Source of the DNA: Microbacterium testaceum
Lineage (GTDB): Bacteria > Actinomycetota > Actinomycetes > Actinomycetales > Microbacteriaceae
Assembly: GCF_029761935.1 (NCBI RefSeq)
Contig: NZ_CP121699.1
Span: 310,001-374,000 of the forward strand
Direction: 5' to 3'
DNA: 64,000 nucleotides
The notes under the pieces are model-generated. The model saw nothing but the letters and a program-made list of their open reading frames with translations, made no database searches and was not told the origin of the DNA. The stretch's first letter is position 1. The number at the start of each line of letters is the position of its first letter. A program made the position numbers and the translations under genes. This document shows, piece after piece, positions 1 to 64,000 of this stretch.

Positions 1-674
1 CCCTGCGGCACGACGGGGGCGCGCACGACGAGCGTGAACGCCGACGGGGTGAACACGATGAGGTCGCTTTCGGCGAGGCGGGTGGACTCGACGACGCGGA
101 TGCCGTGCACCTTGTCGTCGACGAGGGCGCCCGCGTCAAGGAGGTCGGTGTAGACCGAGGCGCCCGCGGCGGCGATAAGCGGCGCGTCGGCGCCGACGCC
201 GTTGCTGCGGAGGAGGCGACGGGCGCTGCTGATCGCCTTAGCCGGGTTGGTGCCGGAGTAGGTCACGCCGGTCTCGGCGGGCGTCGCCGACATTGTCGCG
301 GCGGTGAGTGCCTCGATCTTGGCGGCGATGGCGCGGGCCTGCGGGGCGAGCACTTGCCGTCCGTAGTTCGCGATGTTGAGGGAGAGGTCGCCCTCGGACA
401 GGATCGCAAGGTTGTAGAGGTGATCGGCGAGGGTGACGTCGATGTGCTGCTCGGTGAGCTCGTCGGCGACGAGCGCGGTCGTCTTATCGAAGATGTCCCT
501 GCTGCGGGTAGGGATCGCTGCGGGGACGGGGACGCGGACGGTGGCGCCTTGGCCGGGGTGAAACTCCGCCGCCACGTCGCTTGAGATGAGTGAGGCGAGG
601 TTGAAGTCAGCGCCAACGAGCTTGGCGGCGATGATGGCGACGTTGTTGATGTCGAGGTTGAATTCGTTTGCCAT
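1..674 (-). CDS. Major capsid protein, P22 coat-like, N-terminal 224 residues (runs off left edge)
   Basis: The frame is open from an ATG at 674 to the window edge, starting MANEFNLDINNVAIIAAKL. It is preceded by AGGAAAG about nine bases upstream, a good ribosome binding site. The repeated VPVP and a long acidic segment followed by a helical region with LSEGDLSLNIANYGRQVL resemble the P22-type coat family found in actinophages, an HK97-fold shell protein. Only the N-terminal half or so is visible. It is co-oriented with the integrase and sits only about 1.7 kb past it, with no terminase, portal or protease gene between, which is unusual for a complete prophage. Capsid assignment is by family resemblance; an unrelated structural protein is less likely. 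Confidence 0.7.
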   Translation of the reverse strand, partial: MANEFNLDINNVAIIAAKLVGADFNLASLISSDVAAEFHPGQGATVRVPVPAAIPTRSRDIFDKTTALVADELTEQHIDVTLADHLYNLAILSEGDLSLNIANYGRQVLAPQARAIAAKIEALTAATMSATPAETGVTYSGTNPAKAISSARRLLRSNGVGADAPLIAAAGASVYTDLLDAGALVDDKVHGIRVVESTRLAESDLIVFTPSAFTLVVRAPVVPQ

Positions 675-1029
675 AGGTGGCTTTCCTAGTGGAGTCGGGG
701 CGCGGGTGCGCCGGGATGAGGGATGGTGGATGGCCGTGCCTTGACGGCGGACGCGTCGCGCCTTGGCGACGTATCAGGGGGGTGCCCGGGTGATCTGTCG
801 GGTGCGCGGGCCTTGCCGTGCGGTAACGGTGAGCTGGGCGGGGAGCGTGAGCTCGCTGCGGGTGGCGGCGAGGTTTACACGGCGTGCCCGCCGTCCCTCG
901 TGCGTTAGCTAGGCGCGGTGCGGCGGGCGGGCGGAACGTGTCGCCGGGTGGCGGCACGAGAAACTTGGGCGGACGGCTCCCGTCAGGAGATACCGCCCCG
1001 TGTGCCAGGCGTGCCCGGAGAGCGAAGAG
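675..1029. other. Gene-free stretch inside the element
   Basis: About 355 bases separate the capsid start from the zinc-finger stop. Open frames here (for example minus 957-607 and plus 723-908) are rich in Arg, Pro and His, lack a ribosome binding site and look like composition shadows. The capsid promoter should lie here but no clear -35/-10 pair was found. Confidence 0.5.
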
Positions 1030-1251
1030 CTAGGGGGCGAGGAGCGCGACGGCGGACCGTGCGATTCGCTCGAGGGCTATGACGTCGCCACTCGAGAGTG
1101 CGCGCTCGGCATCGGCGGCGAGGTCGGCGCGGGCGGCGATGCGGCCCTCGCGGCGGTGCGCGACACGGCAGGCGGCGCGGCAGAACTTCCCGGGCTGGGA
1201 GAGGTTGGCGGCGCGTCCGCATCGCGCGCAGGCAACGGAGTATCGGGCCAT
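1030..1251 (-). CDS. Small zinc-finger protein of the element (73 aa)
   Basis: The ATG at 1251 is preceded by GAGGAG eight bases upstream, which supports this start over the much longer open frame that extends upstream. The protein has a CARC pair near residue 8 and an FCRAAC pair near residue 23 followed by a basic stretch, then a helical acidic-basic tail. The C-x2-C and C-x3-C spacing matches the short zinc-binding motif common in small actinobacterial and phage proteins of the type CxxC...YCSxxCRxxAYR. A nucleic-acid binding or regulatory role is plausible but not shown. It lies between the 244-aa gene and the capsid gene, same strand. Confidence 0.65.
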   Translation of the reverse strand: MARYSVACARCGRAANLSQPGKFCRAACRVAHRREGRIAARADLAADAERALSSGDVIALERIARSAVALLAP

Positions 1252-1306
1252 GCGGTGACTCCTCAGTTCGTGGGCGGCGTACGTACGCCCGGAGAGCGAA
1301 TGAAAT

Positions 1307-1330
1307 AGCCTCGACGGCGTCGTCGAGGCT
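1307..1330 (-). terminator. Intrinsic terminator after the 244-aa element gene
   Basis: A perfect 10-bp stem (AGCCTCGACG with its complement) closes a four-base loop. Read on the minus strand it is followed by ATTTCATT. It lies about 100 bases past the stop of the 1434-2168 gene. Confidence 0.6.
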
Positions 1331-1433
1331 TTCGGGCGTGCCCGAGCGGCCAGGCGGGTAAGTCTCTCGGTAACCGGGAGATGTTTCCTTGGGTCATTAG
1401 AAGATGACGCCCGGGTGCTCACGCGACCGCGGA

Positions 1434-2168
1434 CTATGTGCGGTGCGTGCGGACGAGCTCGGCGAGTGCTTCGGGCGGCACACCGATGAGGGCGGCGACG
1501 CGCTCGAGGTCGGGGCCGGTTGCGACCACGAACGCGAGTGCGGGTCGGTAGTAGTCCTCTCCGCGGAGGCGGCGGGTCGGTCCCCATCGGCGTGCGGCGA
1601 GCGCGCGCAGGGCGTCGGCGCTGAGGTCGCCGGGTGAGCCCGCGAGGATGTAGGCGCGCACAAGGTCGGGTCGCTTAATTCGATCGTCGGCGTCGTGCAG
1701 CGCAAGCCAGGCCGACGGGAGCTCTCGTGCCTCGAGAACGGGGTCGACGGGGAGGTGCTCGGCAACGCGTGCGGCGAGTACGGCGGCGGCCTCGGGTGCG
1801 GCGTGAATCGCGGCAGCGGTCGCGCGAAGGGAGGCGCGGAGGGCGGGAGTTGCGCCAACCTTGTCGAGCTCCTCCGAGAACGAGAAGAGGTCGTCGGCGT
1901 AGCCGTCGAACGAGGCGGCGATGAGAGTGGCGAGCTCGTCGAGGAGCACAGCGAGCACGCCCGCGGGACTCTCGGCACCGTTGCGGGCGAGTGCCGACGG
2001 TAGGCCTGGGGTGCGCGTGTATCCGCGCGCGGCGAACACTTCCGCGATCAATTCGGCGTCGAGCTTGTCGAGCGGCCATGCGGCGCCGGTCGGGGGTAGC
2101 GGCCACGGCGACGAGGCGGGCTCGTCGGCCCACGCAAGGAGGCGTGGGGTTGTAGTGAGGTTTTCCAT
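1434..2168 (-). CDS. Uncharacterised element protein, 244 aa
   Basis: I do not recognise this protein. It starts MENLTTTPRLLAWADEPASS and is acidic, alanine- and leucine-rich and probably helical, with no signal peptide, membrane segment or cysteine motif. The C-terminal 25 residues (PDLERVAALIGVPPEALAEL) look like a short helix-turn-helix or degron-like helical unit. No convincing Shine-Dalgarno sequence precedes the ATG; instead it shares a 16-17 base upstream motif with the integrase gene. It is the first gene after the integrase in transcription direction and ends at a clear terminator, so it is likely its own unit. A replication, regulatory or cargo role are all possible. Confidence 0.6.
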   Translation of the reverse strand: MENLTTTPRLLAWADEPASSPWPLPPTGAAWPLDKLDAELIAEVFAARGYTRTPGLPSALARNGAESPAGVLAVLLDELATLIAASFDGYADDLFSFSEELDKVGATPALRASLRATAAAIHAAPEAAAVLAARVAEHLPVDPVLEARELPSAWLALHDADDRIKRPDLVRAYILAGSPGDLSADALRALAARRWGPTRRLRGEDYYRPALAFVVATGPDLERVAALIGVPPEALAELVRTHRT

Positions 2169-2173
2169 GATCG

Positions 2174-2190
2174 GAGAGGACGCCTCAACC
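2174..2190 (-). repeat. Motif shared upstream of the 244-aa gene and of the integrase
   Basis: On the minus strand the sequence GGTTGAGGCGTCCTCTC lies just before the 244-aa start. It recurs at 4117-4132 before the integrase as GGTTGGGCGTCCTCTC, differing by one missing base. The position before two element genes suggests a common regulatory site or a shared untranslated leader. Confidence 0.45.
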
Positions 2191-2296
2191 CCTTCGGGTG
2201 CTCACCCGGCGACGGGGGTGGGGAATGTGGGGATGGAGGACGGTGGGGATTAGCGGTCAGGGGACGCTTAGAGACGAGTGGTGCTAGGGCAGCGTC

Positions 2297-2390
2297 CCAG
2301 CGTCCGCCTGAGCCATCCTGCCGCGTGATTGCGCGGTTTTGTAGGCGGACGCTGGGGCGGACGGTGGGGCGGACGCTGGGCGGACGCTGG
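2297..2390. repeat. Iteron-like cluster of a 12-bp repeat
   Basis: Four head-to-tail copies of GGCGGACGCTGG (one with a single change) occupy 2344-2390 at 11-12 base spacing. One inverted copy lies at 2297-2308, with a further partial copy just before it. The inverted copy and the first direct copy can also form a 12-bp stem around a 33-base loop. The cluster sits between the integrase stop (2425) and the next element gene. Helical-turn spacing suggests binding by a replication initiator, repressor or recombination factor; the hairpin could alternatively end integrase transcription. Confidence 0.6.
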
Positions 2391-2424
2391 TGCCTGAGGC
2401 AGGTTCTACGGCATCCTCTCGGGC

Positions 2425-4074
2425 CTACCGGGTGGGGATGTCGGCCCACTTGATCCGACCCCAGTAATCCGTCGGTGCGAGGTGAGGCTCGTCGATGTCT
2501 ATTCCCCGGTCGCGATTCCATCCGACCTCGATGCGGCGGCGGTCGAGCGGTGCGCGCGAGTCGAGGCCGGGCACGCGCGATACGGCGACGCGGACGATGA
2601 CTTTTTGCAGATGTTCGCGCTTGGCGTCGAGGTCGTCGGCCAGGTCGCGCCACACGTCGCCGAGGGTGCGCCCGGTCGGGACGAGCTCGACTTCGTGCGT
2701 CGTCGTGGCAGAAAGCACTTCCCGCCGTCGTGCCTTGAGCTGGTCAAGACGCGGCACGAGTTGCGAGTAGTCGGCGCCGTCGGCTTGCATCGCGGCAGTG
2801 GCGTCAGCAATGGCTTGGGTGACGGCGGCGAGTGCAAGGGCGTCGTACGCGGGCGCGCTGCGCTGGACTTCCTTGAGCATGGGAAGCGAGCCAGCGAAGG
2901 CGAGAAACTTGCCCTCGATGTACTGCTCGAGGCGGGCGACCGAGACGTGTCCCGGCGACGTGCACGGGTTGAGCGCGTCCCCGGTCGCGGCGCACCGGAA
3001 GAAGAGCTCCTCGCGGTCGCCCTTGCGGCGCTTCTGTGCATAGAGCTTCCCATTGCAGCTTGCGCATCGAGCGATGCCCGTGAGCCACGAGACCGTGCGA
3101 CGCGGCTGGACGCGGCCGACGCTCGGCAGACGCGCTTGCAGGCGTTGGAAGGTCGCGAGGTCGAGCACCGGCTCCCATCGAGTGATAGGCAGCCCATGCG
3201 CGTCACTGACGACGCGGCGCTCGAGTCGGGGGGTGCCGTCTGCGGCGACGATGGGCTCGCCGTCGGACGCCAGCACCGGCACGCGGCGCGTGGTACGTCC
3301 AATGAGGGTTTCCGACCGCCAGAGGTTGCGGACGGTAGTGACGCGCCACGAGCCGCGGTCGACGCCCTCCACGGGCTGATCAGCCTGTCGCGCTCGTCGC
3401 GCTTCACTCTGCGGGGTTGGCACGGCGTTGGCGTCGAGCCATACCGTGACGGAAGAGAGATACTCCCCGTCGATGAGCCGCTCCGCGACCGTTCGCACTA
3501 TCTCCGCCTCGTACGGGTCGACCGCGAGCGACCTGCCGGGGCCGTGCGGGTTGTCGACGGCACGGTAGCCGAACGGGGCTTTTCCACCGAGAAATCTCTG
3601 CTCCTCTGGGCCGGTCTTGCTGAGGTGCTCGGAACGCGCGGCGAGGATGCGGGCGGAGGTGTTCTCCGCTTCCATCGCGGCGACCTCGGCGAGCACGGAG
3701 GCGACTATCCGCCACGCCTGCGCATCGGAGCGAAGACCGTCCTTCTTCGCGAAGAAGAGCGCGCGCTTGCGCTCCTTGAGGACGTCGATAAGGTCAGCCA
3801 CGGCACGGAGACCTTGTCGACTCCATCGGTCGAAGGCCCATACGAGGAGTGTGTCGGCCTCGCCGGAGCGGAGGAGGTCGAGAGCGCGCGCGGCGCCGTC
3901 GCGGTCCTTTGTGCCGCTCTTCCCGTCATCGACAATCACGGCGGTCACTTCCCAGCCCTCGAGTTCGCAGAGTTTGCGGAGATCGCGCTCTTGGCGCTCG
4001 AGTGAGACGCTTTCATCTTTCGTGCGGCTGATGCGGCAGTACAGGACAGCGCGGCGGATAGTCGGAGTCGTCAT
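2425..4074 (-). CDS. Large serine integrase (site-specific recombinase)
   Basis: This 549-aa protein integrates and excises the element. The N-terminal resolvase-type catalytic domain (about residues 7-150) contains YCRIS, with Ser16 as the expected nucleophile, and WAFDRWSRQG further in. A recombinase domain follows (about 170-300, with GKAPFGYR near its start). A zinc-ribbon with CASC near residue 350 and NPC about 35 residues later, and a helical C-terminal region, complete the large-serine-integrase layout. The length is typical for the family. The ATG at 4074 has GAGAGGG about nine bases upstream, and that site lies in the arm of an inverted repeat. It is the gene next to the comM junction, consistent with comM being its attachment site. 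Confidence 0.93.
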   Translation of the reverse strand: MTTPTIRRAVLYCRISRTKDESVSLERQERDLRKLCELEGWEVTAVIVDDGKSGTKDRDGAARALDLLRSGEADTLLVWAFDRWSRQGLRAVADLIDVLKERKRALFFAKKDGLRSDAQAWRIVASVLAEVAAMEAENTSARILAARSEHLSKTGPEEQRFLGGKAPFGYRAVDNPHGPGRSLAVDPYEAEIVRTVAERLIDGEYLSSVTVWLDANAVPTPQSEARRARQADQPVEGVDRGSWRVTTVRNLWRSETLIGRTTRRVPVLASDGEPIVAADGTPRLERRVVSDAHGLPITRWEPVLDLATFQRLQARLPSVGRVQPRRTVSWLTGIARCASCNGKLYAQKRRKGDREELFFRCAATGDALNPCTSPGHVSVARLEQYIEGKFLAFAGSLPMLKEVQRSAPAYDALALAAVTQAIADATAAMQADGADYSQLVPRLDQLKARRREVLSATTTHEVELVPTGRTLGDVWRDLADDLDAKREHLQKVIVRVAVSRVPGLDSRAPLDRRRIEVGWNRDRGIDIDEPHLAPTDYWGRIKWADIPTR

Positions 4075-4084
4075 GGTCGGGGGC

Positions 4085-4122
4085 CCTCTCTGATGTTCGC
4101 GATGTACTTGCGCTCAGAGAGG
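4085..4122 (-). promoter_or_regulatory. Hairpin that can hide the integrase ribosome binding site
   Basis: On the minus strand CCTCTCTGA (4122-4114) pairs perfectly with TCAGAGAGG (4093-4085) across a 20-base loop that itself has GCG and CGC able to pair. The second arm contains the AGAGAGG Shine-Dalgarno sequence of the integrase gene. An mRNA starting upstream of 4122 would fold it away. Confidence 0.5.
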
Positions 4123-4132
4123 ACGCCCAACC

Positions 4133-4158
4133 GGTGCGATCTGCTCGGTGGCTAGGTG
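4133..4158. other. Attachment junction between element and comM
   Basis: The comM reading frame is open from the GTG at 4156 onwards; one codon earlier is an in-frame TAG. The true crossover must lie near here. The exact core cannot be fixed without the left junction or an uninterrupted comM. Confidence 0.5.
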
Positions 4159-4773
4159 ATCCTCGACGAGGGCGGCGAGTTCCCGGCATCCGTTCTCGAC
4201 GCCCTTCGTCAGCCCCTCGAGAACGGCGTGATTCAGGTGCACCGCTCCGGGGTCTCGGCAACGTACCCCGCGCGGTTTCAGCTCGTGGTGGCCACGAACC
4301 CCTGCCCGTGCGGCCAATACGGCGTCCCGGGTGGATCCTGCGAGTGCGCTCCGCAGGCGATACGTCGATACACGCGGCGCCTCTCGGGCCCGCTTCTCGA
4401 TCGGATCGACATCGACCTGCGGCTGCAGCGCGTGTCCACCGCCCGGCACGAGAGCAGTTCCCGGACGGTGTCCTCGGAACGCGCGCGCGAGATCGTTGCC
4501 GCCGCCCGTGCGCAAGCCGCTCGACGGTGGGCCCAGACGCCCTGGAGGCGCAACGCCGATGTGCCGGGCACGTGGTTGCGCGGCCGGGCCGCCCCGTCGC
4601 CCGAAGTCCTGCGTCCTCTTGACACCGCCCTGCGCCGCGGCGCGTTGACCCTGCGCGGATACGACCGCCTGCTCCGCGTGGCGTGGACGGTCGCCGACAT
4701 CGCCGGACACGAACAGCTCCGGTCCGACGATGTGGGCCGCGCCCTCTACCTGCGCCGAGGTGCGGGCGCATGA
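4156..4773 (+). pseudogene. comM: comM (YifB, Mg-chelatase-like AAA+ ATPase), 3' fragment cut by the element
   Basis: ComM is a hexameric helicase that promotes branch migration during natural transformation. The visible 205 residues begin at the Walker B region (ILDEGGEFPASVLDALRQPL) and continue through NPCPCG and the sensor/arginine region to the C-terminal Mg-chelatase-like domain. The Walker A half, which is normally about 300 residues upstream, is missing and would lie beyond the element to the left. The fragment has no ribosome binding site of its own and an in-frame TAG directly upstream. Its stop overlaps the dprA start (ATGA), so transcription of dprA would normally come from the comM operon and is probably also affected by the insertion. 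Confidence 0.9.
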
Positions 4774-5941
4774 CGCCCTACGAGGTCGACGAGATCGAGG
4801 CCGCACGCGCCCTCCGGGGCCTGCGGGACGACGATGACCAGGGGGGTGCCGCGGAGGCGTTCGCGCGGGTGGTGTGGAGTGTGCTGACCGAGCCCGGAGA
4901 CGGGGTCGCGGGAAAACTCATCGCGGAACACGGACCGGTTCAGGCCCTGAGCGTGGCCACGTCCACGGGGCGTAAGGATCTCGGGGCGGCGCGCGCCCGG
5001 TGGTTGCCTCGGCTCCATCCCGACGCGATCGCGGCGGCGCTCGACGCCGCGCGGCGGTCGGGCACCTCGCTCGTCGTTCCGGTGACACCTCGTGGCCCGC
5101 GCGCCTCGACGATCTGGGGGAGCACGCGCCGGTCGTCCTCTGGCGCCGCGGAGTCGCCATCGAGGACGATTCCCCCACGGTCGCCCTCGTGGGCGCGCGA
5201 GCCTCGACGGCTTACGGGGAGGGGGTCGCGGCGGACCTCGCCGCCGACCTGGCTGCGGCCGGGGTGATCGTCGTCTCGGGGGCTGCGTACGGGATCGACG
5301 GGGCCGCGCACCGGGCGGCGCTGTCGACGGGCGGACCGACGGTCGCGTTTCTCGCCGGCGGCGTCGATCGGGCGTACCCGCGCGGTCACGAAGGTCTTCT
5401 CGCCCGGATCGCGGGAGCCGGCGCGGTCTGGAGCGAGACGCCCTGCGGGACGACGCCCACCAAGTGGCGCTTCCTCGCTCGCAACCGGCTCATCGCCGCA
5501 ATCGCCGACGCCGTCGTGGTCGTCGAGGCGGGGTGGCGCAGCGGCTCGCTCAACACCGCCGCGCACGCCGCGAGCCTGGGTCGCGCCCTGGGCGCGGTGC
5601 CCGGTCCCGTCACGAGCGCGGCGTCGGCGGGGTGCCACCGCATCCTCCGCGAGTACGGCGGCGCGTGCGTGACGGGGGCTGCCGACGTGCTCGAGATGAT
5701 CGGCGCGGGAGGACCCCGCGAGCACGGCACCACCGACCGCACCGACGACACCACCCGACTGCTCGACGCCCTCTCGGCGCGCTCCGGTCGGTCGACGCGG
5801 GAGGTCGCCCGCCGAAGCGGGATGTCGAGCGAGGAGGCCGGGGCGCTCCTCGGCTTCGCGGAGCTCGAGGGGCGGGTCGTCCGCGACAGCGAGGGGCTGT
5901 GGACGTCCGCCGGTCGGGGGGACGGGGGATCTCCGCGATGA
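4770..5941 (+). pseudogene. dprA: dprA (DNA-processing protein A), frameshifted
   Basis: DprA loads RecA on incoming single-stranded DNA during transformation. The first 104 codons from the ATG at 4770 give the N-terminal SAM-like region and end LVVPVT. The continuation, with GDTSWPARL and then the Rossmann-like core (VALVGARASTAYGEG, VSGAAYGIDGAAHRAAL, and a GTTPTKWRFLARNR segment) and a C-terminal winged-helix domain, is in another frame. The switch is at 5079-5083, where CCGGTGAC would need one more G to keep the frame. Read in the first frame, translation stops at 5267. No slippery heptamer is visible, so this is a natural null allele or a one-base sequence error. It overlaps the comM stop and precedes xerC. 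Confidence 0.85.
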
Positions 5942-6004
5942 GGGAAACGCCGATCGGCGCGCGTCGTCGCGCACGCGCGGCCGGCCGCCGGGCACTCTGG
6001 GGGG

Positions 6005-7000
6005 ATGCAGTTGTCGGAGGCCGTCGCGGGATATCTCTCCCACCTGTCCGACGTGCGCCGACTCTCCCCGGCGACGGTGCGGGCCTACCGCGCGGATCTC
6101 GCGGACCTGATCCTGTGGGTCGGCGATCGCCCCCTGGGCGAGGTCGGCGTGGAGGACCTGCGCGAATGGCAGTGGCAGTCGGCCAAGTCGGGGCAGTCCA
6201 AGGCCACCGCCGCGCGTCGCGCGTCGACGGTGCGGGGGCTGTTCGCCTGGGCCGTCGAGGAAGAGTTGGTCAGGGTGGACCCGGCGCAGAGGCTGGTGTC
6301 TCCGAAACGCGGGCGCACCCTCCCCGCCGTCGCGACCACCGACGCGCTCGACGACGTCCTGACCGCGGCGGCCGAGCGCGCGGCGAGTGGCGATGCCGTG
6401 GCACTCCGAGACCACGCCCTCCTGGAGGTGCTCTACGGATCGGGCGCGCGCGTCTCCGAGGTGTGCGGTCTCGACCTCGACGATATCGATCACGATCGAC
6501 GCACCCTGTTCCTGCGCGGCAAGGGCGGCAAGGACCGCGTCGTGCCGTTCGGACTCCCCGCCGCTCGCGCGCTGCAGGCCTACCTGGTGCGGGCCCGTCC
6601 CATCCTGCAGGCACGCCGGGTCGAGGCATCCGCATCTCCCGCATCCGGGTCGCGCCACGACGGAAGCGGGAGTGGCTCCCGCATTCCCGCCCGCGAAGCC
6701 GGGGCTGCGACGCGCCCGCACGAGCGCGCCGTGTTCCTGGGGGCGAAGGGCTCGCGTCTCGGGCCGAGAGTCGTGCACGCCCTCGTGTCGAGAACCGTGG
6801 CGCCGAGCGTGGGAGCGGACGTGCTCGGGCCGCACGCTCTGCGGCACTCTGCCGCGACCCATCTGCTCGACGGGGGCGCCGATCTGCGCTCCGTGCAGGA
6901 GATCCTCGGCCACGCGAGTCTGGGCACCACGCAGATCTACACCCATGTCTCCGCCGAGCGCCTCCGCGAGGCCTACCGACTCGCGCACCCGCGCGCTTGA
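6005..7000 (+). CDS. xerC: Tyrosine recombinase XerC
   Basis: XerC resolves chromosome dimers at dif together with XerD at the division septum. The N-terminal SAM-like core-binding domain covers about residues 1-90 and the catalytic domain 105-325. All catalytic residues are present: Arg149 in GSGARVSE, Lys173 in GKGGKDR, His277 and Arg280 in HALRHS, His303 in LGHASLG and the nucleophile Tyr312. At 331 aa it is longer than the usual 295-310 because of a Ser/Gly/Ala/Arg-rich linker at about residues 204-240. The start is the ATG at 6005; the ribosome binding site is only a G-run. It lies 63 bases after dprA, the usual actinobacterial order. Confidence 0.95.
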   Translation: MQLSEAVAGYLSHLSDVRRLSPATVRAYRADLADLILWVGDRPLGEVGVEDLREWQWQSAKSGQSKATAARRASTVRGLFAWAVEEELVRVDPAQRLVSPKRGRTLPAVATTDALDDVLTAAAERAASGDAVALRDHALLEVLYGSGARVSEVCGLDLDDIDHDRRTLFLRGKGGKDRVVPFGLPAARALQAYLVRARPILQARRVEASASPASGSRHDGSGSGSRIPAREAGAATRPHERAVFLGAKGSRLGPRVVHALVSRTVAPSVGADVLGPHALRHSAATHLLDGGADLRSVQEILGHASLGTTQIYTHVSAERLREAYRLAHPRA

Positions 7001-7150
7001 GCGGTAGGCATGGGCGACCTCGGACGCACTGCACCCTGCACGGAGGAGACCGTCCTCGGCCAGCGCTCCGGCAGACCCGCCTCGCCGTCGGGTTCTCGCC
7101 GGGCGGCCCGTGACGTGTCCCGTATGCGTGCGCATGCGCGTCGGACCCCC

Positions 7151-7156
7151 TAGCGT
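7151..7156 (+). promoter_or_regulatory. -10 box for a leaderless lipoprotein mRNA
   Basis: TAGCGT lies six bases before the GTG at 7163, so transcription should begin at the start codon. Confidence 0.5.
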
Positions 7157-7162
7157 GGAACC

Positions 7163-7780
7163 GTGATCTCCCGCCGCCTGGTGCCCGCTGCGATCGGCGT
7201 CGTCGCGCTCGTCGGGGTGCTCAGCGCGTGCAGCCTCGCCCCGGAGCCGGTCGAAACCCGTCTTCCTCCCGGGCTCGTCGCCTCGAGCCCTCCGCCCACG
7301 GTCGCCGTGCCCTCGCCCTCCGTCGTCACGACGTCTCCCGCCCCGGTCTCGTCGACGGCCCCGTCGGCTCCCGCCGCAGGATCCGGCACCGACGCCGTCT
7401 CGTGCGGCGACGGGGGAAGCCAGACCGTATCGGGGGCCGAGCAGAGCGTCCGCATCGTCGGAACGTGCGCCGAGCTCACCGTTTCGGGGTCGGCCCTCAC
7501 CGTCGACGCCTCGGAGGCCTCGATTGGTACCCTCCGCATCTCTGGCGACCGCGCCCGCATCGACGCCGGGTCGATCGATGCCCTCATCCTGCAGGGCAAT
7601 GACGGCTCGGTCCGTTCCTCGGGGGCGATCGGCAGCGCCGACCTGAGCGGCGATCGGTCCACGATCCAGGCGGGCGGTGCGATCTCGGCCGTCACGGTCC
7701 GCGGGCAGGACAACATCGTGAGCGCCACGGGCGGCATCGGCACCCAGACCGTCGAGGGCCGCGGCAACCGGATCGGATGA
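7163..7780 (+). CDS. Secreted lipoprotein with a DUF3060-type repeat domain
   Basis: The protein has a typical lipoprotein signal: basic start, hydrophobic stretch and the lipobox LSAC with Cys23. A Pro/Ser/Thr/Ala-rich linker (about residues 30-90) is followed by a C-terminal domain of short repeated beta units (GTCAELTVSG, SIGTLRISGD, SIDALILQGN, AIGSADLSGD and similar), as in DUF3060 proteins. These probably stack as a small beta-helix at the outer cell surface. The function is unknown. The GTG start is chosen because it directly precedes the signal peptide and sits six bases after a -10 box. It is convergent with the M23 peptidase gene, 14 bases apart. Confidence 0.85.
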   Translation: MISRRLVPAAIGVVALVGVLSACSLAPEPVETRLPPGLVASSPPPTVAVPSPSVVTTSPAPVSSTAPSAPAAGSGTDAVSCGDGGSQTVSGAEQSVRIVGTCAELTVSGSALTVDASEASIGTLRISGDRARIDAGSIDALILQGNDGSVRSSGAIGSADLSGDRSTIQAGGAISAVTVRGQDNIVSATGGIGTQTVEGRGNRIG

Positions 7781-7794
7781 GCGGGCCCGCCGAG

Positions 7795-8298
7795 TCACCT
7801 CTCGCAGCAGGGCAGCAGCACCGCTCGCGGGACGCCGCCCAGCAGCCGCAGCGGATTCACGTACTCACCGTTCCACCGCACCCCGAAGTGGACGGTCGCG
7901 GGGCCGGCGTGCCCACCGTCGTCCACCCGCCCCACCGGTGACGCGCGCGCGACGAAAGCACCCACATTCAGGTCGGTGACCACGGGTTCCAGCGTCGTCA
8001 CGAGGCCGTCGCCGTGGTCGATGGTCACGATGTCGCGCCCGGCTACGGCCCCCACGAAGGCGACGCGGCCATCCGCGGGGGACCGGACCGAATCTCCCGC
8101 GAGATCGAGCCCGCGGTGACCCGGACCGTACAAGTGAGCAGGGGCGATGAACGGCCGCACCACCCGGGCCGGAATCGCGGGCCACACCCAGGCGAGGTCG
8201 CCGAGCGGGTCGCCGTCGGACGCTTCAGCGGGCGGCGAGACGAGGAGCGTCGCCGTCAGAAGGGCGAGAGTGATGAGGCGGGCGGATGCCGGGATCAT
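7795..8298 (-). CDS. Secreted M23-family metallopeptidase (LytM-like)
   Basis: M23 peptidases cut peptidoglycan cross-bridges. Starting at the ATG at 8298 (GGGAGAG upstream) the protein is 167 aa, with a signal peptide (MIPASARLITLALLTATLL... ending PPAEAS). The M23 core follows: GHRGLDLAGD, a GRVAFVG turn, DHGDGLVTTLEP and a final TVHFGVRWNG. The GHRGLDL His and Asp and the His of VHFGVR match the zinc ligands; the second catalytic His normally seen just before is less clear, so activity is not certain. It is a common neighbour between xerC and rpsB in this family. The longer upstream open frame is not supported. Confidence 0.85.
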   Translation of the reverse strand: MIPASARLITLALLTATLLVSPPAEASDGDPLGDLAWVWPAIPARVVRPFIAPAHLYGPGHRGLDLAGDSVRSPADGRVAFVGAVAGRDIVTIDHGDGLVTTLEPVVTDLNVGAFVARASPVGRVDDGGHAGPATVHFGVRWNGEYVNPLRLLGGVPRAVLLPCCER

Positions 8299-8395
8299 CC
8301 GCGAAGTCTTCTCTCCCTGGGTCCGCGCCGAGCGTGGTGGAGGTGAGACCGGGGAGAGTTCGCGCCCCGCACGCGGGTGGGGAGGAGCAGTCCTG

Positions 8396-8613
8396 TATGC
8401 TGGAGGACGCATCTCGCATGTCGGGATGACTCCGCGTGCCCACAGCGCATCGCGCCGCCCTCCGGGGCAGCGCACCGCGCGGCATCCACACCCCCTGGTC
8501 CTCCGCTTCAGCGGATGGCGGGTGTGCGCCGGGTACCAGGCTCGTCAGACGGATCGTCTGGCGCGAACAACCACAACCACGGTGCGAAAGCGCCCAGAAA
8601 CAGGAGTACGACC
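8396..8613 (+). promoter_or_regulatory. rpsB promoter and structured 5' leader
   Basis: TATGCT at 8396-8401 is a good -10 candidate and would give a leader of about 205 bases. The leader contains the stem CAGACG-GAT-CGTCTG (8546-8560) and other GC-rich inverted segments before the AGGAG ribosome binding site at 8602. Long leaders before rpsB often serve S2 autoregulation; here that is inference. Confidence 0.4.
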
Positions 8614-9486
8614 ATGGCCGTCGTCACCATCCGCCAGCTGCTCGACAGCGGCGTTCACTTCGGACACCAGACCCGCCGGTGGAACCCGAAGGTGAAGCGC
8701 TTCATTCTGACCGAGCGCTCGGGCATCCACATCATCGACCTCCAGCAGTCGCTCGGCTACATCGACAAGGCGTACGAGTTCGTCAAGGAGACCGTCGCGC
8801 ACGGCGGCACCATCCTCTTCGTCGGCACCAAGAAGCAGGCGCAGGAAGTCCTCGCCGAGCAGGCGACCCGCGTGGGCCAGCCCTACGTCAACCAGCGCTG
8901 GCTCGGTGGCCTCCTCACCAACTTCCAGACGGTGTCGAAGCGCCTCGCCCGCATGAAGGAGCTCGAGGAGCTCGACTACGAGAACCCGGCCGAGAGCGGC
9001 TTCACCAAAAAGGAGCTCCTGCTCAAGAAGCGCGAGCTCGACAAGCTGCACAAGTCGCTCGGTGGTATCCGCAACCTGCAGAAGACCCCCTCGGCGATCT
9101 GGGTCGTCGACGCCAAGCGCGAGCACCTCGCGGTCGACGAGGCCAAGAAGCTCGGCATCCCCGTGATCGGCATCCTCGACACGAACGCCGACCCCGACGA
9201 GTTCCAGTACCCGATCCCCGGCAACGACGACGCGATCCGCTCGGTGAGCCTGCTCACGCGCATCATCGCCGACGCCGCCGCCGAGGGCCTCATCCAGCGC
9301 CACCAGCCCGCCGGTGAAGAAGAGGCCGCCGAGCCCCTCGCCGAGTGGGAGCGCGAGCTGCTCGAGACCCCCGCCGAGTCGACCGACGAGGCTCCCGCCG
9401 CTGAGGCGACCGAGGCCCCGGCCGCCGAGTCGACCGAGGCCGCCGAGACCGAGGCCGCTGACGCCGAGGCAACCGACAGCAAGTAA
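8614..9486 (+). CDS. rpsB: 30S ribosomal protein S2
   Basis: S2 binds late at the head-body junction of the small subunit and is needed for S1/mRNA recruitment. The 290-aa product starts [20 protein letters not shown], and contains the family motifs [27 protein letters not shown] and [10 protein letters not shown]. The conserved core ends at about residue 240. A 45-residue tail of Glu/Ala/Thr repeats follows, as often seen in actinobacterial S2. The start is fixed by AGGAG ten bases upstream. It is followed by tsf after 153 bases, as in most bacteria. Confidence 0.98.
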
Positions 9487-9639
9487 GCCGCGAGGCGTTC
9501 CGTTCTCCTCCGCGTGAACGGCCCGCTACCCGCACAGGCTACGATCCGGCGGGGTCGTGACAGCTCCCTCTTCGGAGGGTGGCGACACGGCCCCGCCGGG
9601 CTCACATCTAGAACGCAAACGACAAGGAGACGCCACACC

Positions 9640-10467
9640 ATGGCAAACTTCACGATCGCCGATATCAAGGCGCTGCGCGAGCAGCTCGGCACGGGCATGG
9701 TCGACACCAAGAAGGCGCTCGAAGAGGCTGACGGCGACGTCGAGAAGGCCGTCGAGATCCTGCGACTCAAGGGTGCGAAGGGCAACGCCAAGCGCGCCGA
9801 CCGTTCGACCAGCGAGGGCCTCGTCGCCGCCCGCGAGAACAACGGTTCCGTCACGCTTCTCGAACTCGCGTGCGAGACCGACTTCGTCGCCAAGAACGAG
9901 CGCTTCATCGCTCTGGCCGACAAGGTCGTCGACGCAGCCGCCGCCGCCGGTGCCGACTCGGTCGAGGCCGCCCTGGCCGCCGACGCCGACGGCAAGACCG
10001 TCGAGCAGCTCATCTCGGACGAGGCCGCGATCATCGGCGAGAAGGTCGAGCTCCGTCGCGTGCGCACCATCTCGGGCGACAAGTTCGAGGTCTACCTGCA
10101 CAAGACCAGCAAGGACCTGCCCCCGCAGGTCGGCGTCGTCCTCGCCTACTCGGGCGATGACGCCGAGACCGCTCGCTCGATCGCGCAGCACATCTCGTTC
10201 GCCAACCCCTCGTACCTCACCCGCGACGCCGTTCCCGAGGCCGACGTCGAGAAGGAGCGCGAGATCGTCACCGAGATCTCCCGCAACGAGGGCAAGCCCG
10301 AGGCCGCGCTGCCGAAGATCGTCGAGGGCCGCGTGAACGCGTTTTTCAAGCAGGTCTCGCTGCTCGACCAGGACTACGCGAAGGACAACAAGCTGTCCGT
10401 CGCCAAGGTCGCGTCCGACGCCGGTCTCACGCTGACCGACTTCGCCCGCTTCAAGGTCGGCGCGTAA
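9640..10467 (+). CDS. tsf: Translation elongation factor Ts
   Basis: EF-Ts exchanges GDP for GTP on EF-Tu. The 275-aa protein has the N-terminal UBA-like domain with LREQLGTGMVDTKKALEE, then the coiled core domains with ACETDFVAKNERF and the C-terminal helix region. AAGGAG stands 11 bases before the ATG. It ends before a REP-like sequence and a strong terminator, so rpsB-tsf is a unit separate from pyrH. Confidence 0.98.
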   Translation: MANFTIADIKALREQLGTGMVDTKKALEEADGDVEKAVEILRLKGAKGNAKRADRSTSEGLVAARENNGSVTLLELACETDFVAKNERFIALADKVVDAAAAAGADSVEAALAADADGKTVEQLISDEAAIIGEKVELRRVRTISGDKFEVYLHKTSKDLPPQVGVVLAYSGDDAETARSIAQHISFANPSYLTRDAVPEADVEKEREIVTEISRNEGKPEAALPKIVEGRVNAFFKQVSLLDQDYAKDNKLSVAKVASDAGLTLTDFARFKVGA

Positions 10468-10486
10468 CCCTTCGACAGGCTCAGGG
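10468..10486 (+). repeat. Single copy of a dispersed 19-bp repeat
   Basis: CCCTTCGACAGGCTCAGGG begins immediately after the tsf stop. An identical copy lies at 60866-60884 within a larger palindromic block, so it is a dispersed intergenic element of this genome. Confidence 0.6.
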
Positions 10487-10496
10487 CCCGTCATGA

Positions 10497-10528
10497 GGCC
10501 CGGGATGCCACGGCATCCCGGGCCTTTT
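10497..10528 (+). terminator. tsf intrinsic terminator
   Basis: An 11-13 bp stem (GGCCCGGGATGCC with its complement) is followed by TTTT. The two arms carry GGATGCC and GGCATCC as an inverted pair. Confidence 0.9.
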
Positions 10529-10611
10529 CCCTGCCCGCGTCCCATATCGGTTCCTGCGTATCGGTCGCGGGTGCGGGGGGATAGTTTGTTCAAGACGAGA
10601 GGACATCACAC

Positions 10612-11331
10612 GTGATCGATGAAGCCACCAAGCGCCGCCGAGTTCTGCTGAAGCTGTCGGGGGAGGCGTTCGGCGGCGGCCAACTGGGCGTGAATCCCGA
10701 CGTCGTGGGCCAGATCGCCCGTGAGATCGCCGAGGCCGTCGACCGCGTCGACATCGCCATCGTCGTCGGCGGGGGCAACTTCTTCCGCGGCGCCGAGCTC
10801 AGCCAGCGCGGCATGGACCGCGGGCGGGCCGACTACATGGGAATGCTCGGCACCGTGATGAACTCCCTCGCGCTGCAGGACTTCCTTGAGCAGGCGGGGG
10901 CCGCCACGCGCGTGCAGTCCGCCATCTCGATGACCCAAGTCGCGGAGCCCTACATCCCGCGTCGTGCTGTCCGTCACCTCGAAAAGGGTCGCGTCGTGAT
11001 CTTCGGCGCCGGCGCCGGACTGCCGTACTTCTCCACCGACACCGTCGCCGCCCAGCGCGCGCTCGAGATCGGAGCGACCGAGGTCCTCGTCGCGAAGAAC
11101 GGCGTCGACGGGGTCTACACGGCCGACCCGAACGTGGATCCGACGGCCACGAAGCTCGACCACGTCACCTACAACGACGCCCTGCAGAAGGGTCTGAAGG
11201 TCGTGGACTCCACGGCGTTCAGCCTCTGCATGGACAACGGAATGGATATGCGCGTGTTCGGCATGGAGCCGGCCGGAAACGTCACCCGGGCCCTTCTCGG
11301 CGAGACGATGGGCACCCTCGTCACCGCATGA
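10612..11331 (+). CDS. pyrH: Uridylate kinase
   Basis: PyrH phosphorylates UMP to UDP, the bacterial-type hexameric amino-acid-kinase fold enzyme. The 239-aa product has [20 protein letters not shown], a glycine-rich [17 protein letters not shown] and the [15 protein letters not shown] segment typical of the family. The GTG start has GAGAGGA about 10 bases upstream. A -10 candidate TAGTTT at 10582-10587 suggests a short leader. It is followed by frr, the usual pair. Confidence 0.97.
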
Positions 11332-11370
11332 CGCGCCGCGCGGGCCCGGGGAGCCGGGCCCGCGCGCGAC

Positions 11371-11376
11371 TAGACT
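11371..11376 (+). promoter_or_regulatory. frr promoter -10 box
   Basis: TAGACT precedes frr by 30 bases, leaving a leader of about 24 bases that includes a GGAG ribosome binding site. It follows a GC-rich inverted segment downstream of pyrH. Confidence 0.5.
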
Positions 11377-11406
11377 GAACAGCCAGTCCCAACGAATGGA
11401 GTCACC

Positions 11407-11961
11407 ATGATTTCCGATGTCCTCGCCGATGCCGGAGCGCGTATGGATCGCGCCGTGGAGGCCGCCAAGGAAGACTTCGCGACGGTCCGTACCGGACGCG
11501 CGAACCCCCAGATGTTCCAGAAGGTGCTGGTCGACTACTACGGCTCGCCCACCCCGCTGGCTCAGCTCGCCTCGCTGAACAACCCCGAGGCGCGCACTCT
11601 CGTCATCAACCCGTACGACAAGTCGGCGTTGAAGGCGATCGAGCAGGCGATCCGCGACATGCCGAACCTCGGGGTGAACCCGACGAACGACGGCAACATC
11701 GTCCGCGTCACCATGCCCGAGCTCACGCAGGACCGCCGCAAGGAGTACGTCAAGATCGTGCGCGGCAAGGGCGAGGACGCCAAGGTGCAGGTCCGCAACC
11801 TGCGCCGCAAGGCCAAGGACGACCTCGACGCGCTCAAGAGCGACGTCGGCGAGGACGAGCTGGTCCGCGCCGAGAAGGAGCTCGACACCGTCACGCGCAC
11901 GCACGTCGACCTCATCGACGAGGCTCTCAAGCGCAAAGAGGCTGAGCTCCTCGAGGTCTGA
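11407..11961 (+). CDS. frr: Ribosome recycling factor
   Basis: RRF splits post-termination ribosomes with EF-G. The 184-aa length and the motifs [43 protein letters not shown] and RRKEYVKIV are diagnostic. The ATG has GGAG seven bases upstream. cdsA follows after five bases, so they are probably cotranscribed. Confidence 0.98.
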
Positions 11962-11966
11962 CCCCC

Positions 11967-13019
11967 ATGCCCGACGCTCCCGAGATCGGCGACAGCGAGC
12001 CGGTCGATCCGTCCGTCTCGCCGCGCCGGGCCGATTCAGCGCGCCGTTCGCCGACCACGGGCGAGGGGGTGACCGCAATCGAGTCGCAGCTGCGCGCGAT
12101 GCGGTCGGACGCCGATCAGCGGATCGCGCACGCCCGCGCCGAGTTCGACCAGGCCAACGAGCGGATCAAGCAGCGCACGGGGCGCGACCTCATCGTGGCG
12201 ACCCTGATCGGTGTCGGCATCGGCGTGATCGTCATCGCCTCGCTGATCTTCGTCAAGTGGCTGTTCGTCCTGTTCGCGGCCGCCGCGATGGTGCTGGGCG
12301 TCCTCGAGTTCTCGCGCGCCCTCCAGGTGGCGGGGCGTCGCGTCGATGTGGTCCCGCAGCTCGTCATGGGGTTCCTGCTCCTGCTGAGCGGGTTCTTCCT
12401 GGGCCCGTGGGTGCACTGGATCGCCACCCTCGTCGCCGTCGTCGTCGTGATCGTCTGGCGCCTGACGGCCCAGATGTTCGCCGCCGACGGTCGCGCTCAC
12501 ATCGAGGTGATCGGCGACGTCCTCGTCGCGAGCTTCGTGCAGCTGTACGTGCCCTTCCTGACGAGTGTCGCGATGATCCTCCTCGCGCAGCCCCGCGGGG
12601 AGTGGTGGGTGCTCGCATTCCTCATCCTGGCGGTGGCGGCCGACACCGGCGCGTACGTCTCGGGCTTGACGTTCGGCCGGGGTGGTCGGCATCCGATGGC
12701 CCCCCGCATCAGCCCCAAGAAGACCTGGGAGGGCTTCGCGGGAGCGTGCGTCGCGGCGCTCGTGGCGGGCGCGCTCCTGGCCGCCTTCATGCTGCAGGTG
12801 CCGTGGTGGGCCGGTCTCATCTTCGGGGCCGTGGTCCTCGCGACGGCGACCGTGGGCGACCTCGGGGAGTCGATGCTCAAGCGGGACCTGGGCATCAAGG
12901 ACATGAGCTCGTGGCTTCCGGGTCACGGGGGAGTGCTCGACCGCCTCGACTCGATCCTGCCGTCGGCGACCGCCGCCCTGGTGATGTTCTATCTGCTGTC
13001 CCCCCTGGGAGTGTCATGA
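11967..13019 (+). CDS. cdsA: Phosphatidate cytidylyltransferase (CDP-diglyceride synthase)
   Basis: CdsA makes CDP-diacylglycerol from phosphatidic acid and CTP in the membrane, the branch point of phospholipid synthesis. The protein has a hydrophilic N-terminus of about 75 residues with a coiled-coil-like part, then eight or so hydrophobic segments. The signature near the C-terminus, SMLKRDLGIKDMSSWLPGHG followed by DRLDS, is intact, as is the upstream PKKTWEG. At 350 aa it is longer than E. coli CdsA because of the N-terminal extension. Its stop overlaps the next gene by ATGA. Confidence 0.95.
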   Translation: MPDAPEIGDSEPVDPSVSPRRADSARRSPTTGEGVTAIESQLRAMRSDADQRIAHARAEFDQANERIKQRTGRDLIVATLIGVGIGVIVIASLIFVKWLFVLFAAAAMVLGVLEFSRALQVAGRRVDVVPQLVMGFLLLLSGFFLGPWVHWIATLVAVVVVIVWRLTAQMFAADGRAHIEVIGDVLVASFVQLYVPFLTSVAMILLAQPRGEWWVLAFLILAVAADTGAYVSGLTFGRGGRHPMAPRISPKKTWEGFAGACVAALVAGALLAAFMLQVPWWAGLIFGAVVLATATVGDLGESMLKRDLGIKDMSSWLPGHGGVLDRLDSILPSATAALVMFYLLSPLGVS

Positions 13020-13591
13020 CCGAGACGCCGATCCACGACACCGTGGCCGCGACGCCGTTCCCCACGACCTCGGGTCGCACCAAGGGGTACGAGAAGCGCG
13101 CGGTCGACGTCTTCCTGGCCCGCGCGCGCGAAGCGTTCGAAGCCGACGAGGTCGGGGCCCTGCGCTCCTCCGAGGTTCGCGCCGCTGCCTTCCCGCTCGT
13201 CAAGGGCGGATACAAGGTGGAGGCCGTGGACGCCGCTCTCGGCCGTGTTGAGGACGCCTTCGCCGCGCGGGAGCGCGAGCACGCCCTCTCGCGTCTCGGC
13301 GCTCGCGCGTGGGTCGCCGAGACCCGGGACACGGCGCAGGTCGTGCTCGACCGTCTTCGTCGTCCGCGGGGTTCGCGCTTCGATCGCGTCGGCCTCTTGC
13401 GCTACGGCTACCGGGTCGACGAGGTGGACGTCGTCGCCGATCGCGTCGCCCGCTACCTCGCGGCGGGTGATCCGGTGACACCCGATCAGGTGCGCTCGGT
13501 CGCGTTCCGCATGCAGCGCGGGGGATACCGCGAAACCCAGGTCGACGCCGTCCTCGACGCCGTCGTCGAAGTGATGCTCGCGGTCGGATGA
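13016..13591 (+). CDS. DivIVA-domain protein with repeated DivI1A motifs
   Basis: The 191-aa protein carries at least three short DivIVA-type units of the form F-x-x-V-x-x-G-Y-x-x-x-x-V-D (VKGGYKVEAVD, LRYGYRVDEVDVVADRV, MQRGGYRETQVDAVLD). These resemble the membrane-binding N-terminal part of DivIVA/Wag31 but without its long coiled coil. Such proteins are common in actinobacteria beside cdsA and are thought to act in polar or septal organisation; the exact role here is unknown. Translational coupling to cdsA is suggested by the ATGA overlap. Confidence 0.8.
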   Translation: MTETPIHDTVAATPFPTTSGRTKGYEKRAVDVFLARAREAFEADEVGALRSSEVRAAAFPLVKGGYKVEAVDAALGRVEDAFAAREREHALSRLGARAWVAETRDTAQVVLDRLRRPRGSRFDRVGLLRYGYRVDEVDVVADRVARYLAAGDPVTPDQVRSVAFRMQRGGYRETQVDAVLDAVVEVMLAVG

Positions 13592-13624
13592 CCCCGACGC
13601 GTGGCATCCGGCCTCGGGCGTCGG

Positions 13625-13630
13625 TAGAAT
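13625..13630 (+). promoter_or_regulatory. -10 box for the transglycosylase-like gene
   Basis: TAGAAT ends ten bases before the GTG at 13641, and no Shine-Dalgarno sequence intervenes, which fits a leaderless or near-leaderless mRNA. Confidence 0.5.
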
Positions 13631-13640
13631 CGAGCGCACT

Positions 13641-14354
13641 GTGACTTCTGGTTCGGAACTTTCGCGCGCATCCACGTCCCGTGTCGCCCGCCGGGGCGCC
13701 TCGGTCGACGTGGTCCCGCCGTCTCTCCCGCACCGTTCCAGCCCCCGCTGGTCGCGTCGTCGCGGTGTGGTCGGCGTCTTCGGGGCTGCGGCCGCGGTCT
13801 TGTTCGTCGGTGCCTACGTCGGCCCGATGGGCGCCTCTCTGCTGCCGGCCCAGGCCGAGGAGCCGCACACGGTCACCCTGTACGCCGAGGGTCTCGGCGA
13901 CACGCAGGCCGTGTCGACCTCGGGCGAGAAGCAGGCGCCGCAACTCGACCGGGCCAGCTACAACGTCTACGTCAAGCCGAAGCCGACGCCCACCCCGACG
14001 CCGACGCCGTCCCGCGAGAAGGACTCCGGCTCCGGTTCGTCCTCGGGCAACGCCGGTCCCATGCTCTACACCGGCGGTGGCGCTCCCGCCGAGTGGATGG
14101 CCGCGGCCGGCATCTCCGAATCCGACATGGGCTTCGTGGACTACATCGTCAGTCGCGAGAGCGGCTGGAACCCGAACGCGACGAACCGCTCGTCCGGCGC
14201 CTGCGGCCTCGTGCAGGCCCTTCCGTGCAGCAAGGTCCCCGGCAACGGCTACGACCCGGTCGACAATCTGCGCTGGGGAACCGGCTACGCCACCGGGCGT
14301 TACGGCGGATGGGCCGGCGCCTACGCGTTCTGGTCCGCCAACCACTGGTGGTGA
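13641..14354 (+). CDS. Membrane-anchored or secreted lytic transglycosylase-like protein
   Basis: After a basic cytoplasmic start the 237-aa protein has one hydrophobic segment (about residues 42-62), a spacer, and a PTPTPTP linker. A C-terminal domain follows with DYIVSRESGWNPNATN, AGLV-like turn (ACGLVQALPCSKVPG) and WGTGYATGRYGGWAGAYAFW. The RESGWNP segment gives the catalytic Glu expected of SLT-type muramidases. It ends in the HWW motif often seen in actinobacterial extracellular SLT proteins. It probably remodels peptidoglycan. Two cysteines in the domain may form a disulfide. Confidence 0.85.
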   Translation: MTSGSELSRASTSRVARRGASVDVVPPSLPHRSSPRWSRRRGVVGVFGAAAAVLFVGAYVGPMGASLLPAQAEEPHTVTLYAEGLGDTQAVSTSGEKQAPQLDRASYNVYVKPKPTPTPTPTPSREKDSGSGSSSGNAGPMLYTGGGAPAEWMAAAGISESDMGFVDYIVSRESGWNPNATNRSSGACGLVQALPCSKVPGNGYDPVDNLRWGTGYATGRYGGWAGAYAFWSANHWW

Positions 14355-14363
14355 GCGGCATCC

Positions 14364-14651
14364 ATGCCCCGCTCCCGTAAACGCCGCCCGGACTCCTCTC
14401 GCGGCGACGAGTCGCTCGACCGTCTGATCGCGGGGTGGAAGCGCACCGAGGTCAAGCGGGGCGGGGAGTGGACGGTGCAGCCCATCTCGGGCCCGCAGGC
14501 GGTCAAGGACTACCTGTGCCCCGGGTGCGGTCGGACCGTCGAGGCCGGAACCGCTCACGTGGTGGTCTGGCGCGCCGACGGCGTCCTCGGGGACGCGGCC
14601 GATCTCGCCGCCCGTCGTCATTGGCACACGCACTGTTGGAGGATCGCCTGA
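14364..14651 (+). CDS. Small conserved zinc-binding protein, 95 aa
   Basis: The protein is basic at the N-terminus and has CPGCG near residue 52 and a HWHTHCW segment near the end. Together these give a plausible Cys2-His-Cys metal site. It resembles small conserved actinobacterial proteins that carry an uninformative ATP/GTP-binding label; I see no nucleotide-binding motif. The start codon lies ten bases after the previous stop, and its stop overlaps the next ATG by one base, so it is probably translated with the hydrolase. Confidence 0.75.
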   Translation: MPRSRKRRPDSSRGDESLDRLIAGWKRTEVKRGGEWTVQPISGPQAVKDYLCPGCGRTVEAGTAHVVVWRADGVLGDAADLAARRHWHTHCWRIA

Positions 14652-15373
14652 TGGAGATTCGCGGACCCGTTCTTCTGCCCGCCCGTCGCGAGGACGTCGA
14701 GCTGCGCACGGTCGACGAGCTGACCCTGGTGGGCGAGCTGGCGCTCCCGGCCGATCGCGACCCGGTCGCCACCCTGGTCACGCTTCACCCCCTGCCCACG
14801 GCGGGCGGTTTCATGGACTCGCACATCCTGCGTAAGGCGGCGGGCCGGTTGCCGGCGTTGGCCGACCTCGCGGTGCTGCGTTTCAACACGCGGGGAACGA
14901 CGTCTCCGCGCGGGACGAGCGACGGGGCCTTTGACGGGGGTGCGAACGAGTGCTTCGACGTCGCGGCCGCCGTCGATTTCGTCCGTGAGCGCGGTCTTCC
15001 GCGGCCGTGGCTCGTCGGCTGGTCGTTCGGCACCGAGCTGGCGCTCAAGTATGGTCGCGATCACGATATCGAGGGCGTCATCCTGCTCTCGCCCCCGCTG
15101 CACCGCGCGACGGCCGACGAGGTCGCCGCCTGGGCGGGCGACGAGCGCCGCATGGTCGTGCTCGTCCCCGAGTTCGACGACTACCTGCGTCCCGACGAGG
15201 CCCGCGAGCGATTCTCGTCGGTACCGGATGCCACGCTCATCGCGGTCGAGGGCGGCAAGCACCTGTGGGTCGGCGAGACGCAGACCCGTCGCGTGCTCAC
15301 CGAGATCGTCGCGGCGGTCAACCCGGACGCCCTGCCACTTCCGGTGGAGTGGGACGGCGAGATCGCGGGCTGA
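14651..15373 (+). CDS. Alpha/beta-hydrolase family protein
   Basis: The 240-aa protein has the hydrolase fold elements: an early strand and LHPLPTAGG oxyanion region, FNTRGT, then the nucleophile elbow GWSFGTELA, in which Ser is the expected catalytic residue. A late acidic position in VPEFDDYLRP and the His of VEGGKHLW complete a probable triad. It resembles the small dienelactone hydrolase-like or YheT/CocE-type alpha/beta-hydrolases found in actinobacteria. The substrate is unknown. It overlaps the preceding small gene by one base. Confidence 0.85.
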   Translation: MEIRGPVLLPARREDVELRTVDELTLVGELALPADRDPVATLVTLHPLPTAGGFMDSHILRKAAGRLPALADLAVLRFNTRGTTSPRGTSDGAFDGGANECFDVAAAVDFVRERGLPRPWLVGWSFGTELALKYGRDHDIEGVILLSPPLHRATADEVAAWAGDERRMVVLVPEFDDYLRPDEARERFSSVPDATLIAVEGGKHLWVGETQTRRVLTEIVAAVNPDALPLPVEWDGEIAG

Positions 15374-15398
15374 ACCCGCGCGCCGGTGCTCCGGCGTC

Positions 15399-15424
15399 GA
15401 GCCCGGGTGTTCGCGGACGGGCTC
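15399..15424. terminator. Possible terminator between convergent genes
   Basis: GAGCCCG and CGGGCTC form a seven-bp stem around a 12-base loop between the hydrolase stop and the AI-2E gene stop. There is no T-run. Confidence 0.3.
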
Positions 15425-16517
15425 AGCGTTCGTTCTGCCGCGGGATGATGACCTCGCGGTAGATGATGAGGATGCTCGCGGCGACCGGGATCGCGATGAG
15501 CGCGCCGAGCAGGTTCAACAGGGCGCCGCCGGCCAACGCCGAGATCACGACGACGGATCCCGGCACCGAGACCGCGCGGTTCATGATGCGCGGCGAGATC
15601 ACGTACGCCTCGATCTGCATGTACACGAGGTAGTAGATCGCGGCGGCGAGGATCGCCCACGTGGGGGTGCCGAGGCCCGGGATGAGGCACGTCAGCACGA
15701 TGATCGTCGACCCCGTGAGGGTGCCCACCAGGGGGATGAGCGAGAAGAAGAAGGCGATGACCGCCAGCACGGCCGGGAAGGGCGCGTTGATGATCGACAG
15801 GAAGATGGCGCTCAGGACACCGTTGATGACTCCGAGGCTGACCTGCCCCATGACGTAGTAGCCGACGGAGTCGGTGATCTTCTCGGCCAGCTCGATGAAT
15901 CGGGCGCGCTTCGAGGCCGGGACCAGCTGGTAGACGGCCGACTTCAGCGAGGGAGTGGATGCCGTGAAGTAGATCGTGAGGATCAGCACGATGAACGCGC
16001 CGCCCAGGCCGGCCGCGACGGCGCCGCCGATGGTGAGGAGGCTGTTGCCGATCATCGTGGAGATGCTGCCGACGTCGAGCGTGGAGAACCAGTGCTGGAT
16101 CCCCGCCCAGACCTCGTCGATCTTCAGCCAGGGGAGGGTCTGCGACACCCAGGCCTGCACGTCGGTGACGATCTCGTTCCACCGACCGGGCTGCAGCAGC
16201 TGCTCGATCTGGGACACCAGCTGGGCGATCTGGCTCACGATGATCGGGACGACCATGAAGATGATCCCGGCGAAGACGCCGAGCACCGCCAGGATCGTCA
16301 CCAGCACCGCCGCCCAGCGGGGGAGACCTCGACGCTCGAGGAACGACACGACGGGGTCGAGGCCGAGAGACAGGAACAACGCCGTGCCCACGTACAGCAG
16401 GATCGTCGACAGGTTCTGGACGCTGCCGATGAGCAGCAGGCCGACTCCGACGCCGAGCGTGGCGAGCAGAGCCACCCGAAAGGGATTGTGAATCTTCATG
16501 CCGAACGACTCCCGCAT
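15423..16517 (-). CDS. AI-2E family transporter
   Basis: This 364-aa integral membrane protein has about eight hydrophobic segments, with the family pattern of two N-terminal helices, a soluble amphipathic stretch (LVSQIEQLLQPGRWNEIVTD), and a C-terminal helical bundle. The motifs FFFSLIPLVGTLTGS and GGALLNLLGALIAIPVAAS near the end are typical. Members of the family act as export channels or Na+/H+ antiporters; the autoinducer role of the E. coli namesake cannot be assumed. The start could be at 16517 or at the internal ATG of MKIHNPF six codons later. Confidence 0.88.
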   Translation of the reverse strand: MRESFGMKIHNPFRVALLATLGVGVGLLLIGSVQNLSTILLYVGTALFLSLGLDPVVSFLERRGLPRWAAVLVTILAVLGVFAGIIFMVVPIIVSQIAQLVSQIEQLLQPGRWNEIVTDVQAWVSQTLPWLKIDEVWAGIQHWFSTLDVGSISTMIGNSLLTIGGAVAAGLGGAFIVLILTIYFTASTPSLKSAVYQLVPASKRARFIELAEKITDSVGYYVMGQVSLGVINGVLSAIFLSIINAPFPAVLAVIAFFFSLIPLVGTLTGSTIIVLTCLIPGLGTPTWAILAAAIYYLVYMQIEAYVISPRIMNRAVSVPGSVVVISALAGGALLNLLGALIAIPVAASILIIYREVIIPRQNER

Positions 16518-16669
16518 CAGCCGGGCTGACGTGCCCGTGTCGTCAGGATACTGAGCGGATGGCCCGACCGAGCGCGCGACGGGCCTCGCCGAGAACTTTC
16601 AGGCGCCCTCGGATAGTCTGAAATGTCGATTCGGTGGCGCCCGAGCCACCGGTGGGGATGGTGTGAAGC

Positions 16670-18481
16670 GTGAGATTCGTCTGGGCCGTGGTGGCATTCG
16701 TCATCGCTGCCGCCATGATCGGTGCCGGTATTGCCCAAAGGACCGTGTTCCACGGCCCTTCGGAGACCTCGGCCAACGTGCAGACCGACGGCTCGACGGC
16801 GTTCACGCTGATCGACGGCGCGGTGCTGACGAGCGTCCCCGGGGCGCAGACCCTGCGCGTCCAAGGCGATGGGGCGGTGTTCGTCTCGTACGGACGCACC
16901 GCCGACGTCACCGCGTGGCTCGCCGACGTCCCCTACACCGCGGTGACGCTCGACGGCGCCGGCACCGTTCAGACCTCCCAGGTCGCGCCGACGGTCACCC
17001 CCGCCTCGGGCGCCGCGACCACCGGACGATCGCCCGTGGACTCCGACCTCTGGCTCGACGAGTTCGAACAGACCGGATCGCTGTCGACCACTCTGCAGCT
17101 CCCGTCCGACATGAGCGTGCTCGTCGCTTCCGACGGAACGGCCCCCGCCCCCTCGACCGTCAGCCTCACCTGGCCGATCGACGACTCCACGCCGTGGGCC
17201 GGTCCGCTCATCGTCGGCGGCGGAATCGTCCTTCTGGCCGGTCTGGTGCTCTACCTGCTCGGCATCCGTCACGTCCGACGTCAGCGTCGTCCGCGCCGCA
17301 AGGGGCTGCCCCTTCCGGTCACCGAGCCGATTTCGACGGTCGACGCGGATGCCGAGAGCAAGGGCGTCGTGAGCCAGAGCCCCGGTCGCCGCGGAGGGTC
17401 GCGAGTCCGTGGTGCCCTGCGCGGTCGCCGCGCTCTGGTCGCCGTCCCCGCGCTGGGCGTGTCGATCACTCTGCTGGCGGGATGCTCGGCTGACGCGTGG
17501 CCGCAGCTCGCGGCGACCGAGTCGCCGAGTCCTACTCCGACGGTGATCGTCCCGGATGGGCAGTTCCCGCCGGCGGTCACCGAGGCGCAGGCGCAGCGCA
17601 TCGTGGCGAAGGTCTCGTCGACCGTCGCGCAGGCCGATGCCTCGCTCGACGCGAACGTCGTCGCCGAACGGCTGTCGGGCCCGGCTCTCGCGGAGCGGCA
17701 GACCAATTACAAGCTGCGCGCCGCGATCCCCGACCGACCCGCCCTGCCCGCGATCCCGGCGGAGCCCGTGCAGATCGTGCTGCCGCAGACCACGGGAACG
17801 TGGCCGCGCACCCTCATGACGGTGGTGGAGTCGGCGGATGCCGCAACCCCCACGACCACGATCATGATGATGACGCAGCAGACGCCGTGGGAGGAGTACA
17901 AGGCCTCGTACGTCGGCAACCTCGAGGCCTCGACGAACCTTCCCGAGCTCGCGGCGCCCTACGTCGGTGCCACGCAGGTTCCGCCGGACTCGTCCTTCCT
18001 CGTCATGGCGCCCGAGAAGGTGGCCGCCGCCTACGCGGATGTCATCAACAACGGCCAGAACAGCGCCTCGTTCGCGAGGTTCGACACGGCGAACGACCTG
18101 TTGCTTTCGGCGATCCAGGACAACAAGACCAAGCGCACCGACGAACTCAACCAGACCGGTGCGGGAACGGCGGAGATCAGCTTCTCGGCCTCCGCGGGAG
18201 CCGCGACCCCCATCGCGCTGGCGACGCTCGACACCGGTGCGATCGTCGCGGTCAACGTGTACGAGAGCGACACCGCGAAGCCCACCAACAAGGACGCCGT
18301 GATCAAGCTGGACAACAACCCGGCGGTCAAGGCCCTGACCGGTGTCGACCAGTCGGCGACAGGCTTCACCACGACATACTCCGACCAGGTGTTCTTCTAC
18401 GTGCCCAGCCAGGGCTCCGACGATCAGATCCGCCTGCTCGGCTACCGATCCAGCCTCCTCGAAGCGAAGGTGTCCCCGTGA
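16670..18481 (+). CDS. Membrane protein with an internal lipoprotein-like segment (DUF8094-like), 603 aa
   Basis: The protein has a hydrophobic N-terminus (residues 3-22), an extracytoplasmic region, a second membrane segment (about 178-198), a basic cytoplasmic stretch, and a third hydrophobic segment ending in the lipobox-like LLAGC with Cys272. A large outer domain to residue 603 follows. The part from about residue 234 reads like a complete lipoprotein with its own signal: there is an in-frame GTG at 17369 before the basic run. The protein is therefore either a three-segment membrane protein or an in-frame fusion of two genes. Some databases mislabel relatives as glycosyltransferases; no such motif is seen. 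It overlaps the thioredoxin gene (GTGA). Confidence 0.8.
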   Translation: MRFVWAVVAFVIAAAMIGAGIAQRTVFHGPSETSANVQTDGSTAFTLIDGAVLTSVPGAQTLRVQGDGAVFVSYGRTADVTAWLADVPYTAVTLDGAGTVQTSQVAPTVTPASGAATTGRSPVDSDLWLDEFEQTGSLSTTLQLPSDMSVLVASDGTAPAPSTVSLTWPIDDSTPWAGPLIVGGGIVLLAGLVLYLLGIRHVRRQRRPRRKGLPLPVTEPISTVDADAESKGVVSQSPGRRGGSRVRGALRGRRALVAVPALGVSITLLAGCSADAWPQLAATESPSPTPTVIVPDGQFPPAVTEAQAQRIVAKVSSTVAQADASLDANVVAERLSGPALAERQTNYKLRAAIPDRPALPAIPAEPVQIVLPQTTGTWPRTLMTVVESADAATPTTTIMMMTQQTPWEEYKASYVGNLEASTNLPELAAPYVGATQVPPDSSFLVMAPEKVAAAYADVINNGQNSASFARFDTANDLLLSAIQDNKTKRTDELNQTGAGTAEISFSASAGAATPIALATLDTGAIVAVNVYESDTAKPTNKDAVIKLDNNPAVKALTGVDQSATGFTTTYSDQVFFYVPSQGSDDQIRLLGYRSSLLEAKVSP

Positions 18482-19428
18482 GCACTCCCGCCCCCGGTTC
18501 CGTGATGCGCGGTGCCGTCGACCTCTCGTCGTTGCGCAACCGTCCCCAGCCGCCGGCGGCACCCGCCTCCGGCGCCCCCGCGACGCCCCCGCGCCCCGCC
18601 GGCGCGCTGCCCCTGGTCTTCGACGTGACCGATGAGACGTTCGGTGAGGTCCTCGAGCTCTCGCGCACCGTCCCGGTCGTCATCGATCTGTGGGCCGAGT
18701 GGTGCGGGCCGTGCAAGCAGCTGAGCCCCGTGCTCGAGAAGGTGGTCGCCGAGCTCGCCGGCCGCCTGGTGCTCGCCAAGGTCGACGTCGACGCGAACCC
18801 GCAGCTCGCGCAGGGCTTCCGCGCCCAGTCGATCCCCATGGTGCTCGCGCTCGTGGCGGGTCAGCCGGTGCCCCTGTTCACCGGGGCCGTCCCCGAGCAG
18901 CAGGTGCGCGACGTGTTCGCCCAGCTTCTGCAGCTCGCCGCTCAGCACGGCGTAACCGGTACCGTCCCGGTCGAGGGCGCCCCCTCCGCCGATGCCCCCG
19001 CTGCGGAGCCCGAGCTGCCCCCACTGCACGCGGAGGCGTTCGCCGCGATCGAAGAGGGCGACTACGCCCGCGCCATCACCGCCTACGAGCAGGCCCTCGC
19101 CGAGAACCCGCGCGACGCCGACGCGCGCGCCGGTCTCGGACAGGTGCGTCTGCTGGACCGCGTCCAGGACGCCGACCTCCAGGCGGCCCGTGCCGCGGCG
19201 GCCGCCGACCCGACCGGGCTCGAGGCACAGTTCCTCGTCGCGGATCTCGACGTCGTGGGCGGGCATGTCGACGACGCCTTCGGCCGTCTGCTCGACCTCT
19301 TCGCCGCGCTTCCCGCGGATGAGCGCGCGCCGGCGCGCGAGCGTCTGCTCGAGCTCTTCGGCCTCGTCGGCGACGAGGACGCGCGAGTGATCCGCGCCCG
19401 CTCGCGACTGGCCTCGTTGCTCTTCTGA
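18478..19428 (+). CDS. Thioredoxin-domain protein with TPR tail (CnoX/YbbN-like)
   Basis: The 316-aa protein has a Pro/Ala-rich N-terminus, a thioredoxin domain at about residues 45-155 with the active site WCGPCK, the cis-proline region QSIPMVLAL, and a C-terminal helical TPR-type domain starting near residue 190 (EEGDYARAITAYEQALAENP). This layout matches CnoX/YbbN, a chaperone-redox holdase that works with GroEL and EF-Tu in other bacteria; actinobacterial members keep the two active-site cysteines. The GTG start overlaps the preceding stop. Confidence 0.9.
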   Translation: MSTPAPGSVMRGAVDLSSLRNRPQPPAAPASGAPATPPRPAGALPLVFDVTDETFGEVLELSRTVPVVIDLWAEWCGPCKQLSPVLEKVVAELAGRLVLAKVDVDANPQLAQGFRAQSIPMVLALVAGQPVPLFTGAVPEQQVRDVFAQLLQLAAQHGVTGTVPVEGAPSADAPAAEPELPPLHAEAFAAIEEGDYARAITAYEQALAENPRDADARAGLGQVRLLDRVQDADLQAARAAAAADPTGLEAQFLVADLDVVGGHVDDAFGRLLDLFAALPADERAPARERLLELFGLVGDEDARVIRARSRLASLLF

Positions 19429-19441
19429 GCCCGGACGTCGC

Positions 19442-19475
19442 ACGGCCCCGTCCCCCCTAAGGGGGACGGGGCCGT
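19442..19475. terminator. Bidirectional terminator between the thioredoxin gene and glgB
   Basis: A perfect 15-bp stem (ACGGCCCCGTCCCCC with its complement) closes a four-base loop between convergent genes. Confidence 0.8.
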
Positions 19476-19546
19476 CGTCGTTCGCGCGTGTGTCCGACCC
19501 CCGCTCCGGCACGGATCACCCCGCGCAGGGGCCGAGACGCCCGGGG

Positions 19547-21685
19547 TCAGCTCCCCGAACGGTGGTGGAGCCACAGCACCCCGAGAGGGGGGAGGGTCAG
19601 TGTCGCGCTTCCGCGACCATCCGTCTGTACCGCACCGAAGTTGCCCTGCCCCGAGCCGCCGAAGGCCTCGGCGTCGCTGTTGAGGATCTCGGTCCACGTG
19701 CCCGATTCGGGCAGGTCGAGGGGGAAATCGGTCAGCGGAACGCCCGAGAAGTTGCACACCACGGCGATCGTGTTGCCGTGGTGATCGCGACGGGCGAAGG
19801 CGAGGACGTTCGGGTTCCAGGCCGGGGCGCCGAGGCGCGAGAACGCCGCGCCGTCGTGATCACGCGACCACAGGGCCGCCTGCTCCTTGTAGACGCGGTT
19901 CAGCTCGGCGACGAAGGAGCGCAGTTGCGCGTGCGAGGGCTGGTCGAGCATCCACCAGTCGATGCTGCGCGACTCCGACCACTCGGACATCTGCCCGAAC
20001 TCCTGGCCCATGAACAGCAGTTGCTTGCCGGGGTGCCCCCACATGTACGCCAGGAACGCGCGCATGTTGGCGAGCTTCTGCCAGTGGTCGCCCGGCATGC
20101 GACCGAACAGGCTGCCCTTGCCGTGCACGACCTCGTCGTGGCTGATCGGCAGGACGAAGTTCTCGCTGAACGAGTACACGAACGAGAACGACAGCTCACC
20201 CTCGTGGTGCGAGCGGTACATGGGATCGCGCCCGATGTACTGCAGCGAGTCGTTCATCCAGCCCATGTTCCACTTGAAGCCGAAACCGAGGCCCGCGTGC
20301 GAGGTGGGCGCCGTGACGCCGGGGAAGCTCGTCGACTCCTCGGCGATCAGGGCGATACCGGGGTAGCGCTTGTAGGAGGTCGCGTTCACCTCCTGTAGGA
20401 ACCGGATCGCCTCGAGGTTCTCGCGGCCGCCGAACTGGTTCGGCGCCCACTCGCCCTCGTTGCGCGAGTAATCGAGGTAGAGCATGGAGGCCACGGCATC
20501 CACTCGCAGACCGTCGACGTGGAACTCCTCGAACCAGTACAGCGCGTTCGCGACGAGGAAGTTGCGCACCTCGTTGCGGCCGTAGTCGAAGATGAGCGTG
20601 CCCCAGTCCTTGTGCTCGCCGCGACGGGGGTCCGGGTGCTCGTACAGGGCCTCGCCGTCGAAGCGGGCGAGCGCGAAGTCGTCTTTGGGGAAATGGCCGG
20701 GGACCCAGTCCATGATCACGCCGATGCCCGCCTGGTGCAGACGGTCGATGAGGTAGCGCAGGTCGTCGGGCGAGCCGAAGCGGCTCGTCGGGGCGTAGTA
20801 CCCCGACACCTGGTACCCCCACGAGCCGCCGAAGGGGTGCTCGGCCAGGGGAAGGAACTCGACGTGGGTGAAGCCCTGCGCACCGACGTAGTCGATGATC
20901 TCGTCGGCCGCGTCGCGGTACGACAGCCCCTGCTTCCAGGAGCCGAGGTGGAGTTCGTAGATCGACATCGGGCGGTCGATCGGCGCGGTGCGCGAGCGTT
21001 CGTCGATCCACTCATCGTCCGCCCACGCGTAGGTCGAATCGGTGACCACGGATGCCGTGGCGGGAGGGACCTCGGCGAGTCGCGCCATGGGATCCGCCTT
21101 CTCGATCCACTGGCCGCCGCGGGTGAGGATCTCGAACTTGTACCGCGTGCCGACGCCGATCTCGGGGACGAACAGTTCCCAGACGCCGCTGCCGCCCATC
21201 GACCGCATCGCGTGGCCGGCGCCGTCCCACCCGTTGAAGTCCCCGATGACGCGCAGGGCGCGCGCATCGGGAGCCCAGACGGTGAAGGCGGTACCCGTCG
21301 ACCCGTCGAGTTCGCGCACGTGTGCACCGAGGATGCGCCAGAGCTCTTCGTGACGCCCCTCGGCAATCAGGTGCAGGTCGAGCTCGCCGACGGACGGCGC
21401 GTGGCGGTACCCGTCGTCGGAGACGTGCTCCGAACCGTCGTACGACGCGCGCACCGTGTAGGCGCCCGGGTAGGCCGCGACGGGCGCTTCCCAGATCCCC
21501 CCGCGGACGTGCTCGAGGGCGACCGAGGTGCCGTCGGCCAGTTCGGCGACCACCTCGCGGGCGAGGGGCCGGCGCGAACGGATGACCCATCCCTCGCCGG
21601 TCTCGTGCACGCCGAGCACGCTGTGCGGGTCGTGGTGGGCGCCGTGGGCCACGGCATCCAGGATCTCGGAGGGAAGGGAGGTCAT
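19547..21685 (-). CDS. glgB: 1,4-alpha-glucan branching enzyme
   Basis: GlgB introduces alpha-1,6 branches in glycogen. The 712-aa protein has an extra N-terminal beta-sandwich, the CBM48 domain (with VWAPDARALRVIGDFNGWDG), and the GH13 barrel. The nucleophile Asp lies in DGLRVDAVASMLY, the acid/base Glu in IAEESTSFPGV, and the third acid in LPISHDEVVHGK. The C-terminal beta domain completes the family length. The ATG overlaps the glgE stop (ATGA), so it is coupled to GlgE, with which it makes branched alpha-glucan from maltose-1-phosphate. Confidence 0.97.
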   Translation of the reverse strand: MTSLPSEILDAVAHGAHHDPHSVLGVHETGEGWVIRSRRPLAREVVAELADGTSVALEHVRGGIWEAPVAAYPGAYTVRASYDGSEHVSDDGYRHAPSVGELDLHLIAEGRHEELWRILGAHVRELDGSTGTAFTVWAPDARALRVIGDFNGWDGAGHAMRSMGGSGVWELFVPEIGVGTRYKFEILTRGGQWIEKADPMARLAEVPPATASVVTDSTYAWADDEWIDERSRTAPIDRPMSIYELHLGSWKQGLSYRDAADEIIDYVGAQGFTHVEFLPLAEHPFGGSWGYQVSGYYAPTSRFGSPDDLRYLIDRLHQAGIGVIMDWVPGHFPKDDFALARFDGEALYEHPDPRRGEHKDWGTLIFDYGRNEVRNFLVANALYWFEEFHVDGLRVDAVASMLYLDYSRNEGEWAPNQFGGRENLEAIRFLQEVNATSYKRYPGIALIAEESTSFPGVTAPTSHAGLGFGFKWNMGWMNDSLQYIGRDPMYRSHHEGELSFSFVYSFSENFVLPISHDEVVHGKGSLFGRMPGDHWQKLANMRAFLAYMWGHPGKQLLFMGQEFGQMSEWSESRSIDWWMLDQPSHAQLRSFVAELNRVYKEQAALWSRDHDGAAFSRLGAPAWNPNVLAFARRDHHGNTIAVVCNFSGVPLTDFPLDLPESGTWTEILNSDAEAFGGSGQGNFGAVQTDGRGSATLTLPPLGVLWLHHRSGS

Positions 21686-23766
21686 CGGTTCTCCTTGACG
21701 TGCAGGATGTGTACCGGCTCGACGAAGGCGTCGAGGCGCACGAAGTTGTGGTCGGCCCAGGTCCAGACCTGTCCGGTGACGAGATCCTCGACCTCGTACG
21801 TGGCGCCGGGTTCGATGCCGAAGACCGTGGTGTCGAGGTGGACGGTCGTTTCACGGGCCGAGTGCGGGTCGACATTCGCGACCACGATGATCGTGTCGCT
21901 GCGACCATCGGGCGAGAGGGCGGCGTCGAGGTGCTTGGAGTACACGAGGATGCTGTCGTCGTCGCTCCAGTGCACGCTGAGGTTGCGCAACTGCCCGAGC
22001 GCCGGATGCGCGCGCCGCGCGCCGTTCAGCATGCGCAGGTACGGCGCGAGCGAGTCGCCCGCGGCTTCGGCGGCGGCCCAGTCGCGGAACTTGTACTCGT
22101 ACTTCTCGTTGTCGATGTTCTCTTCGGACCCCGGACGCGCGACGTTCTCGTACAGCTCGTATCCCGCGTAGACGCCGTAGGTGGGAGCTGCGGTCGCCGC
22201 GATGGCGGCGCGGATCTTGTACGCCGGTCGCCCGCCGAACTGGAGGTACTCGGTGAGGATGTCAGGGGTGTTGACGAAGAGGTTGGGGCGGAGGAAGTCG
22301 TCGGTCTCGTGGGCGAGACCGGTGAGGAATTCCTCGAGCTCGTCTTTCGTGTTGCGCCACGTGAAGTAGGTGTAGCTCTGCTGGAACCCCGCCATGGCAA
22401 GGCCCTGCAGCGGCGCGGGGCGCGTGAAGGCCTCGGCCAGGAACACCGCGTCGGGCTCCTCGGCGCTGACGGTCGCGATGAGCCACTCCCAGAACTGCAG
22501 GGGCTTGGTGTGCGGGTTGTCGACGCGGAAGATCGTGACCCCCTGCGCGATCCAGTGGCGGACGATGCGCAGCACCTCGGCGCGGATGCCCTCGGGGTCG
22601 TTGTCGAAGTTGACCGGGTAGATGTCCTGGTACTTCTTCGGGGGGTTCTCGGCGAAGGCGATCGAGCCGTCGGGGAGGGTGGTGAACCACTCCGGGTGCT
22701 CGGCGACCCACGGGTGGTCGGGCGAGGCCTGCAGCGCGAGGTCGAGTGCCACCTCGATGTCGTTCTCTCTCGCGGTGCGCACGAAGGCGCGGAAGTCCTC
22801 GAGAGTGCCGAGGTCGGGGTGGACGGTGTCGTGCCCGCCCGCCGCGCCGCCGATGGCCCACGGCGAGCCCGGGTCTCCGGGCTCGGTGACGAGGGTGTTG
22901 TTCGGCCCCTTGCGATTGGTCTGGCCGATGGGGTGGATCGGCGGCAGATACAGCACGTCGAAGCCCATTCCGGCGACGGCCGGGAGCCGCTCTGCGGCGG
23001 TGCGGAACGTGCCGCTGACGATCGAGCCGTCCTCCGCTCGTCGTGCCCCTTCGGACCGGGGGAAGAACTCGTACCAGGCGCCGGCGCCGGCGCGCTCTCG
23101 TTCGACGAGCAGCTCGGCATCCCGCCCGACCGAGACCAGGCCCATCATGGGGCGGGCCTCGAACAGCGCCGCGATCTCGGGGTCGCGGACGATCTGGAGC
23201 GCGGTGTCGTCGTGCACGTCGGGATCGCGCAGGGCGCGGGCGGCGTCGTACAGGCGGTCCTTGTCGGTCCCGGGCCGCTTCTTCTCGCCACGCGCGCGAT
23301 CGAAGAGCTGCGCGCCCATCTCTCGCATGAGGGCGACGTCGACGCCCGCCGCGATCTTGACCTCGGCGGCGTGCTCCCAGGTCGCGAAGTCGTCGGCGAA
23401 GGATTCGAAACGGAACCGCCAGACGCCCTGCTCGAGCGGAGCGACGAGCGTCGACCAGCGATCGAAGCCGTCGTTGAGAGGACTCAGGCGGTGCAGCGAT
23501 TCGTCGCCGGACGGCGAGAACAGGCGCACCTGCACGCCGATGCGGTCGTGGCCCTCGCGGAACGCCGTCACCGTGAACGGCACGGCCTCACCGACGTACG
23601 CGGAGGGGCGAAACCTGCCGCCGGGCACGCTCGGGCGCGGGAGCGCCATCGGGATGCGCGGGGTGACCACGCTGCGCGAGGTGGGCGTCGGCTTGACCGG
23701 ACGCACGGGAATCGAGGCGGCGCTGCGCCAGGGCAGCTCGGGCGAGGGAGTCGTCGTGGTGGCCAC
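21682..23766 (-). CDS. glgE: Maltose-1-phosphate maltosyltransferase
   Basis: GlgE transfers maltosyl units from alpha-maltose-1-phosphate to growing alpha-1,4-glucan. The 694-aa GH13_3 protein has the N-terminal domain with PSAYVGEAVPFTV and LYLPPIHPIGQTNRKGPNN. The catalytic Asp is in FRVDNPHTKPLQFWEWLI and the acid/base Glu in VFLAEAFTRP; both motifs are diagnostic of GlgE. The GTG start at 23766 is six bases after a TAGGTT -10 box. TreS and Pep2/Mak, which supply its substrate from trehalose, are not in the window. Confidence 0.95.
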   Translation of the reverse strand: MATTTTPSPELPWRSAASIPVRPVKPTPTSRSVVTPRIPMALPRPSVPGGRFRPSAYVGEAVPFTVTAFREGHDRIGVQVRLFSPSGDESLHRLSPLNDGFDRWSTLVAPLEQGVWRFRFESFADDFATWEHAAEVKIAAGVDVALMREMGAQLFDRARGEKKRPGTDKDRLYDAARALRDPDVHDDTALQIVRDPEIAALFEARPMMGLVSVGRDAELLVERERAGAGAWYEFFPRSEGARRAEDGSIVSGTFRTAAERLPAVAGMGFDVLYLPPIHPIGQTNRKGPNNTLVTEPGDPGSPWAIGGAAGGHDTVHPDLGTLEDFRAFVRTARENDIEVALDLALQASPDHPWVAEHPEWFTTLPDGSIAFAENPPKKYQDIYPVNFDNDPEGIRAEVLRIVRHWIAQGVTIFRVDNPHTKPLQFWEWLIATVSAEEPDAVFLAEAFTRPAPLQGLAMAGFQQSYTYFTWRNTKDELEEFLTGLAHETDDFLRPNLFVNTPDILTEYLQFGGRPAYKIRAAIAATAAPTYGVYAGYELYENVARPGSEENIDNEKYEYKFRDWAAAEAAGDSLAPYLRMLNGARRAHPALGQLRNLSVHWSDDDSILVYSKHLDAALSPDGRSDTIIVVANVDPHSARETTVHLDTTVFGIEPGATYEVEDLVTGQVWTWADHNFVRLDAFVEPVHILHVKENR

Positions 23767-23772
23767 GGTCCG

Positions 23773-23778
23773 AACCTA
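23773..23778 (-). promoter_or_regulatory. -10 box for leaderless glgE
   Basis: TAGGTT on the minus strand ends six bases before the GTG at 23766. Confidence 0.5.
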
Positions 23779-23834
23779 TCGCGGGCCACCGACGTTGCCG
23801 TACGGTTTCGCCCGGCCTTGACAGCGGGGCCGGA

Positions 23835-25913
23835 TCAGTCGACGCGGAACAGTCGCATCGAGGCGCCGGCGAGGGGGACGACGTCTCCGGGCGCGAAGCG
23901 CTCCTCGTCATCGGACGGCGTCTCGTCGGCGCTCGACCAGAGCGAGACGTAGACCGCGTCCTCGAGATCGGGCAGGACGATATCGGTGGCGTCCTCGGTG
24001 CCGTGGATCACGAGGAGGACGCGGTTCGGGTCCTCTTCTTCGGGCGTCGAGGTCGCGAGGTACTGCAGGGTCCGGTGCGCCGGGTCGTTCCAGCGCTCGC
24101 TCGACATCGTCTCGCCGTTCTCGTCGAACCACTCCATGACCGAGGCCGAGGGGATCACCTCGCCGAGCCGGGCGAAGCGCTGGGGCCGCAGCGCGGGATT
24201 GTCGCGGCGCAGCCGCAGGAGGCGCTGCGTATGCGCGAACAGGTGCTCCTGCCACGGGGCGAGGTCCCACGACAGCCAGGTGAGCGCGGAATCGTGGCAG
24301 TAGGCGTTGTTGTTGCCGCGCTGCGTGCGTCCCATCTCGTCGCCGGCGGTGATCATCGGCACTCCCGCCGACAGCAGCAGCGTGCCCATGAGATTGCGCA
24401 TGGCCTTGCGGCGGGTGGCGAGCACGCGCTCGTCGGTGGTGCGGCCTTCGGCGCCGTGGTTGAACGAGCGGTTGGTGTCGGCGCCGTCGCGATTTTGCTC
24501 GCCGTTGCCGAGGTTGTGCTTGACGTCGTACGAGACGAGGTCGCGCAGGGTGAACCCGTCGTGCGCGGTGACGAAGTTGACGCTCGCGAGGGGCCCGCGG
24601 TCTTCGGAGAAGGTGTTCGAGGATCCCGCCAGACGCGTGGCGAAGCCGCCGATTCCGACCGGTGCGGTGGCCGCGCGCCGGGCGTAGTCGATGTCGCTCA
24701 GCCAGAAATTGCGCACCCGATCGCGATAGCGGTCGTTCCACTCCAGCCAGCCCTCGCCGAAGTTGCCGGTCTGCCAGCCGCCCATGCCGACGTCCCACGG
24801 TTCGGCGATGAGCTTGGTGCCCGACAGCGCGGCATCCTCTCGGATGGCCGTCAGAAGCGGGTGATCGGGCGTGAAGGAGTGGTTGTCGTCGCGGCCGAGG
24901 GTGACGGCGAGATCGAAGCGGAAGCCGTCGATCTGCACCTCGTCGCTCCAGTACCGCAGCGAGTCGAGGATGAGTCGTGCCGCGGCATCCGTCGACGTGT
25001 TCACCGCGTTGCCGCAGCCGGTCTCGTCGATGTACGCGCCCTCGGCGGTCTGGCGGTAGTAGGCCTTGTTGTCGATGCCGCGCAGACTCGTGCGCGGACC
25101 CCCGATGCCCTCTTCGGCGGTGTGGTTGTAGACGACGTCGAGCAGCACCTCGAGGCCGGCCTCGTGCAGGAGCTTCACCATTCCCTTGAACTCGCGCAAA
25201 ACGGCCTCTGGACCCTCGGCGCGGCTGGCGGCCGTGGCGTACGGCGCGTGCGGGGTGAAGAAGTTGAGCGAGTTGTAGCCCCAGTAGTTCGACAGGCCCA
25301 GCTGCAGCAGGCGCGGCTCGGTGGCGAAGGCGTGGACCGGAAGAAGCTCGACGCTGGTGACGCCGAGGCAGAGCAGGTGATCGATCATCGCCGGGTGCGC
25401 CAGTCCCGCATACGTGCCGTGCAGAGCGGGCGGAATGAAGGGATGCCGCTTGGTGAGCCCCTTGACATGTCCCTCGTAGATGACCGTGCGGTCCATCGGC
25501 ACGCGGGGCTTGGTGGAGGTGCCCCAGTCGAAAGAGCCGTCGACGACCACGGAGCGCCAGTCGCCGTAGCTGCCCGAGACGAGCCCCCGCGAGTACGGCT
25601 CGATCAGGAGCGTCTGCGGGTTGAACGTGTGACCGGGACCGTGCGGCCCTCCGACGCGGATCGCGTATCGCGCGCCGGGTCGCAGCAGGGGAGTGGTGGC
25701 CTCGAACACGCCCCCGCCCACGGGGGTCATGGTGATGGTCTCGGTCGCCCAGTCGAGGTCGACGTCGTCGAAGACGAGCACCTGCATCGCGTCGGCGGAA
25801 CCCGACCAGACGCGCAGGGTGCCCCCGTCGGGGCCGAGCCGCACGCCCAGGTCGTCGAGCGACGAGCGGAGCAGGGCGGGGCGGGCGGGCAGGACAGTCT
25901 CGGGTCGGACCAT
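23835..25913 (-). CDS. glgX: Glycogen debranching enzyme GlgX
   Basis: GlgX hydrolyses alpha-1,6 branches of glycogen, mostly short maltotetraosyl stubs. The 692-aa protein carries a CBM48 domain, then a GH13_11 barrel with LDVVYNHTAEEG, the nucleophile in GFRFDLAVTLGRD, the acid/base Glu in IAEPWDVGMGGWQ and the third acid in VNFVTAHDGFTL. AGDEMGRTQRGNNNAYCHD is typical of GlgX/TreX. The ATG has TACCCT seven bases upstream. It is a separate unit from glgE-glgB but on the same strand and 69 bases from glgE. Confidence 0.96.
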   Translation of the reverse strand: MVRPETVLPARPALLRSSLDDLGVRLGPDGGTLRVWSGSADAMQVLVFDDVDLDWATETITMTPVGGGVFEATTPLLRPGARYAIRVGGPHGPGHTFNPQTLLIEPYSRGLVSGSYGDWRSVVVDGSFDWGTSTKPRVPMDRTVIYEGHVKGLTKRHPFIPPALHGTYAGLAHPAMIDHLLCLGVTSVELLPVHAFATEPRLLQLGLSNYWGYNSLNFFTPHAPYATAASRAEGPEAVLREFKGMVKLLHEAGLEVLLDVVYNHTAEEGIGGPRTSLRGIDNKAYYRQTAEGAYIDETGCGNAVNTSTDAAARLILDSLRYWSDEVQIDGFRFDLAVTLGRDDNHSFTPDHPLLTAIREDAALSGTKLIAEPWDVGMGGWQTGNFGEGWLEWNDRYRDRVRNFWLSDIDYARRAATAPVGIGGFATRLAGSSNTFSEDRGPLASVNFVTAHDGFTLRDLVSYDVKHNLGNGEQNRDGADTNRSFNHGAEGRTTDERVLATRRKAMRNLMGTLLLSAGVPMITAGDEMGRTQRGNNNAYCHDSALTWLSWDLAPWQEHLFAHTQRLLRLRRDNPALRPQRFARLGEVIPSASVMEWFDENGETMSSERWNDPAHRTLQYLATSTPEEEDPNRVLLVIHGTEDATDIVLPDLEDAVYVSLWSSADETPSDDEERFAPGDVVPLAGASMRLFRVD

Positions 25914-25920
25914 GCGTCTT

Positions 25921-25926
25921 AGGGTA
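25921..25926 (-). promoter_or_regulatory. -10 box for leaderless glgX
   Basis: TACCCT on the minus strand ends seven bases before the ATG at 25913, in the short divergent gap with the cysteine desulfurase gene. Confidence 0.4.
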
Positions 25927-25959
25927 GTGAAAGGCGCTGGAGATACCGGGAGGGCGAGG

Positions 25960-27144
25960 ATGCGGGTGTACCTCGATCACGCGGCGACCACCCCGTTGCG
26001 TCCGGAGGCGCGAGAGGCGTGGCTCGCCGCCCACGACGTGCTCGGCAACCCCTCGTCGATCCACGGCGCCGGTCAGGACGCGCGTCGTCTGCTCGAGGAC
26101 GCCCGCGAGGCCCTCGCGACCGTGCTCGGGTGCCAGCCGATCGAGGTCGTCTTCACATCCGGCGGCACCGAGGCGGCCAACCTCGCACTGAAGGGCCTGT
26201 GGTGGTCGCGCTCCGCCGACGTCGACGCGATCGTGCTCCCCGACGGCGAGCACCACGCCACGCTCGATGCGGTGGGGTGGCTGTCCTCGACGCAGGATGC
26301 GCACGTGCGCTCGGTACCCCTCGATCCGCTCGGCCGCATCGACGCGGAGGCGTTCTCTGCCGCTCTTCCGGGAACCGCCCTCGCGACGGCGCTCGTGGCG
26401 AGCAACGAGGTCGGAACGATCCAGGATGCCGCCGACCTCGCGCAGCGCGCGCTCGACGCCGGGGTGCCCCTGCACCTCGACGCCGTGTCGGCGCTCGGCC
26501 AGATCCCGTTGTCGTTCTCGGCCTGGCGGGGCTCGGGGGGCGCGCCCTCGGGCCTCGTGGCGATGTCGGTCTCGGCGCACAAGGTCGGCGGTCCCGTCGG
26601 CGTCGGCGCCGCGGTCGTCTCGCGACACGCCCGACTCACACCTCTCGTCCACGGCGGCGGCCAGCAGCGGAGCCTCCGCGCCGGGACGCAGGACGTCGCG
26701 GGCGCTTCCGCCTTCGCGGCGGCCCTCACGGCGGCCGAGATCGAGCGCAGCGGCGAGGCGGAGCGGCTCGCCGCGCTGCGCGATCGCCTGGTGGGCGGCA
26801 TCCTCTCGTCCATCCCTTCCGCCCGGCTGCTCGGGCACCCGACCGAGCGGTTGCCCGGCAACGCGCACGTGCTGTTCCCGGATGCCGCGGGCGAGACGCT
26901 CCTGTTCCTGCTCGACATGGAGCAGATCGCCGTGTCGACGGGGTCGGCGTGCCAGGCCGGCGTGGCGGAGCCGTCGCACGTGGTGCTCGCTCTCGGGCTC
27001 GACGAGCGCGCGGCGCGATCGGTGCTGAGATTCACCCTCGGACACACCTCCACGGACGCCGACGTCGACGCCGTCCTCACCCGTCTCCCCGACGCCTACG
27101 CCCGGGCCGTGGCATCCGGCGCCCGTTCAGACCGACGTTCGTAG
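25960..27144 (+). CDS. Cysteine desulfurase (NifS/IscS type)
   Basis: The enzyme releases sulfur from cysteine as a persulfide; next to mnmA it most likely feeds tRNA 2-thiolation, and perhaps Fe-S assembly. The 394-aa protein starts MRVYLDHAATTPLRPEAREA, the usual N-terminus; the open frame extends upstream but the ATG at 25960 has GAGGGCGAGG just before it. The PLP lysine is in SVSAHKVGGPVG and the catalytic Cys in STGSACQAG. The loop around this Cys is short, as in group II/NifS-like relatives. mnmA starts nine bases downstream. Confidence 0.95.
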   Translation: MRVYLDHAATTPLRPEAREAWLAAHDVLGNPSSIHGAGQDARRLLEDAREALATVLGCQPIEVVFTSGGTEAANLALKGLWWSRSADVDAIVLPDGEHHATLDAVGWLSSTQDAHVRSVPLDPLGRIDAEAFSAALPGTALATALVASNEVGTIQDAADLAQRALDAGVPLHLDAVSALGQIPLSFSAWRGSGGAPSGLVAMSVSAHKVGGPVGVGAAVVSRHARLTPLVHGGGQQRSLRAGTQDVAGASAFAAALTAAEIERSGEAERLAALRDRLVGGILSSIPSARLLGHPTERLPGNAHVLFPDAAGETLLFLLDMEQIAVSTGSACQAGVAEPSHVVLALGLDERAARSVLRFTLGHTSTDADVDAVLTRLPDAYARAVASGARSDRRS

Positions 27145-27147
27145 ACT
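27142..27147 (+). promoter_or_regulatory. -10 box for leaderless mnmA
   Basis: TAGACT overlaps the end of the desulfurase gene and is six bases before the mnmA ATG. Confidence 0.55.
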
Positions 27148-27153
27148 GGGACG

Positions 27154-28251
27154 ATGCGAGTTCTTGCGGCGATGAGCGGTGGAGTCGACTCCGCGGTGGC
27201 TGCGGCCCGCGCGGTCGAGGCGGGTCACGACGTGGTCGGCGTGCACCTGGCGCTCTCGCGCGCCGGGGGAACCCTCCGGGCCGGCAGCCGCGGCTGCTGC
27301 ACGATCGAAGACGCGATGGACGCCCGCCGTGCCGCCGACAAGCTCGGCATGCCGTTCTACGTCTGGGACTTCTCGGAGCGCTTCCGCGACGACGTGATCG
27401 ACGACTTCGTCTCGGAGTACCGCGCCGGGCGCACGCCCAACCCCTGCATGCGCTGCAACGAGAAGATCAAGTTCGCGGCCCTTCTCGAGCGGGCCCTCGA
27501 ACTCGGCTTCGACGCCGTCTGCACCGGCCACTACGCCACGCTCGTCGACACGCCCGAGGGGCGCGAGCTGCACCGCGCCTCCGACAACGCGAAGGACCAG
27601 TCGTACGTGCTGGGTGTGCTCACCGCCGAGCAGCTCGCGCACACCTACTTCCCGCTCGGGTCCACCCCGTCGAAGGCGCTCGTGCGCGCCGAGGCCGAGG
27701 AGCGCGGACTCTCGGTCGCGCAGAAGCCCGACAGCCACGACATCTGCTTCATCCCCGACGGCGACACGCGCGGCTGGCTCGCCGACAAGGTGGGCGCCGA
27801 GCGCGGCGAGATCCTCGACCGCACCGGAGCCGTGGTCGGCACGCACGAAGGCGCGCACGCCTTCACTGTCGGGCAGCGCCGCGGCCTGCAGCTGGGTGTT
27901 CCCGCGGCCGACGGCAAGCCCCGCTTCGTGCTCGAAGTGCGTCCCATCAACAACACGGTGGTCGTCGGGCCCAAAGAGGCGCTCGCGTGCTCCGAGATCG
28001 CGGGGGAGCGCTTCACCTGGGCCGGACGCGCACCCGCGGGCGAGCGCTTCGACTGCGACGTGCAGATTCGCGCGCACGCGGACCCTGTGCCCGCCGTCGC
28101 CGAGTTCGTCGACGGCGTGCTGACGGTGCGTCCCGAGACGCCTTTCGACGGGGTCGCCCCCGGGCAGACCGCTGTGCTCTACGACGGCACGCGTGTGCTC
28201 GGACAGTTCACGATCGACCGGACGGTGTCGGCGGTCCCGGTCGAGGCCTGA
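27154..28251 (+). CDS. mnmA: tRNA-specific 2-thiouridylase
   Basis: MnmA thiolates U34 of Lys, Glu and Gln tRNAs using ATP and sulfur from a persulfide. The PP-loop is in [15 protein letters not shown] at the N-terminus. The catalytic cysteines lie in [12 protein letters not shown] (first) and [10 protein letters not shown] (second, persulfide-carrying). The C-terminal beta-barrel domains follow ([27 protein letters not shown]). The 365-aa length is normal. The adjacent cysteine desulfurase is the obvious sulfur donor. Confidence 0.97.
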
Positions 28252-28255
28252 GGTC

Positions 28256-28282
28256 CGTCACACTTCGCCCTCGCCGTTCGAC
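28256..28282 (+). promoter_or_regulatory. Candidate ECF41-type promoter
   Basis: CGTCACA and CGAC are 16 bases apart, 48 bases before the carboxymuconolactone-decarboxylase gene. The spacing and bases resemble the ECF41 sigma promoter signature (TGTCACA-N16-CGTC as I recall it). The downstream pair encodes an ECF41-type sigma, so autoregulation is likely. Confidence 0.5.
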
Positions 28283-28330
28283 TCCTCTCAGAGACGCGAT
28301 CTTCGCGTCCCCTACCTCGAGGAGTCTCCG

Positions 28331-28789
28331 ATGACCCGTATCGACCTGTCCCGCACCAACCGCGGCGGTTACGCCGCCGTCCTTGCCCTCGAGGCGTACG
28401 CGCGCACCCACGTCGACAAGACCCTCTACGAGCTGCTCAAACTGCGGGCGTCGATCCTCAACGGGTGCGGGTTCTGCGTCGACATGCACGCCACCGCGGC
28501 GGCGGCGCACGGCGTCCCCGCACGGACGCTCCACGCCGTGGCGGCCTGGCAGCACGCCGGTGAGCTCCTCGACGACCGGCAACGCGCGGTGCTCGCCCTC
28601 ACCGATGCCGTGACCCTCGTCGGACCGGAGAGTGTGACCGATGAGGTGTGGGAGCGCGCGGCCGCCTTCTTCTCGGAGAAGGAGCTCGGCTCCCTCGTGG
28701 TCGCCATCGCGACGATCAACGTGTGGAACCGCATCGCCCTGGCGACCGGGATGACCCCGCCGGTCGATGCCGCCCACCCCGTCGCATGA
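28331..28789 (+). CDS. Carboxymuconolactone decarboxylase family protein (AhpD-like)
   Basis: The 152-aa helical protein contains CGFCVDMH with Cys46, Cys49 and His53, the redox/proton-relay motif of AhpD-like members. These reduce peroxidatic partners or detoxify reactive compounds; the substrate here is unknown. GAGGAGTCTCCG precedes the ATG. Its stop overlaps the sigma-factor start (ATGA). A gene of this family beside an ECF41 sigma factor is the standard arrangement, and it is probably the main target of that sigma. Confidence 0.92.
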   Translation: MTRIDLSRTNRGGYAAVLALEAYARTHVDKTLYELLKLRASILNGCGFCVDMHATAAAAHGVPARTLHAVAAWQHAGELLDDRQRAVLALTDAVTLVGPESVTDEVWERAAAFFSEKELGSLVVAIATINVWNRIALATGMTPPVDAAHPVA

Positions 28790-29685
28790 GCGTTGCCCGT
28801 CCTGCCGGTAGCCTCGGCGAGGTGACGATGGCCAGCCTCGCGTGGAGCACGGAGCGGGACCGACTCGTGGGGATCGCTTATCGGATGCTCGGAGACTTCG
28901 GCGCCGCGGAAGACGTCGTCTCGGACGTCGCCCTCGAAGCACTGCGGGCGGAGAGCGACGGCGATGAGGTGCGCTCGTGGGCGGCCTGGCTGACGACGGT
29001 CTGCGTCAGACGATCCATCGACCAGTTGCGTCGAGTGCAGGCCGCTCGCGAGGATTATCCGGGGCCGTGGTTGCCGGAGCCGGTCGCCACCGAGCGTCTG
29101 CCCGACGACGTGGTGGCGGGCCGCGAGATGCTGTCGCTGGCGGTCCTGCACCTCGCGGAGCAGCTGGAACCCGCGGCTCGTGCCGCGGTGGTGTTGCATC
29201 GGGCGTTCGCGATGACGTCCGTCGAGATCGCGGGAATCCTCGATCGCTCACCCGCGTCGGTGCGTCAGCTGATCTCGCGGGGAGAGAGGAGGCTCCAGCT
29301 GCGCGCCGAGCCGCCGTCGTCAGGCGCCGACCTCGGGGCTGTCCGCGCTCTCGTCGCCGCGATCGAGACCGGAGACGTCGCGGGCGTGGCGGGCATCCTC
29401 ACCGATGACGCGATCCTCTGGGCGGACGGAGGCGGGCGGGTCAAGAGCGCGCTCAACCCCATCTTCGGCGCCGAGAGGATCGTCCGCTTCTTCGCCGGAA
29501 TCCTCGAGAAGGCGGCCGCAGTCGGAGCCGTGATCTCGGCGCGGGAGGTGGACGTCAACGGCGAGATCGGGCTCTCGCTCACGGTGGGCGCCGTCACGGA
29601 CGTCATCTCGCTGGAGATGAGGGGTGGGCTCGTCGCCGGCGTCCGACGGATATCGAACCCCGACAAGCTCTCGAGGGCGTCGTGA
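28786..29685 (+). CDS. ECF41-group sigma factor with SnoaL-like C-terminal domain
   Basis: The 299-aa protein has sigma region 2 (DRLVGIAYRMLGDFGAAEDV) and region 4 (about residues 115-170). A C-terminal SnoaL-like domain of about 110 residues replaces an anti-sigma factor. Three ECF41 signatures are present: WLPEP (95-99) in the linker, DGGGR (214-218, DGGGK in most members) and NPDKL (291-295). In studied members the C-terminal domain both inhibits and assists the sigma core. The first ATG overlaps the upstream stop; an internal ATG at 28828 is another possible start. Confidence 0.92.
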   Translation: MSVARPAGSLGEVTMASLAWSTERDRLVGIAYRMLGDFGAAEDVVSDVALEALRAESDGDEVRSWAAWLTTVCVRRSIDQLRRVQAAREDYPGPWLPEPVATERLPDDVVAGREMLSLAVLHLAEQLEPAARAAVVLHRAFAMTSVEIAGILDRSPASVRQLISRGERRLQLRAEPPSSGADLGAVRALVAAIETGDVAGVAGILTDDAILWADGGGRVKSALNPIFGAERIVRFFAGILEKAAAVGAVISAREVDVNGEIGLSLTVGAVTDVISLEMRGGLVAGVRRISNPDKLSRAS

Positions 29686-29723
29686 GCGGCGACCCGCCCG
29701 CGGCCGATGTCGGAACCCCTCCC

Positions 29724-32183
<2,460 letters not shown>

Positions 32184-32194
32184 TCGAACAACGG

Positions 32195-32222
32195 AAGGGC
32201 GGGGGCCGAAGCCCCCGCCCTT
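32195..32222. terminator. Bidirectional terminator between ligA and the lipoprotein gene
   Basis: A perfect 12-bp stem (AAGGGCGGGGGC with its complement) closes a CGAA loop between convergent genes. Confidence 0.8.
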
Positions 32223-32243
32223 CGCGGTCGTTCTTGGTATGTG

Positions 32244-32744
32244 TCAGCCGGCGCAGACCGTGGCGGCCTCCGTGAAGCTCGCCTGCAGAGTGCTCACCTG
32301 GCCGCTCAGGCCGCTGGCCTTCGACGGGTCGGCGACGACGGTCTCGAGGAACGCGGCGTAGTCGTTGAGAGCGCCGCTGGCCTTCTTGGCCGCGGGCGCG
32401 ACCTCCGCGTTGGTGATCGAGTCGAACTGCGTGCCGACGTCGGACGCGAGCTTCTTGAACGCCGCCAACGTCGCCTGCGGGTCGGAGCTGTCGACCGTGC
32501 TGCCCGCACCGCTGACCTCCTGGAACTGCGTCCGGACGATGTCGCAGGCGTCGGCCTTCGACTGATCCCCGGCGGGTGCGGCGGGCGACGCGGGCGCGGT
32601 GGTCTCCTGCGTCGTCGTGGTGCCGCTGTCGGTCATGCTGTCGTCGCTCGATTCGGCGGTGTTGCTGGCACCGCCGGAGCAGCCAGCGAGAAGGAGCAAC
32701 GCGGAGGCTGCGACGAGAGCGAACGGAGTGCGCTTGATGATCAT
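32244..32744 (-). CDS. Secreted lipoprotein of unknown function
   Basis: From the ATG at 32744 the protein has a basic start, a hydrophobic stretch and the lipobox LLAGC with Cys22. A Ser/Thr/Asp-rich linker (about 25-65) precedes a helical domain of about 100 residues with two cysteines (ADACDIVRTQF and near the C-terminus ATVCAG), which could form a disulfide. The first ATG in the frame is 18 codons upstream but would bury the signal peptide. No catalytic motif is seen. The function is unknown. Confidence 0.85.
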   Translation of the reverse strand: MIIKRTPFALVAASALLLLAGCSGGASNTAESSDDSMTDSGTTTTQETTAPASPAAPAGDQSKADACDIVRTQFQEVSGAGSTVDSSDPQATLAAFKKLASDVGTQFDSITNAEVAPAAKKASGALNDYAAFLETVVADPSKASGLSGQVSTLQASFTEAATVCAG

Positions 32745-32878
32745 GTGATTCCCCCCAAAGGTCACACCCGGGCACGACGCGGCCCGGAATGCGCCCACGC
32801 TACCGAGCGCACGCGTGCACCGACCAATTCGGCCCCGGGTCTTGCGCGCCGAGGTCTGCGTGTAGCAGGGCGGTGGCG

Positions 32879-34558
32879 TCAGTCGGCAAGCAAGCGGTCG
32901 CGCACCTGACGTCGGAGCACCTTGCCGATGAGCGAGCGGGGCAGTTCGTCGACGACGACGATCTGCTTCGGAACCTTGTAGGGCGTCAGGATGCCGCGCG
33001 CGAAGGCCCGCACGGCTTCGGCGTCGAATTCGCCGGGGGTCGAGGGCACGACTGCGGCGACGACCTCTTCGCCCGAGTGCTCGCTCGGAAGGCCGACCAC
33101 GGCGACATCGGCGATCGAGGGGTGTTGGCGCAGGACGTTCTCGACCTCGGTGGGGGCGACGTTGAAGCCTCCCGTGATGATGAGCTCCTTGATACGGTCG
33201 ACGATCCGCACGAAACCGCCGTCGTCGATCGTCACGATGTCACCGGTGCGGAACCACCCGTCGACGAAGACCGCGTCGGTCTCTTCGGGCTTGCCGTAGT
33301 AGCCGGAGAAGACCTGCGGGCCGCGGACGAGGAGTTCACCGCGCTCGACGTCGGTGCGCGGGTCGTCGGGGTCGACGACCCGGCACTCGGTGCCGGGGAG
33401 GGGGAGGCCGACGGTCCCCGCGACGCGGTTGTCGGCGACGGGGTTGGCCATCAGCACGGGGGAGCACTCGCTCAGGCCGTAGCCCTCGACCAGATAGCCT
33501 CCGGTGGCTTCCTCGAACGGCACGACGAGATCGTGCGGGAGGGCCATCGCGCCCGAGATCGCGACGTCGGTACCGGTCAGCGAAACGCCCTTCTCGGTCG
33601 CCGCCGCGAGCAGCCGCTCGGCGATCGGGGGGACGAGGGGGAGGAAGGTCGCGGGGTGCTCCTTCGCGATGGCGAGTACGAGGTCGGGATCGAACTTGGG
33701 GAAGAGGACGAGACGCGCGCCCATCGACATCGCGAAGGTCACGCACAGGGTCAGCCCGTACGCGTGGAACATCGGCAGCACGGCGTAGACGACGCACCCC
33801 TCGCCGCGGACGATCTGCGGCACCCAGGCGCGGGCCTGTGCGGCATTGGCGAGCAGGTTCGCGTGCGTGAGCATCGCCCCCTTGGGGGTGCCGGTCGTCC
33901 CGCTCGTGTACTGGATGATCGCCAGGTCGGTCGACCCCGGTCGCGGGTGCGACGAGGGAAGGGGCGCGTGACGCACCAGGTCGGCCCAGTCGGCGGCATC
34001 CTCGGTCTTCGTCGTCAGAGCCGCGCGGGCCTCTCGCGCCTTCGCGAGGGGCAGGCGGAGGGCGAGTCGGGTCCGCAGGGGCATGGCGGTGGTCACGTCG
34101 ACCGAGATGAGCGTGTCGACCGTCAGGTCGGCCGGGAACTCCTGGACCGTGGCGACGACTTTGCTCCACACGATCGCGTGCTTCGCACCGTGATCCTCGA
34201 ACTGCTTGCGCAGTTCCCGCGGGGTGTAGAGGGGATTGTGCTCGACCACGACGGCGCCCAGGCGCAGGACCGCGTAGAACGCCACGATGTGCTGCGGGCA
34301 GTTCGGCAGCACGATCGCGACCGGGTCTCCCGCTTTCACCCCGCGCTCGGCGAGGGCTCCCGCGATGCGGGCGATGTCGGCGGCCATCTCGGCGTACGTC
34401 GTCTCGCGGCCGAAGAACTGGAGGGCGGGGGCGTCGGGGTAGTCGCGCACCGAGGCGTCGACGATGTCGACGAGCGAGCCGCTCTGGGGGTCCAGGTCTT
34501 CGGGGACACCCGGGGCGTAGCTCGAGGTCCAGGGCCGCGGGGGATCGAAGCTCGTCAC
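32879..34558 (-). CDS. fadD: Long-chain fatty acid-CoA ligase (AMP-binding)
   Basis: The enzyme activates fatty acids to acyl-CoA via acyl-AMP. The 559-aa ANL-superfamily protein has the P-loop YTSGTTGTPKGAMLTHANLL, the A5 motif VEGYGLSECSPV, the WFRTGDI hinge region and the C-terminal lysine in PRSLIGKVLRRQVRD. The HNPLYTPREL segment is typical of FadD-type ligases. The GTG start is six bases after TAGGCT. It is divergent from gatC. The chain-length preference cannot be read from the sequence. Confidence 0.92.
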   Translation of the reverse strand: MTSFDPPRPWTSSYAPGVPEDLDPQSGSLVDIVDASVRDYPDAPALQFFGRETTYAEMAADIARIAGALAERGVKAGDPVAIVLPNCPQHIVAFYAVLRLGAVVVEHNPLYTPRELRKQFEDHGAKHAIVWSKVVATVQEFPADLTVDTLISVDVTTAMPLRTRLALRLPLAKAREARAALTTKTEDAADWADLVRHAPLPSSHPRPGSTDLAIIQYTSGTTGTPKGAMLTHANLLANAAQARAWVPQIVRGEGCVVYAVLPMFHAYGLTLCVTFAMSMGARLVLFPKFDPDLVLAIAKEHPATFLPLVPPIAERLLAAATEKGVSLTGTDVAISGAMALPHDLVVPFEEATGGYLVEGYGLSECSPVLMANPVADNRVAGTVGLPLPGTECRVVDPDDPRTDVERGELLVRGPQVFSGYYGKPEETDAVFVDGWFRTGDIVTIDDGGFVRIVDRIKELIITGGFNVAPTEVENVLRQHPSIADVAVVGLPSEHSGEEVVAAVVPSTPGEFDAEAVRAFARGILTPYKVPKQIVVVDELPRSLIGKVLRRQVRDRLLAD

Positions 34559-34564
34559 CCCGTC

Positions 34565-34570
34565 AGCCTA
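34565..34570 (-). promoter_or_regulatory. -10 box for leaderless fadD
   Basis: TAGGCT on the minus strand ends six bases before the GTG at 34558. Confidence 0.5.
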
Positions 34571-34607
34571 GAGGTGGTGCTCGGCGGGGACAGGACCGCA
34601 CGCGAAC

Positions 34608-34613
34608 TAGACT
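34608..34613 (+). promoter_or_regulatory. -10 box for leaderless gatCAB
   Basis: TAGACT ends six bases before the gatC GTG at 34620. Together with the opposite -10 box at 34565-34570, it forms a compact divergent promoter of about 50 bases with fadD. Confidence 0.55.
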
Positions 34614-34619
34614 TGCGGG

Positions 34620-34919
34620 GTGTCTGAAATCACTCCTGATCTCGTGCGCCATCTCGGTGTGCTCGCCCGGATCCAGTTGAGCGACGAGGAGGTTCAAAGC
34701 CTCACCGGCCAGCTGGATGCCATCGTCGACAACATCGCGAAGGTGTCCGAGGTGGCGACCCCCGAGGTCGTCGCCACGAGCCACCCGATCCCGCTCGAGA
34801 ACGTCTTCCGTCCCGACGTCGTGCAGCAGCAGCTCACGCGCGAGCAGGTGCTGCAGAACGCCCCCGACCAGGCCGACGGCCGATTCCGCGTGACCGCGAT
34901 CCTGGGAGAAGAGCAGTGA
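34620..34919 (+). CDS. gatC: Asp/Glu-tRNA amidotransferase subunit C
   Basis: GatC is the small helical subunit that holds GatA and GatB together. The 99-aa protein has the family pattern [17 protein letters not shown], an [14 protein letters not shown] helix, and the extended C-terminus with NVFRPDV. It opens the gatCAB operon; gatA starts 64 bases later. Confidence 0.96.
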
Positions 34920-34983
34920 TGCGCACCGTGCCGACCGATTTCCGGGGAGTCTCCACCTCCGACGCGACGAAGGAGCAGGGACG

Positions 34984-36504
34984 ATGACCGATCTGACCCG
35001 CCTCACCGCCGCCGACCTGGCCTCCGCGCTCTCGAGCAAAGAGGTGTCGAGCGTCGAGGCCACGCAGGCCCACCTCGACCGCATCGCCGCCGTGGACGGC
35101 GACGTGCACGCCTTCCTGCACGTGAGCGACCACGCCCTCGCGGTCGCGGCCGACATCGACCGACGCCGCGCGGCGGGCGAGCAGCTGCACGAACTCGCGG
35201 GCGTTCCGCTCGCCGTCAAGGACGTGCTCGTCACCACCGACATGCCCTCCACGAGCGGATCGAAGATCCTCGAGGGCTACATGTCGCCCTACGACGCCAC
35301 GGTCGTCGCGCGCTCGCGCGCCGCGGGCCTGGTGCCGCTCGGCAAGACCAACATGGACGAGTTCGCGATGGGCTCCTCCACCGAGTTCTCGGCGTACGGC
35401 CCCACCCGCAACCCGTGGGACCTCGACCGCATCCCCGGCGGATCCGGCGGCGGGTCGGCTGCGGCCGTCGCCGCGTTCGAGGCGCCGCTGGCCCTCGGCT
35501 CCGACACGGGCGGCTCGATCCGTCAGCCCGCGCACGTCACCGGCACGGTCGGCGTCAAGCCCACCTACGGCGGAGTGAGCCGTTACGGTGCGATCGCCCT
35601 GGCATCCAGCCTCGATCAGGTCGGCCCGGTCACCCGCACCGTGCTCGACGCGGGTCTGCTCCACGACGTCATCGGTGGACACGACGCGAACGACTCCACC
35701 TCGCTGTCCGACGCGTGGCCCTCGTTCGCCGCCGCCGCCCGCGAGGGGGCGACCGGCGAGGTCCTGAAGGGCCTCAAGGTCGGCGTCATCCGCGAGCTCG
35801 ACGACCGCGGCTTCCAGAAGGGCGTGTCGGACTCGTTCCGCGCGTCGCTGGCGGCCATGGAGGCGCAGGGCGCCGAGATCGTCGAGATCAGCGCCCCGCA
35901 CTTCGAGTACGGCGTCGCCGCGTACTACCTGATCCTCCCCGCCGAGGCGTCGAGCAACCTCGCGAAGTTCGACTCGGTGCGCTTCGGCATGCGCGTGAAC
36001 CCGCAGGGGGCCGCGACCGTCGAGAACGTCATGGCGGCGACGCGCGACGCGGGCTTCGGCCCCGAGGTCAAGCGCCGCATCATCCTCGGCACCTACGCCC
36101 TGTCCGCCGGCTACTACGACGCCTACTACGGCAGCGCGCAGAAGGTCCGCACGCTCATCCAGCAGGACTTCGACGCCGCGTTCTCGCAGGTCGACGTCAT
36201 CGCGACGCCGTCGGCGCCGACCACGGCCTTCCGCCTCGGCGAGAAGATCGACGACCCGCTGCAGATGTACCTCAACGACGTCACCACGATCCCCGCGAAC
36301 CTCGCGGGCGTGCCCGGCATCTCGGTGCCGAGCGGTCTCGCCGCAGAGGACGGCCTGCCCGTCGGCATCCAATTCCTCGCCCCCGCTCGCGAGGACGCCC
36401 GCCTCTACCGTGTCGGTGCGGCCCTCGAAGCGCTGCTCGTCGACCAGTGGGGTGCCCCGCTGCTCGACAAGGCCCCCTCTCTCACGAACGGAGCGTCGCT
36501 CTGA
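34984..36504 (+). CDS. gatA: Asp/Glu-tRNA amidotransferase subunit A
   Basis: GatA is the glutaminase subunit that releases ammonia for transamidation of misacylated Glu-tRNA-Gln or Asp-tRNA-Asn. The 506-aa amidase-signature protein has the Ser-cisSer-Lys triad: Lys in [13 protein letters not shown], and the serines in [11 protein letters not shown] and [26 protein letters not shown] precedes the ATG. Its stop overlaps the gatB start. Confidence 0.97.
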
Positions 36505-38021
36505 TGGCGAAAGATGCCCTGATGGACTTCGACGAGGCGCTCAAGATGTTCGAGCCCGTCCTCGGTTTCGAGGTGCACGTCGAGCTCAACACCGCGACCA
36601 AGATGTTCTCGGCCGCGCCCAACCCCGCCAACGAGGCCCACCACGGTGCCGAGCCGAACACACTTGTCGCTCCGGTCGACATGGGCCTTCCGGGCGCTCT
36701 GCCGGTGGTGAACGCCGAGGCCATCCGGTCGTCGATCAGCCTGGGCCTCGCCCTCGGTTGCTCGATCGCCCCGTCCAGCCGTTTCGCGCGGAAGAACTAC
36801 TTCTACCCCGACCTCGGCAAGAACTACCAGATCTCGCAGTACGACGAGCCAATCGCCTTCGAGGGCTCGGTCGAGGTCGAGCTGGAGGACGGCACCATCG
36901 TGACCGTGCCGATCGAGCGCGCGCACATGGAAGAAGACGCCGGCAAGCTCACCCACATGGGCGGCTCGACCGGTCGCATCCAGGGTGCGGAGTACTCGCT
37001 GGTCGACTACAACCGCGCCGGCGTCCCGCTCGTCGAGATCGTCACGAAGCCGATCTTCGGTGCCGAGCACTCGGCGCCTGCACTGGCGAAGGCCTACGTC
37101 GCGACGATCCGCGACATCGTGCGCGGCCTCGGCATCTCGGAGGCGAAGCTCGAACGCGGAAACCTCCGCTGCGACGCCAACGTCTCGCTGCGCCCCCGCG
37201 GCCAGGAGAAGCTCGGCACCCGCACCGAGACCAAGAACGTCAACTCGATGCGTTCGGTCGAGCGTGCGGTGCGCTACGAGATCCAGCGTCAGGCCGCGAT
37301 CCTCGCCAAGGGCGGGACGATCACGCAAGAGACGCGTCACTGGCACGAGGACACCGGTCGCACGTCTCCGGGGCGCCCGAAGTCGGATGCCGACGACTAC
37401 CGTTACTTCCCCGAGCCCGACCTGCTGCCGGTGGTGCCCGCGCCCGAGCTGATCGAGGAGCTGCGCGCCGCGCTCCCCGAGCCGCCCGCGGCCCGTCGTC
37501 GTCGGCTCAAGGGCGAGTGGGGCTTCACCGACCTCGAGTTCCAGGACGTCGCCAACGGCGGCCTGCTCGACGCGGTGGCCGACACGATCGCCGCGGGAGC
37601 CGCTCCCGCCTCGGCTCGCAAGTGGTGGACGGGTGAGATCACCCGCGTCGCGAACGCGCAGGAGCGCGACGCGGCCGACCTCGTCTCTCCCGAGAACGTC
37701 GCGGCGCTGCAGAAGCTGATCGACGCCGGCACCCTCACCGACAAGCTCGCGCGCCAGGTGCTCGAGGGCGTCATCGCCGGAGAGGGCACCCCGCAGGAGG
37801 TCGTGGACGCCCGCGGTCTCGCCGTGGTCTCGGACGATGGGGCGCTCATCGCCGCGATCGACGAGGCCCTCGTCGCCCAGCCCGACGTGCTCGCGAAGAT
37901 CCGCGACGGCAAGGTGCAGGCTGCCGGCGCCGTCATCGGCGCGGTCATGAAGGCGATGAAGGGCCAGGCCGACGCCGCGCGCGTGCGCGAACTCGTGCTG
38001 GAGCGCGCCGCCGCTCTGTAA
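36504..38021 (+). CDS. gatB: Asp/Glu-tRNA amidotransferase subunit B
   Basis: GatB binds the misacylated tRNA and does the kinase and transamidation step. The 505-aa protein carries [46 protein letters not shown], the [15 protein letters not shown] segment and the C-terminal YqeY/GatB tRNA-binding domain. It is translationally coupled to gatA and followed by a strong terminator. The operon suggests Gln-tRNA (and possibly Asn-tRNA) is made indirectly. Confidence 0.97.
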
Positions 38022-38028
38022 TCGACAC

Positions 38029-38076
38029 CGGATGCCACGGCACCGCGCCCCGCGAGGGGTGGGGCCGTGGCATCCG
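38029..38076 (+). terminator. gatCAB terminator
   Basis: A 13-bp perfect outer stem (CGGATGCCACGGC with its complement) encloses a second short hairpin, CCCC-GCGA-GGGG. The two outer arms carry GGATGCC and GGCATCC as an inverted pair. A short CGTCGTT follows. Confidence 0.75.
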
Positions 38077-38205
38077 TCGTTCCCGGCCCGGGGCGTGTGC
38101 ACAGCCTCGGCGGTTGTCGCGGGACGACGGTCGAGGATGCGCGGGTCGCTGACCTCGCGCGGGCGCCGAGGACCGATGTCGGAGGTCCGGGGGAGAATGG
38201 ATGCC

Positions 38206-39462
38206 ATGGGACGAGGTGACGGAACGGGGCGCATCGTCTCGCGCCCCGACGCCGATGACACGGGCACGGGCATCCTGCACGTCGACATGGACGCCTTCTT
38301 CGCCTCGGTCGCCGTGCTCGACGATCTGTCCCTCGCCGGCAAGCCGCTCATCATCGGCGGGTCCGAGGGGCGCGGCGTCGTCTCGAGCGCCTCGTACGAG
38401 GCCCGCCGCTACGGCGTGAAGTCGGCGATGCCGGTGGCGATCGCCCTGCGGATGTGCCCGACCGCGATCGTCGTCAACCCTCCGTACCACCGCTACACCG
38501 AGATGTCGCGGCAGGTCATGGCAATCTTCCACGACGTCACCCCGCTGGTCGAACCCCTCTCGATCGACGAGGCGTTCCTCGACGTCCGCGGTGCGCGGCG
38601 GCTGTGGGGGAGCCCCGGCACGATCGCGCGAAACCTGAGGGCTCGGGTGAAGGCCGAGACCGGGCTGACCTGCAGCATCGGAGTCGCCGCGACCAAGCAC
38701 GTCGCGAAGATGGCCTCCACGATCTCCAAGCCCGACGGGCTGCTCGTCGTGGCCGAGGCCGACACCGAGGCGTTCCTTCGCCCGCGTTCGGTTCGCGCGC
38801 TGTGGGGAGTGGGTCCCAAGGCCGCCGAGGCGCTCGAGTCTCGCGGCATCCGGCTCATCTCCGACATCCTCGACACCCCGCGGCCTGCGCTCGAGCGGGT
38901 GCTCGGTCCCGCGATGGGCGAGCGCATCTGGCACCTGTCGCGCGGCATCGACGCCCGCGAGGTGCACACGGGGCGCTCGGAGAAGAGCGTCGGTCATGAA
39001 GAGACGTTCCACACCGACATCTCCGACACCCGCACGCTGCACGTCGAGCTCCGCCGCCTCGCCGATCGCGTGGGAGCGCGCCTGCGCGCGCAGCAGTACG
39101 AGGCGTCGACGATCTCGATCAAGGTGCGCTTCTCGGACTTCACCACGCTCAGCCGTTCGCGCACGCTGCCCGAACCGACCTCGGTCGGCCAGCGCATCGG
39201 CGACGCGGCCATCGAGTTGTTCGACGGGATCGACCGACGCCAGGCCGTTCGCCTGGTCGGCGTGCGGGGCGAGAAGCTCAAGCCGGCGGCGATCGCGGCC
39301 ACCCTGTGGGATGACGACGCCGAATGGCGCCGCGTCGAGGGAGCGCTCGACGACGCCACCACCCGCTTCGGCCGAGGGGCCGTCACCCGTGGATCGCTGC
39401 TCGGGCCGTCGCGCGGTGGGGGAGCCCTACCCACGAACCCACGGCCGTCGTACGACCACTGA
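38206..39462 (+). CDS. dinB: DNA polymerase IV
   Basis: Pol IV is a Y-family translesion polymerase. The 418-aa protein has the catalytic motif HVDMDAFFASVAVLDDLSL, the SYEARRYGVKSAMP steric-gate region, LSIDEAFLDV with the catalytic acids, SIGVAATKHVAKMAS and a little-finger domain to about residue 370, then a basic disordered tail. No beta-clamp QLxLF motif is clear at the C-terminus. The start is ATG at 38206 or 38197; a GAGAAT box precedes. A frame open further upstream is not supported. Confidence 0.92.
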   Translation: MGRGDGTGRIVSRPDADDTGTGILHVDMDAFFASVAVLDDLSLAGKPLIIGGSEGRGVVSSASYEARRYGVKSAMPVAIALRMCPTAIVVNPPYHRYTEMSRQVMAIFHDVTPLVEPLSIDEAFLDVRGARRLWGSPGTIARNLRARVKAETGLTCSIGVAATKHVAKMASTISKPDGLLVVAEADTEAFLRPRSVRALWGVGPKAAEALESRGIRLISDILDTPRPALERVLGPAMGERIWHLSRGIDAREVHTGRSEKSVGHEETFHTDISDTRTLHVELRRLADRVGARLRAQQYEASTISIKVRFSDFTTLSRSRTLPEPTSVGQRIGDAAIELFDGIDRRQAVRLVGVRGEKLKPAAIAATLWDDDAEWRRVEGALDDATTRFGRGAVTRGSLLGPSRGGGALPTNPRPSYDH

Positions 39463-39513
39463 CACGCCGGTCCCGGTCGCGCAACGCCCCTCGATGCTCC
39501 GAGGCCGGGCCGC

Positions 39514-39519
39514 TACGGT
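39514..39519 (+). promoter_or_regulatory. -10 box for the GerW-like gene
   Basis: TACGGT ends six bases before the ATG at 39526; no Shine-Dalgarno sequence is seen. Confidence 0.45.
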
Positions 39520-39525
39520 GGTGCC

Positions 39526-39846
39526 ATGCCCAACATCGCTTTGGAACTCGGCAAGCAGGCCACCAGCTTCGGCGTCACCTCCGCCTACGGGGAGCAGCAG
39601 GACGTGAACGGCGTCAAGATGATCCCCGTCGCCCTCACCTGGGCCGGGTACGGCGGCGGCTCCGACGAGCAGGGCAACGGTGGCGGCGGGGGCGGTGGCT
39701 ACACGCTGCCCCTCGGCGCCTACATCCGCCGTGGTGACGATCTGCGGTTCGACCCGAACCTCGTCGCGTTGCTTGCCGTCGGCATCCCGTTCGTGTGGGT
39801 GGCCGGTCGCGCCCTCAGCCGTGTCATCCGCGCCCTCAAGAAGTAA
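39526..39846 (+). CDS. Small GerW/YtfJ-like protein with a glycine-rich segment
   Basis: The 106-aa protein has the pattern of the YtfJ/GerW family: a conserved VKMIPVALTW strand, a run of glycines, then YTLPLGAYIRRGDDLRFDPN and a hydrophobic C-terminal helix (VALLAVGIPFVWVAGRAL) with a basic end. The last helix may sit on the membrane. The namesake is a sporulation protein of Bacillus, but non-sporulating actinobacteria have relatives of unknown function. It overlaps the following P-loop gene by 26 bases if that starts at 39821. Confidence 0.7.
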   Translation: MPNIALELGKQATSFGVTSAYGEQQDVNGVKMIPVALTWAGYGGGSDEQGNGGGGGGGYTLPLGAYIRRGDDLRFDPNLVALLAVGIPFVWVAGRALSRVIRALKK

Positions 39847-40414
39847 CGCGGGCCCGGTTGCCGACGCCCTCACCGCGGCTCTGGCCGCGGTGTCGGCGCG
39901 CATCGTCGCGGTCGGCGCCGCGAACCCCGTCGTCGCCCTCGACGGGCGCAGTGGCGCGGGGAAGAGCTCTTTGGCTCGACGCCTGGTCGCGGCATGGCCG
40001 GGCCGCGGACGCGTGCAACTCGTCGCCCTCGATGACGTCTACCCCGGATGGGACGGCCTCGCCGAGGGCGTCGAATACGCCCGGCGGGTCATCCTCTCTC
40101 CGCACGCGCGGGGGCTGATCGGCGTCTGGGAGCGGTGGGACTGGGAAGCGAGCGCGCGGGCCGACGCGTACGCCGTCGACCCCTCGCTGCCCCTGGTGGT
40201 CGAAGGTTCGGGACTTCTCACCCCCGAGGTCGCGCGACTCGCCGACGTGTCGGTGTGGGTCGATGCTCCGCCGGCGTCCCGCAAGGCGCGTGCCCTCGAC
40301 CGCGACGGCGACACCTACCGTCCGCATTGGGATCGCTGGGCCGCGCAGGAGGACCGGCATCTCGAGGCGCACCATCCGGAACGGCTGGCCGATCTGGTCG
40401 TCTCCGTCCCGTAA
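39821..40414 (+). CDS. P-loop NTPase, uridine-kinase-like
   Basis: The 197-aa protein has a Walker A motif in ALDGRSGAGKSSLARRLV, then a LDDVYPGWDGL segment like the acceptor-binding region of uridine or other small-molecule kinases, and an arginine-rich LID-like stretch (RKARALDRDGDTYRPHWDRW). No ATG fits; GTG at 39821 or an internal GTG near 39890 are possible starts. The substrate is unknown. Overlap with the upstream gene suggests coupling. Confidence 0.78.
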   Translation: MSSAPSRSNAGPVADALTAALAAVSARIVAVGAANPVVALDGRSGAGKSSLARRLVAAWPGRGRVQLVALDDVYPGWDGLAEGVEYARRVILSPHARGLIGVWERWDWEASARADAYAVDPSLPLVVEGSGLLTPEVARLADVSVWVDAPPASRKARALDRDGDTYRPHWDRWAAQEDRHLEAHHPERLADLVVSVP

Positions 40415-40433
40415 AGGACGTCGACGACGCCGC

Positions 40434-40904
40434 TCACGCGCGATCGAGAGCTGCGACGAGACCGTCGAGGCGATAGCCGATCCAGTCGTACACGCCGTAG
40501 CGCGGGTCTTCGGGATCGTGATCGTCGTCGTTCTGGATGCCGAGACGGGTCGCCATGACCAGTCGCAGCGCCGAGAGCGTGCGCATCCACGCCAGGGCCT
40601 CGGTCTCACCGAGGGCGACGGCGATCGTCGCGTCGGGATCGAGGTCCGCGCCGTCCAGGCCGAGGGTGTGCAGAACCGTGGCGACGTCCTGCGACCGACG
40701 CTCGAGGAGGTCCCCGCCGGTCAGACGCCGGAACTCCCGACTCGCAGCCGCGTCGTCGGGGTAGGCGTCCGGAAGCAGGCGTTCCACCGCGGGGTCCTCG
40801 CCCGCGCGGGAGTCCGCCAGCAGATCGCGGAACTGTCCCACGATGCCGGCCAGATGCAGGGCCTCGAGCCCGCTGATCTCCAGCACGACGACGCGCTCGC
40901 TCAC
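40434..40904 (-). CDS. DUF2017 family protein
   Basis: The 156-aa product from the GTG at 40904 is acidic and helical (VVLEISGLEALHLAGIVGQF, then DDAAASREFRRLTGGDLL and YGVYDWIGYRLDGLVAALDRA). It matches DUF2017, an actinobacterial family encoded next to clpS. Its start overlaps the clpS stop (GTGA), so it is translated with ClpS. A role in ClpS/ClpC1 recognition is a neighbour-based guess. The long open frame upstream of 40904 is a shadow inside clpS. Confidence 0.88.
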   Translation of the reverse strand: MSERVVVLEISGLEALHLAGIVGQFRDLLADSRAGEDPAVERLLPDAYPDDAAASREFRRLTGGDLLERRSQDVATVLHTLGLDGADLDPDATIAVALGETEALAWMRTLSALRLVMATRLGIQNDDDHDPEDPRYGVYDWIGYRLDGLVAALDRA

Positions 40905-41206
40905 GCGGGGTCCTTCCTGACGGTGGCCCAGAGGCCGAAGTCGTGCATCGCCTGCACGTGGGCTTCCATGACTTCGCGAGGCCCTCGGGCCACCACGGCG
41001 TGGCCGTCGTGGTGCACGGCGAGCATCAGCCGGTTCGCGGTCGCGGCGTCGTAGCCGAAGTAGGTGCGGAAGATGTGGGTGACGTAGCTCATGAGATTCA
41101 CGGGGTCGTTCCACACCACGGTCTGCCACGACGCCGGCGGAGCCGCCGCCAGATCGGTCTTGAGGTCGACATCGAGATCGAGGTCGGGACTCGCCACGCC
41201 CGCCAT
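40901..41206 (-). CDS. clpS: ATP-dependent Clp protease adaptor ClpS
   Basis: ClpS delivers N-degron substrates to the ClpA/ClpC protease. From the ATG at 41206 the 101-aa protein has a flexible N-terminus, then VVWNDPVNLMSYVTHIFRTY, the substrate-pocket region and HHDGHAVVARGPREVMEAHV. The start overlaps the stop of the upstream metallopeptidase gene (ATGA). The operon metallopeptidase-clpS-DUF2017 is read right to left. Confidence 0.93.
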   Translation of the reverse strand: MAGVASPDLDLDVDLKTDLAAAPPASWQTVVWNDPVNLMSYVTHIFRTYFGYDAATANRLMLAVHHDGHAVVARGPREVMEAHVQAMHDFGLWATVRKDPA

Positions 41207-41583
41207 CACGCCCACCCCAGCTCGTGGAGGCGTTCGTCGTCGATGCCGTAGAAGTGAGCGATCTCGTGGACGAGCGTCGTGTGGATCTCGTCGCGCAGTT
41301 CCGCCTCGTCGTGGCACGCGGCGAGGTGCGGCTCCCGGTACACGATGATGCGATCGGGGAGCTCGCCGACGCCGTAGCGCTCGCGTTCCGTCAACGCCCA
41401 GCCGTCGTACAGCCCGAGGAGATCCAGGGACCCGTCCTCGGGGCGGTCCTCGACGACGAAGACGACGTTGTCGAGACCGTCCACCATGTCGTCGGGGAGC
41501 TGATCCAGCTCGTCGACGACGAGTTCTTCGAACGCCGACGCATCCATCTCGAGGGCCGAGCGCGCGTCGACGCGGTCGTTCAC
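41206..41583 (-). CDS. Zincin-like metallopeptidase family protein (DUF1025 type)
   Basis: The 125-aa protein contains HTTLVHEIAHFYGIDDERLHEL, where HEIAH is the zinc-binding motif with the catalytic Glu. The N-terminal half has the acidic conserved stretch FEELVVDELDQLPDDM and PDRIIVYREPH. This minimal zincin-like family is widespread in actinobacteria; substrates are not established. Co-translation with clpS suggests a link to regulated proteolysis. The initiator may be at 41583 or at the methionine 12 codons later. Confidence 0.88.
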   Translation of the reverse strand: MNDRVDARSALEMDASAFEELVVDELDQLPDDMVDGLDNVVFVVEDRPEDGSLDLLGLYDGWALTERERYGVGELPDRIIVYREPHLAACHDEAELRDEIHTTLVHEIAHFYGIDDERLHELGWA

Positions 41584-41686
41584 GGCGGGCCTCCCGGGGG
41601 TCTCGAACCGTCCAACGGATGCCGACAGATCGCGCCGACGTTCCGTGTCGATTCTACGGCGCGGGGGAGCGCCGGTCGCGAATGAC

Positions 41687-41720
41687 GAAGGCCCGGCGAG
41701 CGATGCTCGACCGGGCCTTC
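41687..41720 (-). terminator. Terminator after tRNA-His
   Basis: GAAGGCCCGGCGAGC pairs with GCTCGACCGGGCCTTC, with one bulged base, around a GAT loop. It lies just beyond the 3' end of the tRNA on the minus strand. Confidence 0.65.
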
Positions 41721-41728
41721 TTCGTTGG

Positions 41729-41802
41729 GGTGGCTAACGGGACTTGAACCCGCGACCCCCGCGACCACAACGCGGTGCTCTACCGACTGAGCTATAGCCA
41801 CC
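41729..41802 (-). tRNA. tRNA-His (GTG)
   Basis: The minus strand folds into a cloverleaf with acceptor GTGGCTA/TAGCCAC, an extra 5' G opposite C73 as expected for tRNA-His, D arm AGCTCAGTCGGTAGAGC, anticodon loop TTGTGGT and a GTTCAAGTC T-loop. CCA is not encoded. Confidence 0.95.
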
Positions 41803-41837
41803 ATGTGTCTGCCGCAGCAGACAACTGAACGATTATG

Positions 41838-42464
41838 TCATACGTCCAGCGTGAACGACGACACGGCCGAGGCCGAGACGGCCTTGGCCTCGTCGCTCGT
41901 GGGGCCCGGCTGGGGCACGAACACCGCGGCGCGGTAGTAGGCGAGCTCGCGGATCGATTCGCGGATGTCGGCGAGTGCGCGGTGGCCGCCGTTCTTCGCC
42001 GGGGCTTGGAAGTAGGCGCGCGGATACCAGCGGCGCGAGAGCTCTTTGATGCTCGACACGTCGACGTTGCGGTAGTGGAGCCAGCGGTCGACGCGCGGCA
42101 TGTACTTCGCCAGGAACATGCGATCGGTGCCGATGGTGTTGCCGGCGAGAGGAGCCTTGCCCTCGACGGGCGCGAACCGCTGGATGTACTCGAGTGTCTG
42201 GAACTCGGCATCCGCAAGGCTCACTCCGTGCGGGATCTCGTCGAGCAGACCCGAGGAGCGGTGCATCTCGGTGACGAACTCGCCCATGTTGGCGAGGGCC
42301 GAGGCGTCGGGCTTGATCACGATCTGGAAACCGGGGTCGAGCACGTTGAGTTCGAAATCGGTGATGACGACGGCGATCTCGACGAGCTCGTCGACGGCCA
42401 GGTCGAGCCCGGTCATCTCGCAGTCGATCCAGACGAGCCGGTCGTTCTCGGAGGCGTTTACCAT
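41838..42464 (-). CDS. orn: Oligoribonuclease
   Basis: Orn degrades the smallest RNAs and pGpG to mononucleotides. The 208-aa DEDDh exonuclease has LVWIDCEMTGLD with the first Asp and Glu, the second Asp in VDVSSIKELSRRW, and a HRALADIRESIREL end with His and Asp. The ATG at 42464 is chosen because a TAGGAT -10 box ends six bases upstream; a GTG at 42470 is in frame but would overlap that spacing. It lies between two tRNA genes on the same strand. Confidence 0.96.
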   Translation of the reverse strand: MVNASENDRLVWIDCEMTGLDLAVDELVEIAVVITDFELNVLDPGFQIVIKPDASALANMGEFVTEMHRSSGLLDEIPHGVSLADAEFQTLEYIQRFAPVEGKAPLAGNTIGTDRMFLAKYMPRVDRWLHYRNVDVSSIKELSRRWYPRAYFQAPAKNGGHRALADIRESIRELAYYRAAVFVPQPGPTSDEAKAVSASAVSSFTLDV

Positions 42465-42470
42465 CCCCAC

Positions 42471-42476
42471 ATCCTA
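42471..42476 (-). promoter_or_regulatory. -10 box for leaderless orn
   Basis: TAGGAT on the minus strand ends six bases before the ATG at 42464 and decides the start. Confidence 0.5.
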
Positions 42477-42502
42477 GTGAGGGGTGCCGACACCGGCTCT
42501 GG

Positions 42503-42575
42503 TCCCCCAGACACGATTCGAACGTGTGACCGGCGGATTAGAAGGCCGCTGCTCTATCCACTGAGCTACTGGGGG
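42503..42575 (-). tRNA. tRNA-Arg (TCT)
   Basis: The minus strand folds with acceptor CCCCCAG/CTGGGGG, D arm AGCTCAGTGGATAGAGC, anticodon loop CTTCTAA and T-loop GTTCGAATC. The discriminator A is followed by an encoded CCA at 42502-42500. Confidence 0.95.
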
Positions 42576-42676
42576 TCGATCTCAGGATATCGCCCGAGGC
42601 GTTCCCGCCGCGCCAGCCCCTGGCACATCTGCCGGGGCGGCGGTACATTCCGGCGAAAGAGAGCAAAGGAGCACTC

Positions 42677-42886
42677 ATGTCCGAGACTGCGACGCGACGC
42701 ATCTGGGTGGCTTACGGTCCGAACGGCGTCGTCGGGAAGATCCAGAAAGAGAGCGACGGCTACCGCGTTCACATGGCCGGCAAGGACGAGCCCCTGGGCG
42801 TCTACCCCTCCATGGAGATCGCGAAGAACGCCGTGCACTCGCACCTCAAGCCCGGCAGCGAGCGGCCCGAGTTCCGCGAGCACTGA
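42677..42886 (+). CDS. Small conserved protein, 69 aa
   Basis: The protein starts MSETATRRIWVAYGPNGVVG and is a compact mixed-charge sequence with aromatic residues, without cysteine or membrane segments. AAAGGAGC stands eight bases before the ATG, a strong ribosome binding site, and a strong terminator follows directly. That supports a real monocistronic gene. I do not recognise the family beyond small conserved actinobacterial proteins of unknown function. Confidence 0.75.
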   Translation: MSETATRRIWVAYGPNGVVGKIQKESDGYRVHMAGKDEPLGVYPSMEIAKNAVHSHLKPGSERPEFREH

Positions 42887-42888
42887 AC

Positions 42889-42925
42889 GGTGGGGCGGCT
42901 CCCGGTCCGCGGGAGCCGCCCCACC
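42889..42925. terminator. Terminator between convergent genes
   Basis: A perfect 15-bp stem (GGTGGGGCGGCTCCC with its complement) closes a seven-base loop, three bases after the small gene's stop and ten bases before the yczE stop. Confidence 0.85.
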
Positions 42926-42934
42926 GTCGGTGTC

Positions 42935-43543
42935 TCAGGCGGATGCCATCGTCCGCGCGGGCGCCGCGGGCTTCGGAGTGGCCAGCAGCGGCAGGGCGAG
43001 GTGGACCAACGGCCCGATCCCGAGCGCGAAGACGACGGTCCCGATGCCGACGGTGCCGCCGAGCAACCACCCGAGGACGAGCACCGACCCCTCGACGCCG
43101 AGGCGGCACGCCCAGATCGGCCAGCCGAAGCGCGCGTGCATTCCGGTCATAAGGCCGTCGCGCGGGCCGGGGCCGAAGTGCGCTCCGATGTAGAGCCCGG
43201 ATGCCACGGCCACCAGCACCACGCCGGCGACGAGCATGAGGGCTTGCAGCCAGAAGGTGTCGGGGTGGGGGAGCAGCCCGAGCGAGAGCTGGAGGCTCGT
43301 GCCGACGAGCAGGATGTTCGCCACGGTTCCCACCCCCGGCTTCTGGCGCAGGGGGATCCACAGCAGGAGCACGCCCAGGCCGACGATGTTCGTGATCCAG
43401 CCGATGCCAATCCCCGTCACGCGCGAAAGTCCCTGCGCGAAGACCGTCCACGGGTCGACTCCCAGGCCGGCCGCGACGGTGACGGCGCAGCCGAAGCCGT
43501 AGAGCACGAGTCCGAAGAAGAGGCGCAGGATCCGAGAAGACAT
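42935..43543 (-). CDS. yczE: YczE/YyaS/YitT-family membrane protein
   Basis: The 202-aa protein has about five hydrophobic segments with the motifs LYGFGCAVTVAAGLGVDPWT and HFGPGPRDGLMTGMHARFGW typical of the YczE group. It is an integral membrane protein of unknown transport or signalling role. The ATG at 43543 is preferred over the upstream TTG. It is divergent from a MocR-type regulator of the YczR group, which by family knowledge probably controls it, and the promoter overlaps a palindrome. Confidence 0.88.
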   Translation of the reverse strand: MSSRILRLFFGLVLYGFGCAVTVAAGLGVDPWTVFAQGLSRVTGIGIGWITNIVGLGVLLLWIPLRQKPGVGTVANILLVGTSLQLSLGLLPHPDTFWLQALMLVAGVVLVAVASGLYIGAHFGPGPRDGLMTGMHARFGWPIWACRLGVEGSVLVLGWLLGGTVGIGTVVFALGIGPLVHLALPLLATPKPAAPARTMASA

Positions 43544-43551
43544 GTGGCGAT

Positions 43552-43587
43552 CCAATCACGGGATTGGCTTTGGTGCAGGATGCCAAT
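43552..43587. promoter_or_regulatory. Operator candidate in the yczE/yczR divergent promoter
   Basis: CCAATC-ACGG-GATTGG (43552-43567) is a perfect palindrome and a third half site, CCAAT, lies at 43583-43587. The palindrome overlaps the yczE -10 region (TTGGAT at 43550-43555), and the third site lies before the yczR -10 (TACGGT, 43593-43598). Confidence 0.5.
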
Positions 43588-43604
43588 TCGACTACGGTGG
43601 CCGC

Positions 43605-45023
43605 ATGGACTCGCGCGTATCGGCCCGCACCCTCGCCGCCTCTCTCGGTGGCTGGCGGGGAAACGGCCCCGCCTACGAGGCACTCGCCGACGGTGTCCGT
43701 CTGCTCTGCTTGGACAATCGCCTCGCTCCGGCCACGGCCCTGCCCGCCGAGCGCGAGCTGGCGGCGATTCTGGGAGTGAGTCGCACCACCGTCGCCGCCG
43801 CGTACCAGAGCCTGCGCGACACCGGACACATCGAGAGCCTGCGCGGGAGCGGGAGCGTCACCCTGCCCCTGCGTCGGACCGACCCGGGCCGGCACGAACC
43901 GGACGCCGAGACGATCGATCTGCAGCAGGCGAGTCCCGCGGCTTGGCCCGGGCTTCCGGGGATCATGGCGGAGGTCATCCAGGACGCGCCGGCACTCGTC
44001 GCGCGGATCGGATACGACGTCGTCGGCGATGTGGGCCTGCGTACCGCGATCGCCGAGCACTACCGCGCGAGAGGTCTCGCCACCTCCGCCGACCAGATCC
44101 TCGTGACGACGGGGGCGCAGAGCGCGATCCACCTGATCGCCTCGGTGCTCCTGCACCGCGCCGACCGGGTCATGATCGAGACCCCCACCTACCCTCACGC
44201 GGCGGATGCGTTCCGTCGGGTCGGGGCACGCCTGGTGGGCGTGCCGGTCGACTCCACCCACGGATGGGACCTCGAGCGCGCGGAGCAGACGTTCGCGAGG
44301 GCGCTGCCCTCGCTGGCGTACCTGATGCCCGACTTCCACAACCCGACGGGGCGCACCATGACCGCGGACGAGACGGATGCCTTCGTCGTGGGCGCGCGCT
44401 CGGTCGGGACTCTCCTGGTCCTCGATGAGACCACCGCACAGCTCGACATCGATCGGCGATCGCAGTCGGCGGCATTTCCCGAGGATGAGCGCGTGATCCG
44501 CGTCGGCTCCCTCGGCAAGACGGTGTGGGGTGGACTGCGCGTCGGGTGGGTGCGCGCAGCGCCCGACATCGTGCGGCGCCTGGCCAGCGGTCGACCCGTG
44601 CACGATCTGGGGACTCCCGAGCTCGAGCAGGCCATCGCGGCGCGCCTCATCCCGCGACTCGACGAGATCGCCGCGCAGCGCGGCACCCTGCTGCGTGCGG
44701 GTCGCGACAGCCTGGTCGAGGAGCTGAGGCGACTGTTTCCGGAGTGGGACGTGCCCGAGGTGCACGGCGGTGTGTCTCTCTGGGTCGGGATCGGCGAGCC
44801 GCTGAGCACGCCGTTGGTGATGTCGGCGCGGGCACGAGGGCTCGCCCTCTCCGCCGGATCGCGATTCGCCGTTGAGGGCGGCCACGACCGTCGTCTGCGC
44901 GTGCCGTTCACCGCGTCGCCGTCGACGCTGCGGCGGGCGGTCGGCATTTTGCGCTCAGCGTGGGACGACGTACGCGGCGGAAGCGCGATTCCTTCTCGAA
45001 CGGACTTCGCCACCGTCGTCTGA
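43605..45023 (+). CDS. yczR: MocR-type PLP-dependent regulator (YczR group)
   Basis: The 472-aa protein joins a GntR-type winged helix (about residues 20-90, with LPAERELAAILGVSRTTVAA) to an aminotransferase class I domain (about 110-470). The PLP lysine is Lys305 in GSLGKTVWGG, and FHNPTGRTM and DETTAQ provide other cofactor contacts. MocR proteins sense PLP or related compounds and do not catalyse transamination in most cases. Divergent orientation to yczE points to control of that gene. The ATG follows TACGGT by six bases, so the mRNA is probably leaderless. Confidence 0.92.
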   Translation: MDSRVSARTLAASLGGWRGNGPAYEALADGVRLLCLDNRLAPATALPAERELAAILGVSRTTVAAAYQSLRDTGHIESLRGSGSVTLPLRRTDPGRHEPDAETIDLQQASPAAWPGLPGIMAEVIQDAPALVARIGYDVVGDVGLRTAIAEHYRARGLATSADQILVTTGAQSAIHLIASVLLHRADRVMIETPTYPHAADAFRRVGARLVGVPVDSTHGWDLERAEQTFARALPSLAYLMPDFHNPTGRTMTADETDAFVVGARSVGTLLVLDETTAQLDIDRRSQSAAFPEDERVIRVGSLGKTVWGGLRVGWVRAAPDIVRRLASGRPVHDLGTPELEQAIAARLIPRLDEIAAQRGTLLRAGRDSLVEELRRLFPEWDVPEVHGGVSLWVGIGEPLSTPLVMSARARGLALSAGSRFAVEGGHDRRLRVPFTASPSTLRRAVGILRSAWDDVRGGSAIPSRTDFATVV

Positions 45024-45071
45024 GCACAGCCCGACCGCACCGGGAGACCGGATGCCGAGCGCCGCACGGTT

Positions 45072-45329
45072 CTACCGGAGGTACCGCAGGCACTCGACGG
45101 CGTCGGCGGACGACCAGAACTCGCCGAGGCGACGGAAGCTGCCGGAGGCGGAGTGGAACCGCTCGGCGGCGTAGCGCCACCCTCCGTCGGCGGCGATCGC
45201 GCGGATATGACCGACCACGATGCCGCGCGGATCGGCGATGCGCCACAGGCCGGCGGCGACGTGCGTCGCCGCGCCCCACCCGGCCGGACGCGGTGCCGGA
45301 GCGAGGTCGTTCCACAGTGCGGTGCTCAT
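45072..45329 (-). CDS. Small conserved protein, 85 aa
   Basis: The protein starts MSTALWNDLAPAPRPAGWGA and has a mixed alpha/beta character with WRIADPRGIVVGHIRAI and a C-terminal ADAVECLRYLR helix. A TACCGT -10 box (45336-45341, minus) ends six bases before the ATG, matching other leaderless genes here and supporting the gene as real. It is divergent from ssb. I cannot assign a function; the WRI...G-x-I region recalls small proteins labelled as ATPase-like or DNA-binding but without diagnostic motifs. Confidence 0.65.
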   Translation of the reverse strand: MSTALWNDLAPAPRPAGWGAATHVAAGLWRIADPRGIVVGHIRAIAADGGWRYAAERFHSASGSFRRLGEFWSSADAVECLRYLR

Positions 45330-45535
45330 GGGATGACGGTAGAACCAACCTCCGACATCGACGCCGGTCGTCTCCGGGGTCCGTCCTCCCCAGGCGCCTG
45401 ATCGCCGGAATCATCCACAGAACCGCCGGATCGACCCGCGGCGTACGCATCGATCCAGTCATTCTGAGCGTGGCTCCGGCATCCGTCGGGCACACGGATG
45501 TCGGAGCGCACACCACGTCGAGAGGAACAACGGAC

Positions 45536-46072
45536 ATGAGCGATCACATCACCCTGGTGGGCAACATCGTCGGCGAGCTGGAGCAACGCGCCACGCGCGG
45601 AGGCGGGCCCATCGCGGCCTTCCGCATCGCCGTCGGCGAGCGCAAACTCGATCGCGAGCGCGGGGAGTGGGTGGACGGGCACACGAACTACTACAACGTC
45701 TCGGCGTTCGGAGACCTCGGGGCTCACGCGCTGCACTCCCTGCGGAAGGGGCAGCGGGTCGTCCTGACCGGCCGTCTGCGGCTGCGCGAGTGGGAGAACG
45801 ACGTCAAACGCGGGGTGAGCGCCGACGTCGTCGCCGACGCCATCGGCCACGACCTGCGGTGGGGCACCACGCGGTTCGAAAAGGCGGCGCGGTCGTCGGG
45901 CGCCCCGAGCGTCGCGGCCTCAGAGGCGGCGGGGCCGGAGGCGGACGAGCAATGGGCGATCCCCGGGGCGTCGGAGGGGGTCGCCGGTGACGTCGAGATG
46001 GTCGGCGCGAGCGCCGGGGGCAGCGGGGGATCGTCGTCGGACGCGGTCGCGGACGAGGCCGGTCCGTTCTGA
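45536..46072 (+). CDS. ssb: Single-stranded DNA-binding protein
   Basis: The 178-aa protein has an OB fold over the first 110 residues (ITLVGNIVGELEQRATRGGG, VDGHTNYYNVSAFGDLGAHA, GQRVVLTGRLRLREW). A long Gly/Ser/Ala-rich tail ends DEAGPF, the DxPF-like acidic tip that binds partners. The N-terminus differs somewhat from the essential SSB, so this is probably a second, accessory SSB; such paralogues are often linked with recombination. AGAGGA stands ten bases before the ATG. Confidence 0.9.
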   Translation: MSDHITLVGNIVGELEQRATRGGGPIAAFRIAVGERKLDRERGEWVDGHTNYYNVSAFGDLGAHALHSLRKGQRVVLTGRLRLREWENDVKRGVSADVVADAIGHDLRWGTTRFEKAARSSGAPSVAASEAAGPEADEQWAIPGASEGVAGDVEMVGASAGGSGGSSSDAVADEAGPF

Positions 46073-46154
46073 GTCGGGGTTTCACGGCGGCGCGGGGGAC
46101 GGTCGCGGCGCGGGCGATCGCGTCGTCCGGAGCGGGGTGTGGCGGAGGGGTCCG

Positions 46155-46160
46155 TAGACT
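46155..46160 (+). promoter_or_regulatory. -10 box for a leaderless lipoprotein mRNA
   Basis: TAGACT ends seven bases before the GTG at 46168. Confidence 0.5.
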
Positions 46161-46167
46161 CGGACGC

Positions 46168-46665
46168 GTGTCCCGCCTCCTCGGTCGTCCCCTCGCCGCC
46201 CTGACCCTCGTCGCGGTGCTGGGCCTCGCCGGGTGCACCGGCGAGTCGCCCGCTCCCGGCCCCGTCGAGTCCGTCCCACCGTCGGTCTCGGCCTCGCCGT
46301 CGTCCACGTCCACGCCGACGGCGCCGGCCGCTCCCGCGCTCGTACCCGGGGGGACCGCGGCGCAGAACTTGCCGTTCTTCACCCAGGTCGTCTCCGGAGT
46401 CTGGTCGGGCCCCGATCAGGTGGCCGGGCGCGCCTACATCGACGCTCTCGCCGCCGCGGGCTTTGACAAGGCCGCGATGCAGGTGACGCCCGACCGGACC
46501 ACGGTCGACAACCCCGCCGAGAGCATCGAGTTCTCCGTCCGCATCGGCGATCAGTGCCTGGTGGGTCAGGTCGGCCCCTCGATCGGCAATCCCGTCACCG
46601 CGGTGCTGCCCGGCCTGTCGTCCGGCGGGTGCCTCATCGGGCAGACGCGCGCCATCGACTGGTGA
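46168..46665 (+). CDS. Secreted lipoprotein, DUF6993-like
   Basis: The 165-aa protein has a lipoprotein signal with LAGC (Cys23), a Pro/Ser/Thr-rich linker to about residue 60, and a compact domain with GRAYIDALAAAGFDKAAMQV, IEFSVRIGDQCLVGQVG and a C-terminal SGGCLIGQTR. The two cysteines could pair. It resembles an uncharacterised lipoprotein domain common in Microbacteriaceae. The function is unknown. ettA begins 55 bases downstream with its own promoter. Confidence 0.8.
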   Translation: MSRLLGRPLAALTLVAVLGLAGCTGESPAPGPVESVPPSVSASPSSTSTPTAPAAPALVPGGTAAQNLPFFTQVVSGVWSGPDQVAGRAYIDALAAAGFDKAAMQVTPDRTTVDNPAESIEFSVRIGDQCLVGQVGPSIGNPVTAVLPGLSSGGCLIGQTRAIDW

Positions 46666-46705
46666 CCCGGGGCCGACTCACGTCGGCGGGATACCGCATC
46701 GCCCC

Positions 46706-46711
46706 TAGACT
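46706..46711 (+). promoter_or_regulatory. -10 box for ettA
   Basis: TAGACT ends nine bases before the ATG at 46721, leaving at most a few leader bases. Confidence 0.5.
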
Positions 46712-46720
46712 GGACGGGTT

Positions 46721-48392
<1,672 letters not shown>

Positions 48393-48400
<8 letters not shown>

Positions 48401-48938
48401 CAGCCCCGCGCAGCACACCCCCGACGAGGGTCCGGCGGTCGCCGGACCCTCGCGGGTGCACGTGCCCATCCACCTCCGCTGGGGCGACCTCGACGCCCTC
48501 GGGCACGTCAACAACACCTCGATGTTGAAGCTGCTCGAAGAGGCACGGTTGCGCGCGTTCTGGCACAGCGACGGCGAGGGAGAACCGCTCCCGACGGCGG
48601 TGTTCGACATGGACGTGCTCGAGAGCGGCGGCGATCGCGCCACGCTCATCGCCCGTCAAGAGATCGAGTACCTGCGCCCGGTGCCCTACAGCCAACGCCC
48701 CCTCGACGTGCGCATGTGGATCGGCGCGATGGGCGGGTCGAGCGCCGACATCTGCTTCGAGGTCTACAGCCCCGTCGGTGACGCCGAGCCCGTGCTCTAC
48801 GCCCGCGCCACGGCCGTCACGGTCCTCGTCGACACCGCCAGTGGTCGACCCATCCGCTGGACCGAAGCGGAACGCACCGCTTGGGCGCCGTACATCGGAG
48901 ACCCGATCGAGTACCGCCGGGGCCGTTCCCGCGGGTGA
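48393..48938 (+). CDS. Hotdog-fold acyl-CoA thioesterase
   Basis: The 181-aa protein has the 4HBT/YbgC-type pattern: VPIHLRWGDLDALGHVNNTS with the catalytic Asp, an MLKLLEEARLRAFW helix, then beta-strands with YLRPVPYSQRPLDV. It hydrolyses acyl-CoA, probably short or medium chain. The GTG overlaps the ettA stop by eight bases, so it is coupled to ettA. A second thioesterase lies convergent at 49137. Confidence 0.88.
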
Positions 48939-49136
48939 GCCCGCTCCACGGGACCCCGCGTATCCCGCGCCCGTCGTAAGACGCCGGAGCCCGGTGACGC
49001 CACTCGCGGGCCCGGGGCGTTCCCCGCCCGCCGGGAGCCGACTCTCGTCAGCACCCTGCGGAACCCGGCCGGCGCACGCCGCCGCCGACCCGCGCGACCT
49101 CGTTTGGCGAGGGCCGCCGGGTGTCGGCATCCGGGA

Positions 49137-50006
49137 TCATCCGCGCGGGACGCGCACCATGACCTCTTGCGCGACGCTGGCCACGAGCGCGCCGCCGCGC
49201 GTGTAGATGCGTCCGGTGGCGAGTCCTCGGCCCCCGCGTGCGTTCGGGGACTCCTGCACGTACAGCAGCCACTCGTCGACGCGTCCCGGCCGGTGCCACC
49301 ACATCGCGTGGTCGAGGCTCGCGACCTTCAGCCCGGGGGCGTTCCACGCGACGCCGTGCGCACGCATGATCGACTCCTGGATCGTGAGGTCGCTGAGGTA
49401 GGCGAGGGCGGCGCGGTGGACGGCGGGGTCGTCGCCGACGGGGCGACGCAGCTTCATCCAGACCGCCTGCCGGGGCACGTGCGGGCCCTCGACCGAGGCG
49501 TACAGCGGCGAGGTCACGTGGCGGACGTCGACAGGGCTCTCGGAGAGGATCCTGCGGCTGATCGGGTGCAGGGTCTCGACCTCGAGCGAGGGGGCGTCCT
49601 CGGGCTGGGGAATCCCCTCCGGCATCGGCTCGAAGTGCTCAAGTCCCGGGTCTTCGTCCTGGAACGAAGCGATCATCGAGAAGACCGGGACGCCGGACTG
49701 GAACGCCTGGGTCCGCCGAGTCGAGAACGAGCGGCCGTCGTGAATGCGGTCGACGGAGAAGGTGATGCCGTCGGAGGGGTCACCCGGGCGCAGGAAGTAC
49801 CCGTGCATCGAGTGGACGGTGCGCTCAGCCGGGAGGGTCCGAGACGCTGCGACGATGGTCTGCGCGAGCACCTGACCGCCGTACACGCGACCGGTGGGCA
49901 TGGCCTGCGACACCCCCGTGAAGATGTCTTCGGTCGTGCGCGCTCCGGCATCGCGGAGGTCGAGCACGCTCAGCAGCGACGCCACGGGATCGATGGCCTC
50001 GGACAC
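49137..50006 (-). CDS. tesB: Acyl-CoA thioesterase II
   Basis: TesB hydrolyses medium- and long-chain acyl-CoA. The 289-aa double-hotdog protein has GRVYGGQVLAQTIVAASRTL, HSMHGYFLRPGDPSD, FSTRRTQAFQSG, and the C-terminal half with ASLDHAMWWHRPGRVDEWLL and RGGRGLATGRIYTRGG, matching the family catalytic Asp-Gln-Thr region. The GTG at 50006 has GGGAG upstream, which is better than the longer frame to 50039. It is divergent from the 50060 gene. Confidence 0.92.
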   Translation of the reverse strand: MSEAIDPVASLLSVLDLRDAGARTTEDIFTGVSQAMPTGRVYGGQVLAQTIVAASRTLPAERTVHSMHGYFLRPGDPSDGITFSVDRIHDGRSFSTRRTQAFQSGVPVFSMIASFQDEDPGLEHFEPMPEGIPQPEDAPSLEVETLHPISRRILSESPVDVRHVTSPLYASVEGPHVPRQAVWMKLRRPVGDDPAVHRAALAYLSDLTIQESIMRAHGVAWNAPGLKVASLDHAMWWHRPGRVDEWLLYVQESPNARGGRGLATGRIYTRGGALVASVAQEVMVRVPRG

Positions 50007-50046
50007 ACTGACTCCCGTTCCGGTACGGCGAACCCGCACCGCTTGA

Positions 50047-50052
50047 TAGTTT
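50047..50052 (+). promoter_or_regulatory. -10 box for the 50060 gene
   Basis: TAGTTT ends seven bases before the GTG at 50060. Confidence 0.45.
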
Positions 50053-50059
50053 AGGGCGG

Positions 50060-50728
50060 GTGTCCGCGCGCCTGTTGTTCCCCGACCCGCAGGCCGCAGC
50101 CGACCTGCTCACCTTCGCCGCCCGAACGATCCGTCTCGGTGACGGCACCGTGCGACTGCGAGCCGACGGGGGAGTGCTGGTCGCCACGGCGGCCCCTCTC
50201 GCCCCGCGCGGACTGCTCGATGCCACGCCGACCGTTCTGGGTCTGCGCGTCTCGGCGATCGACCCCGAGCTCGAGTGCGACCTGGTGGTCGAGGCGTCCG
50301 CCCTGCTCCCCGCCCCCGACGACGCGTCCGCGGTCGTGCTACCTGAGACCGCGACCTCACCGGCCTGGGCGGGCATCTCGCCCCCGCGCGGAGGATGGGA
50401 GCAGACGGATGCCATCGACTCGGCCGTACTCGCCTCGCGCGCGCAGTACGGGGTCGCGGCCGTCGCCGACGCCCTTCCCGCCGACCCCGGCGAGGACATC
50501 GTGCGCCTCGTGCGGGCCCAGGTCTGGGGTCAGCCCGACGAAGCACTGGGGGGACTGCCCCTGGGCACGGCCTTCGCGGCCTTCGCTCTGGGCTTCATCG
50601 CGGGGTCCGAGCAGGCGCCCGTGCGTCGCAGCGGTGCGTGGACGCGCGTGAGTCTCGCGCGCGGCCACGTGCTGGTGCGCGGTCCGGTGCGTTCGGGGCT
50701 CACCGCGGTGCGCGCTACGGGGAGCTGA
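50060..50728 (+). CDS. Uncharacterised conserved protein, 222 aa
   Basis: The protein starts MSARLLFPDPQAAADLLTFA and is a soluble alpha/beta protein, rich in Ala, Leu and Asp, with a conserved-looking SPAWAGISPPRGGWE segment in the middle. A hydrophobic stretch of about 17 residues (GGLPLGTAFAAFALGFI) lies near residue 170. No catalytic motif is clear. It resembles conserved actinobacterial proteins of unknown function that I cannot name. The leaderless -10 box supports the GTG start. Confidence 0.75.
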   Translation: MSARLLFPDPQAAADLLTFAARTIRLGDGTVRLRADGGVLVATAAPLAPRGLLDATPTVLGLRVSAIDPELECDLVVEASALLPAPDDASAVVLPETATSPAWAGISPPRGGWEQTDAIDSAVLASRAQYGVAAVADALPADPGEDIVRLVRAQVWGQPDEALGGLPLGTAFAAFALGFIAGSEQAPVRRSGAWTRVSLARGHVLVRGPVRSGLTAVRATGS

Positions 50729-50899
50729 TCCAGCAAGCGCACAGGTGGCCTTCATACGCTGAGGGCACGCAAGGGGAGTACTCCCGACGCGACGTATCCG
50801 TCATCACGAGTCCACGATTGGATTCCGGGTACGTCGGTCCGAAAGGACGGAGGAGACCTTGACGCCGCGGTCGCGTGCCGCCCGTCGAGAGGTCCTCCC

Positions 50900-51724
50900 A
50901 TGGTCTCGTTCTCCCGTCTGTTCGATCTCGCCTCCAAGGCCGCCGGAAAAGCCGCATCCTCGTCGCGCCCCCCGGGTGCCTCCGGAGGAAAAGACTGGCG
51001 CGACATGGTGCGCTCCGCGGCCGACGCCGTGACCGGCGATCGCGGAGCGAGCACCCCGCGCGCCGCGACCCGCGGCCCCGCGTCGAACGGGCGGTACGCG
51101 CCGCCCGCGGCATCCCGTCCCTCGTCCGCTCTGCCGGACGCCGACCGTGCCGCCATCGCCCGCTACGACTACCTCCTGCGCACGGCCGACCCCGACCGGG
51201 TCGAGCAGATGCACCGCGAAGCGTTCGCCCGCCTCACACCGGCGCAGCGCGCGCACGTGAAGGAACGGATGGATGCCGATCTGGCCCCTCACGAGCGCCC
51301 GCGCACGGACACCGCGGACGACCTCGCGCGAACGGCTGCGCGTGCCGAGGCCGCGCGTCCCGGACGCATGTCCGGGCTGCTCGCAAAGGCCGGGCGCGGC
51401 GGTCTGATCGGTGCCGGCGCCGTGGGCGCCGGGGGCCTCCTCGCTGCGGTCGCCGGGGGAGCCGTGGTCAGCGCCGTCGCGGCGCCCCTGCTCGCGCAGG
51501 CCGGGCAGATGGGCGTCGACTTCGCGGGGCTCGCAGAGGGCGTCGACCTCGAGGCGATGGCATCCGGCATCGATCTCGCCTCGCTCGCCGAGGGCACAGG
51601 CCTCGGCGAGTGGGCCGGAGGAGCTCAGGATGCCGTGTCGGGGGCCGGCGAGCAGATCAGCGGTTTCGGCGAGGGACTGTCGAACCTCGACATCCCCGGG
51701 TTCGGGGACTTCCTCGGTCGGTGA
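50900..51724 (+). CDS. Uncharacterised protein with an Ala/Gly-rich hydrophobic region, 274 aa
   Basis: The protein has a basic Ser/Ala/Pro-rich N-terminal half. A conserved block follows (about 82-135: ARYDYLLRTADPDRVEQMHR, then AFARLTPAQRAHVKERM). A strongly hydrophobic Gly/Ala region comes next (about 165-200), then an acidic Gly-rich tail with repeated GLAEG/SLAEG units. Relatives are often mislabelled as cation-transporting ATPases; no P-type ATPase motif is present. It could associate with the membrane. The function is unknown. About 170 bases without a gene precede it. Confidence 0.75.
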   Translation: MVSFSRLFDLASKAAGKAASSSRPPGASGGKDWRDMVRSAADAVTGDRGASTPRAATRGPASNGRYAPPAASRPSSALPDADRAAIARYDYLLRTADPDRVEQMHREAFARLTPAQRAHVKERMDADLAPHERPRTDTADDLARTAARAEAARPGRMSGLLAKAGRGGLIGAGAVGAGGLLAAVAGGAVVSAVAAPLLAQAGQMGVDFAGLAEGVDLEAMASGIDLASLAEGTGLGEWAGGAQDAVSGAGEQISGFGEGLSNLDIPGFGDFLGR

Positions 51725-52174
51725 TCAGTCGTTCGCGCGGACGGGCAGGCCCGTATCGGGGCGCCCGTCCTGGCGCGGGCCGATCCCGCGCGGCTCGAAC
51801 GTGTTGACCATCGCGTAGGCCGCCCGCTCGAGGTAGTCCCACAGGGGCTCTTCGAACGCGGGCGGCAGGGCGATCTCGTCGACGGCGGCGCGCATGTGCC
51901 GCAGCCAGCGGTCGCGGGCGTCGGGGTCGACGTGGAACGGCATGTGGCGCATGCGCAGGCGCGGGTGTCCGCGCGTCTCGCCATAGGTCGTCGGGCCGCC
52001 CCAGTACTGCGCGAGGAACAGGGTGAGGCGTTCGGCGGCCGGGCCGAGGTCCTCTTCGGGGTACATCGGTTTCAGCACCTCGTCGGAGGCGACGCCGCGA
52101 TAGAACGCGTCGACCAGCCGACGGAATGTCTCCATCCCGCCCACCTGGTCGTAGAAGCTGACGGGCTCGGTCAT
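51725..52174 (-). CDS. glbO: Group II truncated haemoglobin
   Basis: The 149-aa globin has the group II/HbO pattern: FYDQVGGMETFRRLVDAFY, the Tyr/Trp pair region AQYWGGPTTYGETRGHPRLR, the proximal His in HMPFHVD and the RDRWLRHMRAAVDEIAL helix. Group II globins bind O2 and react with peroxide or NO. The ATG overlaps the mscS stop (ATGA), so the two are cotranslated. The stop lies one base from the convergent 50900 gene. Confidence 0.94.
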   Translation of the reverse strand: MTEPVSFYDQVGGMETFRRLVDAFYRGVASDEVLKPMYPEEDLGPAAERLTLFLAQYWGGPTTYGETRGHPRLRMRHMPFHVDPDARDRWLRHMRAAVDEIALPPAFEEPLWDYLERAAYAMVNTFEPRGIGPRQDGRPDTGLPVRAND

Positions 52175-53415
52175 GACTCGTCCTTGTCGTCGGCGCGGAC
52201 CGCCGGAGGAGTGGGCTTGGGCACGTCGGCGCCGCGAGCCGGGGGCAGGTCGACGATGGCCGTGGGGGTGTCGTCCTGAACGGTCTTCTTCTTCACCTTG
52301 GCAGGGGGCGCTTCGCCGGCGTGCTCGTCAGCGGTCTCGGAGGCGTCCATCTTGCTGCGGCGCGGGCGCCAGATCGGGCGGCTCGCGCCGACCGCGACCT
52401 GGGTCTCTTTGGTCTTCGGCGGGTGCGCTCCGCGGACGCTCTGCGCGCCCTCCGCGCCCGTCAGCACGATCGAGTTGAGCTGGGGGAGCGCGATGCCCAT
52501 CGCATCGATGGCCTTCTTCAGGCGCGCGCGCAGCTCGCGGGCCACGTCGTCCTTCGCGCTCGAGCGGGTCTTCATGACGAGGCGTATGACGAGGGCGTCG
52601 CCGCTGATCGACTCCAGGCCCCAGATCTCTGGCTGCTCGATGATGCGCGAGCGCCACTTCGTCTCTTTCGCCATCGTCTTGGCGGCGGTCAGCATCGCCT
52701 TCTCGACGTCGTCGATGTCGGCATCCACCGGTACGGCCAAATCGATGATGACGCGCGACCATCCCTGGGACATGTTGCCGATGCGGGTGATCTCACCGTT
52801 GCGCACGTACCAGAGCGTGCCGTTGACGTCGCGGACGTGGGTGATGCGGACGCTGACGAACTCCACGATGCCGGTCGCAAGCCCCAGGTCGACGACGTCT
52901 CCGATGCCGATCTGGTCTTCGGCGACGATGAAGATGCCGTTGAGCACGTCTTTGACGATGTTCTGGGCGCCGAAGCCGAGGCCTGCACCGATTGCGGCGG
53001 TGAGCAGCGTGAGCGAGGCGAGCGCGTCGGGCGCGACGATGCTGGCGATCCACACGAGCGCGACGATCACGAGGATGACGTTGACGATGTTCTGCAGGAT
53101 CGTGCCGAGGGTGCGGGTGCGCTGAACGAGCCGCACCGCGCTGAGCGGCGAGCGATCGAGCGCCTGCGTGTCGTCGACGCGGGCCTTGCTCTTCGCCCCG
53201 TTGACGATCCGATCCACCACGCGGCGGATGATGACGCGAAGGATCCAGGCGGCGACGGCGATCCCGATGATGATCCCGAGCACTCTCAGCAGCACACCGC
53301 CGAAGCCGAGCAGCTGATCGCCGATCCAGGCCCAGGTGTCGGGATTGGCCAGATCGCTCGGCGAAGTGATCGAGGGCGATGGGACGGGCGAGGGGTTTTC
53401 GGCGAGAACGGACAT
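52171..53415 (-). CDS. MscS-family mechanosensitive ion channel
   Basis: The 414-aa protein has a short outer N-terminus, three membrane helices (about residues 40-62, 95-120 and 125-150), with the pore helix TAAIGAGLGFGAQNIVKDV, then the beta domain (EDQIGIGDVV, GTLWYVRNGEITRI) and the alpha/beta cytoplasmic domain. A long charged tail of about 95 residues with KVKKKT is unusual and of unknown role. The ATG at 53415 follows TAGGCT by seven bases. It leads the two-gene unit with glbO. Confidence 0.9.
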   Translation of the reverse strand: MSVLAENPSPVPSPSITSPSDLANPDTWAWIGDQLLGFGGVLLRVLGIIIGIAVAAWILRVIIRRVVDRIVNGAKSKARVDDTQALDRSPLSAVRLVQRTRTLGTILQNIVNVILVIVALVWIASIVAPDALASLTLLTAAIGAGLGFGAQNIVKDVLNGIFIVAEDQIGIGDVVDLGLATGIVEFVSVRITHVRDVNGTLWYVRNGEITRIGNMSQGWSRVIIDLAVPVDADIDDVEKAMLTAAKTMAKETKWRSRIIEQPEIWGLESISGDALVIRLVMKTRSSAKDDVARELRARLKKAIDAMGIALPQLNSIVLTGAEGAQSVRGAHPPKTKETQVAVGASRPIWRPRRSKMDASETADEHAGEAPPAKVKKKTVQDDTPTAIVDLPPARGADVPKPTPPAVRADDKDES

Positions 53416-53422
53416 CGGATTC

Positions 53423-53428
53423 AGCCTA
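53423..53428 (-). promoter_or_regulatory. -10 box for the mscS-glbO unit
   Basis: TAGGCT on the minus strand ends seven bases before the ATG at 53415. Confidence 0.5.
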
Positions 53429-53433
53429 ACGAC

Positions 53434-53468
53434 GGATGCCTCGGCGCCGGCTGAGCGTCGAGGCATCC
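53434..53468 (-). terminator. Terminator after the ABC permease gene
   Basis: GGATGCCTCG and CGAGGCATCC form a perfect 10-bp stem around a 15-base loop between the permease stop (53482) and the mscS promoter. The arms again hold the GGATGCC/GGCATCC pair. Confidence 0.55.
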
Positions 53469-53481
53469 ATCGGGGATCGGA

Positions 53482-54285
53482 TCAGGCGTCGCGCGAGCGG
53501 AGCGCGATCCACCCGAGCAGAAGGGGCCCGATCACCCACCCGGCCATCGTGAGCGCGGGCTCCATCAGGTCGGTCGCCCCGGCCCGGGTGAGGCTGCCGG
53601 CTGCGCTGACCGGAAGGTAGGTGCCCGCCTCGACGACCCACATCCAGTCGGGGCCCGCGATCGAGAACAGGCTCAGCATGATGGGCAGCACGAAGAGCAC
53701 TCCCACCGTGACGGCGATCGCACCTGCGCCGCTGCGCAGGACGAAACCGAAGCCGACGCCCATGAGGGTGAAGCAGGCCATCGAGAGCACGCCGAGGGCG
53801 AGGGGCACGATCGAGTCGGCCGGCGTCGCCCAGTCGATGCCCGTGCCGCCCAGCAGGGGAGCGGTCGCGGCGATGGCGACGGCGTAGATGATCACGGTGG
53901 TCACCATCATCGTCACGGCCACGACGAGCGCCTTCGCCAGCAGCACGGCACCGCGACGGGGCTCCGCGGTGAGCGTCGAGCGGATCATCCCGGTGGAGTA
54001 CTCCCCGGTCACGACGATCGCGCCGAGGATGCCGGCCACGAGCATCGTGAACTGGGTGGGCGCGAGGATGACGTTCGTCGGCTCCATCCCCCCGCCCTTG
54101 CCGCTCGTGGCGAGCGCGATGAGCAGCGAGATCCCCACCGACAGCGCGGCGGTGACCCCGAGCGACCACCAGGTCGAGCGGAGCGTGAGGATCTTGATCG
54201 CCTCGCTCCTCAGCAGGTGCGCGAAGCTCAGGCGCGGGGTGCTCGGGTGCGTCGCCCGGCGGGGCGCGGCGGCGAGGGCGGTCAT
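53482..54285 (-). CDS. ABC-2 type exporter permease
   Basis: The 267-aa protein has six hydrophobic segments with a soluble, basic N-terminus (residues 1-35), and the ABC-2 pattern of FTMLVAGILGAIVVTGEYSTGM, which is typical of permeases for antibiotics, lipids or other small hydrophobic exports. Its ATG overlaps the ATPase gene stop (ATGA). The substrate is unknown; no adjacent biosynthetic or regulatory gene helps. Confidence 0.9.
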   Translation of the reverse strand: MTALAAAPRRATHPSTPRLSFAHLLRSEAIKILTLRSTWWSLGVTAALSVGISLLIALATSGKGGGMEPTNVILAPTQFTMLVAGILGAIVVTGEYSTGMIRSTLTAEPRRGAVLLAKALVVAVTMMVTTVIIYAVAIAATAPLLGGTGIDWATPADSIVPLALGVLSMACFTLMGVGFGFVLRSGAGAIAVTVGVLFVLPIMLSLFSIAGPDWMWVVEAGTYLPVSAAGSLTRAGATDLMEPALTMAGWVIGPLLLGWIALRSRDA

Positions 54286-55193
54286 GCGATCTCCTTGGTC
54301 TTGTACTCGACGGAGTCGTCGGTCAGGGCGAGATAGGCGTCCTCGAGGGAGCCGACGCGCGGGCTGAGTTCGTAGAGGGGGATGCCGCGGGCGGCGGCGA
54401 TGTCGCCGACCGTTTCGGCCGTGATCCCGGTGATCTGCGCCGCGCCCGGCTCGACGGCCGAGACGGTGGCATCCGGGATCTCGAGGGCGGTGACGAGTTC
54501 GCCGAGGCGGGGGGAGCGCACGAGCAGGGTGGTCGTGGTCCAGGTGCGGACGAGGTCAGGGAGGGCCGCGTCGGCGAGCACGCGTCCGCGCCCCAGCACG
54601 ATCACGTGATCGGCGGTCTGCGACATCTCGCTCATGAGGTGGCTCGACAGCAGGACCGTTCGACCCTCGCCCGCGAGATGGCGCACGAACTGGCGCACCC
54701 AGCGGACGCCCTCGGGATCGAGGCCGTTGACCGGTTCGTCGAGGATCAGCGTGTGCGGGTCGCCGAGCAGGGCGGCCGCGATGCCGAGGCGCTGACCCAT
54801 GCCGAGCGAGAAACCACCCGCGCGCTTGCCGGCCACCGATCCGATGCCGGTGAGCTCGATCACCTCGTCGACGCGGGCGTTCCCGATGCCGTGCGTCGCG
54901 GCCATGGCGCGAAGGTGGTTGCGCGCCGATCGGCCGGTGTGGATGGCTTTCGCGTCGAGCAGGACGCCGACCTCGGTGAGGGGCGAGCGAAGGTGCCGGT
55001 AGTCCTGGCCGCCCACGGTCACGCGGCCGGCGGTCGGGCGGTCGAGGCCGACGATCATGCGCATCGTGGTGGACTTCCCCGCACCGTTGGGTCCGAGGAA
55101 GCCGGTCACCCGCCCAGGGGCCACCGTGAACGAGACGCCGTCGACGGCGGTCTTGTCGCCGTACCGCTTGGTGAGGTTGTCTGCAACGATCAT
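54282..55193 (-). CDS. ABC exporter ATP-binding protein
   Basis: The 303-aa ATPase has Walker A GPNGAGKSTTM, the Q-loop, the signature LGMGQRLGIAAALLGDP (here starting FSLGMGQR in place of LSGGQ), Walker B LILDEPVNGLDPEG and the switch His in SSHLMSEM. A C-terminal extension of about 90 residues is typical of DrrA-like exporters. The ATG follows TAGCGT (55200-55205, minus) by six bases. It forms a two-gene exporter with the permease. Confidence 0.93.
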   Translation of the reverse strand: MIVADNLTKRYGDKTAVDGVSFTVAPGRVTGFLGPNGAGKSTTMRMIVGLDRPTAGRVTVGGQDYRHLRSPLTEVGVLLDAKAIHTGRSARNHLRAMAATHGIGNARVDEVIELTGIGSVAGKRAGGFSLGMGQRLGIAAALLGDPHTLILDEPVNGLDPEGVRWVRQFVRHLAGEGRTVLLSSHLMSEMSQTADHVIVLGRGRVLADAALPDLVRTWTTTTLLVRSPRLGELVTALEIPDATVSAVEPGAAQITGITAETVGDIAAARGIPLYELSPRVGSLEDAYLALTDDSVEYKTKEIA

Positions 55194-55199
55194 GCCTCC

Positions 55200-55205
55200 A
55201 CGCTA
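55200..55205 (-). promoter_or_regulatory. -10 box for the ABC exporter operon
   Basis: TAGCGT on the minus strand ends six bases before the ATG at 55193. Confidence 0.5.
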
Positions 55206-55277
55206 GGGACGGCGCCCCGGTCGCCGCGTCCTCCGTTCGGATGATCGCGAGCGACGGGAGGATGACCCCGCAACGAC

Positions 55278-55309
55278 GGATGCCCCCTCCCGAGGGGGAG
55301 AGGGCATCC
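55278..55309 (-). terminator. pepN terminator
   Basis: GGATGCCC and GGGCATCC pair around an inner CCTCCCGAGG-type hairpin just past the pepN stop. The outer arms hold the GGATGCC/GGCATCC pair. Confidence 0.65.
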
Positions 55310-55323
55310 GACGTTGACGCGGT

Positions 55324-57873
55324 TTACTGGGCGTCGCGCTCCTGGACCGCCAGCGCGCGCTCGACGCCGGCGAGGTTCTCACCGACGAGGCGACGAAGCG
55401 CGGGGGCGGCGTCGGCGTTCTGCGACAGCCACTGACGCGTCGCGTCGCGCAGCGCCTTGTTCGCCAGGGCGGCGGGATACAGGCCCACGATCAGGTACTG
55501 CGCGATCTGGTAGCTGCGCGACTCCCAGATGGGCAGCAGCATCGCGAAGTAAGGCTCGACGAAGTCGGCGAGCACGTCGACCGTCGTCGGGTTCGTGAAG
55601 CCCGAGGCCGTCGACCGAACGATCGTGTTCGGCGCGTCGGCGCGCTCGATGAGCGAGTCCCACGCCTCCTGCTTCGCCGCGTGCGAGGGGAGCGACGCCT
55701 TGGCCATGGCCGCGAACTCCCCGCCCTTCGCCGTGTTGTCCGCGGCGCGCGCCTCGTCGATGTCGGCCGCCGTGACCACGCCCGCGGAGGCGAGCGAGAC
55801 CAGGAGCTGCCACGACAGGTCGGTGTCGATCGCGAGGCCCTCGAGTGTCGTGTCGCCGTCGCGGAGGGCGCGGACCGTCTCGGCGTGGGCCGGGGTGGAG
55901 GCCGCCGAGGCGAACGCCGTCACGAACTGCAGCTGGCTGTCGCTGCCGGCCTCGGCCTTCTGCGCCAGCTCCCACAGGCCGTCGGCCACGCGCTCGCGCG
56001 CCGCGTCACGGGTCGCGGGGGCGACGTACGAGTTCGCGGCGAGCTGCAGCTGGCCCAGCGTCGTGCGCACCGTAGTCGATTCGGTCTCGGAGCCGATGTT
56101 CTGCAGGACGAGGTCGAGGTAATCGGTGGCCGAGGCCTCGGCATCCCGAGTCTGATCCCACGCCGCACCCCACACGAGCGAACGCGCGAGCGGGTCGGAG
56201 ATGTCCTTCAGGTGCGCGATCGCGGTGGCCAGCGAGCGCTCGTCGAGACGGATCTTCGCGTAGGCGAGGTCATCGTCGTTGAGCAGCACGAGGTCGGGAC
56301 GACGGATGCCACGGAGCTCGGCGACCTCGGTACGGTCGCCGTCGACGTCGATCTCGACGCGGTGGACGCGCTCGAGCGAGCCCGACTCGGTCACCGAGTA
56401 GAAGCCCACGCCCAGGCGGTGCGGGCGGATGGTGGGGTAGTCGGCAGGGGCGGTCTGCACGATGGCGAAACGCGTGATCGTGCCGTCCGCTCCCTCTTCG
56501 ATGAGCGGGGTGAGCGTGTTGACACCCGCCGTCTCGAGCCACTTCTTGGCCCAGTCGCCCAGGTCGCGACCGCTGGTGGCCTCGAGCTCGACGAGCAGGT
56601 CGCCGACCTCGGTGTTCGACCACTGGTGCTTCTGGAAGTACGCGGCCACGCCCGCGAAGAACTGCTCGATACCCACCCAGGCGGCGAGCTGCTTCAGCAC
56701 GGAGCCGCCCTTGGCGTAGGTGATGCCGTCGAAGTTCACCTGCACGTCTTCGAGGTCGTTGATCTCGGCGACGACCGGGTGGGTCGAGGGGAGCTGGTCC
56801 TGGCGGTACGCCCAGGTCTTCTCCATCGCGTTGAAGGTCGTCCAGGCGGCCTCCCACTCGGTGGCCTCGGCGGTGGCGATCGTGGAGGCCCACTCGGCGA
56901 ACGACTCGTTCAGCCAGAGGTCGTTCCACCACTTCATGGTGACGAGGTCGCCGAACCACATGTGCGCGAGCTCGTGGAGGATCGTCACGACGCGACGTTC
57001 CTTCACGGCATCCGTCACCTTGCTGCGGAAGACGTAGGTCTCGGTGAAGGTGACCGCACCCGCGTTCTCCATCGCGCCGGCGTTGAACTCAGGGACGAAG
57101 AGCTGGTCGTACTTGGCGAACGGGTAGGGGAAGCCGAACTTCTCCTCGAAGTACGCGAAGCCCTGACGGGTCTTCTCGAACACGTAGTCGGCGTCGAGGT
57201 ACTGCCACAGGCTCTTGCGGGCGAAGACGCCGAGGGGGATGACGCGGCCGTCGGCGCTCGTGAGCTCGCTGTAGGTCGCCTCGTAGGGACCCGCGACGAG
57301 AGCGGTGATGTACGAGGAGATGCGCGGAGTGGCGGGGAAGTCCCAGCGGGCGGTGTCATCAGAGACGGCGACCGGCTCAGGCGTGGGGGAGTTGGAGACG
57401 ACCTTCCAGCGCGCGGGGGCGGTGACCGAGAAGGTGAACGCGGCCTTGAGGTCGGGCTGCTCGAACACGGTGTACATGCGGCGCGAGTCGGGCACCTCGA
57501 ACTGCGAGTAGAGGTAGACCTCTCCGTCGACGGGGTCGACGAAGCGATGCAGACCCTCACCGGTGTTGGTGTATTCGCAGTCGGCCTCGACGACGAGCTC
57601 GTTCTCGGCCGCGAGGTCGTCGAGCGCGATGCGCGAGTCGCCGAAGACGGCGGCGGGGTCGAGCGAGCGGCCGTTGAGGGTGATGGCGTGCACGGTGCGC
57701 GCGATCAGGTCGATGAAGGTCGACGCGCCCTCGGTGGCGGCGAAGGTCACGACGGTGCGCGAGGCGAAGACCTCGTCTCCGCGCGTGAGGTCGAGCTGCA
57801 CGTCGTAGGAGTGCGTGTCGACGATCGCGCGACGCTCCTGCGCTTCGATGCGGGTGAGGTTCTCTCCTGGCAC
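55324..57873 (-). CDS. pepN: Aminopeptidase N (M1 family)
   Basis: PepN removes N-terminal residues from peptides in the cytoplasm. From the GTG at 57873 (GGGAG upstream) the product is 849 aa, the usual length for actinobacterial PepN. It has the substrate motif GAMEN (266-270), the zinc site HELAH (300-304) with the third ligand Glu323 in NESFAEW, and a large helical C-terminal ERAP1-like domain. The open frame continues far upstream on the antisense of the ferrochelatase gene, which is a shadow. It is divergent from the ferrochelatase gene. Confidence 0.96.
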   Translation of the reverse strand: MPGENLTRIEAQERRAIVDTHSYDVQLDLTRGDEVFASRTVVTFAATEGASTFIDLIARTVHAITLNGRSLDPAAVFGDSRIALDDLAAENELVVEADCEYTNTGEGLHRFVDPVDGEVYLYSQFEVPDSRRMYTVFEQPDLKAAFTFSVTAPARWKVVSNSPTPEPVAVSDDTARWDFPATPRISSYITALVAGPYEATYSELTSADGRVIPLGVFARKSLWQYLDADYVFEKTRQGFAYFEEKFGFPYPFAKYDQLFVPEFNAGAMENAGAVTFTETYVFRSKVTDAVKERRVVTILHELAHMWFGDLVTMKWWNDLWLNESFAEWASTIATAEATEWEAAWTTFNAMEKTWAYRQDQLPSTHPVVAEINDLEDVQVNFDGITYAKGGSVLKQLAAWVGIEQFFAGVAAYFQKHQWSNTEVGDLLVELEATSGRDLGDWAKKWLETAGVNTLTPLIEEGADGTITRFAIVQTAPADYPTIRPHRLGVGFYSVTESGSLERVHRVEIDVDGDRTEVAELRGIRRPDLVLLNDDDLAYAKIRLDERSLATAIAHLKDISDPLARSLVWGAAWDQTRDAEASATDYLDLVLQNIGSETESTTVRTTLGQLQLAANSYVAPATRDAARERVADGLWELAQKAEAGSDSQLQFVTAFASAASTPAHAETVRALRDGDTTLEGLAIDTDLSWQLLVSLASAGVVTAADIDEARAADNTAKGGEFAAMAKASLPSHAAKQEAWDSLIERADAPNTIVRSTASGFTNPTTVDVLADFVEPYFAMLLPIWESRSYQIAQYLIVGLYPAALANKALRDATRQWLSQNADAAPALRRLVGENLAGVERALAVQERDAQ

Positions 57874-57950
57874 TGGCGTTCTCCCGGGGATCTGGGTGGT
57901 TTGTCGCAGGTGACGCGGTTGACGTCGGTGACAACCGTATAAGCCTAGTA

Positions 57951-57964
57951 GCGAGATATCTCGC
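57951..57964. promoter_or_regulatory. 14-bp palindrome in the pepN/ferrochelatase intergenic region
   Basis: GCGAGATATCTCGC is a perfect palindrome, AT-rich at the centre in an otherwise GC-rich region. It lies 36 bases before the ferrochelatase start, just after a TTGACG...TATAAG stretch (57919-57943). It may be an operator for one or both genes. Confidence 0.45.
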
Positions 57965-57999
57965 GTCCGCGCCTCGCGCGGGAGTGCGAGGATGTGATC

Positions 58000-59187
58000 G
58001 TGAGCACGACCGACACGGACACCAGCCCTGAGACCGTCCTCTACGCGTCGCCCGCCGCGGCGTCCGGACCCAAGTGGGTCGAGACGCCGGTGGCGTACGA
58101 CGGCATCCTCCTCGCCGGCTTCGGCGGGCCCGAGGGTCAGGACGACGTCATCCCGTTCCTGCGCAACGTGACGCGTGGGCGCGGCATCCCCGATGAGCGA
58201 CTCGAAGAGGTCGCCCACCACTACCGTCACTTCGGCGGCGTCAGCCCGATCAATCAGCACAATCGCGAGCTCAAGGCCGCCCTCGAGGCTGAGATCGCCA
58301 AGCGCGGACTGGGTCTGCCCGTGTACTGGGGCAACCGCAACTGGTCGCCGTACCTCGAAGAGGCCGTCACCGAGGCGGCCGAGGCGGGCGATACGACCCT
58401 CCTCGCGATCGCGACCAGCGCCTACAGCTCGTTCTCGAGCTGCCGTCAGTACCGCGAAGACTACGCCCGTGTGCTCGAGGCGACCGGTCTCGGCGAGACG
58501 GTGACGATCGACAAGGTCCGTCAGTTCTTCGACCACCCGGGCTTCGTGAGCACCTTCGTCCGGGGCGTGACGGATGCCGTCTCGGCCTACGTCGCCGACG
58601 GGATCGCGCCCGAGAAGATCCGCGTGCTCTTCTCCACGCACTCCATTCCGAGCGCCGACGCGGAGCGTTCCGGCCCTCGCGACGTCGAGTTCGGAGAGGG
58701 CGGGGCCTACGAGGCGCAGCACAAGGCCGTCGCCGCCTTCGTCATGGCCGAGGTCGCCGCCGCCGTCGCCGACGTCGAGTGGGAGCTCGTGTACCAGTCG
58801 CGCTCGGGCCCGCCCACGCAGCCCTGGCTCGAGCCCGATGTCAACGACGTGATCGCGGAGCTTCCCGGCCGCGGCGCCGAGGCGGTCGTCATCGTGCCCC
58901 TCGGTTTCGTCAGCGACCACATGGAGGTGCTCTGGGACCTCGACACCGAGGCCATGGAGGCCGCCGAAGAGGCGGGCATCCGTGCGGTGCGGACGCCCAC
59001 GCCGGGCATCGACCCCGCGTACGTCTCGGGTCTGGTCGACCTGGTCGAGGAGCGGCTGAAGGGCACGCCGAAGGCGGAGCGCCCCCACCTGACCGACCTG
59101 GGCCCCTGGTACGACGTGTGCCGCCCGGGGTGCTGCGAGAACATCCGGGCCGGTTTCAAGCCGGTCGCCGCAGGTCTGCGTCCCTGA
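58000..59187 (+). CDS. cpfC: Coproporphyrin ferrochelatase
   Basis: In actinobacteria this enzyme inserts iron into coproporphyrin III. The 395-aa protein has the ferrochelatase core with GGPEGQDDVIPFLRNV, GGVSPINQHNREL, a His in VLFSTHSIP and Glu/His sites near SRSGPPTQPWLEPDV and GFVSDHMEVLWDLD. The C-terminus carries CRPGCCENIRAGFKP, cysteines expected to bind a [2Fe-2S] cluster with one earlier Cys. GAGGA seven bases before the GTG at 58000 favours this start over the GTG at 57994. Also named hemH. Confidence 0.95.
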   Translation: MSTTDTDTSPETVLYASPAAASGPKWVETPVAYDGILLAGFGGPEGQDDVIPFLRNVTRGRGIPDERLEEVAHHYRHFGGVSPINQHNRELKAALEAEIAKRGLGLPVYWGNRNWSPYLEEAVTEAAEAGDTTLLAIATSAYSSFSSCRQYREDYARVLEATGLGETVTIDKVRQFFDHPGFVSTFVRGVTDAVSAYVADGIAPEKIRVLFSTHSIPSADAERSGPRDVEFGEGGAYEAQHKAVAAFVMAEVAAAVADVEWELVYQSRSGPPTQPWLEPDVNDVIAELPGRGAEAVVIVPLGFVSDHMEVLWDLDTEAMEAAEEAGIRAVRTPTPGIDPAYVSGLVDLVEERLKGTPKAERPHLTDLGPWYDVCRPGCCENIRAGFKPVAAGLRP

Positions 59188-59264
59188 CGACCCCGTACGC
59201 CGCCCGTTCCTCACCGGGAGCGGGCGGCGTCGTCATGTCCGCCCTCGATGTCGGACCCGCTCAA

Positions 59265-59270
59265 TAGACT
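59265..59270 (+). promoter_or_regulatory. -10 box for leaderless rpiB
   Basis: TAGACT ends six bases before the ATG at 59277. Confidence 0.55.
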
Positions 59271-59276
59271 TGCCGC

Positions 59277-59819
59277 ATGCGCATCCACATCGGCACCGAT
59301 CACGCCGGTCTCGAGTTCTCCACCCAGATCCAGCACCACCTCGCCGCTCAGGGGCACGAGGTCGTCGACCACGGCCCGGTCGAGTACGACGCCCTCGACG
59401 ACTACCCGGCCTTCTGCATCCGCGCAGCGCAAGCCGTCGTCCGCGATCAGGCCGCGGGCGTCGAGGCCCTCGGTGTCGTGTTCGGCGGCTCGGGCAACGG
59501 CGAGCAGATCGCCGCGAACAAGGTGCTCGGCGTGCGCGCGGCGCTCGTGTGGAACATCTCCACGGCCGAGCTCGCCCGTGAGCACAACGACGCCAACGTC
59601 ATCTCCATCGGTGCGCGACAGCACACCTTCGACGAGGCCGCGTCGTTCATCGACCGCTTCATCGCGACGCCCTTCTCGGGTGAGGAGCGCCACGCTCGCC
59701 GCATCGGGCAGCTCGCCGCCTTCGAGCAGGACGGGGTGCTGCTGCCCGACCCGCGCGCCGGCGAGAAGCAGAACACCATGACCGACGCGAGCGACTCGTT
59801 CGACCCCGAGGCAGGCTGA
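59277..59819 (+). CDS. rpiB: Ribose-5-phosphate isomerase B
   Basis: RpiB interconverts ribose-5-phosphate and ribulose-5-phosphate. The 180-aa protein has TDHAGLEFS and GGSGNGEQIAANK. As in the Mycobacterium enzyme the catalytic Cys of the E. coli type is absent and Glu76 is the probable base. The C-terminus extends about 25 residues beyond the core. The stop overlaps the start of the next gene by one base. Confidence 0.95.
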   Translation: MRIHIGTDHAGLEFSTQIQHHLAAQGHEVVDHGPVEYDALDDYPAFCIRAAQAVVRDQAAGVEALGVVFGGSGNGEQIAANKVLGVRAALVWNISTAELAREHNDANVISIGARQHTFDEAASFIDRFIATPFSGEERHARRIGQLAAFEQDGVLLPDPRAGEKQNTMTDASDSFDPEAG

Positions 59820-60811
59820 TGCCCGAGGGGCATTCCGTCCACCGCATCGCGCGGCAGTTCGACCGCAACATCGTGGGACGCACGGTCTCGGCATCCAGTC
59901 CCCAGGGGCGTTTCGTCGAAGGTGCCTCGGTCATCGACGGCCGCGAGGCGCTCGAGGTGCGGGCCGTGGCGAAGCAGATGTTCCTCCGCTTCGACGGAGA
60001 CGTGTGGCTGCGCGTGCACCTCGGCATGTACGGCGCCTGGGACTTCTCGGGCGAGGTGGTCGTCGATGCGACCATCGCCTCGGCCAACGGCCGCATGGGC
60101 CAGACGAATCAGCGCGGCACGGTCGTCGACGACGAGCCGATCCTGGATACAGCGGGCGAGAACTCCCTGACCTCGATCGGCGCACCACGTCGCACGCGCG
60201 TGCGCATGTCGGAGCAGACGACGGGGCTCGAGGAGCAGAACGAGTGGCCGCCGCCGGTGGTCGGTCAGGTGCGCTTGCGCCTGCTCACCGATAACACGTG
60301 CGCCGACCTGCGCGGACCGACAGCCTGCGTGCTGCAGACACCCGACGAGGTGCAGGCGACCATCGCGAAGCTCGGGCCCGACCCCCTCGTCGACGACCTC
60401 GCAGAGGGCGAGGAGCGCTTCACCGCCACGGTGCGCAAGAAGCCCACGCCCATCGGTCTGCTGCTGATGGACCAGGCCGTCGTGAGCGGCATCGGCAACG
60501 TGTACCGCGCCGAGCTGCTGTTCCGCGCGCGGCAGAACCCCCACACGCCGGGTCGCGACGTACCCGAAGAGGTCGTGCGGGGCATCTGGCGCGATTGGGC
60601 GACGTTGCTGCCGATCGGTGTCGAGACCGGTCAGATGATGACGATGGACGGGCTCGACCCCGCCGCCTATCGCCGCGCGATGGCGCGCCGCGCCGACCGG
60701 CACTGGGTCTACCACCGCGAAGGACTGCCCTGCCGCGTGTGCGGAACCGCGATCGTCATGGAAGAAGCCGCCGGGCGCAAGCTGTACTGGTGCCCGAAGT
60801 GCCAGGCGTGA
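59819..60811 (+). CDS. Fpg/Nei-family DNA glycosylase
   Basis: The 330-aa protein removes damaged bases and cuts the abasic site. It starts MPEGHSVHRIARQF, with Pro2 as the nucleophile and Glu3, as in Nei. The helix-two-turn-helix is in DQAVVSGIGNVYRAELLFRA, and the zinc finger ends with CRVCGT and CPKC. MPEGHS and the insert around residues 100-140 point to the actinobacterial Nei2 group rather than MutM. It is translated with rpiB. Confidence 0.93.
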   Translation: MPEGHSVHRIARQFDRNIVGRTVSASSPQGRFVEGASVIDGREALEVRAVAKQMFLRFDGDVWLRVHLGMYGAWDFSGEVVVDATIASANGRMGQTNQRGTVVDDEPILDTAGENSLTSIGAPRRTRVRMSEQTTGLEEQNEWPPPVVGQVRLRLLTDNTCADLRGPTACVLQTPDEVQATIAKLGPDPLVDDLAEGEERFTATVRKKPTPIGLLLMDQAVVSGIGNVYRAELLFRARQNPHTPGRDVPEEVVRGIWRDWATLLPIGVETGQMMTMDGLDPAAYRRAMARRADRHWVYHREGLPCRVCGTAIVMEEAAGRKLYWCPKCQA

Positions 60812-60832
60812 CCGAGCGGATTCCGTCCCCGG

Positions 60833-60917
60833 CGACGGGCTCAGGGACCCACACGTCTCGCCAGACCCTTCGACAGGCTCAGGGACCGGGGCAGGAGGCG
60901 GCTGAGCCTGTTCGAGC
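60833..60917. repeat. REP-like palindromic repeat cluster
   Basis: Two direct copies of a CGACRGGCTCAGGGACC unit (60833 and 60871) and one inverted copy (CTGAGCCTGTTCGAG from 60903) lie between the glycosylase gene and the next gene. The unit CCCTTCGACAGGCTCAGGG occurs again after tsf at 10468. It could fold as a hairpin of about 15 bp. Confidence 0.65.
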
Positions 60918-60934
60918 CGCCCCGCGCCGCGTTC

Positions 60935-60940
60935 TAGGCT
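60935..60940 (+). promoter_or_regulatory. -10 box for the PaiB-like gene
   Basis: TAGGCT ends six bases before the GTG at 60947. Confidence 0.5.
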
Positions 60941-60946
60941 GATTCG

Positions 60947-61573
60947 GTGCGTCAGAATCCGAGCTTCACGATGACCGACGTCGGTGAGATCCGTCGTCTC
61001 ATCGACCTCAACCCCTGGGTCACCCTCGTCAGTCAGACCGACGACGGTCTCGTCGCCTCGCACTACGCGGTCATGCTCGACGACACCCGCGACGACCTCA
61101 CGATCGTGGGCCATGTCGGCAAGCCCGACGACGCGATCCTCGGTCTCGGCGACCGGGAACTGCTCGTCGTCGTCCAGGGCCCCCACGGCTACATCACGCC
61201 GCGGTGGTACGGGGACGTCCCTGCCGTGCCGACGTGGAACTTCGTGTCGGCGCACCTCAGCGGCATCCCGGAACTTCTCTCTCCGGAAGAGAACCTGCGG
61301 GTACTCGAGCGCCTGGTGGAGCGTTTCGAGGGAGATGGTGACGACGCGAGAGGGCTGTACGCGGTGCCCAACGACGCCGCCTTCGTCGAAAGGCTCGAAC
61401 GCGGGACCATGGGGTTCCGCCTCACGCCGACGCGGGTGACGGCGAAGCGCAAGCTCAGCCAGAACCGTCCCGCGGAGGTCGTCGAGACGATCATCGACGG
61501 TCTGACCGCCGAGGGGCGCCACGAGCTCTCCGTCGAGATGCGTCGCGCCGCCGACGCGCGGGTCCGCCCGTGA
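60947..61573 (+). CDS. FMN-binding PaiB-like protein
   Basis: The 208-aa protein has the split-barrel flavin-binding pattern of PaiB: PWVTLVSQTDDGLVASHYAV, a GHVGKPDD turn, then VQGPHGYITPRWYGDVPAVP and TWNFVSAHLSG, and an LSQNRPAEVVETIIDGL end. B. subtilis PaiB is described as a regulator of sporulation and protease genes, but biochemical roles of the family are unclear. Its stop overlaps the amidohydrolase start (GTGA). Confidence 0.9.
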   Translation: MRQNPSFTMTDVGEIRRLIDLNPWVTLVSQTDDGLVASHYAVMLDDTRDDLTIVGHVGKPDDAILGLGDRELLVVVQGPHGYITPRWYGDVPAVPTWNFVSAHLSGIPELLSPEENLRVLERLVERFEGDGDDARGLYAVPNDAAFVERLERGTMGFRLTPTRVTAKRKLSQNRPAEVVETIIDGLTAEGRHELSVEMRRAADARVRP

Positions 61574-63063
61574 TCGGCGAGAACGTCGGGTTTCTCCGCG
61601 CGGTGCGTGTCGCCGGACCCGGACGCGAATTCCTCCCGACGTCCGAGCCCGTCGACATCGTCATCGCCGACGGACGGATCGCCGACATCGCGCCGACCGG
61701 CAACCTGCGGCCCACCGGCGCCGTCCTCGAGGGGGAGGGCGGGTGGCTTCTCCCCGGGCTCTGGGACCACCACGTGCACGTGCTCCAGTGGGCCCTCGCG
61801 GCGGATCGCGTGCCCCTCGGCGAGGTGGCGAGCGCGCGCGACGCCGCCACGATCATGGCGCTCGCCCCCGAGTCCGACGGCCGCCGGGTCGGTTCCGGAT
61901 TCCGCGACGGGCTCTGGTCCGATGTGCCGAGCCTGGAGTTGTTGGATGCCACCACCGGGGGCGTGCCGACGTACCTGATCAACGCCGACGTCCACAGCGT
62001 GTGGATGAACACGGCGGCCTTCCGACGCGAGGACTTCGAGCCCGTGGCATCCGGGATGCTCGTCGAAGAGGACGCGTTCGAGATCTCGCGCCGTGTGAAC
62101 GCCGTCGAGGCCGACGTCGCCGACGCCGCCGTGGAGCGCATGGCCCGCGCGGCCGCGGCTCGCGGGGTCGTGGGTCTCGTCGACCTCGACATGACCTGGA
62201 ACGACGCCCCCTGGCAGCGGCGAGCGGCGCGCGGATTCGACACCCTGCGCATCTCGTACGGCACGTACCCGCAGGACCTGGATCGGGCCATCGCCGAGGG
62301 CCTTCGCACGGGCGACCCCGTGAGGGGATCGTCGAACGGTCTCGTGCGGGTCGGGCCGCTCAAGGCGATCACCGACGGCTCGCTGGGCACCCGCACCGCG
62401 GCGTGCGCCCACCACTATCCGGGCGACACCGGCAACCACGGGTTGCTGACCGTCCCGCCGGAGGAGCTCGTCGACATGATGACGCGGGCCACGGCGGCCG
62501 GACTCGAATGCGCGATCCACGCCATCGGCGACGTGGCGAACGCCCACGCGCTCGACGCGTACGCCCTCACCGGCGCGGTGGGCACCATCGAACACGCGCA
62601 GCTCGTCGCGCACGCCGACATTCCGCGCTTCGCCCGTCTGGGGGTCGCCGCGAGCGTGCAGCCCGAGCACGCGCTCGACGATCGGGACATGACGGATGCC
62701 ATCTGGGCCGAGCAATCCGCGCAACCCTACCCGCTACGGGCCCTGGCCGACAGCGGCGCGAACCTGCGCTTCGGTTCGGACGCGCCCGTCGCGCCCCTCG
62801 ACCCCTGGGCCGCGATGGCGTCGGCCGTGTTCCGCACGCGCGACGGACGCGACGCGTGGCAGCCGCACCAGCGGGTCGACATCGACACGGCGATCGCGGC
62901 CTCGACGGCGGGGGGATCGACCGCACCCGCCGAGATCTCACCGGGTGCCGTCGCCGATCTCGTCATCGTCGGGGCCGACCCGCTGACCGCCGACGAGCGT
63001 GGACTGCGCGCGATGCCCGTCCGTGCGACGCTGCTCGCGGGTCGCGTCACGCACGGCGCCTGA
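61570..63063 (+). CDS. Amidohydrolase family protein (YtcJ-like)
   Basis: The 497-aa protein has the amidohydrolase-3 pattern: LLPGLWDHHVHVLQWAL with the first metal His pair (as in GLxDxHxH), VDLDMTWNDAP, a C-terminal IHAIGDVANAHALDAYAL with another His and FGSDAPVAPLDPW with the catalytic Asp. It is likely a metal-dependent hydrolase of an N-acyl or amide bond; the substrate is unknown. The GTG start overlaps the PaiB-like stop, suggesting coupled expression. Confidence 0.88.
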   Translation: MIGENVGFLRAVRVAGPGREFLPTSEPVDIVIADGRIADIAPTGNLRPTGAVLEGEGGWLLPGLWDHHVHVLQWALAADRVPLGEVASARDAATIMALAPESDGRRVGSGFRDGLWSDVPSLELLDATTGGVPTYLINADVHSVWMNTAAFRREDFEPVASGMLVEEDAFEISRRVNAVEADVADAAVERMARAAAARGVVGLVDLDMTWNDAPWQRRAARGFDTLRISYGTYPQDLDRAIAEGLRTGDPVRGSSNGLVRVGPLKAITDGSLGTRTAACAHHYPGDTGNHGLLTVPPEELVDMMTRATAAGLECAIHAIGDVANAHALDAYALTGAVGTIEHAQLVAHADIPRFARLGVAASVQPEHALDDRDMTDAIWAEQSAQPYPLRALADSGANLRFGSDAPVAPLDPWAAMASAVFRTRDGRDAWQPHQRVDIDTAIAASTAGGSTAPAEISPGAVADLVIVGADPLTADERGLRAMPVRATLLAGRVTHGA

Positions 63064-63081
63064 CGCACGGTCGTTCTTTTC

Positions 63082-63146
63082 CGCGTGAGGGGTCACTTTT
63101 TGTCGCTTGGCGCGTCTCCCGACGACAGGAGGTGACCCCTCACGCG
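63082..63146. repeat. Long interrupted inverted repeat (REPIN-like)
   Basis: Perfect 15-bp arms, CGCGTGAGGGGTCAC and GTGACCCCTCACGCG, flank a 35-base centre. Inside, TGTCG and CGACA pair again. It lies between the amidohydrolase stop and the dps terminator. I see no coding capacity. It resembles intergenic repeats I associate with Microbacteriaceae genomes. Confidence 0.6.
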
Positions 63147-63192
63147 CGCGGCGGAGGGGTGGGGGAGCGGGAGACGTGCCGGAACGACGAAG

Positions 63193-63216
63193 GGGGCGGT
63201 GCCGAAGCACCGTCCC
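63193..63216 (-). terminator. dps terminator
   Basis: On the minus strand GGGACGGTGC-TTCG-GCACCGCCCC forms a 10-bp stem with a stable TTCG loop, shortly after the dps stop at 63231. Confidence 0.75.
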
Positions 63217-63230
63217 ATTCGAGGAAAGTC

Positions 63231-63716
63231 TTACGCGGCGAGGTGCGCGAACAGGAACCAACGGTCCTTGTCGAGACCGCGCTTGATCTCGATCGCCACA
63301 TCCTGGCTCGACATGTCGATCTCGTCGAGACCCTCGATGGCGGCTTCGATGTCGACGAGCACCGCGTCGATGTCGGCGATCACGGCGCGGATGACCACGT
63401 CGGACTGCGCGAAACCAGCGGGGATCTCAGTGGCCTTCGCCTTGGCGGCGACGGTCGACAGGCGCGAGTCGATGGGAAGACCCAGCGCGACGATGCGCTC
63501 AGCGGCCAGGTCGGCCCACTCCTGCGCGTGAGCGACAACCGAGTCGAGCAGCTCGTGCACGCCGATGAAGTTGGCGCCGCGGACGTGCCAGTGCGCCTGC
63601 TTGCCGTTGACGACGAGCGCCTCGAGGCCGATGACGACGGGGGAGAGGAACTGGGCGGTGCCGGCGGCCATCGTCGGGTCGACGGTGGTGGCGGCGGGGG
63701 TCTGGACGGTGCTCAT
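63231..63716 (-). CDS. dps: Dps family ferritin-like DNA/iron protein
   Basis: Dps dodecamers oxidise and store iron and protect DNA from peroxide. The 161-aa protein has the ferroxidase motif AHWHVRGANFIGVHELLD with His, His and Asp ligands across subunits, followed by AQEWADLAAERIVALG with Glu. The C-terminus lacks a long basic tail, so DNA binding is uncertain. AAGGAG stands six bases before the ATG. A weak DtxR-like site lies about 80 bases upstream. Confidence 0.94.
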   Translation of the reverse strand: MSTVQTPAATTVDPTMAAGTAQFLSPVVIGLEALVVNGKQAHWHVRGANFIGVHELLDSVVAHAQEWADLAAERIVALGLPIDSRLSTVAAKAKATEIPAGFAQSDVVIRAVIADIDAVLVDIEAAIEGLDEIDMSSQDVAIEIKRGLDKDRWFLFAHLAA

Positions 63717-63790
63717 GGGTGCTCCTTAGGCGACGTTCGAAGTCTCGTTGGATGCAACGCTACTCACGTGGGAGCATTCCGCAAGCAAGA

Positions 63791-63809
63791 TGAGGCTCGG
63801 CTAAATCCC
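63791..63809. promoter_or_regulatory. Weak DtxR/IdeR-box-like site before dps
   Basis: TGAGGCTCGGCTAAATCCC shares about 11 of 19 positions with the DtxR/IdeR consensus, best at GGCTAA. The match is marginal and the position upstream of dps is the main support. Confidence 0.25.
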
Positions 63810-63826
63810 TGGTGAATAGGCAATCC

Positions 63827-64000
63827 TCACCTTCCTTGGTCCCGTCTCAGCCCCAGGGCGAGACCGAGGGTCACCACCGCGGCGGCTCCGGCGACGAGCA
63901 TTCCCCAGGGCGTTGATCGGATGCCGGTCCACGCGAGAGATCCTCCGGTGTGGGCCGGGTCCGCGAGGGTCGGACCGGGCTCTCCGGTCGGAGGGTCGGT
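63827..64000 (-). CDS. Sortase-anchored surface protein, C-terminal 57 residues (runs off right edge)
   Basis: The minus frame from the right edge reads TDPPTGEPGPTLADPAHTGG, then SLAWTG, a hydrophobic helix (MLVAGAAAVVTLGLALGL) and the basic end RRDQGR before TGA at 63829-63827. This is a cell-wall sorting signal: LAWTG matches the LAxTG form used by class E sortases of actinobacteria. Only the tail is visible, so the nature of the anchored protein is unknown. The gene is upstream of dps on the same strand. Confidence 0.8.
   Translation of the reverse strand, partial: TDPPTGEPGPTLADPAHTGGSLAWTGIRSTPWGMLVAGAAAVVTLGLALGLRRDQGR

Follow-up and report, generated by a model that had tools for sequence, protein, structure and literature searches.

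Results

Copies of GGATGCC in the window

The window analyzed here, a 64,000-nucleotide stretch of the 3.38-Mb genome of a soil Microbacterium close to M. testaceum, encodes DprA and carries 82 copies of the heptamer GGATGCC, 37 on the plus strand and 45 on the minus strand, where the word reads GGCATCC. The copies are given below by coordinates and strand, each line being a single GGATGCC site unless otherwise described.

98..104, +
2410..2416, -
4185..4191, -
6625..6631, -
8284..8290, +
8481..8487, -
8722..8728, -
9154..9160, -
9169..9175, -
10503..10518, inverted doublet GGATGCC-AC-GGCATCC (sites 10503, +, and 10512, -), 3' of tsf
12688..12694, -
13603..13609, -
14357..14363, -
15226..15232, +
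15957..15963, +
17261..17267, -
17347..17353, +
17836..17842, +
20495..20501, -
21050..21056, +
21653..21659, -
22584..22590, +
23116..23122, -
24831..24837, -
24984..24990, -
25441..25447, +
26424..26430, +
26797..26803, -
26880..26886, +
27111..27117, -
29392..29398, -
31506..31512, -
32060..32066, +
32989..32995, +
33995..34001, -
34715..34721, +
35601..35607, -
36364..36370, -
37385..37391, +
38030..38036, +
38069..38075, -
38199..38205, +
38269..38275, -
38845..38851, -
39781..39787, -
40535..40541, +
41617..41623, +
42207..42213, -
42941..42947, +
43199..43205, +
43578..43584, +
44375..44381, +
45050..45056, +
45478..45484, -
49126..49132, -
50407..50413, +
51109..51115, -
51271..51277, +
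51559..51565, -
51628..51634, +
52720..52726, -
53434..53440, +, inverted pair with 53462
53462..53468, -, inverted pair with 53434
54027..54033, +
54380..54386, +
54468..54474, -
55278..55284, +, inverted pair with 55303
55303..55309, -, inverted pair with 55278
56140..56146, -
56304..56310, +
57007..57013, -
58102..58108, -
58183..58189, -
58572..58578, +
58975..58981, -
59890..59896, -
61262..61268, -
61944..61950, +
62046..62052, -
62694..62700, +
63919..63925, +

Inverted doublets of the word occur, and some are terminator-like; the one at 10503..10518 forms a GC stem followed by TTTT. The initial annotation had estimated about 81 copies where about 15 would be expected, and its named first copies (98, 2410, 4185, 6625 and 8284) are exactly placed. 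Under independent bases we compute an expectation of 15 and an excess of 5.4-fold, which the earlier figure of about five-fold understated. By our own gene caller, 22 copies lie in the frame GGC-ATC-C (about 20 had been proposed), 27 in GAT-GCC and 12 in GCA-TCC, the two contexts said to be frequent among the remainder, and 2 in other frames; 19 are intergenic or partial (about 17 had been proposed), non-coding sequence making up 12% of the window. The claimed intergenic excess does not hold beyond this, since density over 464 kb is 1.45/kb in coding and 1.41/kb in non-coding DNA. CGATGCC is indeed rarer than the word itself (39 vs. 82), yet it is the second most common one-base neighbor, after GGACGCC (40). 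The element region, taken as 1-4771, holds three copies, where about 7 would be expected at genome density. The gap at 45486-49125 is likewise real, but is not special, because it contains ordinary genes (SSB-type, DUF6993, EttA and thioesterase) and gaps of 3-5 kb account for 10 of 650 intervals, against 6 expected.

Genome-wide over-representation

Across the genome GGATGCC occurs 5,137 times, compared with 349 for the reversed word, a count far from chance and equivalent to 1.5/kb, or one copy per 0.66 kb. It is also the top 7-mer relative to a codon-preserving shuffle, the check that the initial annotation had named as able to overturn its claim: 552 copies were observed where 167.7±9.4 were expected, and the highest of 30 shuffles gave 185. 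In non-coding DNA, 117 copies were observed against 16.5 expected. The word is therefore, as is characteristic of Chi, a short one over-represented beyond codon use. No earlier report of it was found in the literature searched.

Conservation and dialects

The suggested comparison with relatives points the same way. Among 11 relatives with 83-95% identity, between 67% and 92% of GGATGCC copies are intact, compared with 33-70% of composition-matched words, and the retention of synonymous codons inside the word is far higher (GCA, 84% vs. 20%; GAT, 85% vs. 32%). Aligned sites that lack the word sometimes differ from it at two or three bases. As judged from these alignments, GGATGCC is maintained by selection or drive, site by site.

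Most of 14 sampled family members are poor in GGATGCC, and nine of the 14 carry a related dialect, including GGATCC, GGATGGC and GGAGGCG among others. GGA is present in every dialect found, bar the weak one of genome G153. The words of G004, GGATGCCG and GGATGCGG, differ from GGATGCC.

Orientation-dependent spacing

Pairs of copies 7-300 bp apart comprise 86 in the same and 177 in opposite orientation in this genome, where about 142 of each are expected (p 2e-8). The pattern recurs in 44 loci of other species, with 153 same and 256 opposite against about 247 of each (p 4e-7). These loci were kept from a set of 80, at a threshold of at least 3.4 times expectation and at least 0.95/kb, after 21 loci of M. 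testaceum near relatives had been left out; some share one species (three are M. oleivorans) and they are thus not fully independent. None of six distinct control words avoids same-orientation pairs. In seven genomes with oriented dialects, pairs at 6-300 bp sum to 112 same and 172 opposite; four of these, pooled, give 87 vs. 133 (p 0.002), and those outside the pooled test give 7 vs. 12 (G436), 17 vs. 25 (G004) and 1 vs. 2 (G342). GGATGGC in G032 shows no avoidance (18 vs. 18). If the palindromic dialect GGATCC were read one way, all of its sites should repel one another; in six of the 8 genomes with this dialect no avoidance appears, the ratios being 1.19 of expected at 6-100 bp and 1.05 at 100-300 bp.

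Taken over all sites, spacing shows no greater evenness than chance would give (CV 1.11), and no helical phase is visible at periods of 10, 10.5, 11 or 11.5, codon period 3 alone being apparent. The strand bias from oriC to terminus that had been suggested for checking is absent: the genome strands carry 2551 and 2586 copies, and the best two-arc split reaches 53% over 21 stretches. A polar word, whether KOPS or classical Chi, was rejected on this ground. The signature in spacing is a statistical one and suggests that GGATGCC is read one way.

Discussion

The initial annotation likened the pattern to DNA uptake sequences, Chi-like sites or a methylation target, with no preference among them. 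A selected, genome-wide recognition word is upheld, and the orientation-specific spacing fits a Chi-like word with a reading direction better than an uptake sequence to which orientation is indifferent. Tentatively, and with rather less than even confidence, we propose that GGATGCC is a Chi-like word, read one way and kept by selection, with AdnAB, the helicase-nuclease by which Actinobacteria resect broken DNA ends, as its most likely reader. PMC8022716 gives the Chi sites of E. coli (GCTGGTGG), B. subtilis (AGCGG) and S. aureus (GAAGCGG), and describes E. coli Chi as strongly polar. The Chi-like sites of RecBCD and AddAB resemble GGATGCC in being short, non-palindromic and over-represented, and the spacing of GGATGCC is consistent with one-way reading. 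Unlike Chi, however, GGATGCC lacks leading-strand polarity, is denser (one per 0.66 kb, compared with about one per 5 kb for E. coli Chi) and varies between genera and within one genus. The enzyme class would differ as well, the candidate here being AdnAB, which has no known Chi (PMC4824097).

An uptake sequence, by which competent cells would prefer word-bearing DNA whose recombination spreads the word through the genome, seems unlikely to us, though it accounts for much of the pattern. The DNA uptake sequences of Neisseriaceae and Pasteurellaceae share with GGATGCC its density (here 1.5/kb), its spread through coding as well as non-coding DNA, inverted doublets of which some resemble terminators, conserved sites and the absence of strand polarity, and they too have dialects. 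DprA is encoded in the window, and ComEC was found in 59 of 59 genomes; since these include genomes that have the word and genomes that lack it, ComEC is uninformative and was set aside as reader. We know of no uptake word in a Gram-positive genus, and GGATGCC, if it were one, would be such a case. Uptake is reported to be independent of orientation (PMC1939737), which does not predict the exclusion of same-orientation pairs only, a feature that sets GGATGCC apart from uptake sequences. PilT, the type IV pilus motor, falls below the cut-off in each of 8 Microbacterium genomes tested and above it in 15 genomes chosen for being low in the word; it does not track the word, and the type IV pilus was rejected as reader.

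We would give a similarly low likelihood to a word that is, or contains, the target of a conserved orphan methyltransferase and is kept through methylation-dependent repair or a chromosome function, as a counterpart of HIP1. This reading is retained because each of the 20 high-word genomes tested has a match to the adenine methylase family PF01555. In the present genome the match is a 317-aa protein (bases 2596161-2597114), and comparison with 12 of the other 19 genomes gave identities of 67-97%. It looks orphan, as judged from four of the eight genes in the surrounding 10 kb, itself included, since a lipoate ligase and an MMPL transporter lie upstream of it and an LLM oxidoreductase downstream. 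The near-constant GGA of the dialects would fit such a target. The cyanobacterial HIP words occur at very high frequency, and certain lineages use alternates in their place, with matching methylases (PMC4390886); GGATGCC resembles them in its frequency, in its replacement by dialects and in the presence of a methylase. HIP words are palindromic, whereas GGATGCC is not, except in its GGATCC dialect, and a methylated GGATGCC would be a non-palindromic counterpart. Methylation leaves the same-orientation exclusion unexplained, however, and the PF01555 methylase is also present in G004 despite the different words of that genome. A D12-type (FokI/Dam-like) methylase was rejected as reader, occurring in only 3 of the 20 high-word genomes. 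It is quite improbable that the word is a binding site for a chromosome-organizing or other DNA-binding protein, which would suit its genome-wide, strand-balanced distribution but not the lack of helical phase and evenness. That the word simply follows from codon use, mutation bias or a bias of mismatch repair is very improbable indeed: codon use predicts roughly one in three coding copies, but there remain a three-fold excess over the codon shuffle, a seven-fold excess in non-coding DNA, the excess conservation of synonymous positions, word-less sites with two or three differences and the orientation-specific spacing.

A helicase-nuclease of the RecBCD/AddAB/AdnAB type is present, as a Chi-like word would require: AdnA occurs in 197 of 198 Microbacterium genomes, AdnA and AdnB occur together in 42 of 42 loci from a set selected for having a match, and the only two PF12705 nuclease matches in this genome are AdnA and AdnB. 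RecC was found in 0 of 64 genomes, and RecBCD was rejected as reader on that basis. No word was detected in G177, G277 and G029, which bear AdnAB; in G305, without a strong AdnAB match, no strong word appears in 15 kb, a sequence of 47% GC that is too short to judge. According to the model we propose, AdnAB would enter broken DNA at an end and soon meet GGATGCC in the right orientation, the mean same-orientation gap being 1.24 kb; at the word it would stop destroying DNA and pass the 3' strand to RecA, while word-less DNA would be degraded. GGATGCC may thus act as a Chi-like switch, a signal to AdnAB to stop degrading and start repairing. Three parts of this model are what we infer: the one-directional reading, AdnAB as reader, and the switch itself.

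In a mixed model of residue against dialect, residue 42 of the flanking gene g2290 (p 5e-8) outperforms every residue of AdnA (lowest p 6e-7) and of AdnB (lowest p 8e-7), and co-variation therefore fails to point to AdnAB specifically. Left out of this model were ten genomes that were incomplete or from outside the genus, those in which a flanking gene was missing and those more than 96% alike; some loci duplicate other sampled genomes, and the 96% filter removes duplicates from the mixed model only. R78 of AdnA appears in 15 entries within Microbacterium, among which one genome is probably represented twice; their GGATGCC index (log2 observed/expected) is at most 0.79 throughout, and none exceeds 1.0. 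Most carriers fall in a single clade, and two genomes from other genera, G082 and G342, combine R78 with a word of GGATGCC type. In AdnA, R774 and G459 are uniform in the 8 GGATCC genomes, and each occurs in 2 of 77 GGATGCC genomes. AdnA residues were not relied on as specificity determinants, the flanking gene being strongest and AdnB about equal to AdnA.

It is possible, though on balance doubtful, that GGATGCC and its dialects are the first signals of Chi type for any AdnAB-type enzyme: non-polar, dense, fast-evolving and marking self from foreign DNA. Whether AdnAB answers to a Chi-like word was stated to be unknown in PMC4824097 (2016), and PMC13309787 (2026) calls the AdnAB counterpart of Chi recognition unclear. 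AdnAB is an end-resecting enzyme of mycobacteria and streptomycetes; a concrete word makes the Chi question testable, and the natural dialects among Microbacterium species help to make it so in one assay. Were the AdnAB reading true, dialects that change inside one genus would mark self from foreign DNA.

Phages and the eighth base

Fourteen Microbacterium phages carry GGATGCC at 0.55/kb, close to the host-gene codon expectation of 0.44/kb; the word is neither shunned nor strongly enriched in them, and a restriction target was rejected on the former count. The base following the word in this genome is G in 73% of copies and A in 22%, and so R. This rule is absent from the 44 loci of other species, where the eighth base is mostly G (G 75%, C 9%, T 8%, A 7%).

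Abundance and conservation of the word

The genome-wide abundance of GGATGCC is real and maintained by selection; related genomes use dialects of the word, and its spacing is orientation-specific. The window carries 82 copies (37 on the forward strand, 45 on the reverse), where base composition predicts 15 and a first-order Markov chain 13.5; the 3.38-Mb single contig, of which the window is bases 310001–374000, holds 5,137, versus 349 for the same word written backwards. The over-representation claimed in the initial annotation is borne out under a codon-preserving null. In a 464-kb sample, made up of the window and 20 stretches each 20 kb long, for which our own gene caller gave 431 genes and 82% coding sequence, 30 shuffles of synonymous codons within each gene yielded 167.7±9.4 expected copies; 552 were observed. 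No other 7-mer exceeds its expectation as far (z 41; the runner-up, at 28, is an overlapping word). In non-coding DNA of the same sample, 117 copies were counted where a second-order chain predicts 16.5; no other 7-mer with 15 or more strand counts has so high an observed-to-expected ratio. The word is as dense in coding DNA (1.45 per kb) as in non-coding DNA (1.41 per kb). In this genome 95% of copies are followed by G or A as the eighth base; at 44 loci of other species that base is mostly G (75%).

When 11 relatives, 83–95% identical, were projected onto the window, its copies were intact in 67–92% of aligned cases, compared with 33–70% for composition-matched words and 29–65% for one-base neighbours of GGATGCC. 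For conserved amino acids, the relatives retain the rare codon GCA in 79 of 94 cases that fall within the word and in 111 of 553 that do not, and GAT in 198 of 234 versus 412 of 1294; third codon positions are kept at 87% within the word and 68% elsewhere. Conservation per position of the word is 0.85–0.98, the mean for comparison being 0.85. Mutation bias alone would not be expected to produce this pattern.

No bacterial report of GGATGCC or GGCATCC as a whole word was found among open-licence full texts, as judged by title and abstract start, and no such word appears in the titles or abstract starts of the open-licence papers listed on Microbacterium and uptake, HIP1 and Actinobacteria, AdnAB with Chi, Chi motifs in Actinobacteria, or methylomes.

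Dialects across the family

Across the family, counted in 398 genomes from 85 genera, GGATGCCR ranges from below its control to about 25 times control; GGATGCC proper was counted in 58 genomes, 35 from Microbacterium and 23 from other families of the order. In a sample of 14 genomes or genome pairs, mostly poor in GGATGCC, nine have a different but related word that is about as dense or somewhat less so. Of the others, G002 has GGATGCC itself, the sole word in G153 is a weak CCGGATC, and no word is visible in G029, G177 with G108, or G277. GGA lies inside all nine dialects and at the start of eight, which suggests one recogniser changing its specificity.

Dialect words in other Microbacteriaceae (G-numbers, genomes; L-numbers, loci)
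GGATCC (palindromic): G220 (Microbacterium), 180 sites in 100 kb
GGATCC: G091, of a genus other than Microbacterium
GGATGGC: G032
GGATGCTG: G436
GGATGCCG and GGATGCGG: G004
GGAGGCG: G166
GGATGCG: G157
GCAGGAG/T: G206
GGATGCCC: G342
GGATCC, single 20-kb samples: G474, G481, G526 and L264; weaker in G562 and G588
GGATGCTG, single 20-kb sample: G022
GGATGGC, single 20-kb sample: M. oryzae (L261)
GGATGCG, single 20-kb sample: L260

The remaining single 20-kb samples gave no clear word. In genus g57 (G166), AGGAGGCG reaches 69 strand counts in the 80 kb sampled, 9 times expectation. One Microbacterium locus (L265, 19.5 kb, 65% GC) has neither GGATGCC nor GGATCC; chance alone would give just a few copies there, so their absence need not mean avoidance.

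Orientation and spacing

Adjacent copies tend to alternate in orientation (397 of 650, versus 331±13 in 500 orientation shuffles), and they do so because like-oriented copies keep apart. At separations of 7–300 bp, this genome has 177 opposite and 86 same-orientation pairs, with about 142 of each expected, and the 44 loci of other species have 256 and 153, with about 247 of each expected; binomial p values for the deficit are 2e-8 and 4e-7, respectively, on the assumption, not quite true, that pairs are independent. Six distinct control words did not show this deficit. The oriented dialects, summed over seven genomes, give 172 opposite versus 112 same-orientation pairs, and four such genomes pooled give 133 versus 87 (p 0.002); the deficit is clear in G166, G157 and G206 and absent in G032. 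Counting against one-way reading, palindromic GGATCC, in which every pair is same-orientation, showed no avoidance between sites in six genomes. The strand bias along the chromosome raised at the outset did not materialise: no polarity was found over 21 stretches, and orientations are if anything over-balanced (heterogeneity chi-square 10.9, lower-tail p 0.035).

Behind tsf, at 10503–10518 of the window, lies an inverted doublet, GGATGCC-AC-GGCATCC, flanked by a GC stem and TTTT. The 464-kb sample contains nine doublets at this 9-bp offset, and a T run follows two.

Candidate readers

It is possible, and we advance it tentatively, that GGATGCC is a Chi-like signal for the end-resecting helicase-nuclease AdnAB. 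That a second copy should be redundant only when it points the same way would be predicted for a reader translocating in one direction. RecC, part of RecBCD, was missing from all 64 family genomes tested. In this genome adnA and adnB adjoin at about 139–146 kb, and their products match both chains of structures 6ppj, 6ppr, 6ppu and 7sjr (best E 7e-114 and 2e-143), which we take to be mycobacterial AdnAB. The AdnA gene is 99% identical to that of Microbacterium testaceum StLB037, which points to a host close to M. testaceum, and AdnA occurs in 197 of 198 Microbacterium genomes, the sole miss being a genome 72% complete. A nuclease-domain search of 45 family genomes gave a strong match in all but G305, and both subunits were readable, a few in part, at 42 of 42 loci chosen for the match. 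PMC4824097 likens AdnA to AddB, the Chi-reading subunit of AddAB, and AdnAB is therefore the natural candidate reader.

Associations between dialect and residue, run in 101 and 96 genomes, include AdnA residues 112 and 78 (p ~1e-6). AdnB also associates with dialect (p 8e-7), and the GGATGCC index (log2 observed/expected) associates most strongly with residue 42 (I/V) of a 485-aa gene upstream of adnAB (locus L129, from 2290; p 5e-8); thus, the residue test does not identify AdnAB. Two forms of AdnA, about half identical, occur within one genus (L131–L138 and other loci), and in one of them the PF12705 match is split in two.

It is less probable that GGATGCC is a HIP1-like methylation word read by a putative methylase. 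All 20 high-word genomes tested carry a PF01555 methylase, the copy here is 67–97% identical to the 12 others compared, and its three annotated neighbours include no restriction gene; however, the methylase also occurs in G004, whose words differ. D12-type methylases occur in 3 of the 20. A DNA uptake word is as probable as a methylation word. ComEC was found in all 59 genomes, whether or not the word is frequent; PilT fell below the cut-off in 8 of 8 Microbacterium genomes tested (above it in 34 of 80 family genomes). Redundancy confined to same-orientation copies would not be predicted for an orientation-blind receptor or for a methylase. At L266 (4162–5115), the PF01555 adenine methylase gene overlaps the end of a lipoate ligase gene.

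Phages and a word-poor stretch

Fourteen Microbacterium phages (695 kb), selected from about 116 described in PMC7302621, show no avoidance of GGATGCC: they carry 380 copies versus 85 of the control, or 0.55 per kb, close to the codon expectation in host genes (0.44 per kb). The smallest of the set, VitulaEligans (MH371124, 17.5 kb), has 21 copies, or 1.2 per kb, about twice the set average. Within the window, a GGATGCC-poor stretch contains a serine recombinase-like gene (2425–3948), with only distant matches, in plasmids (22–26% identity, 14 records).
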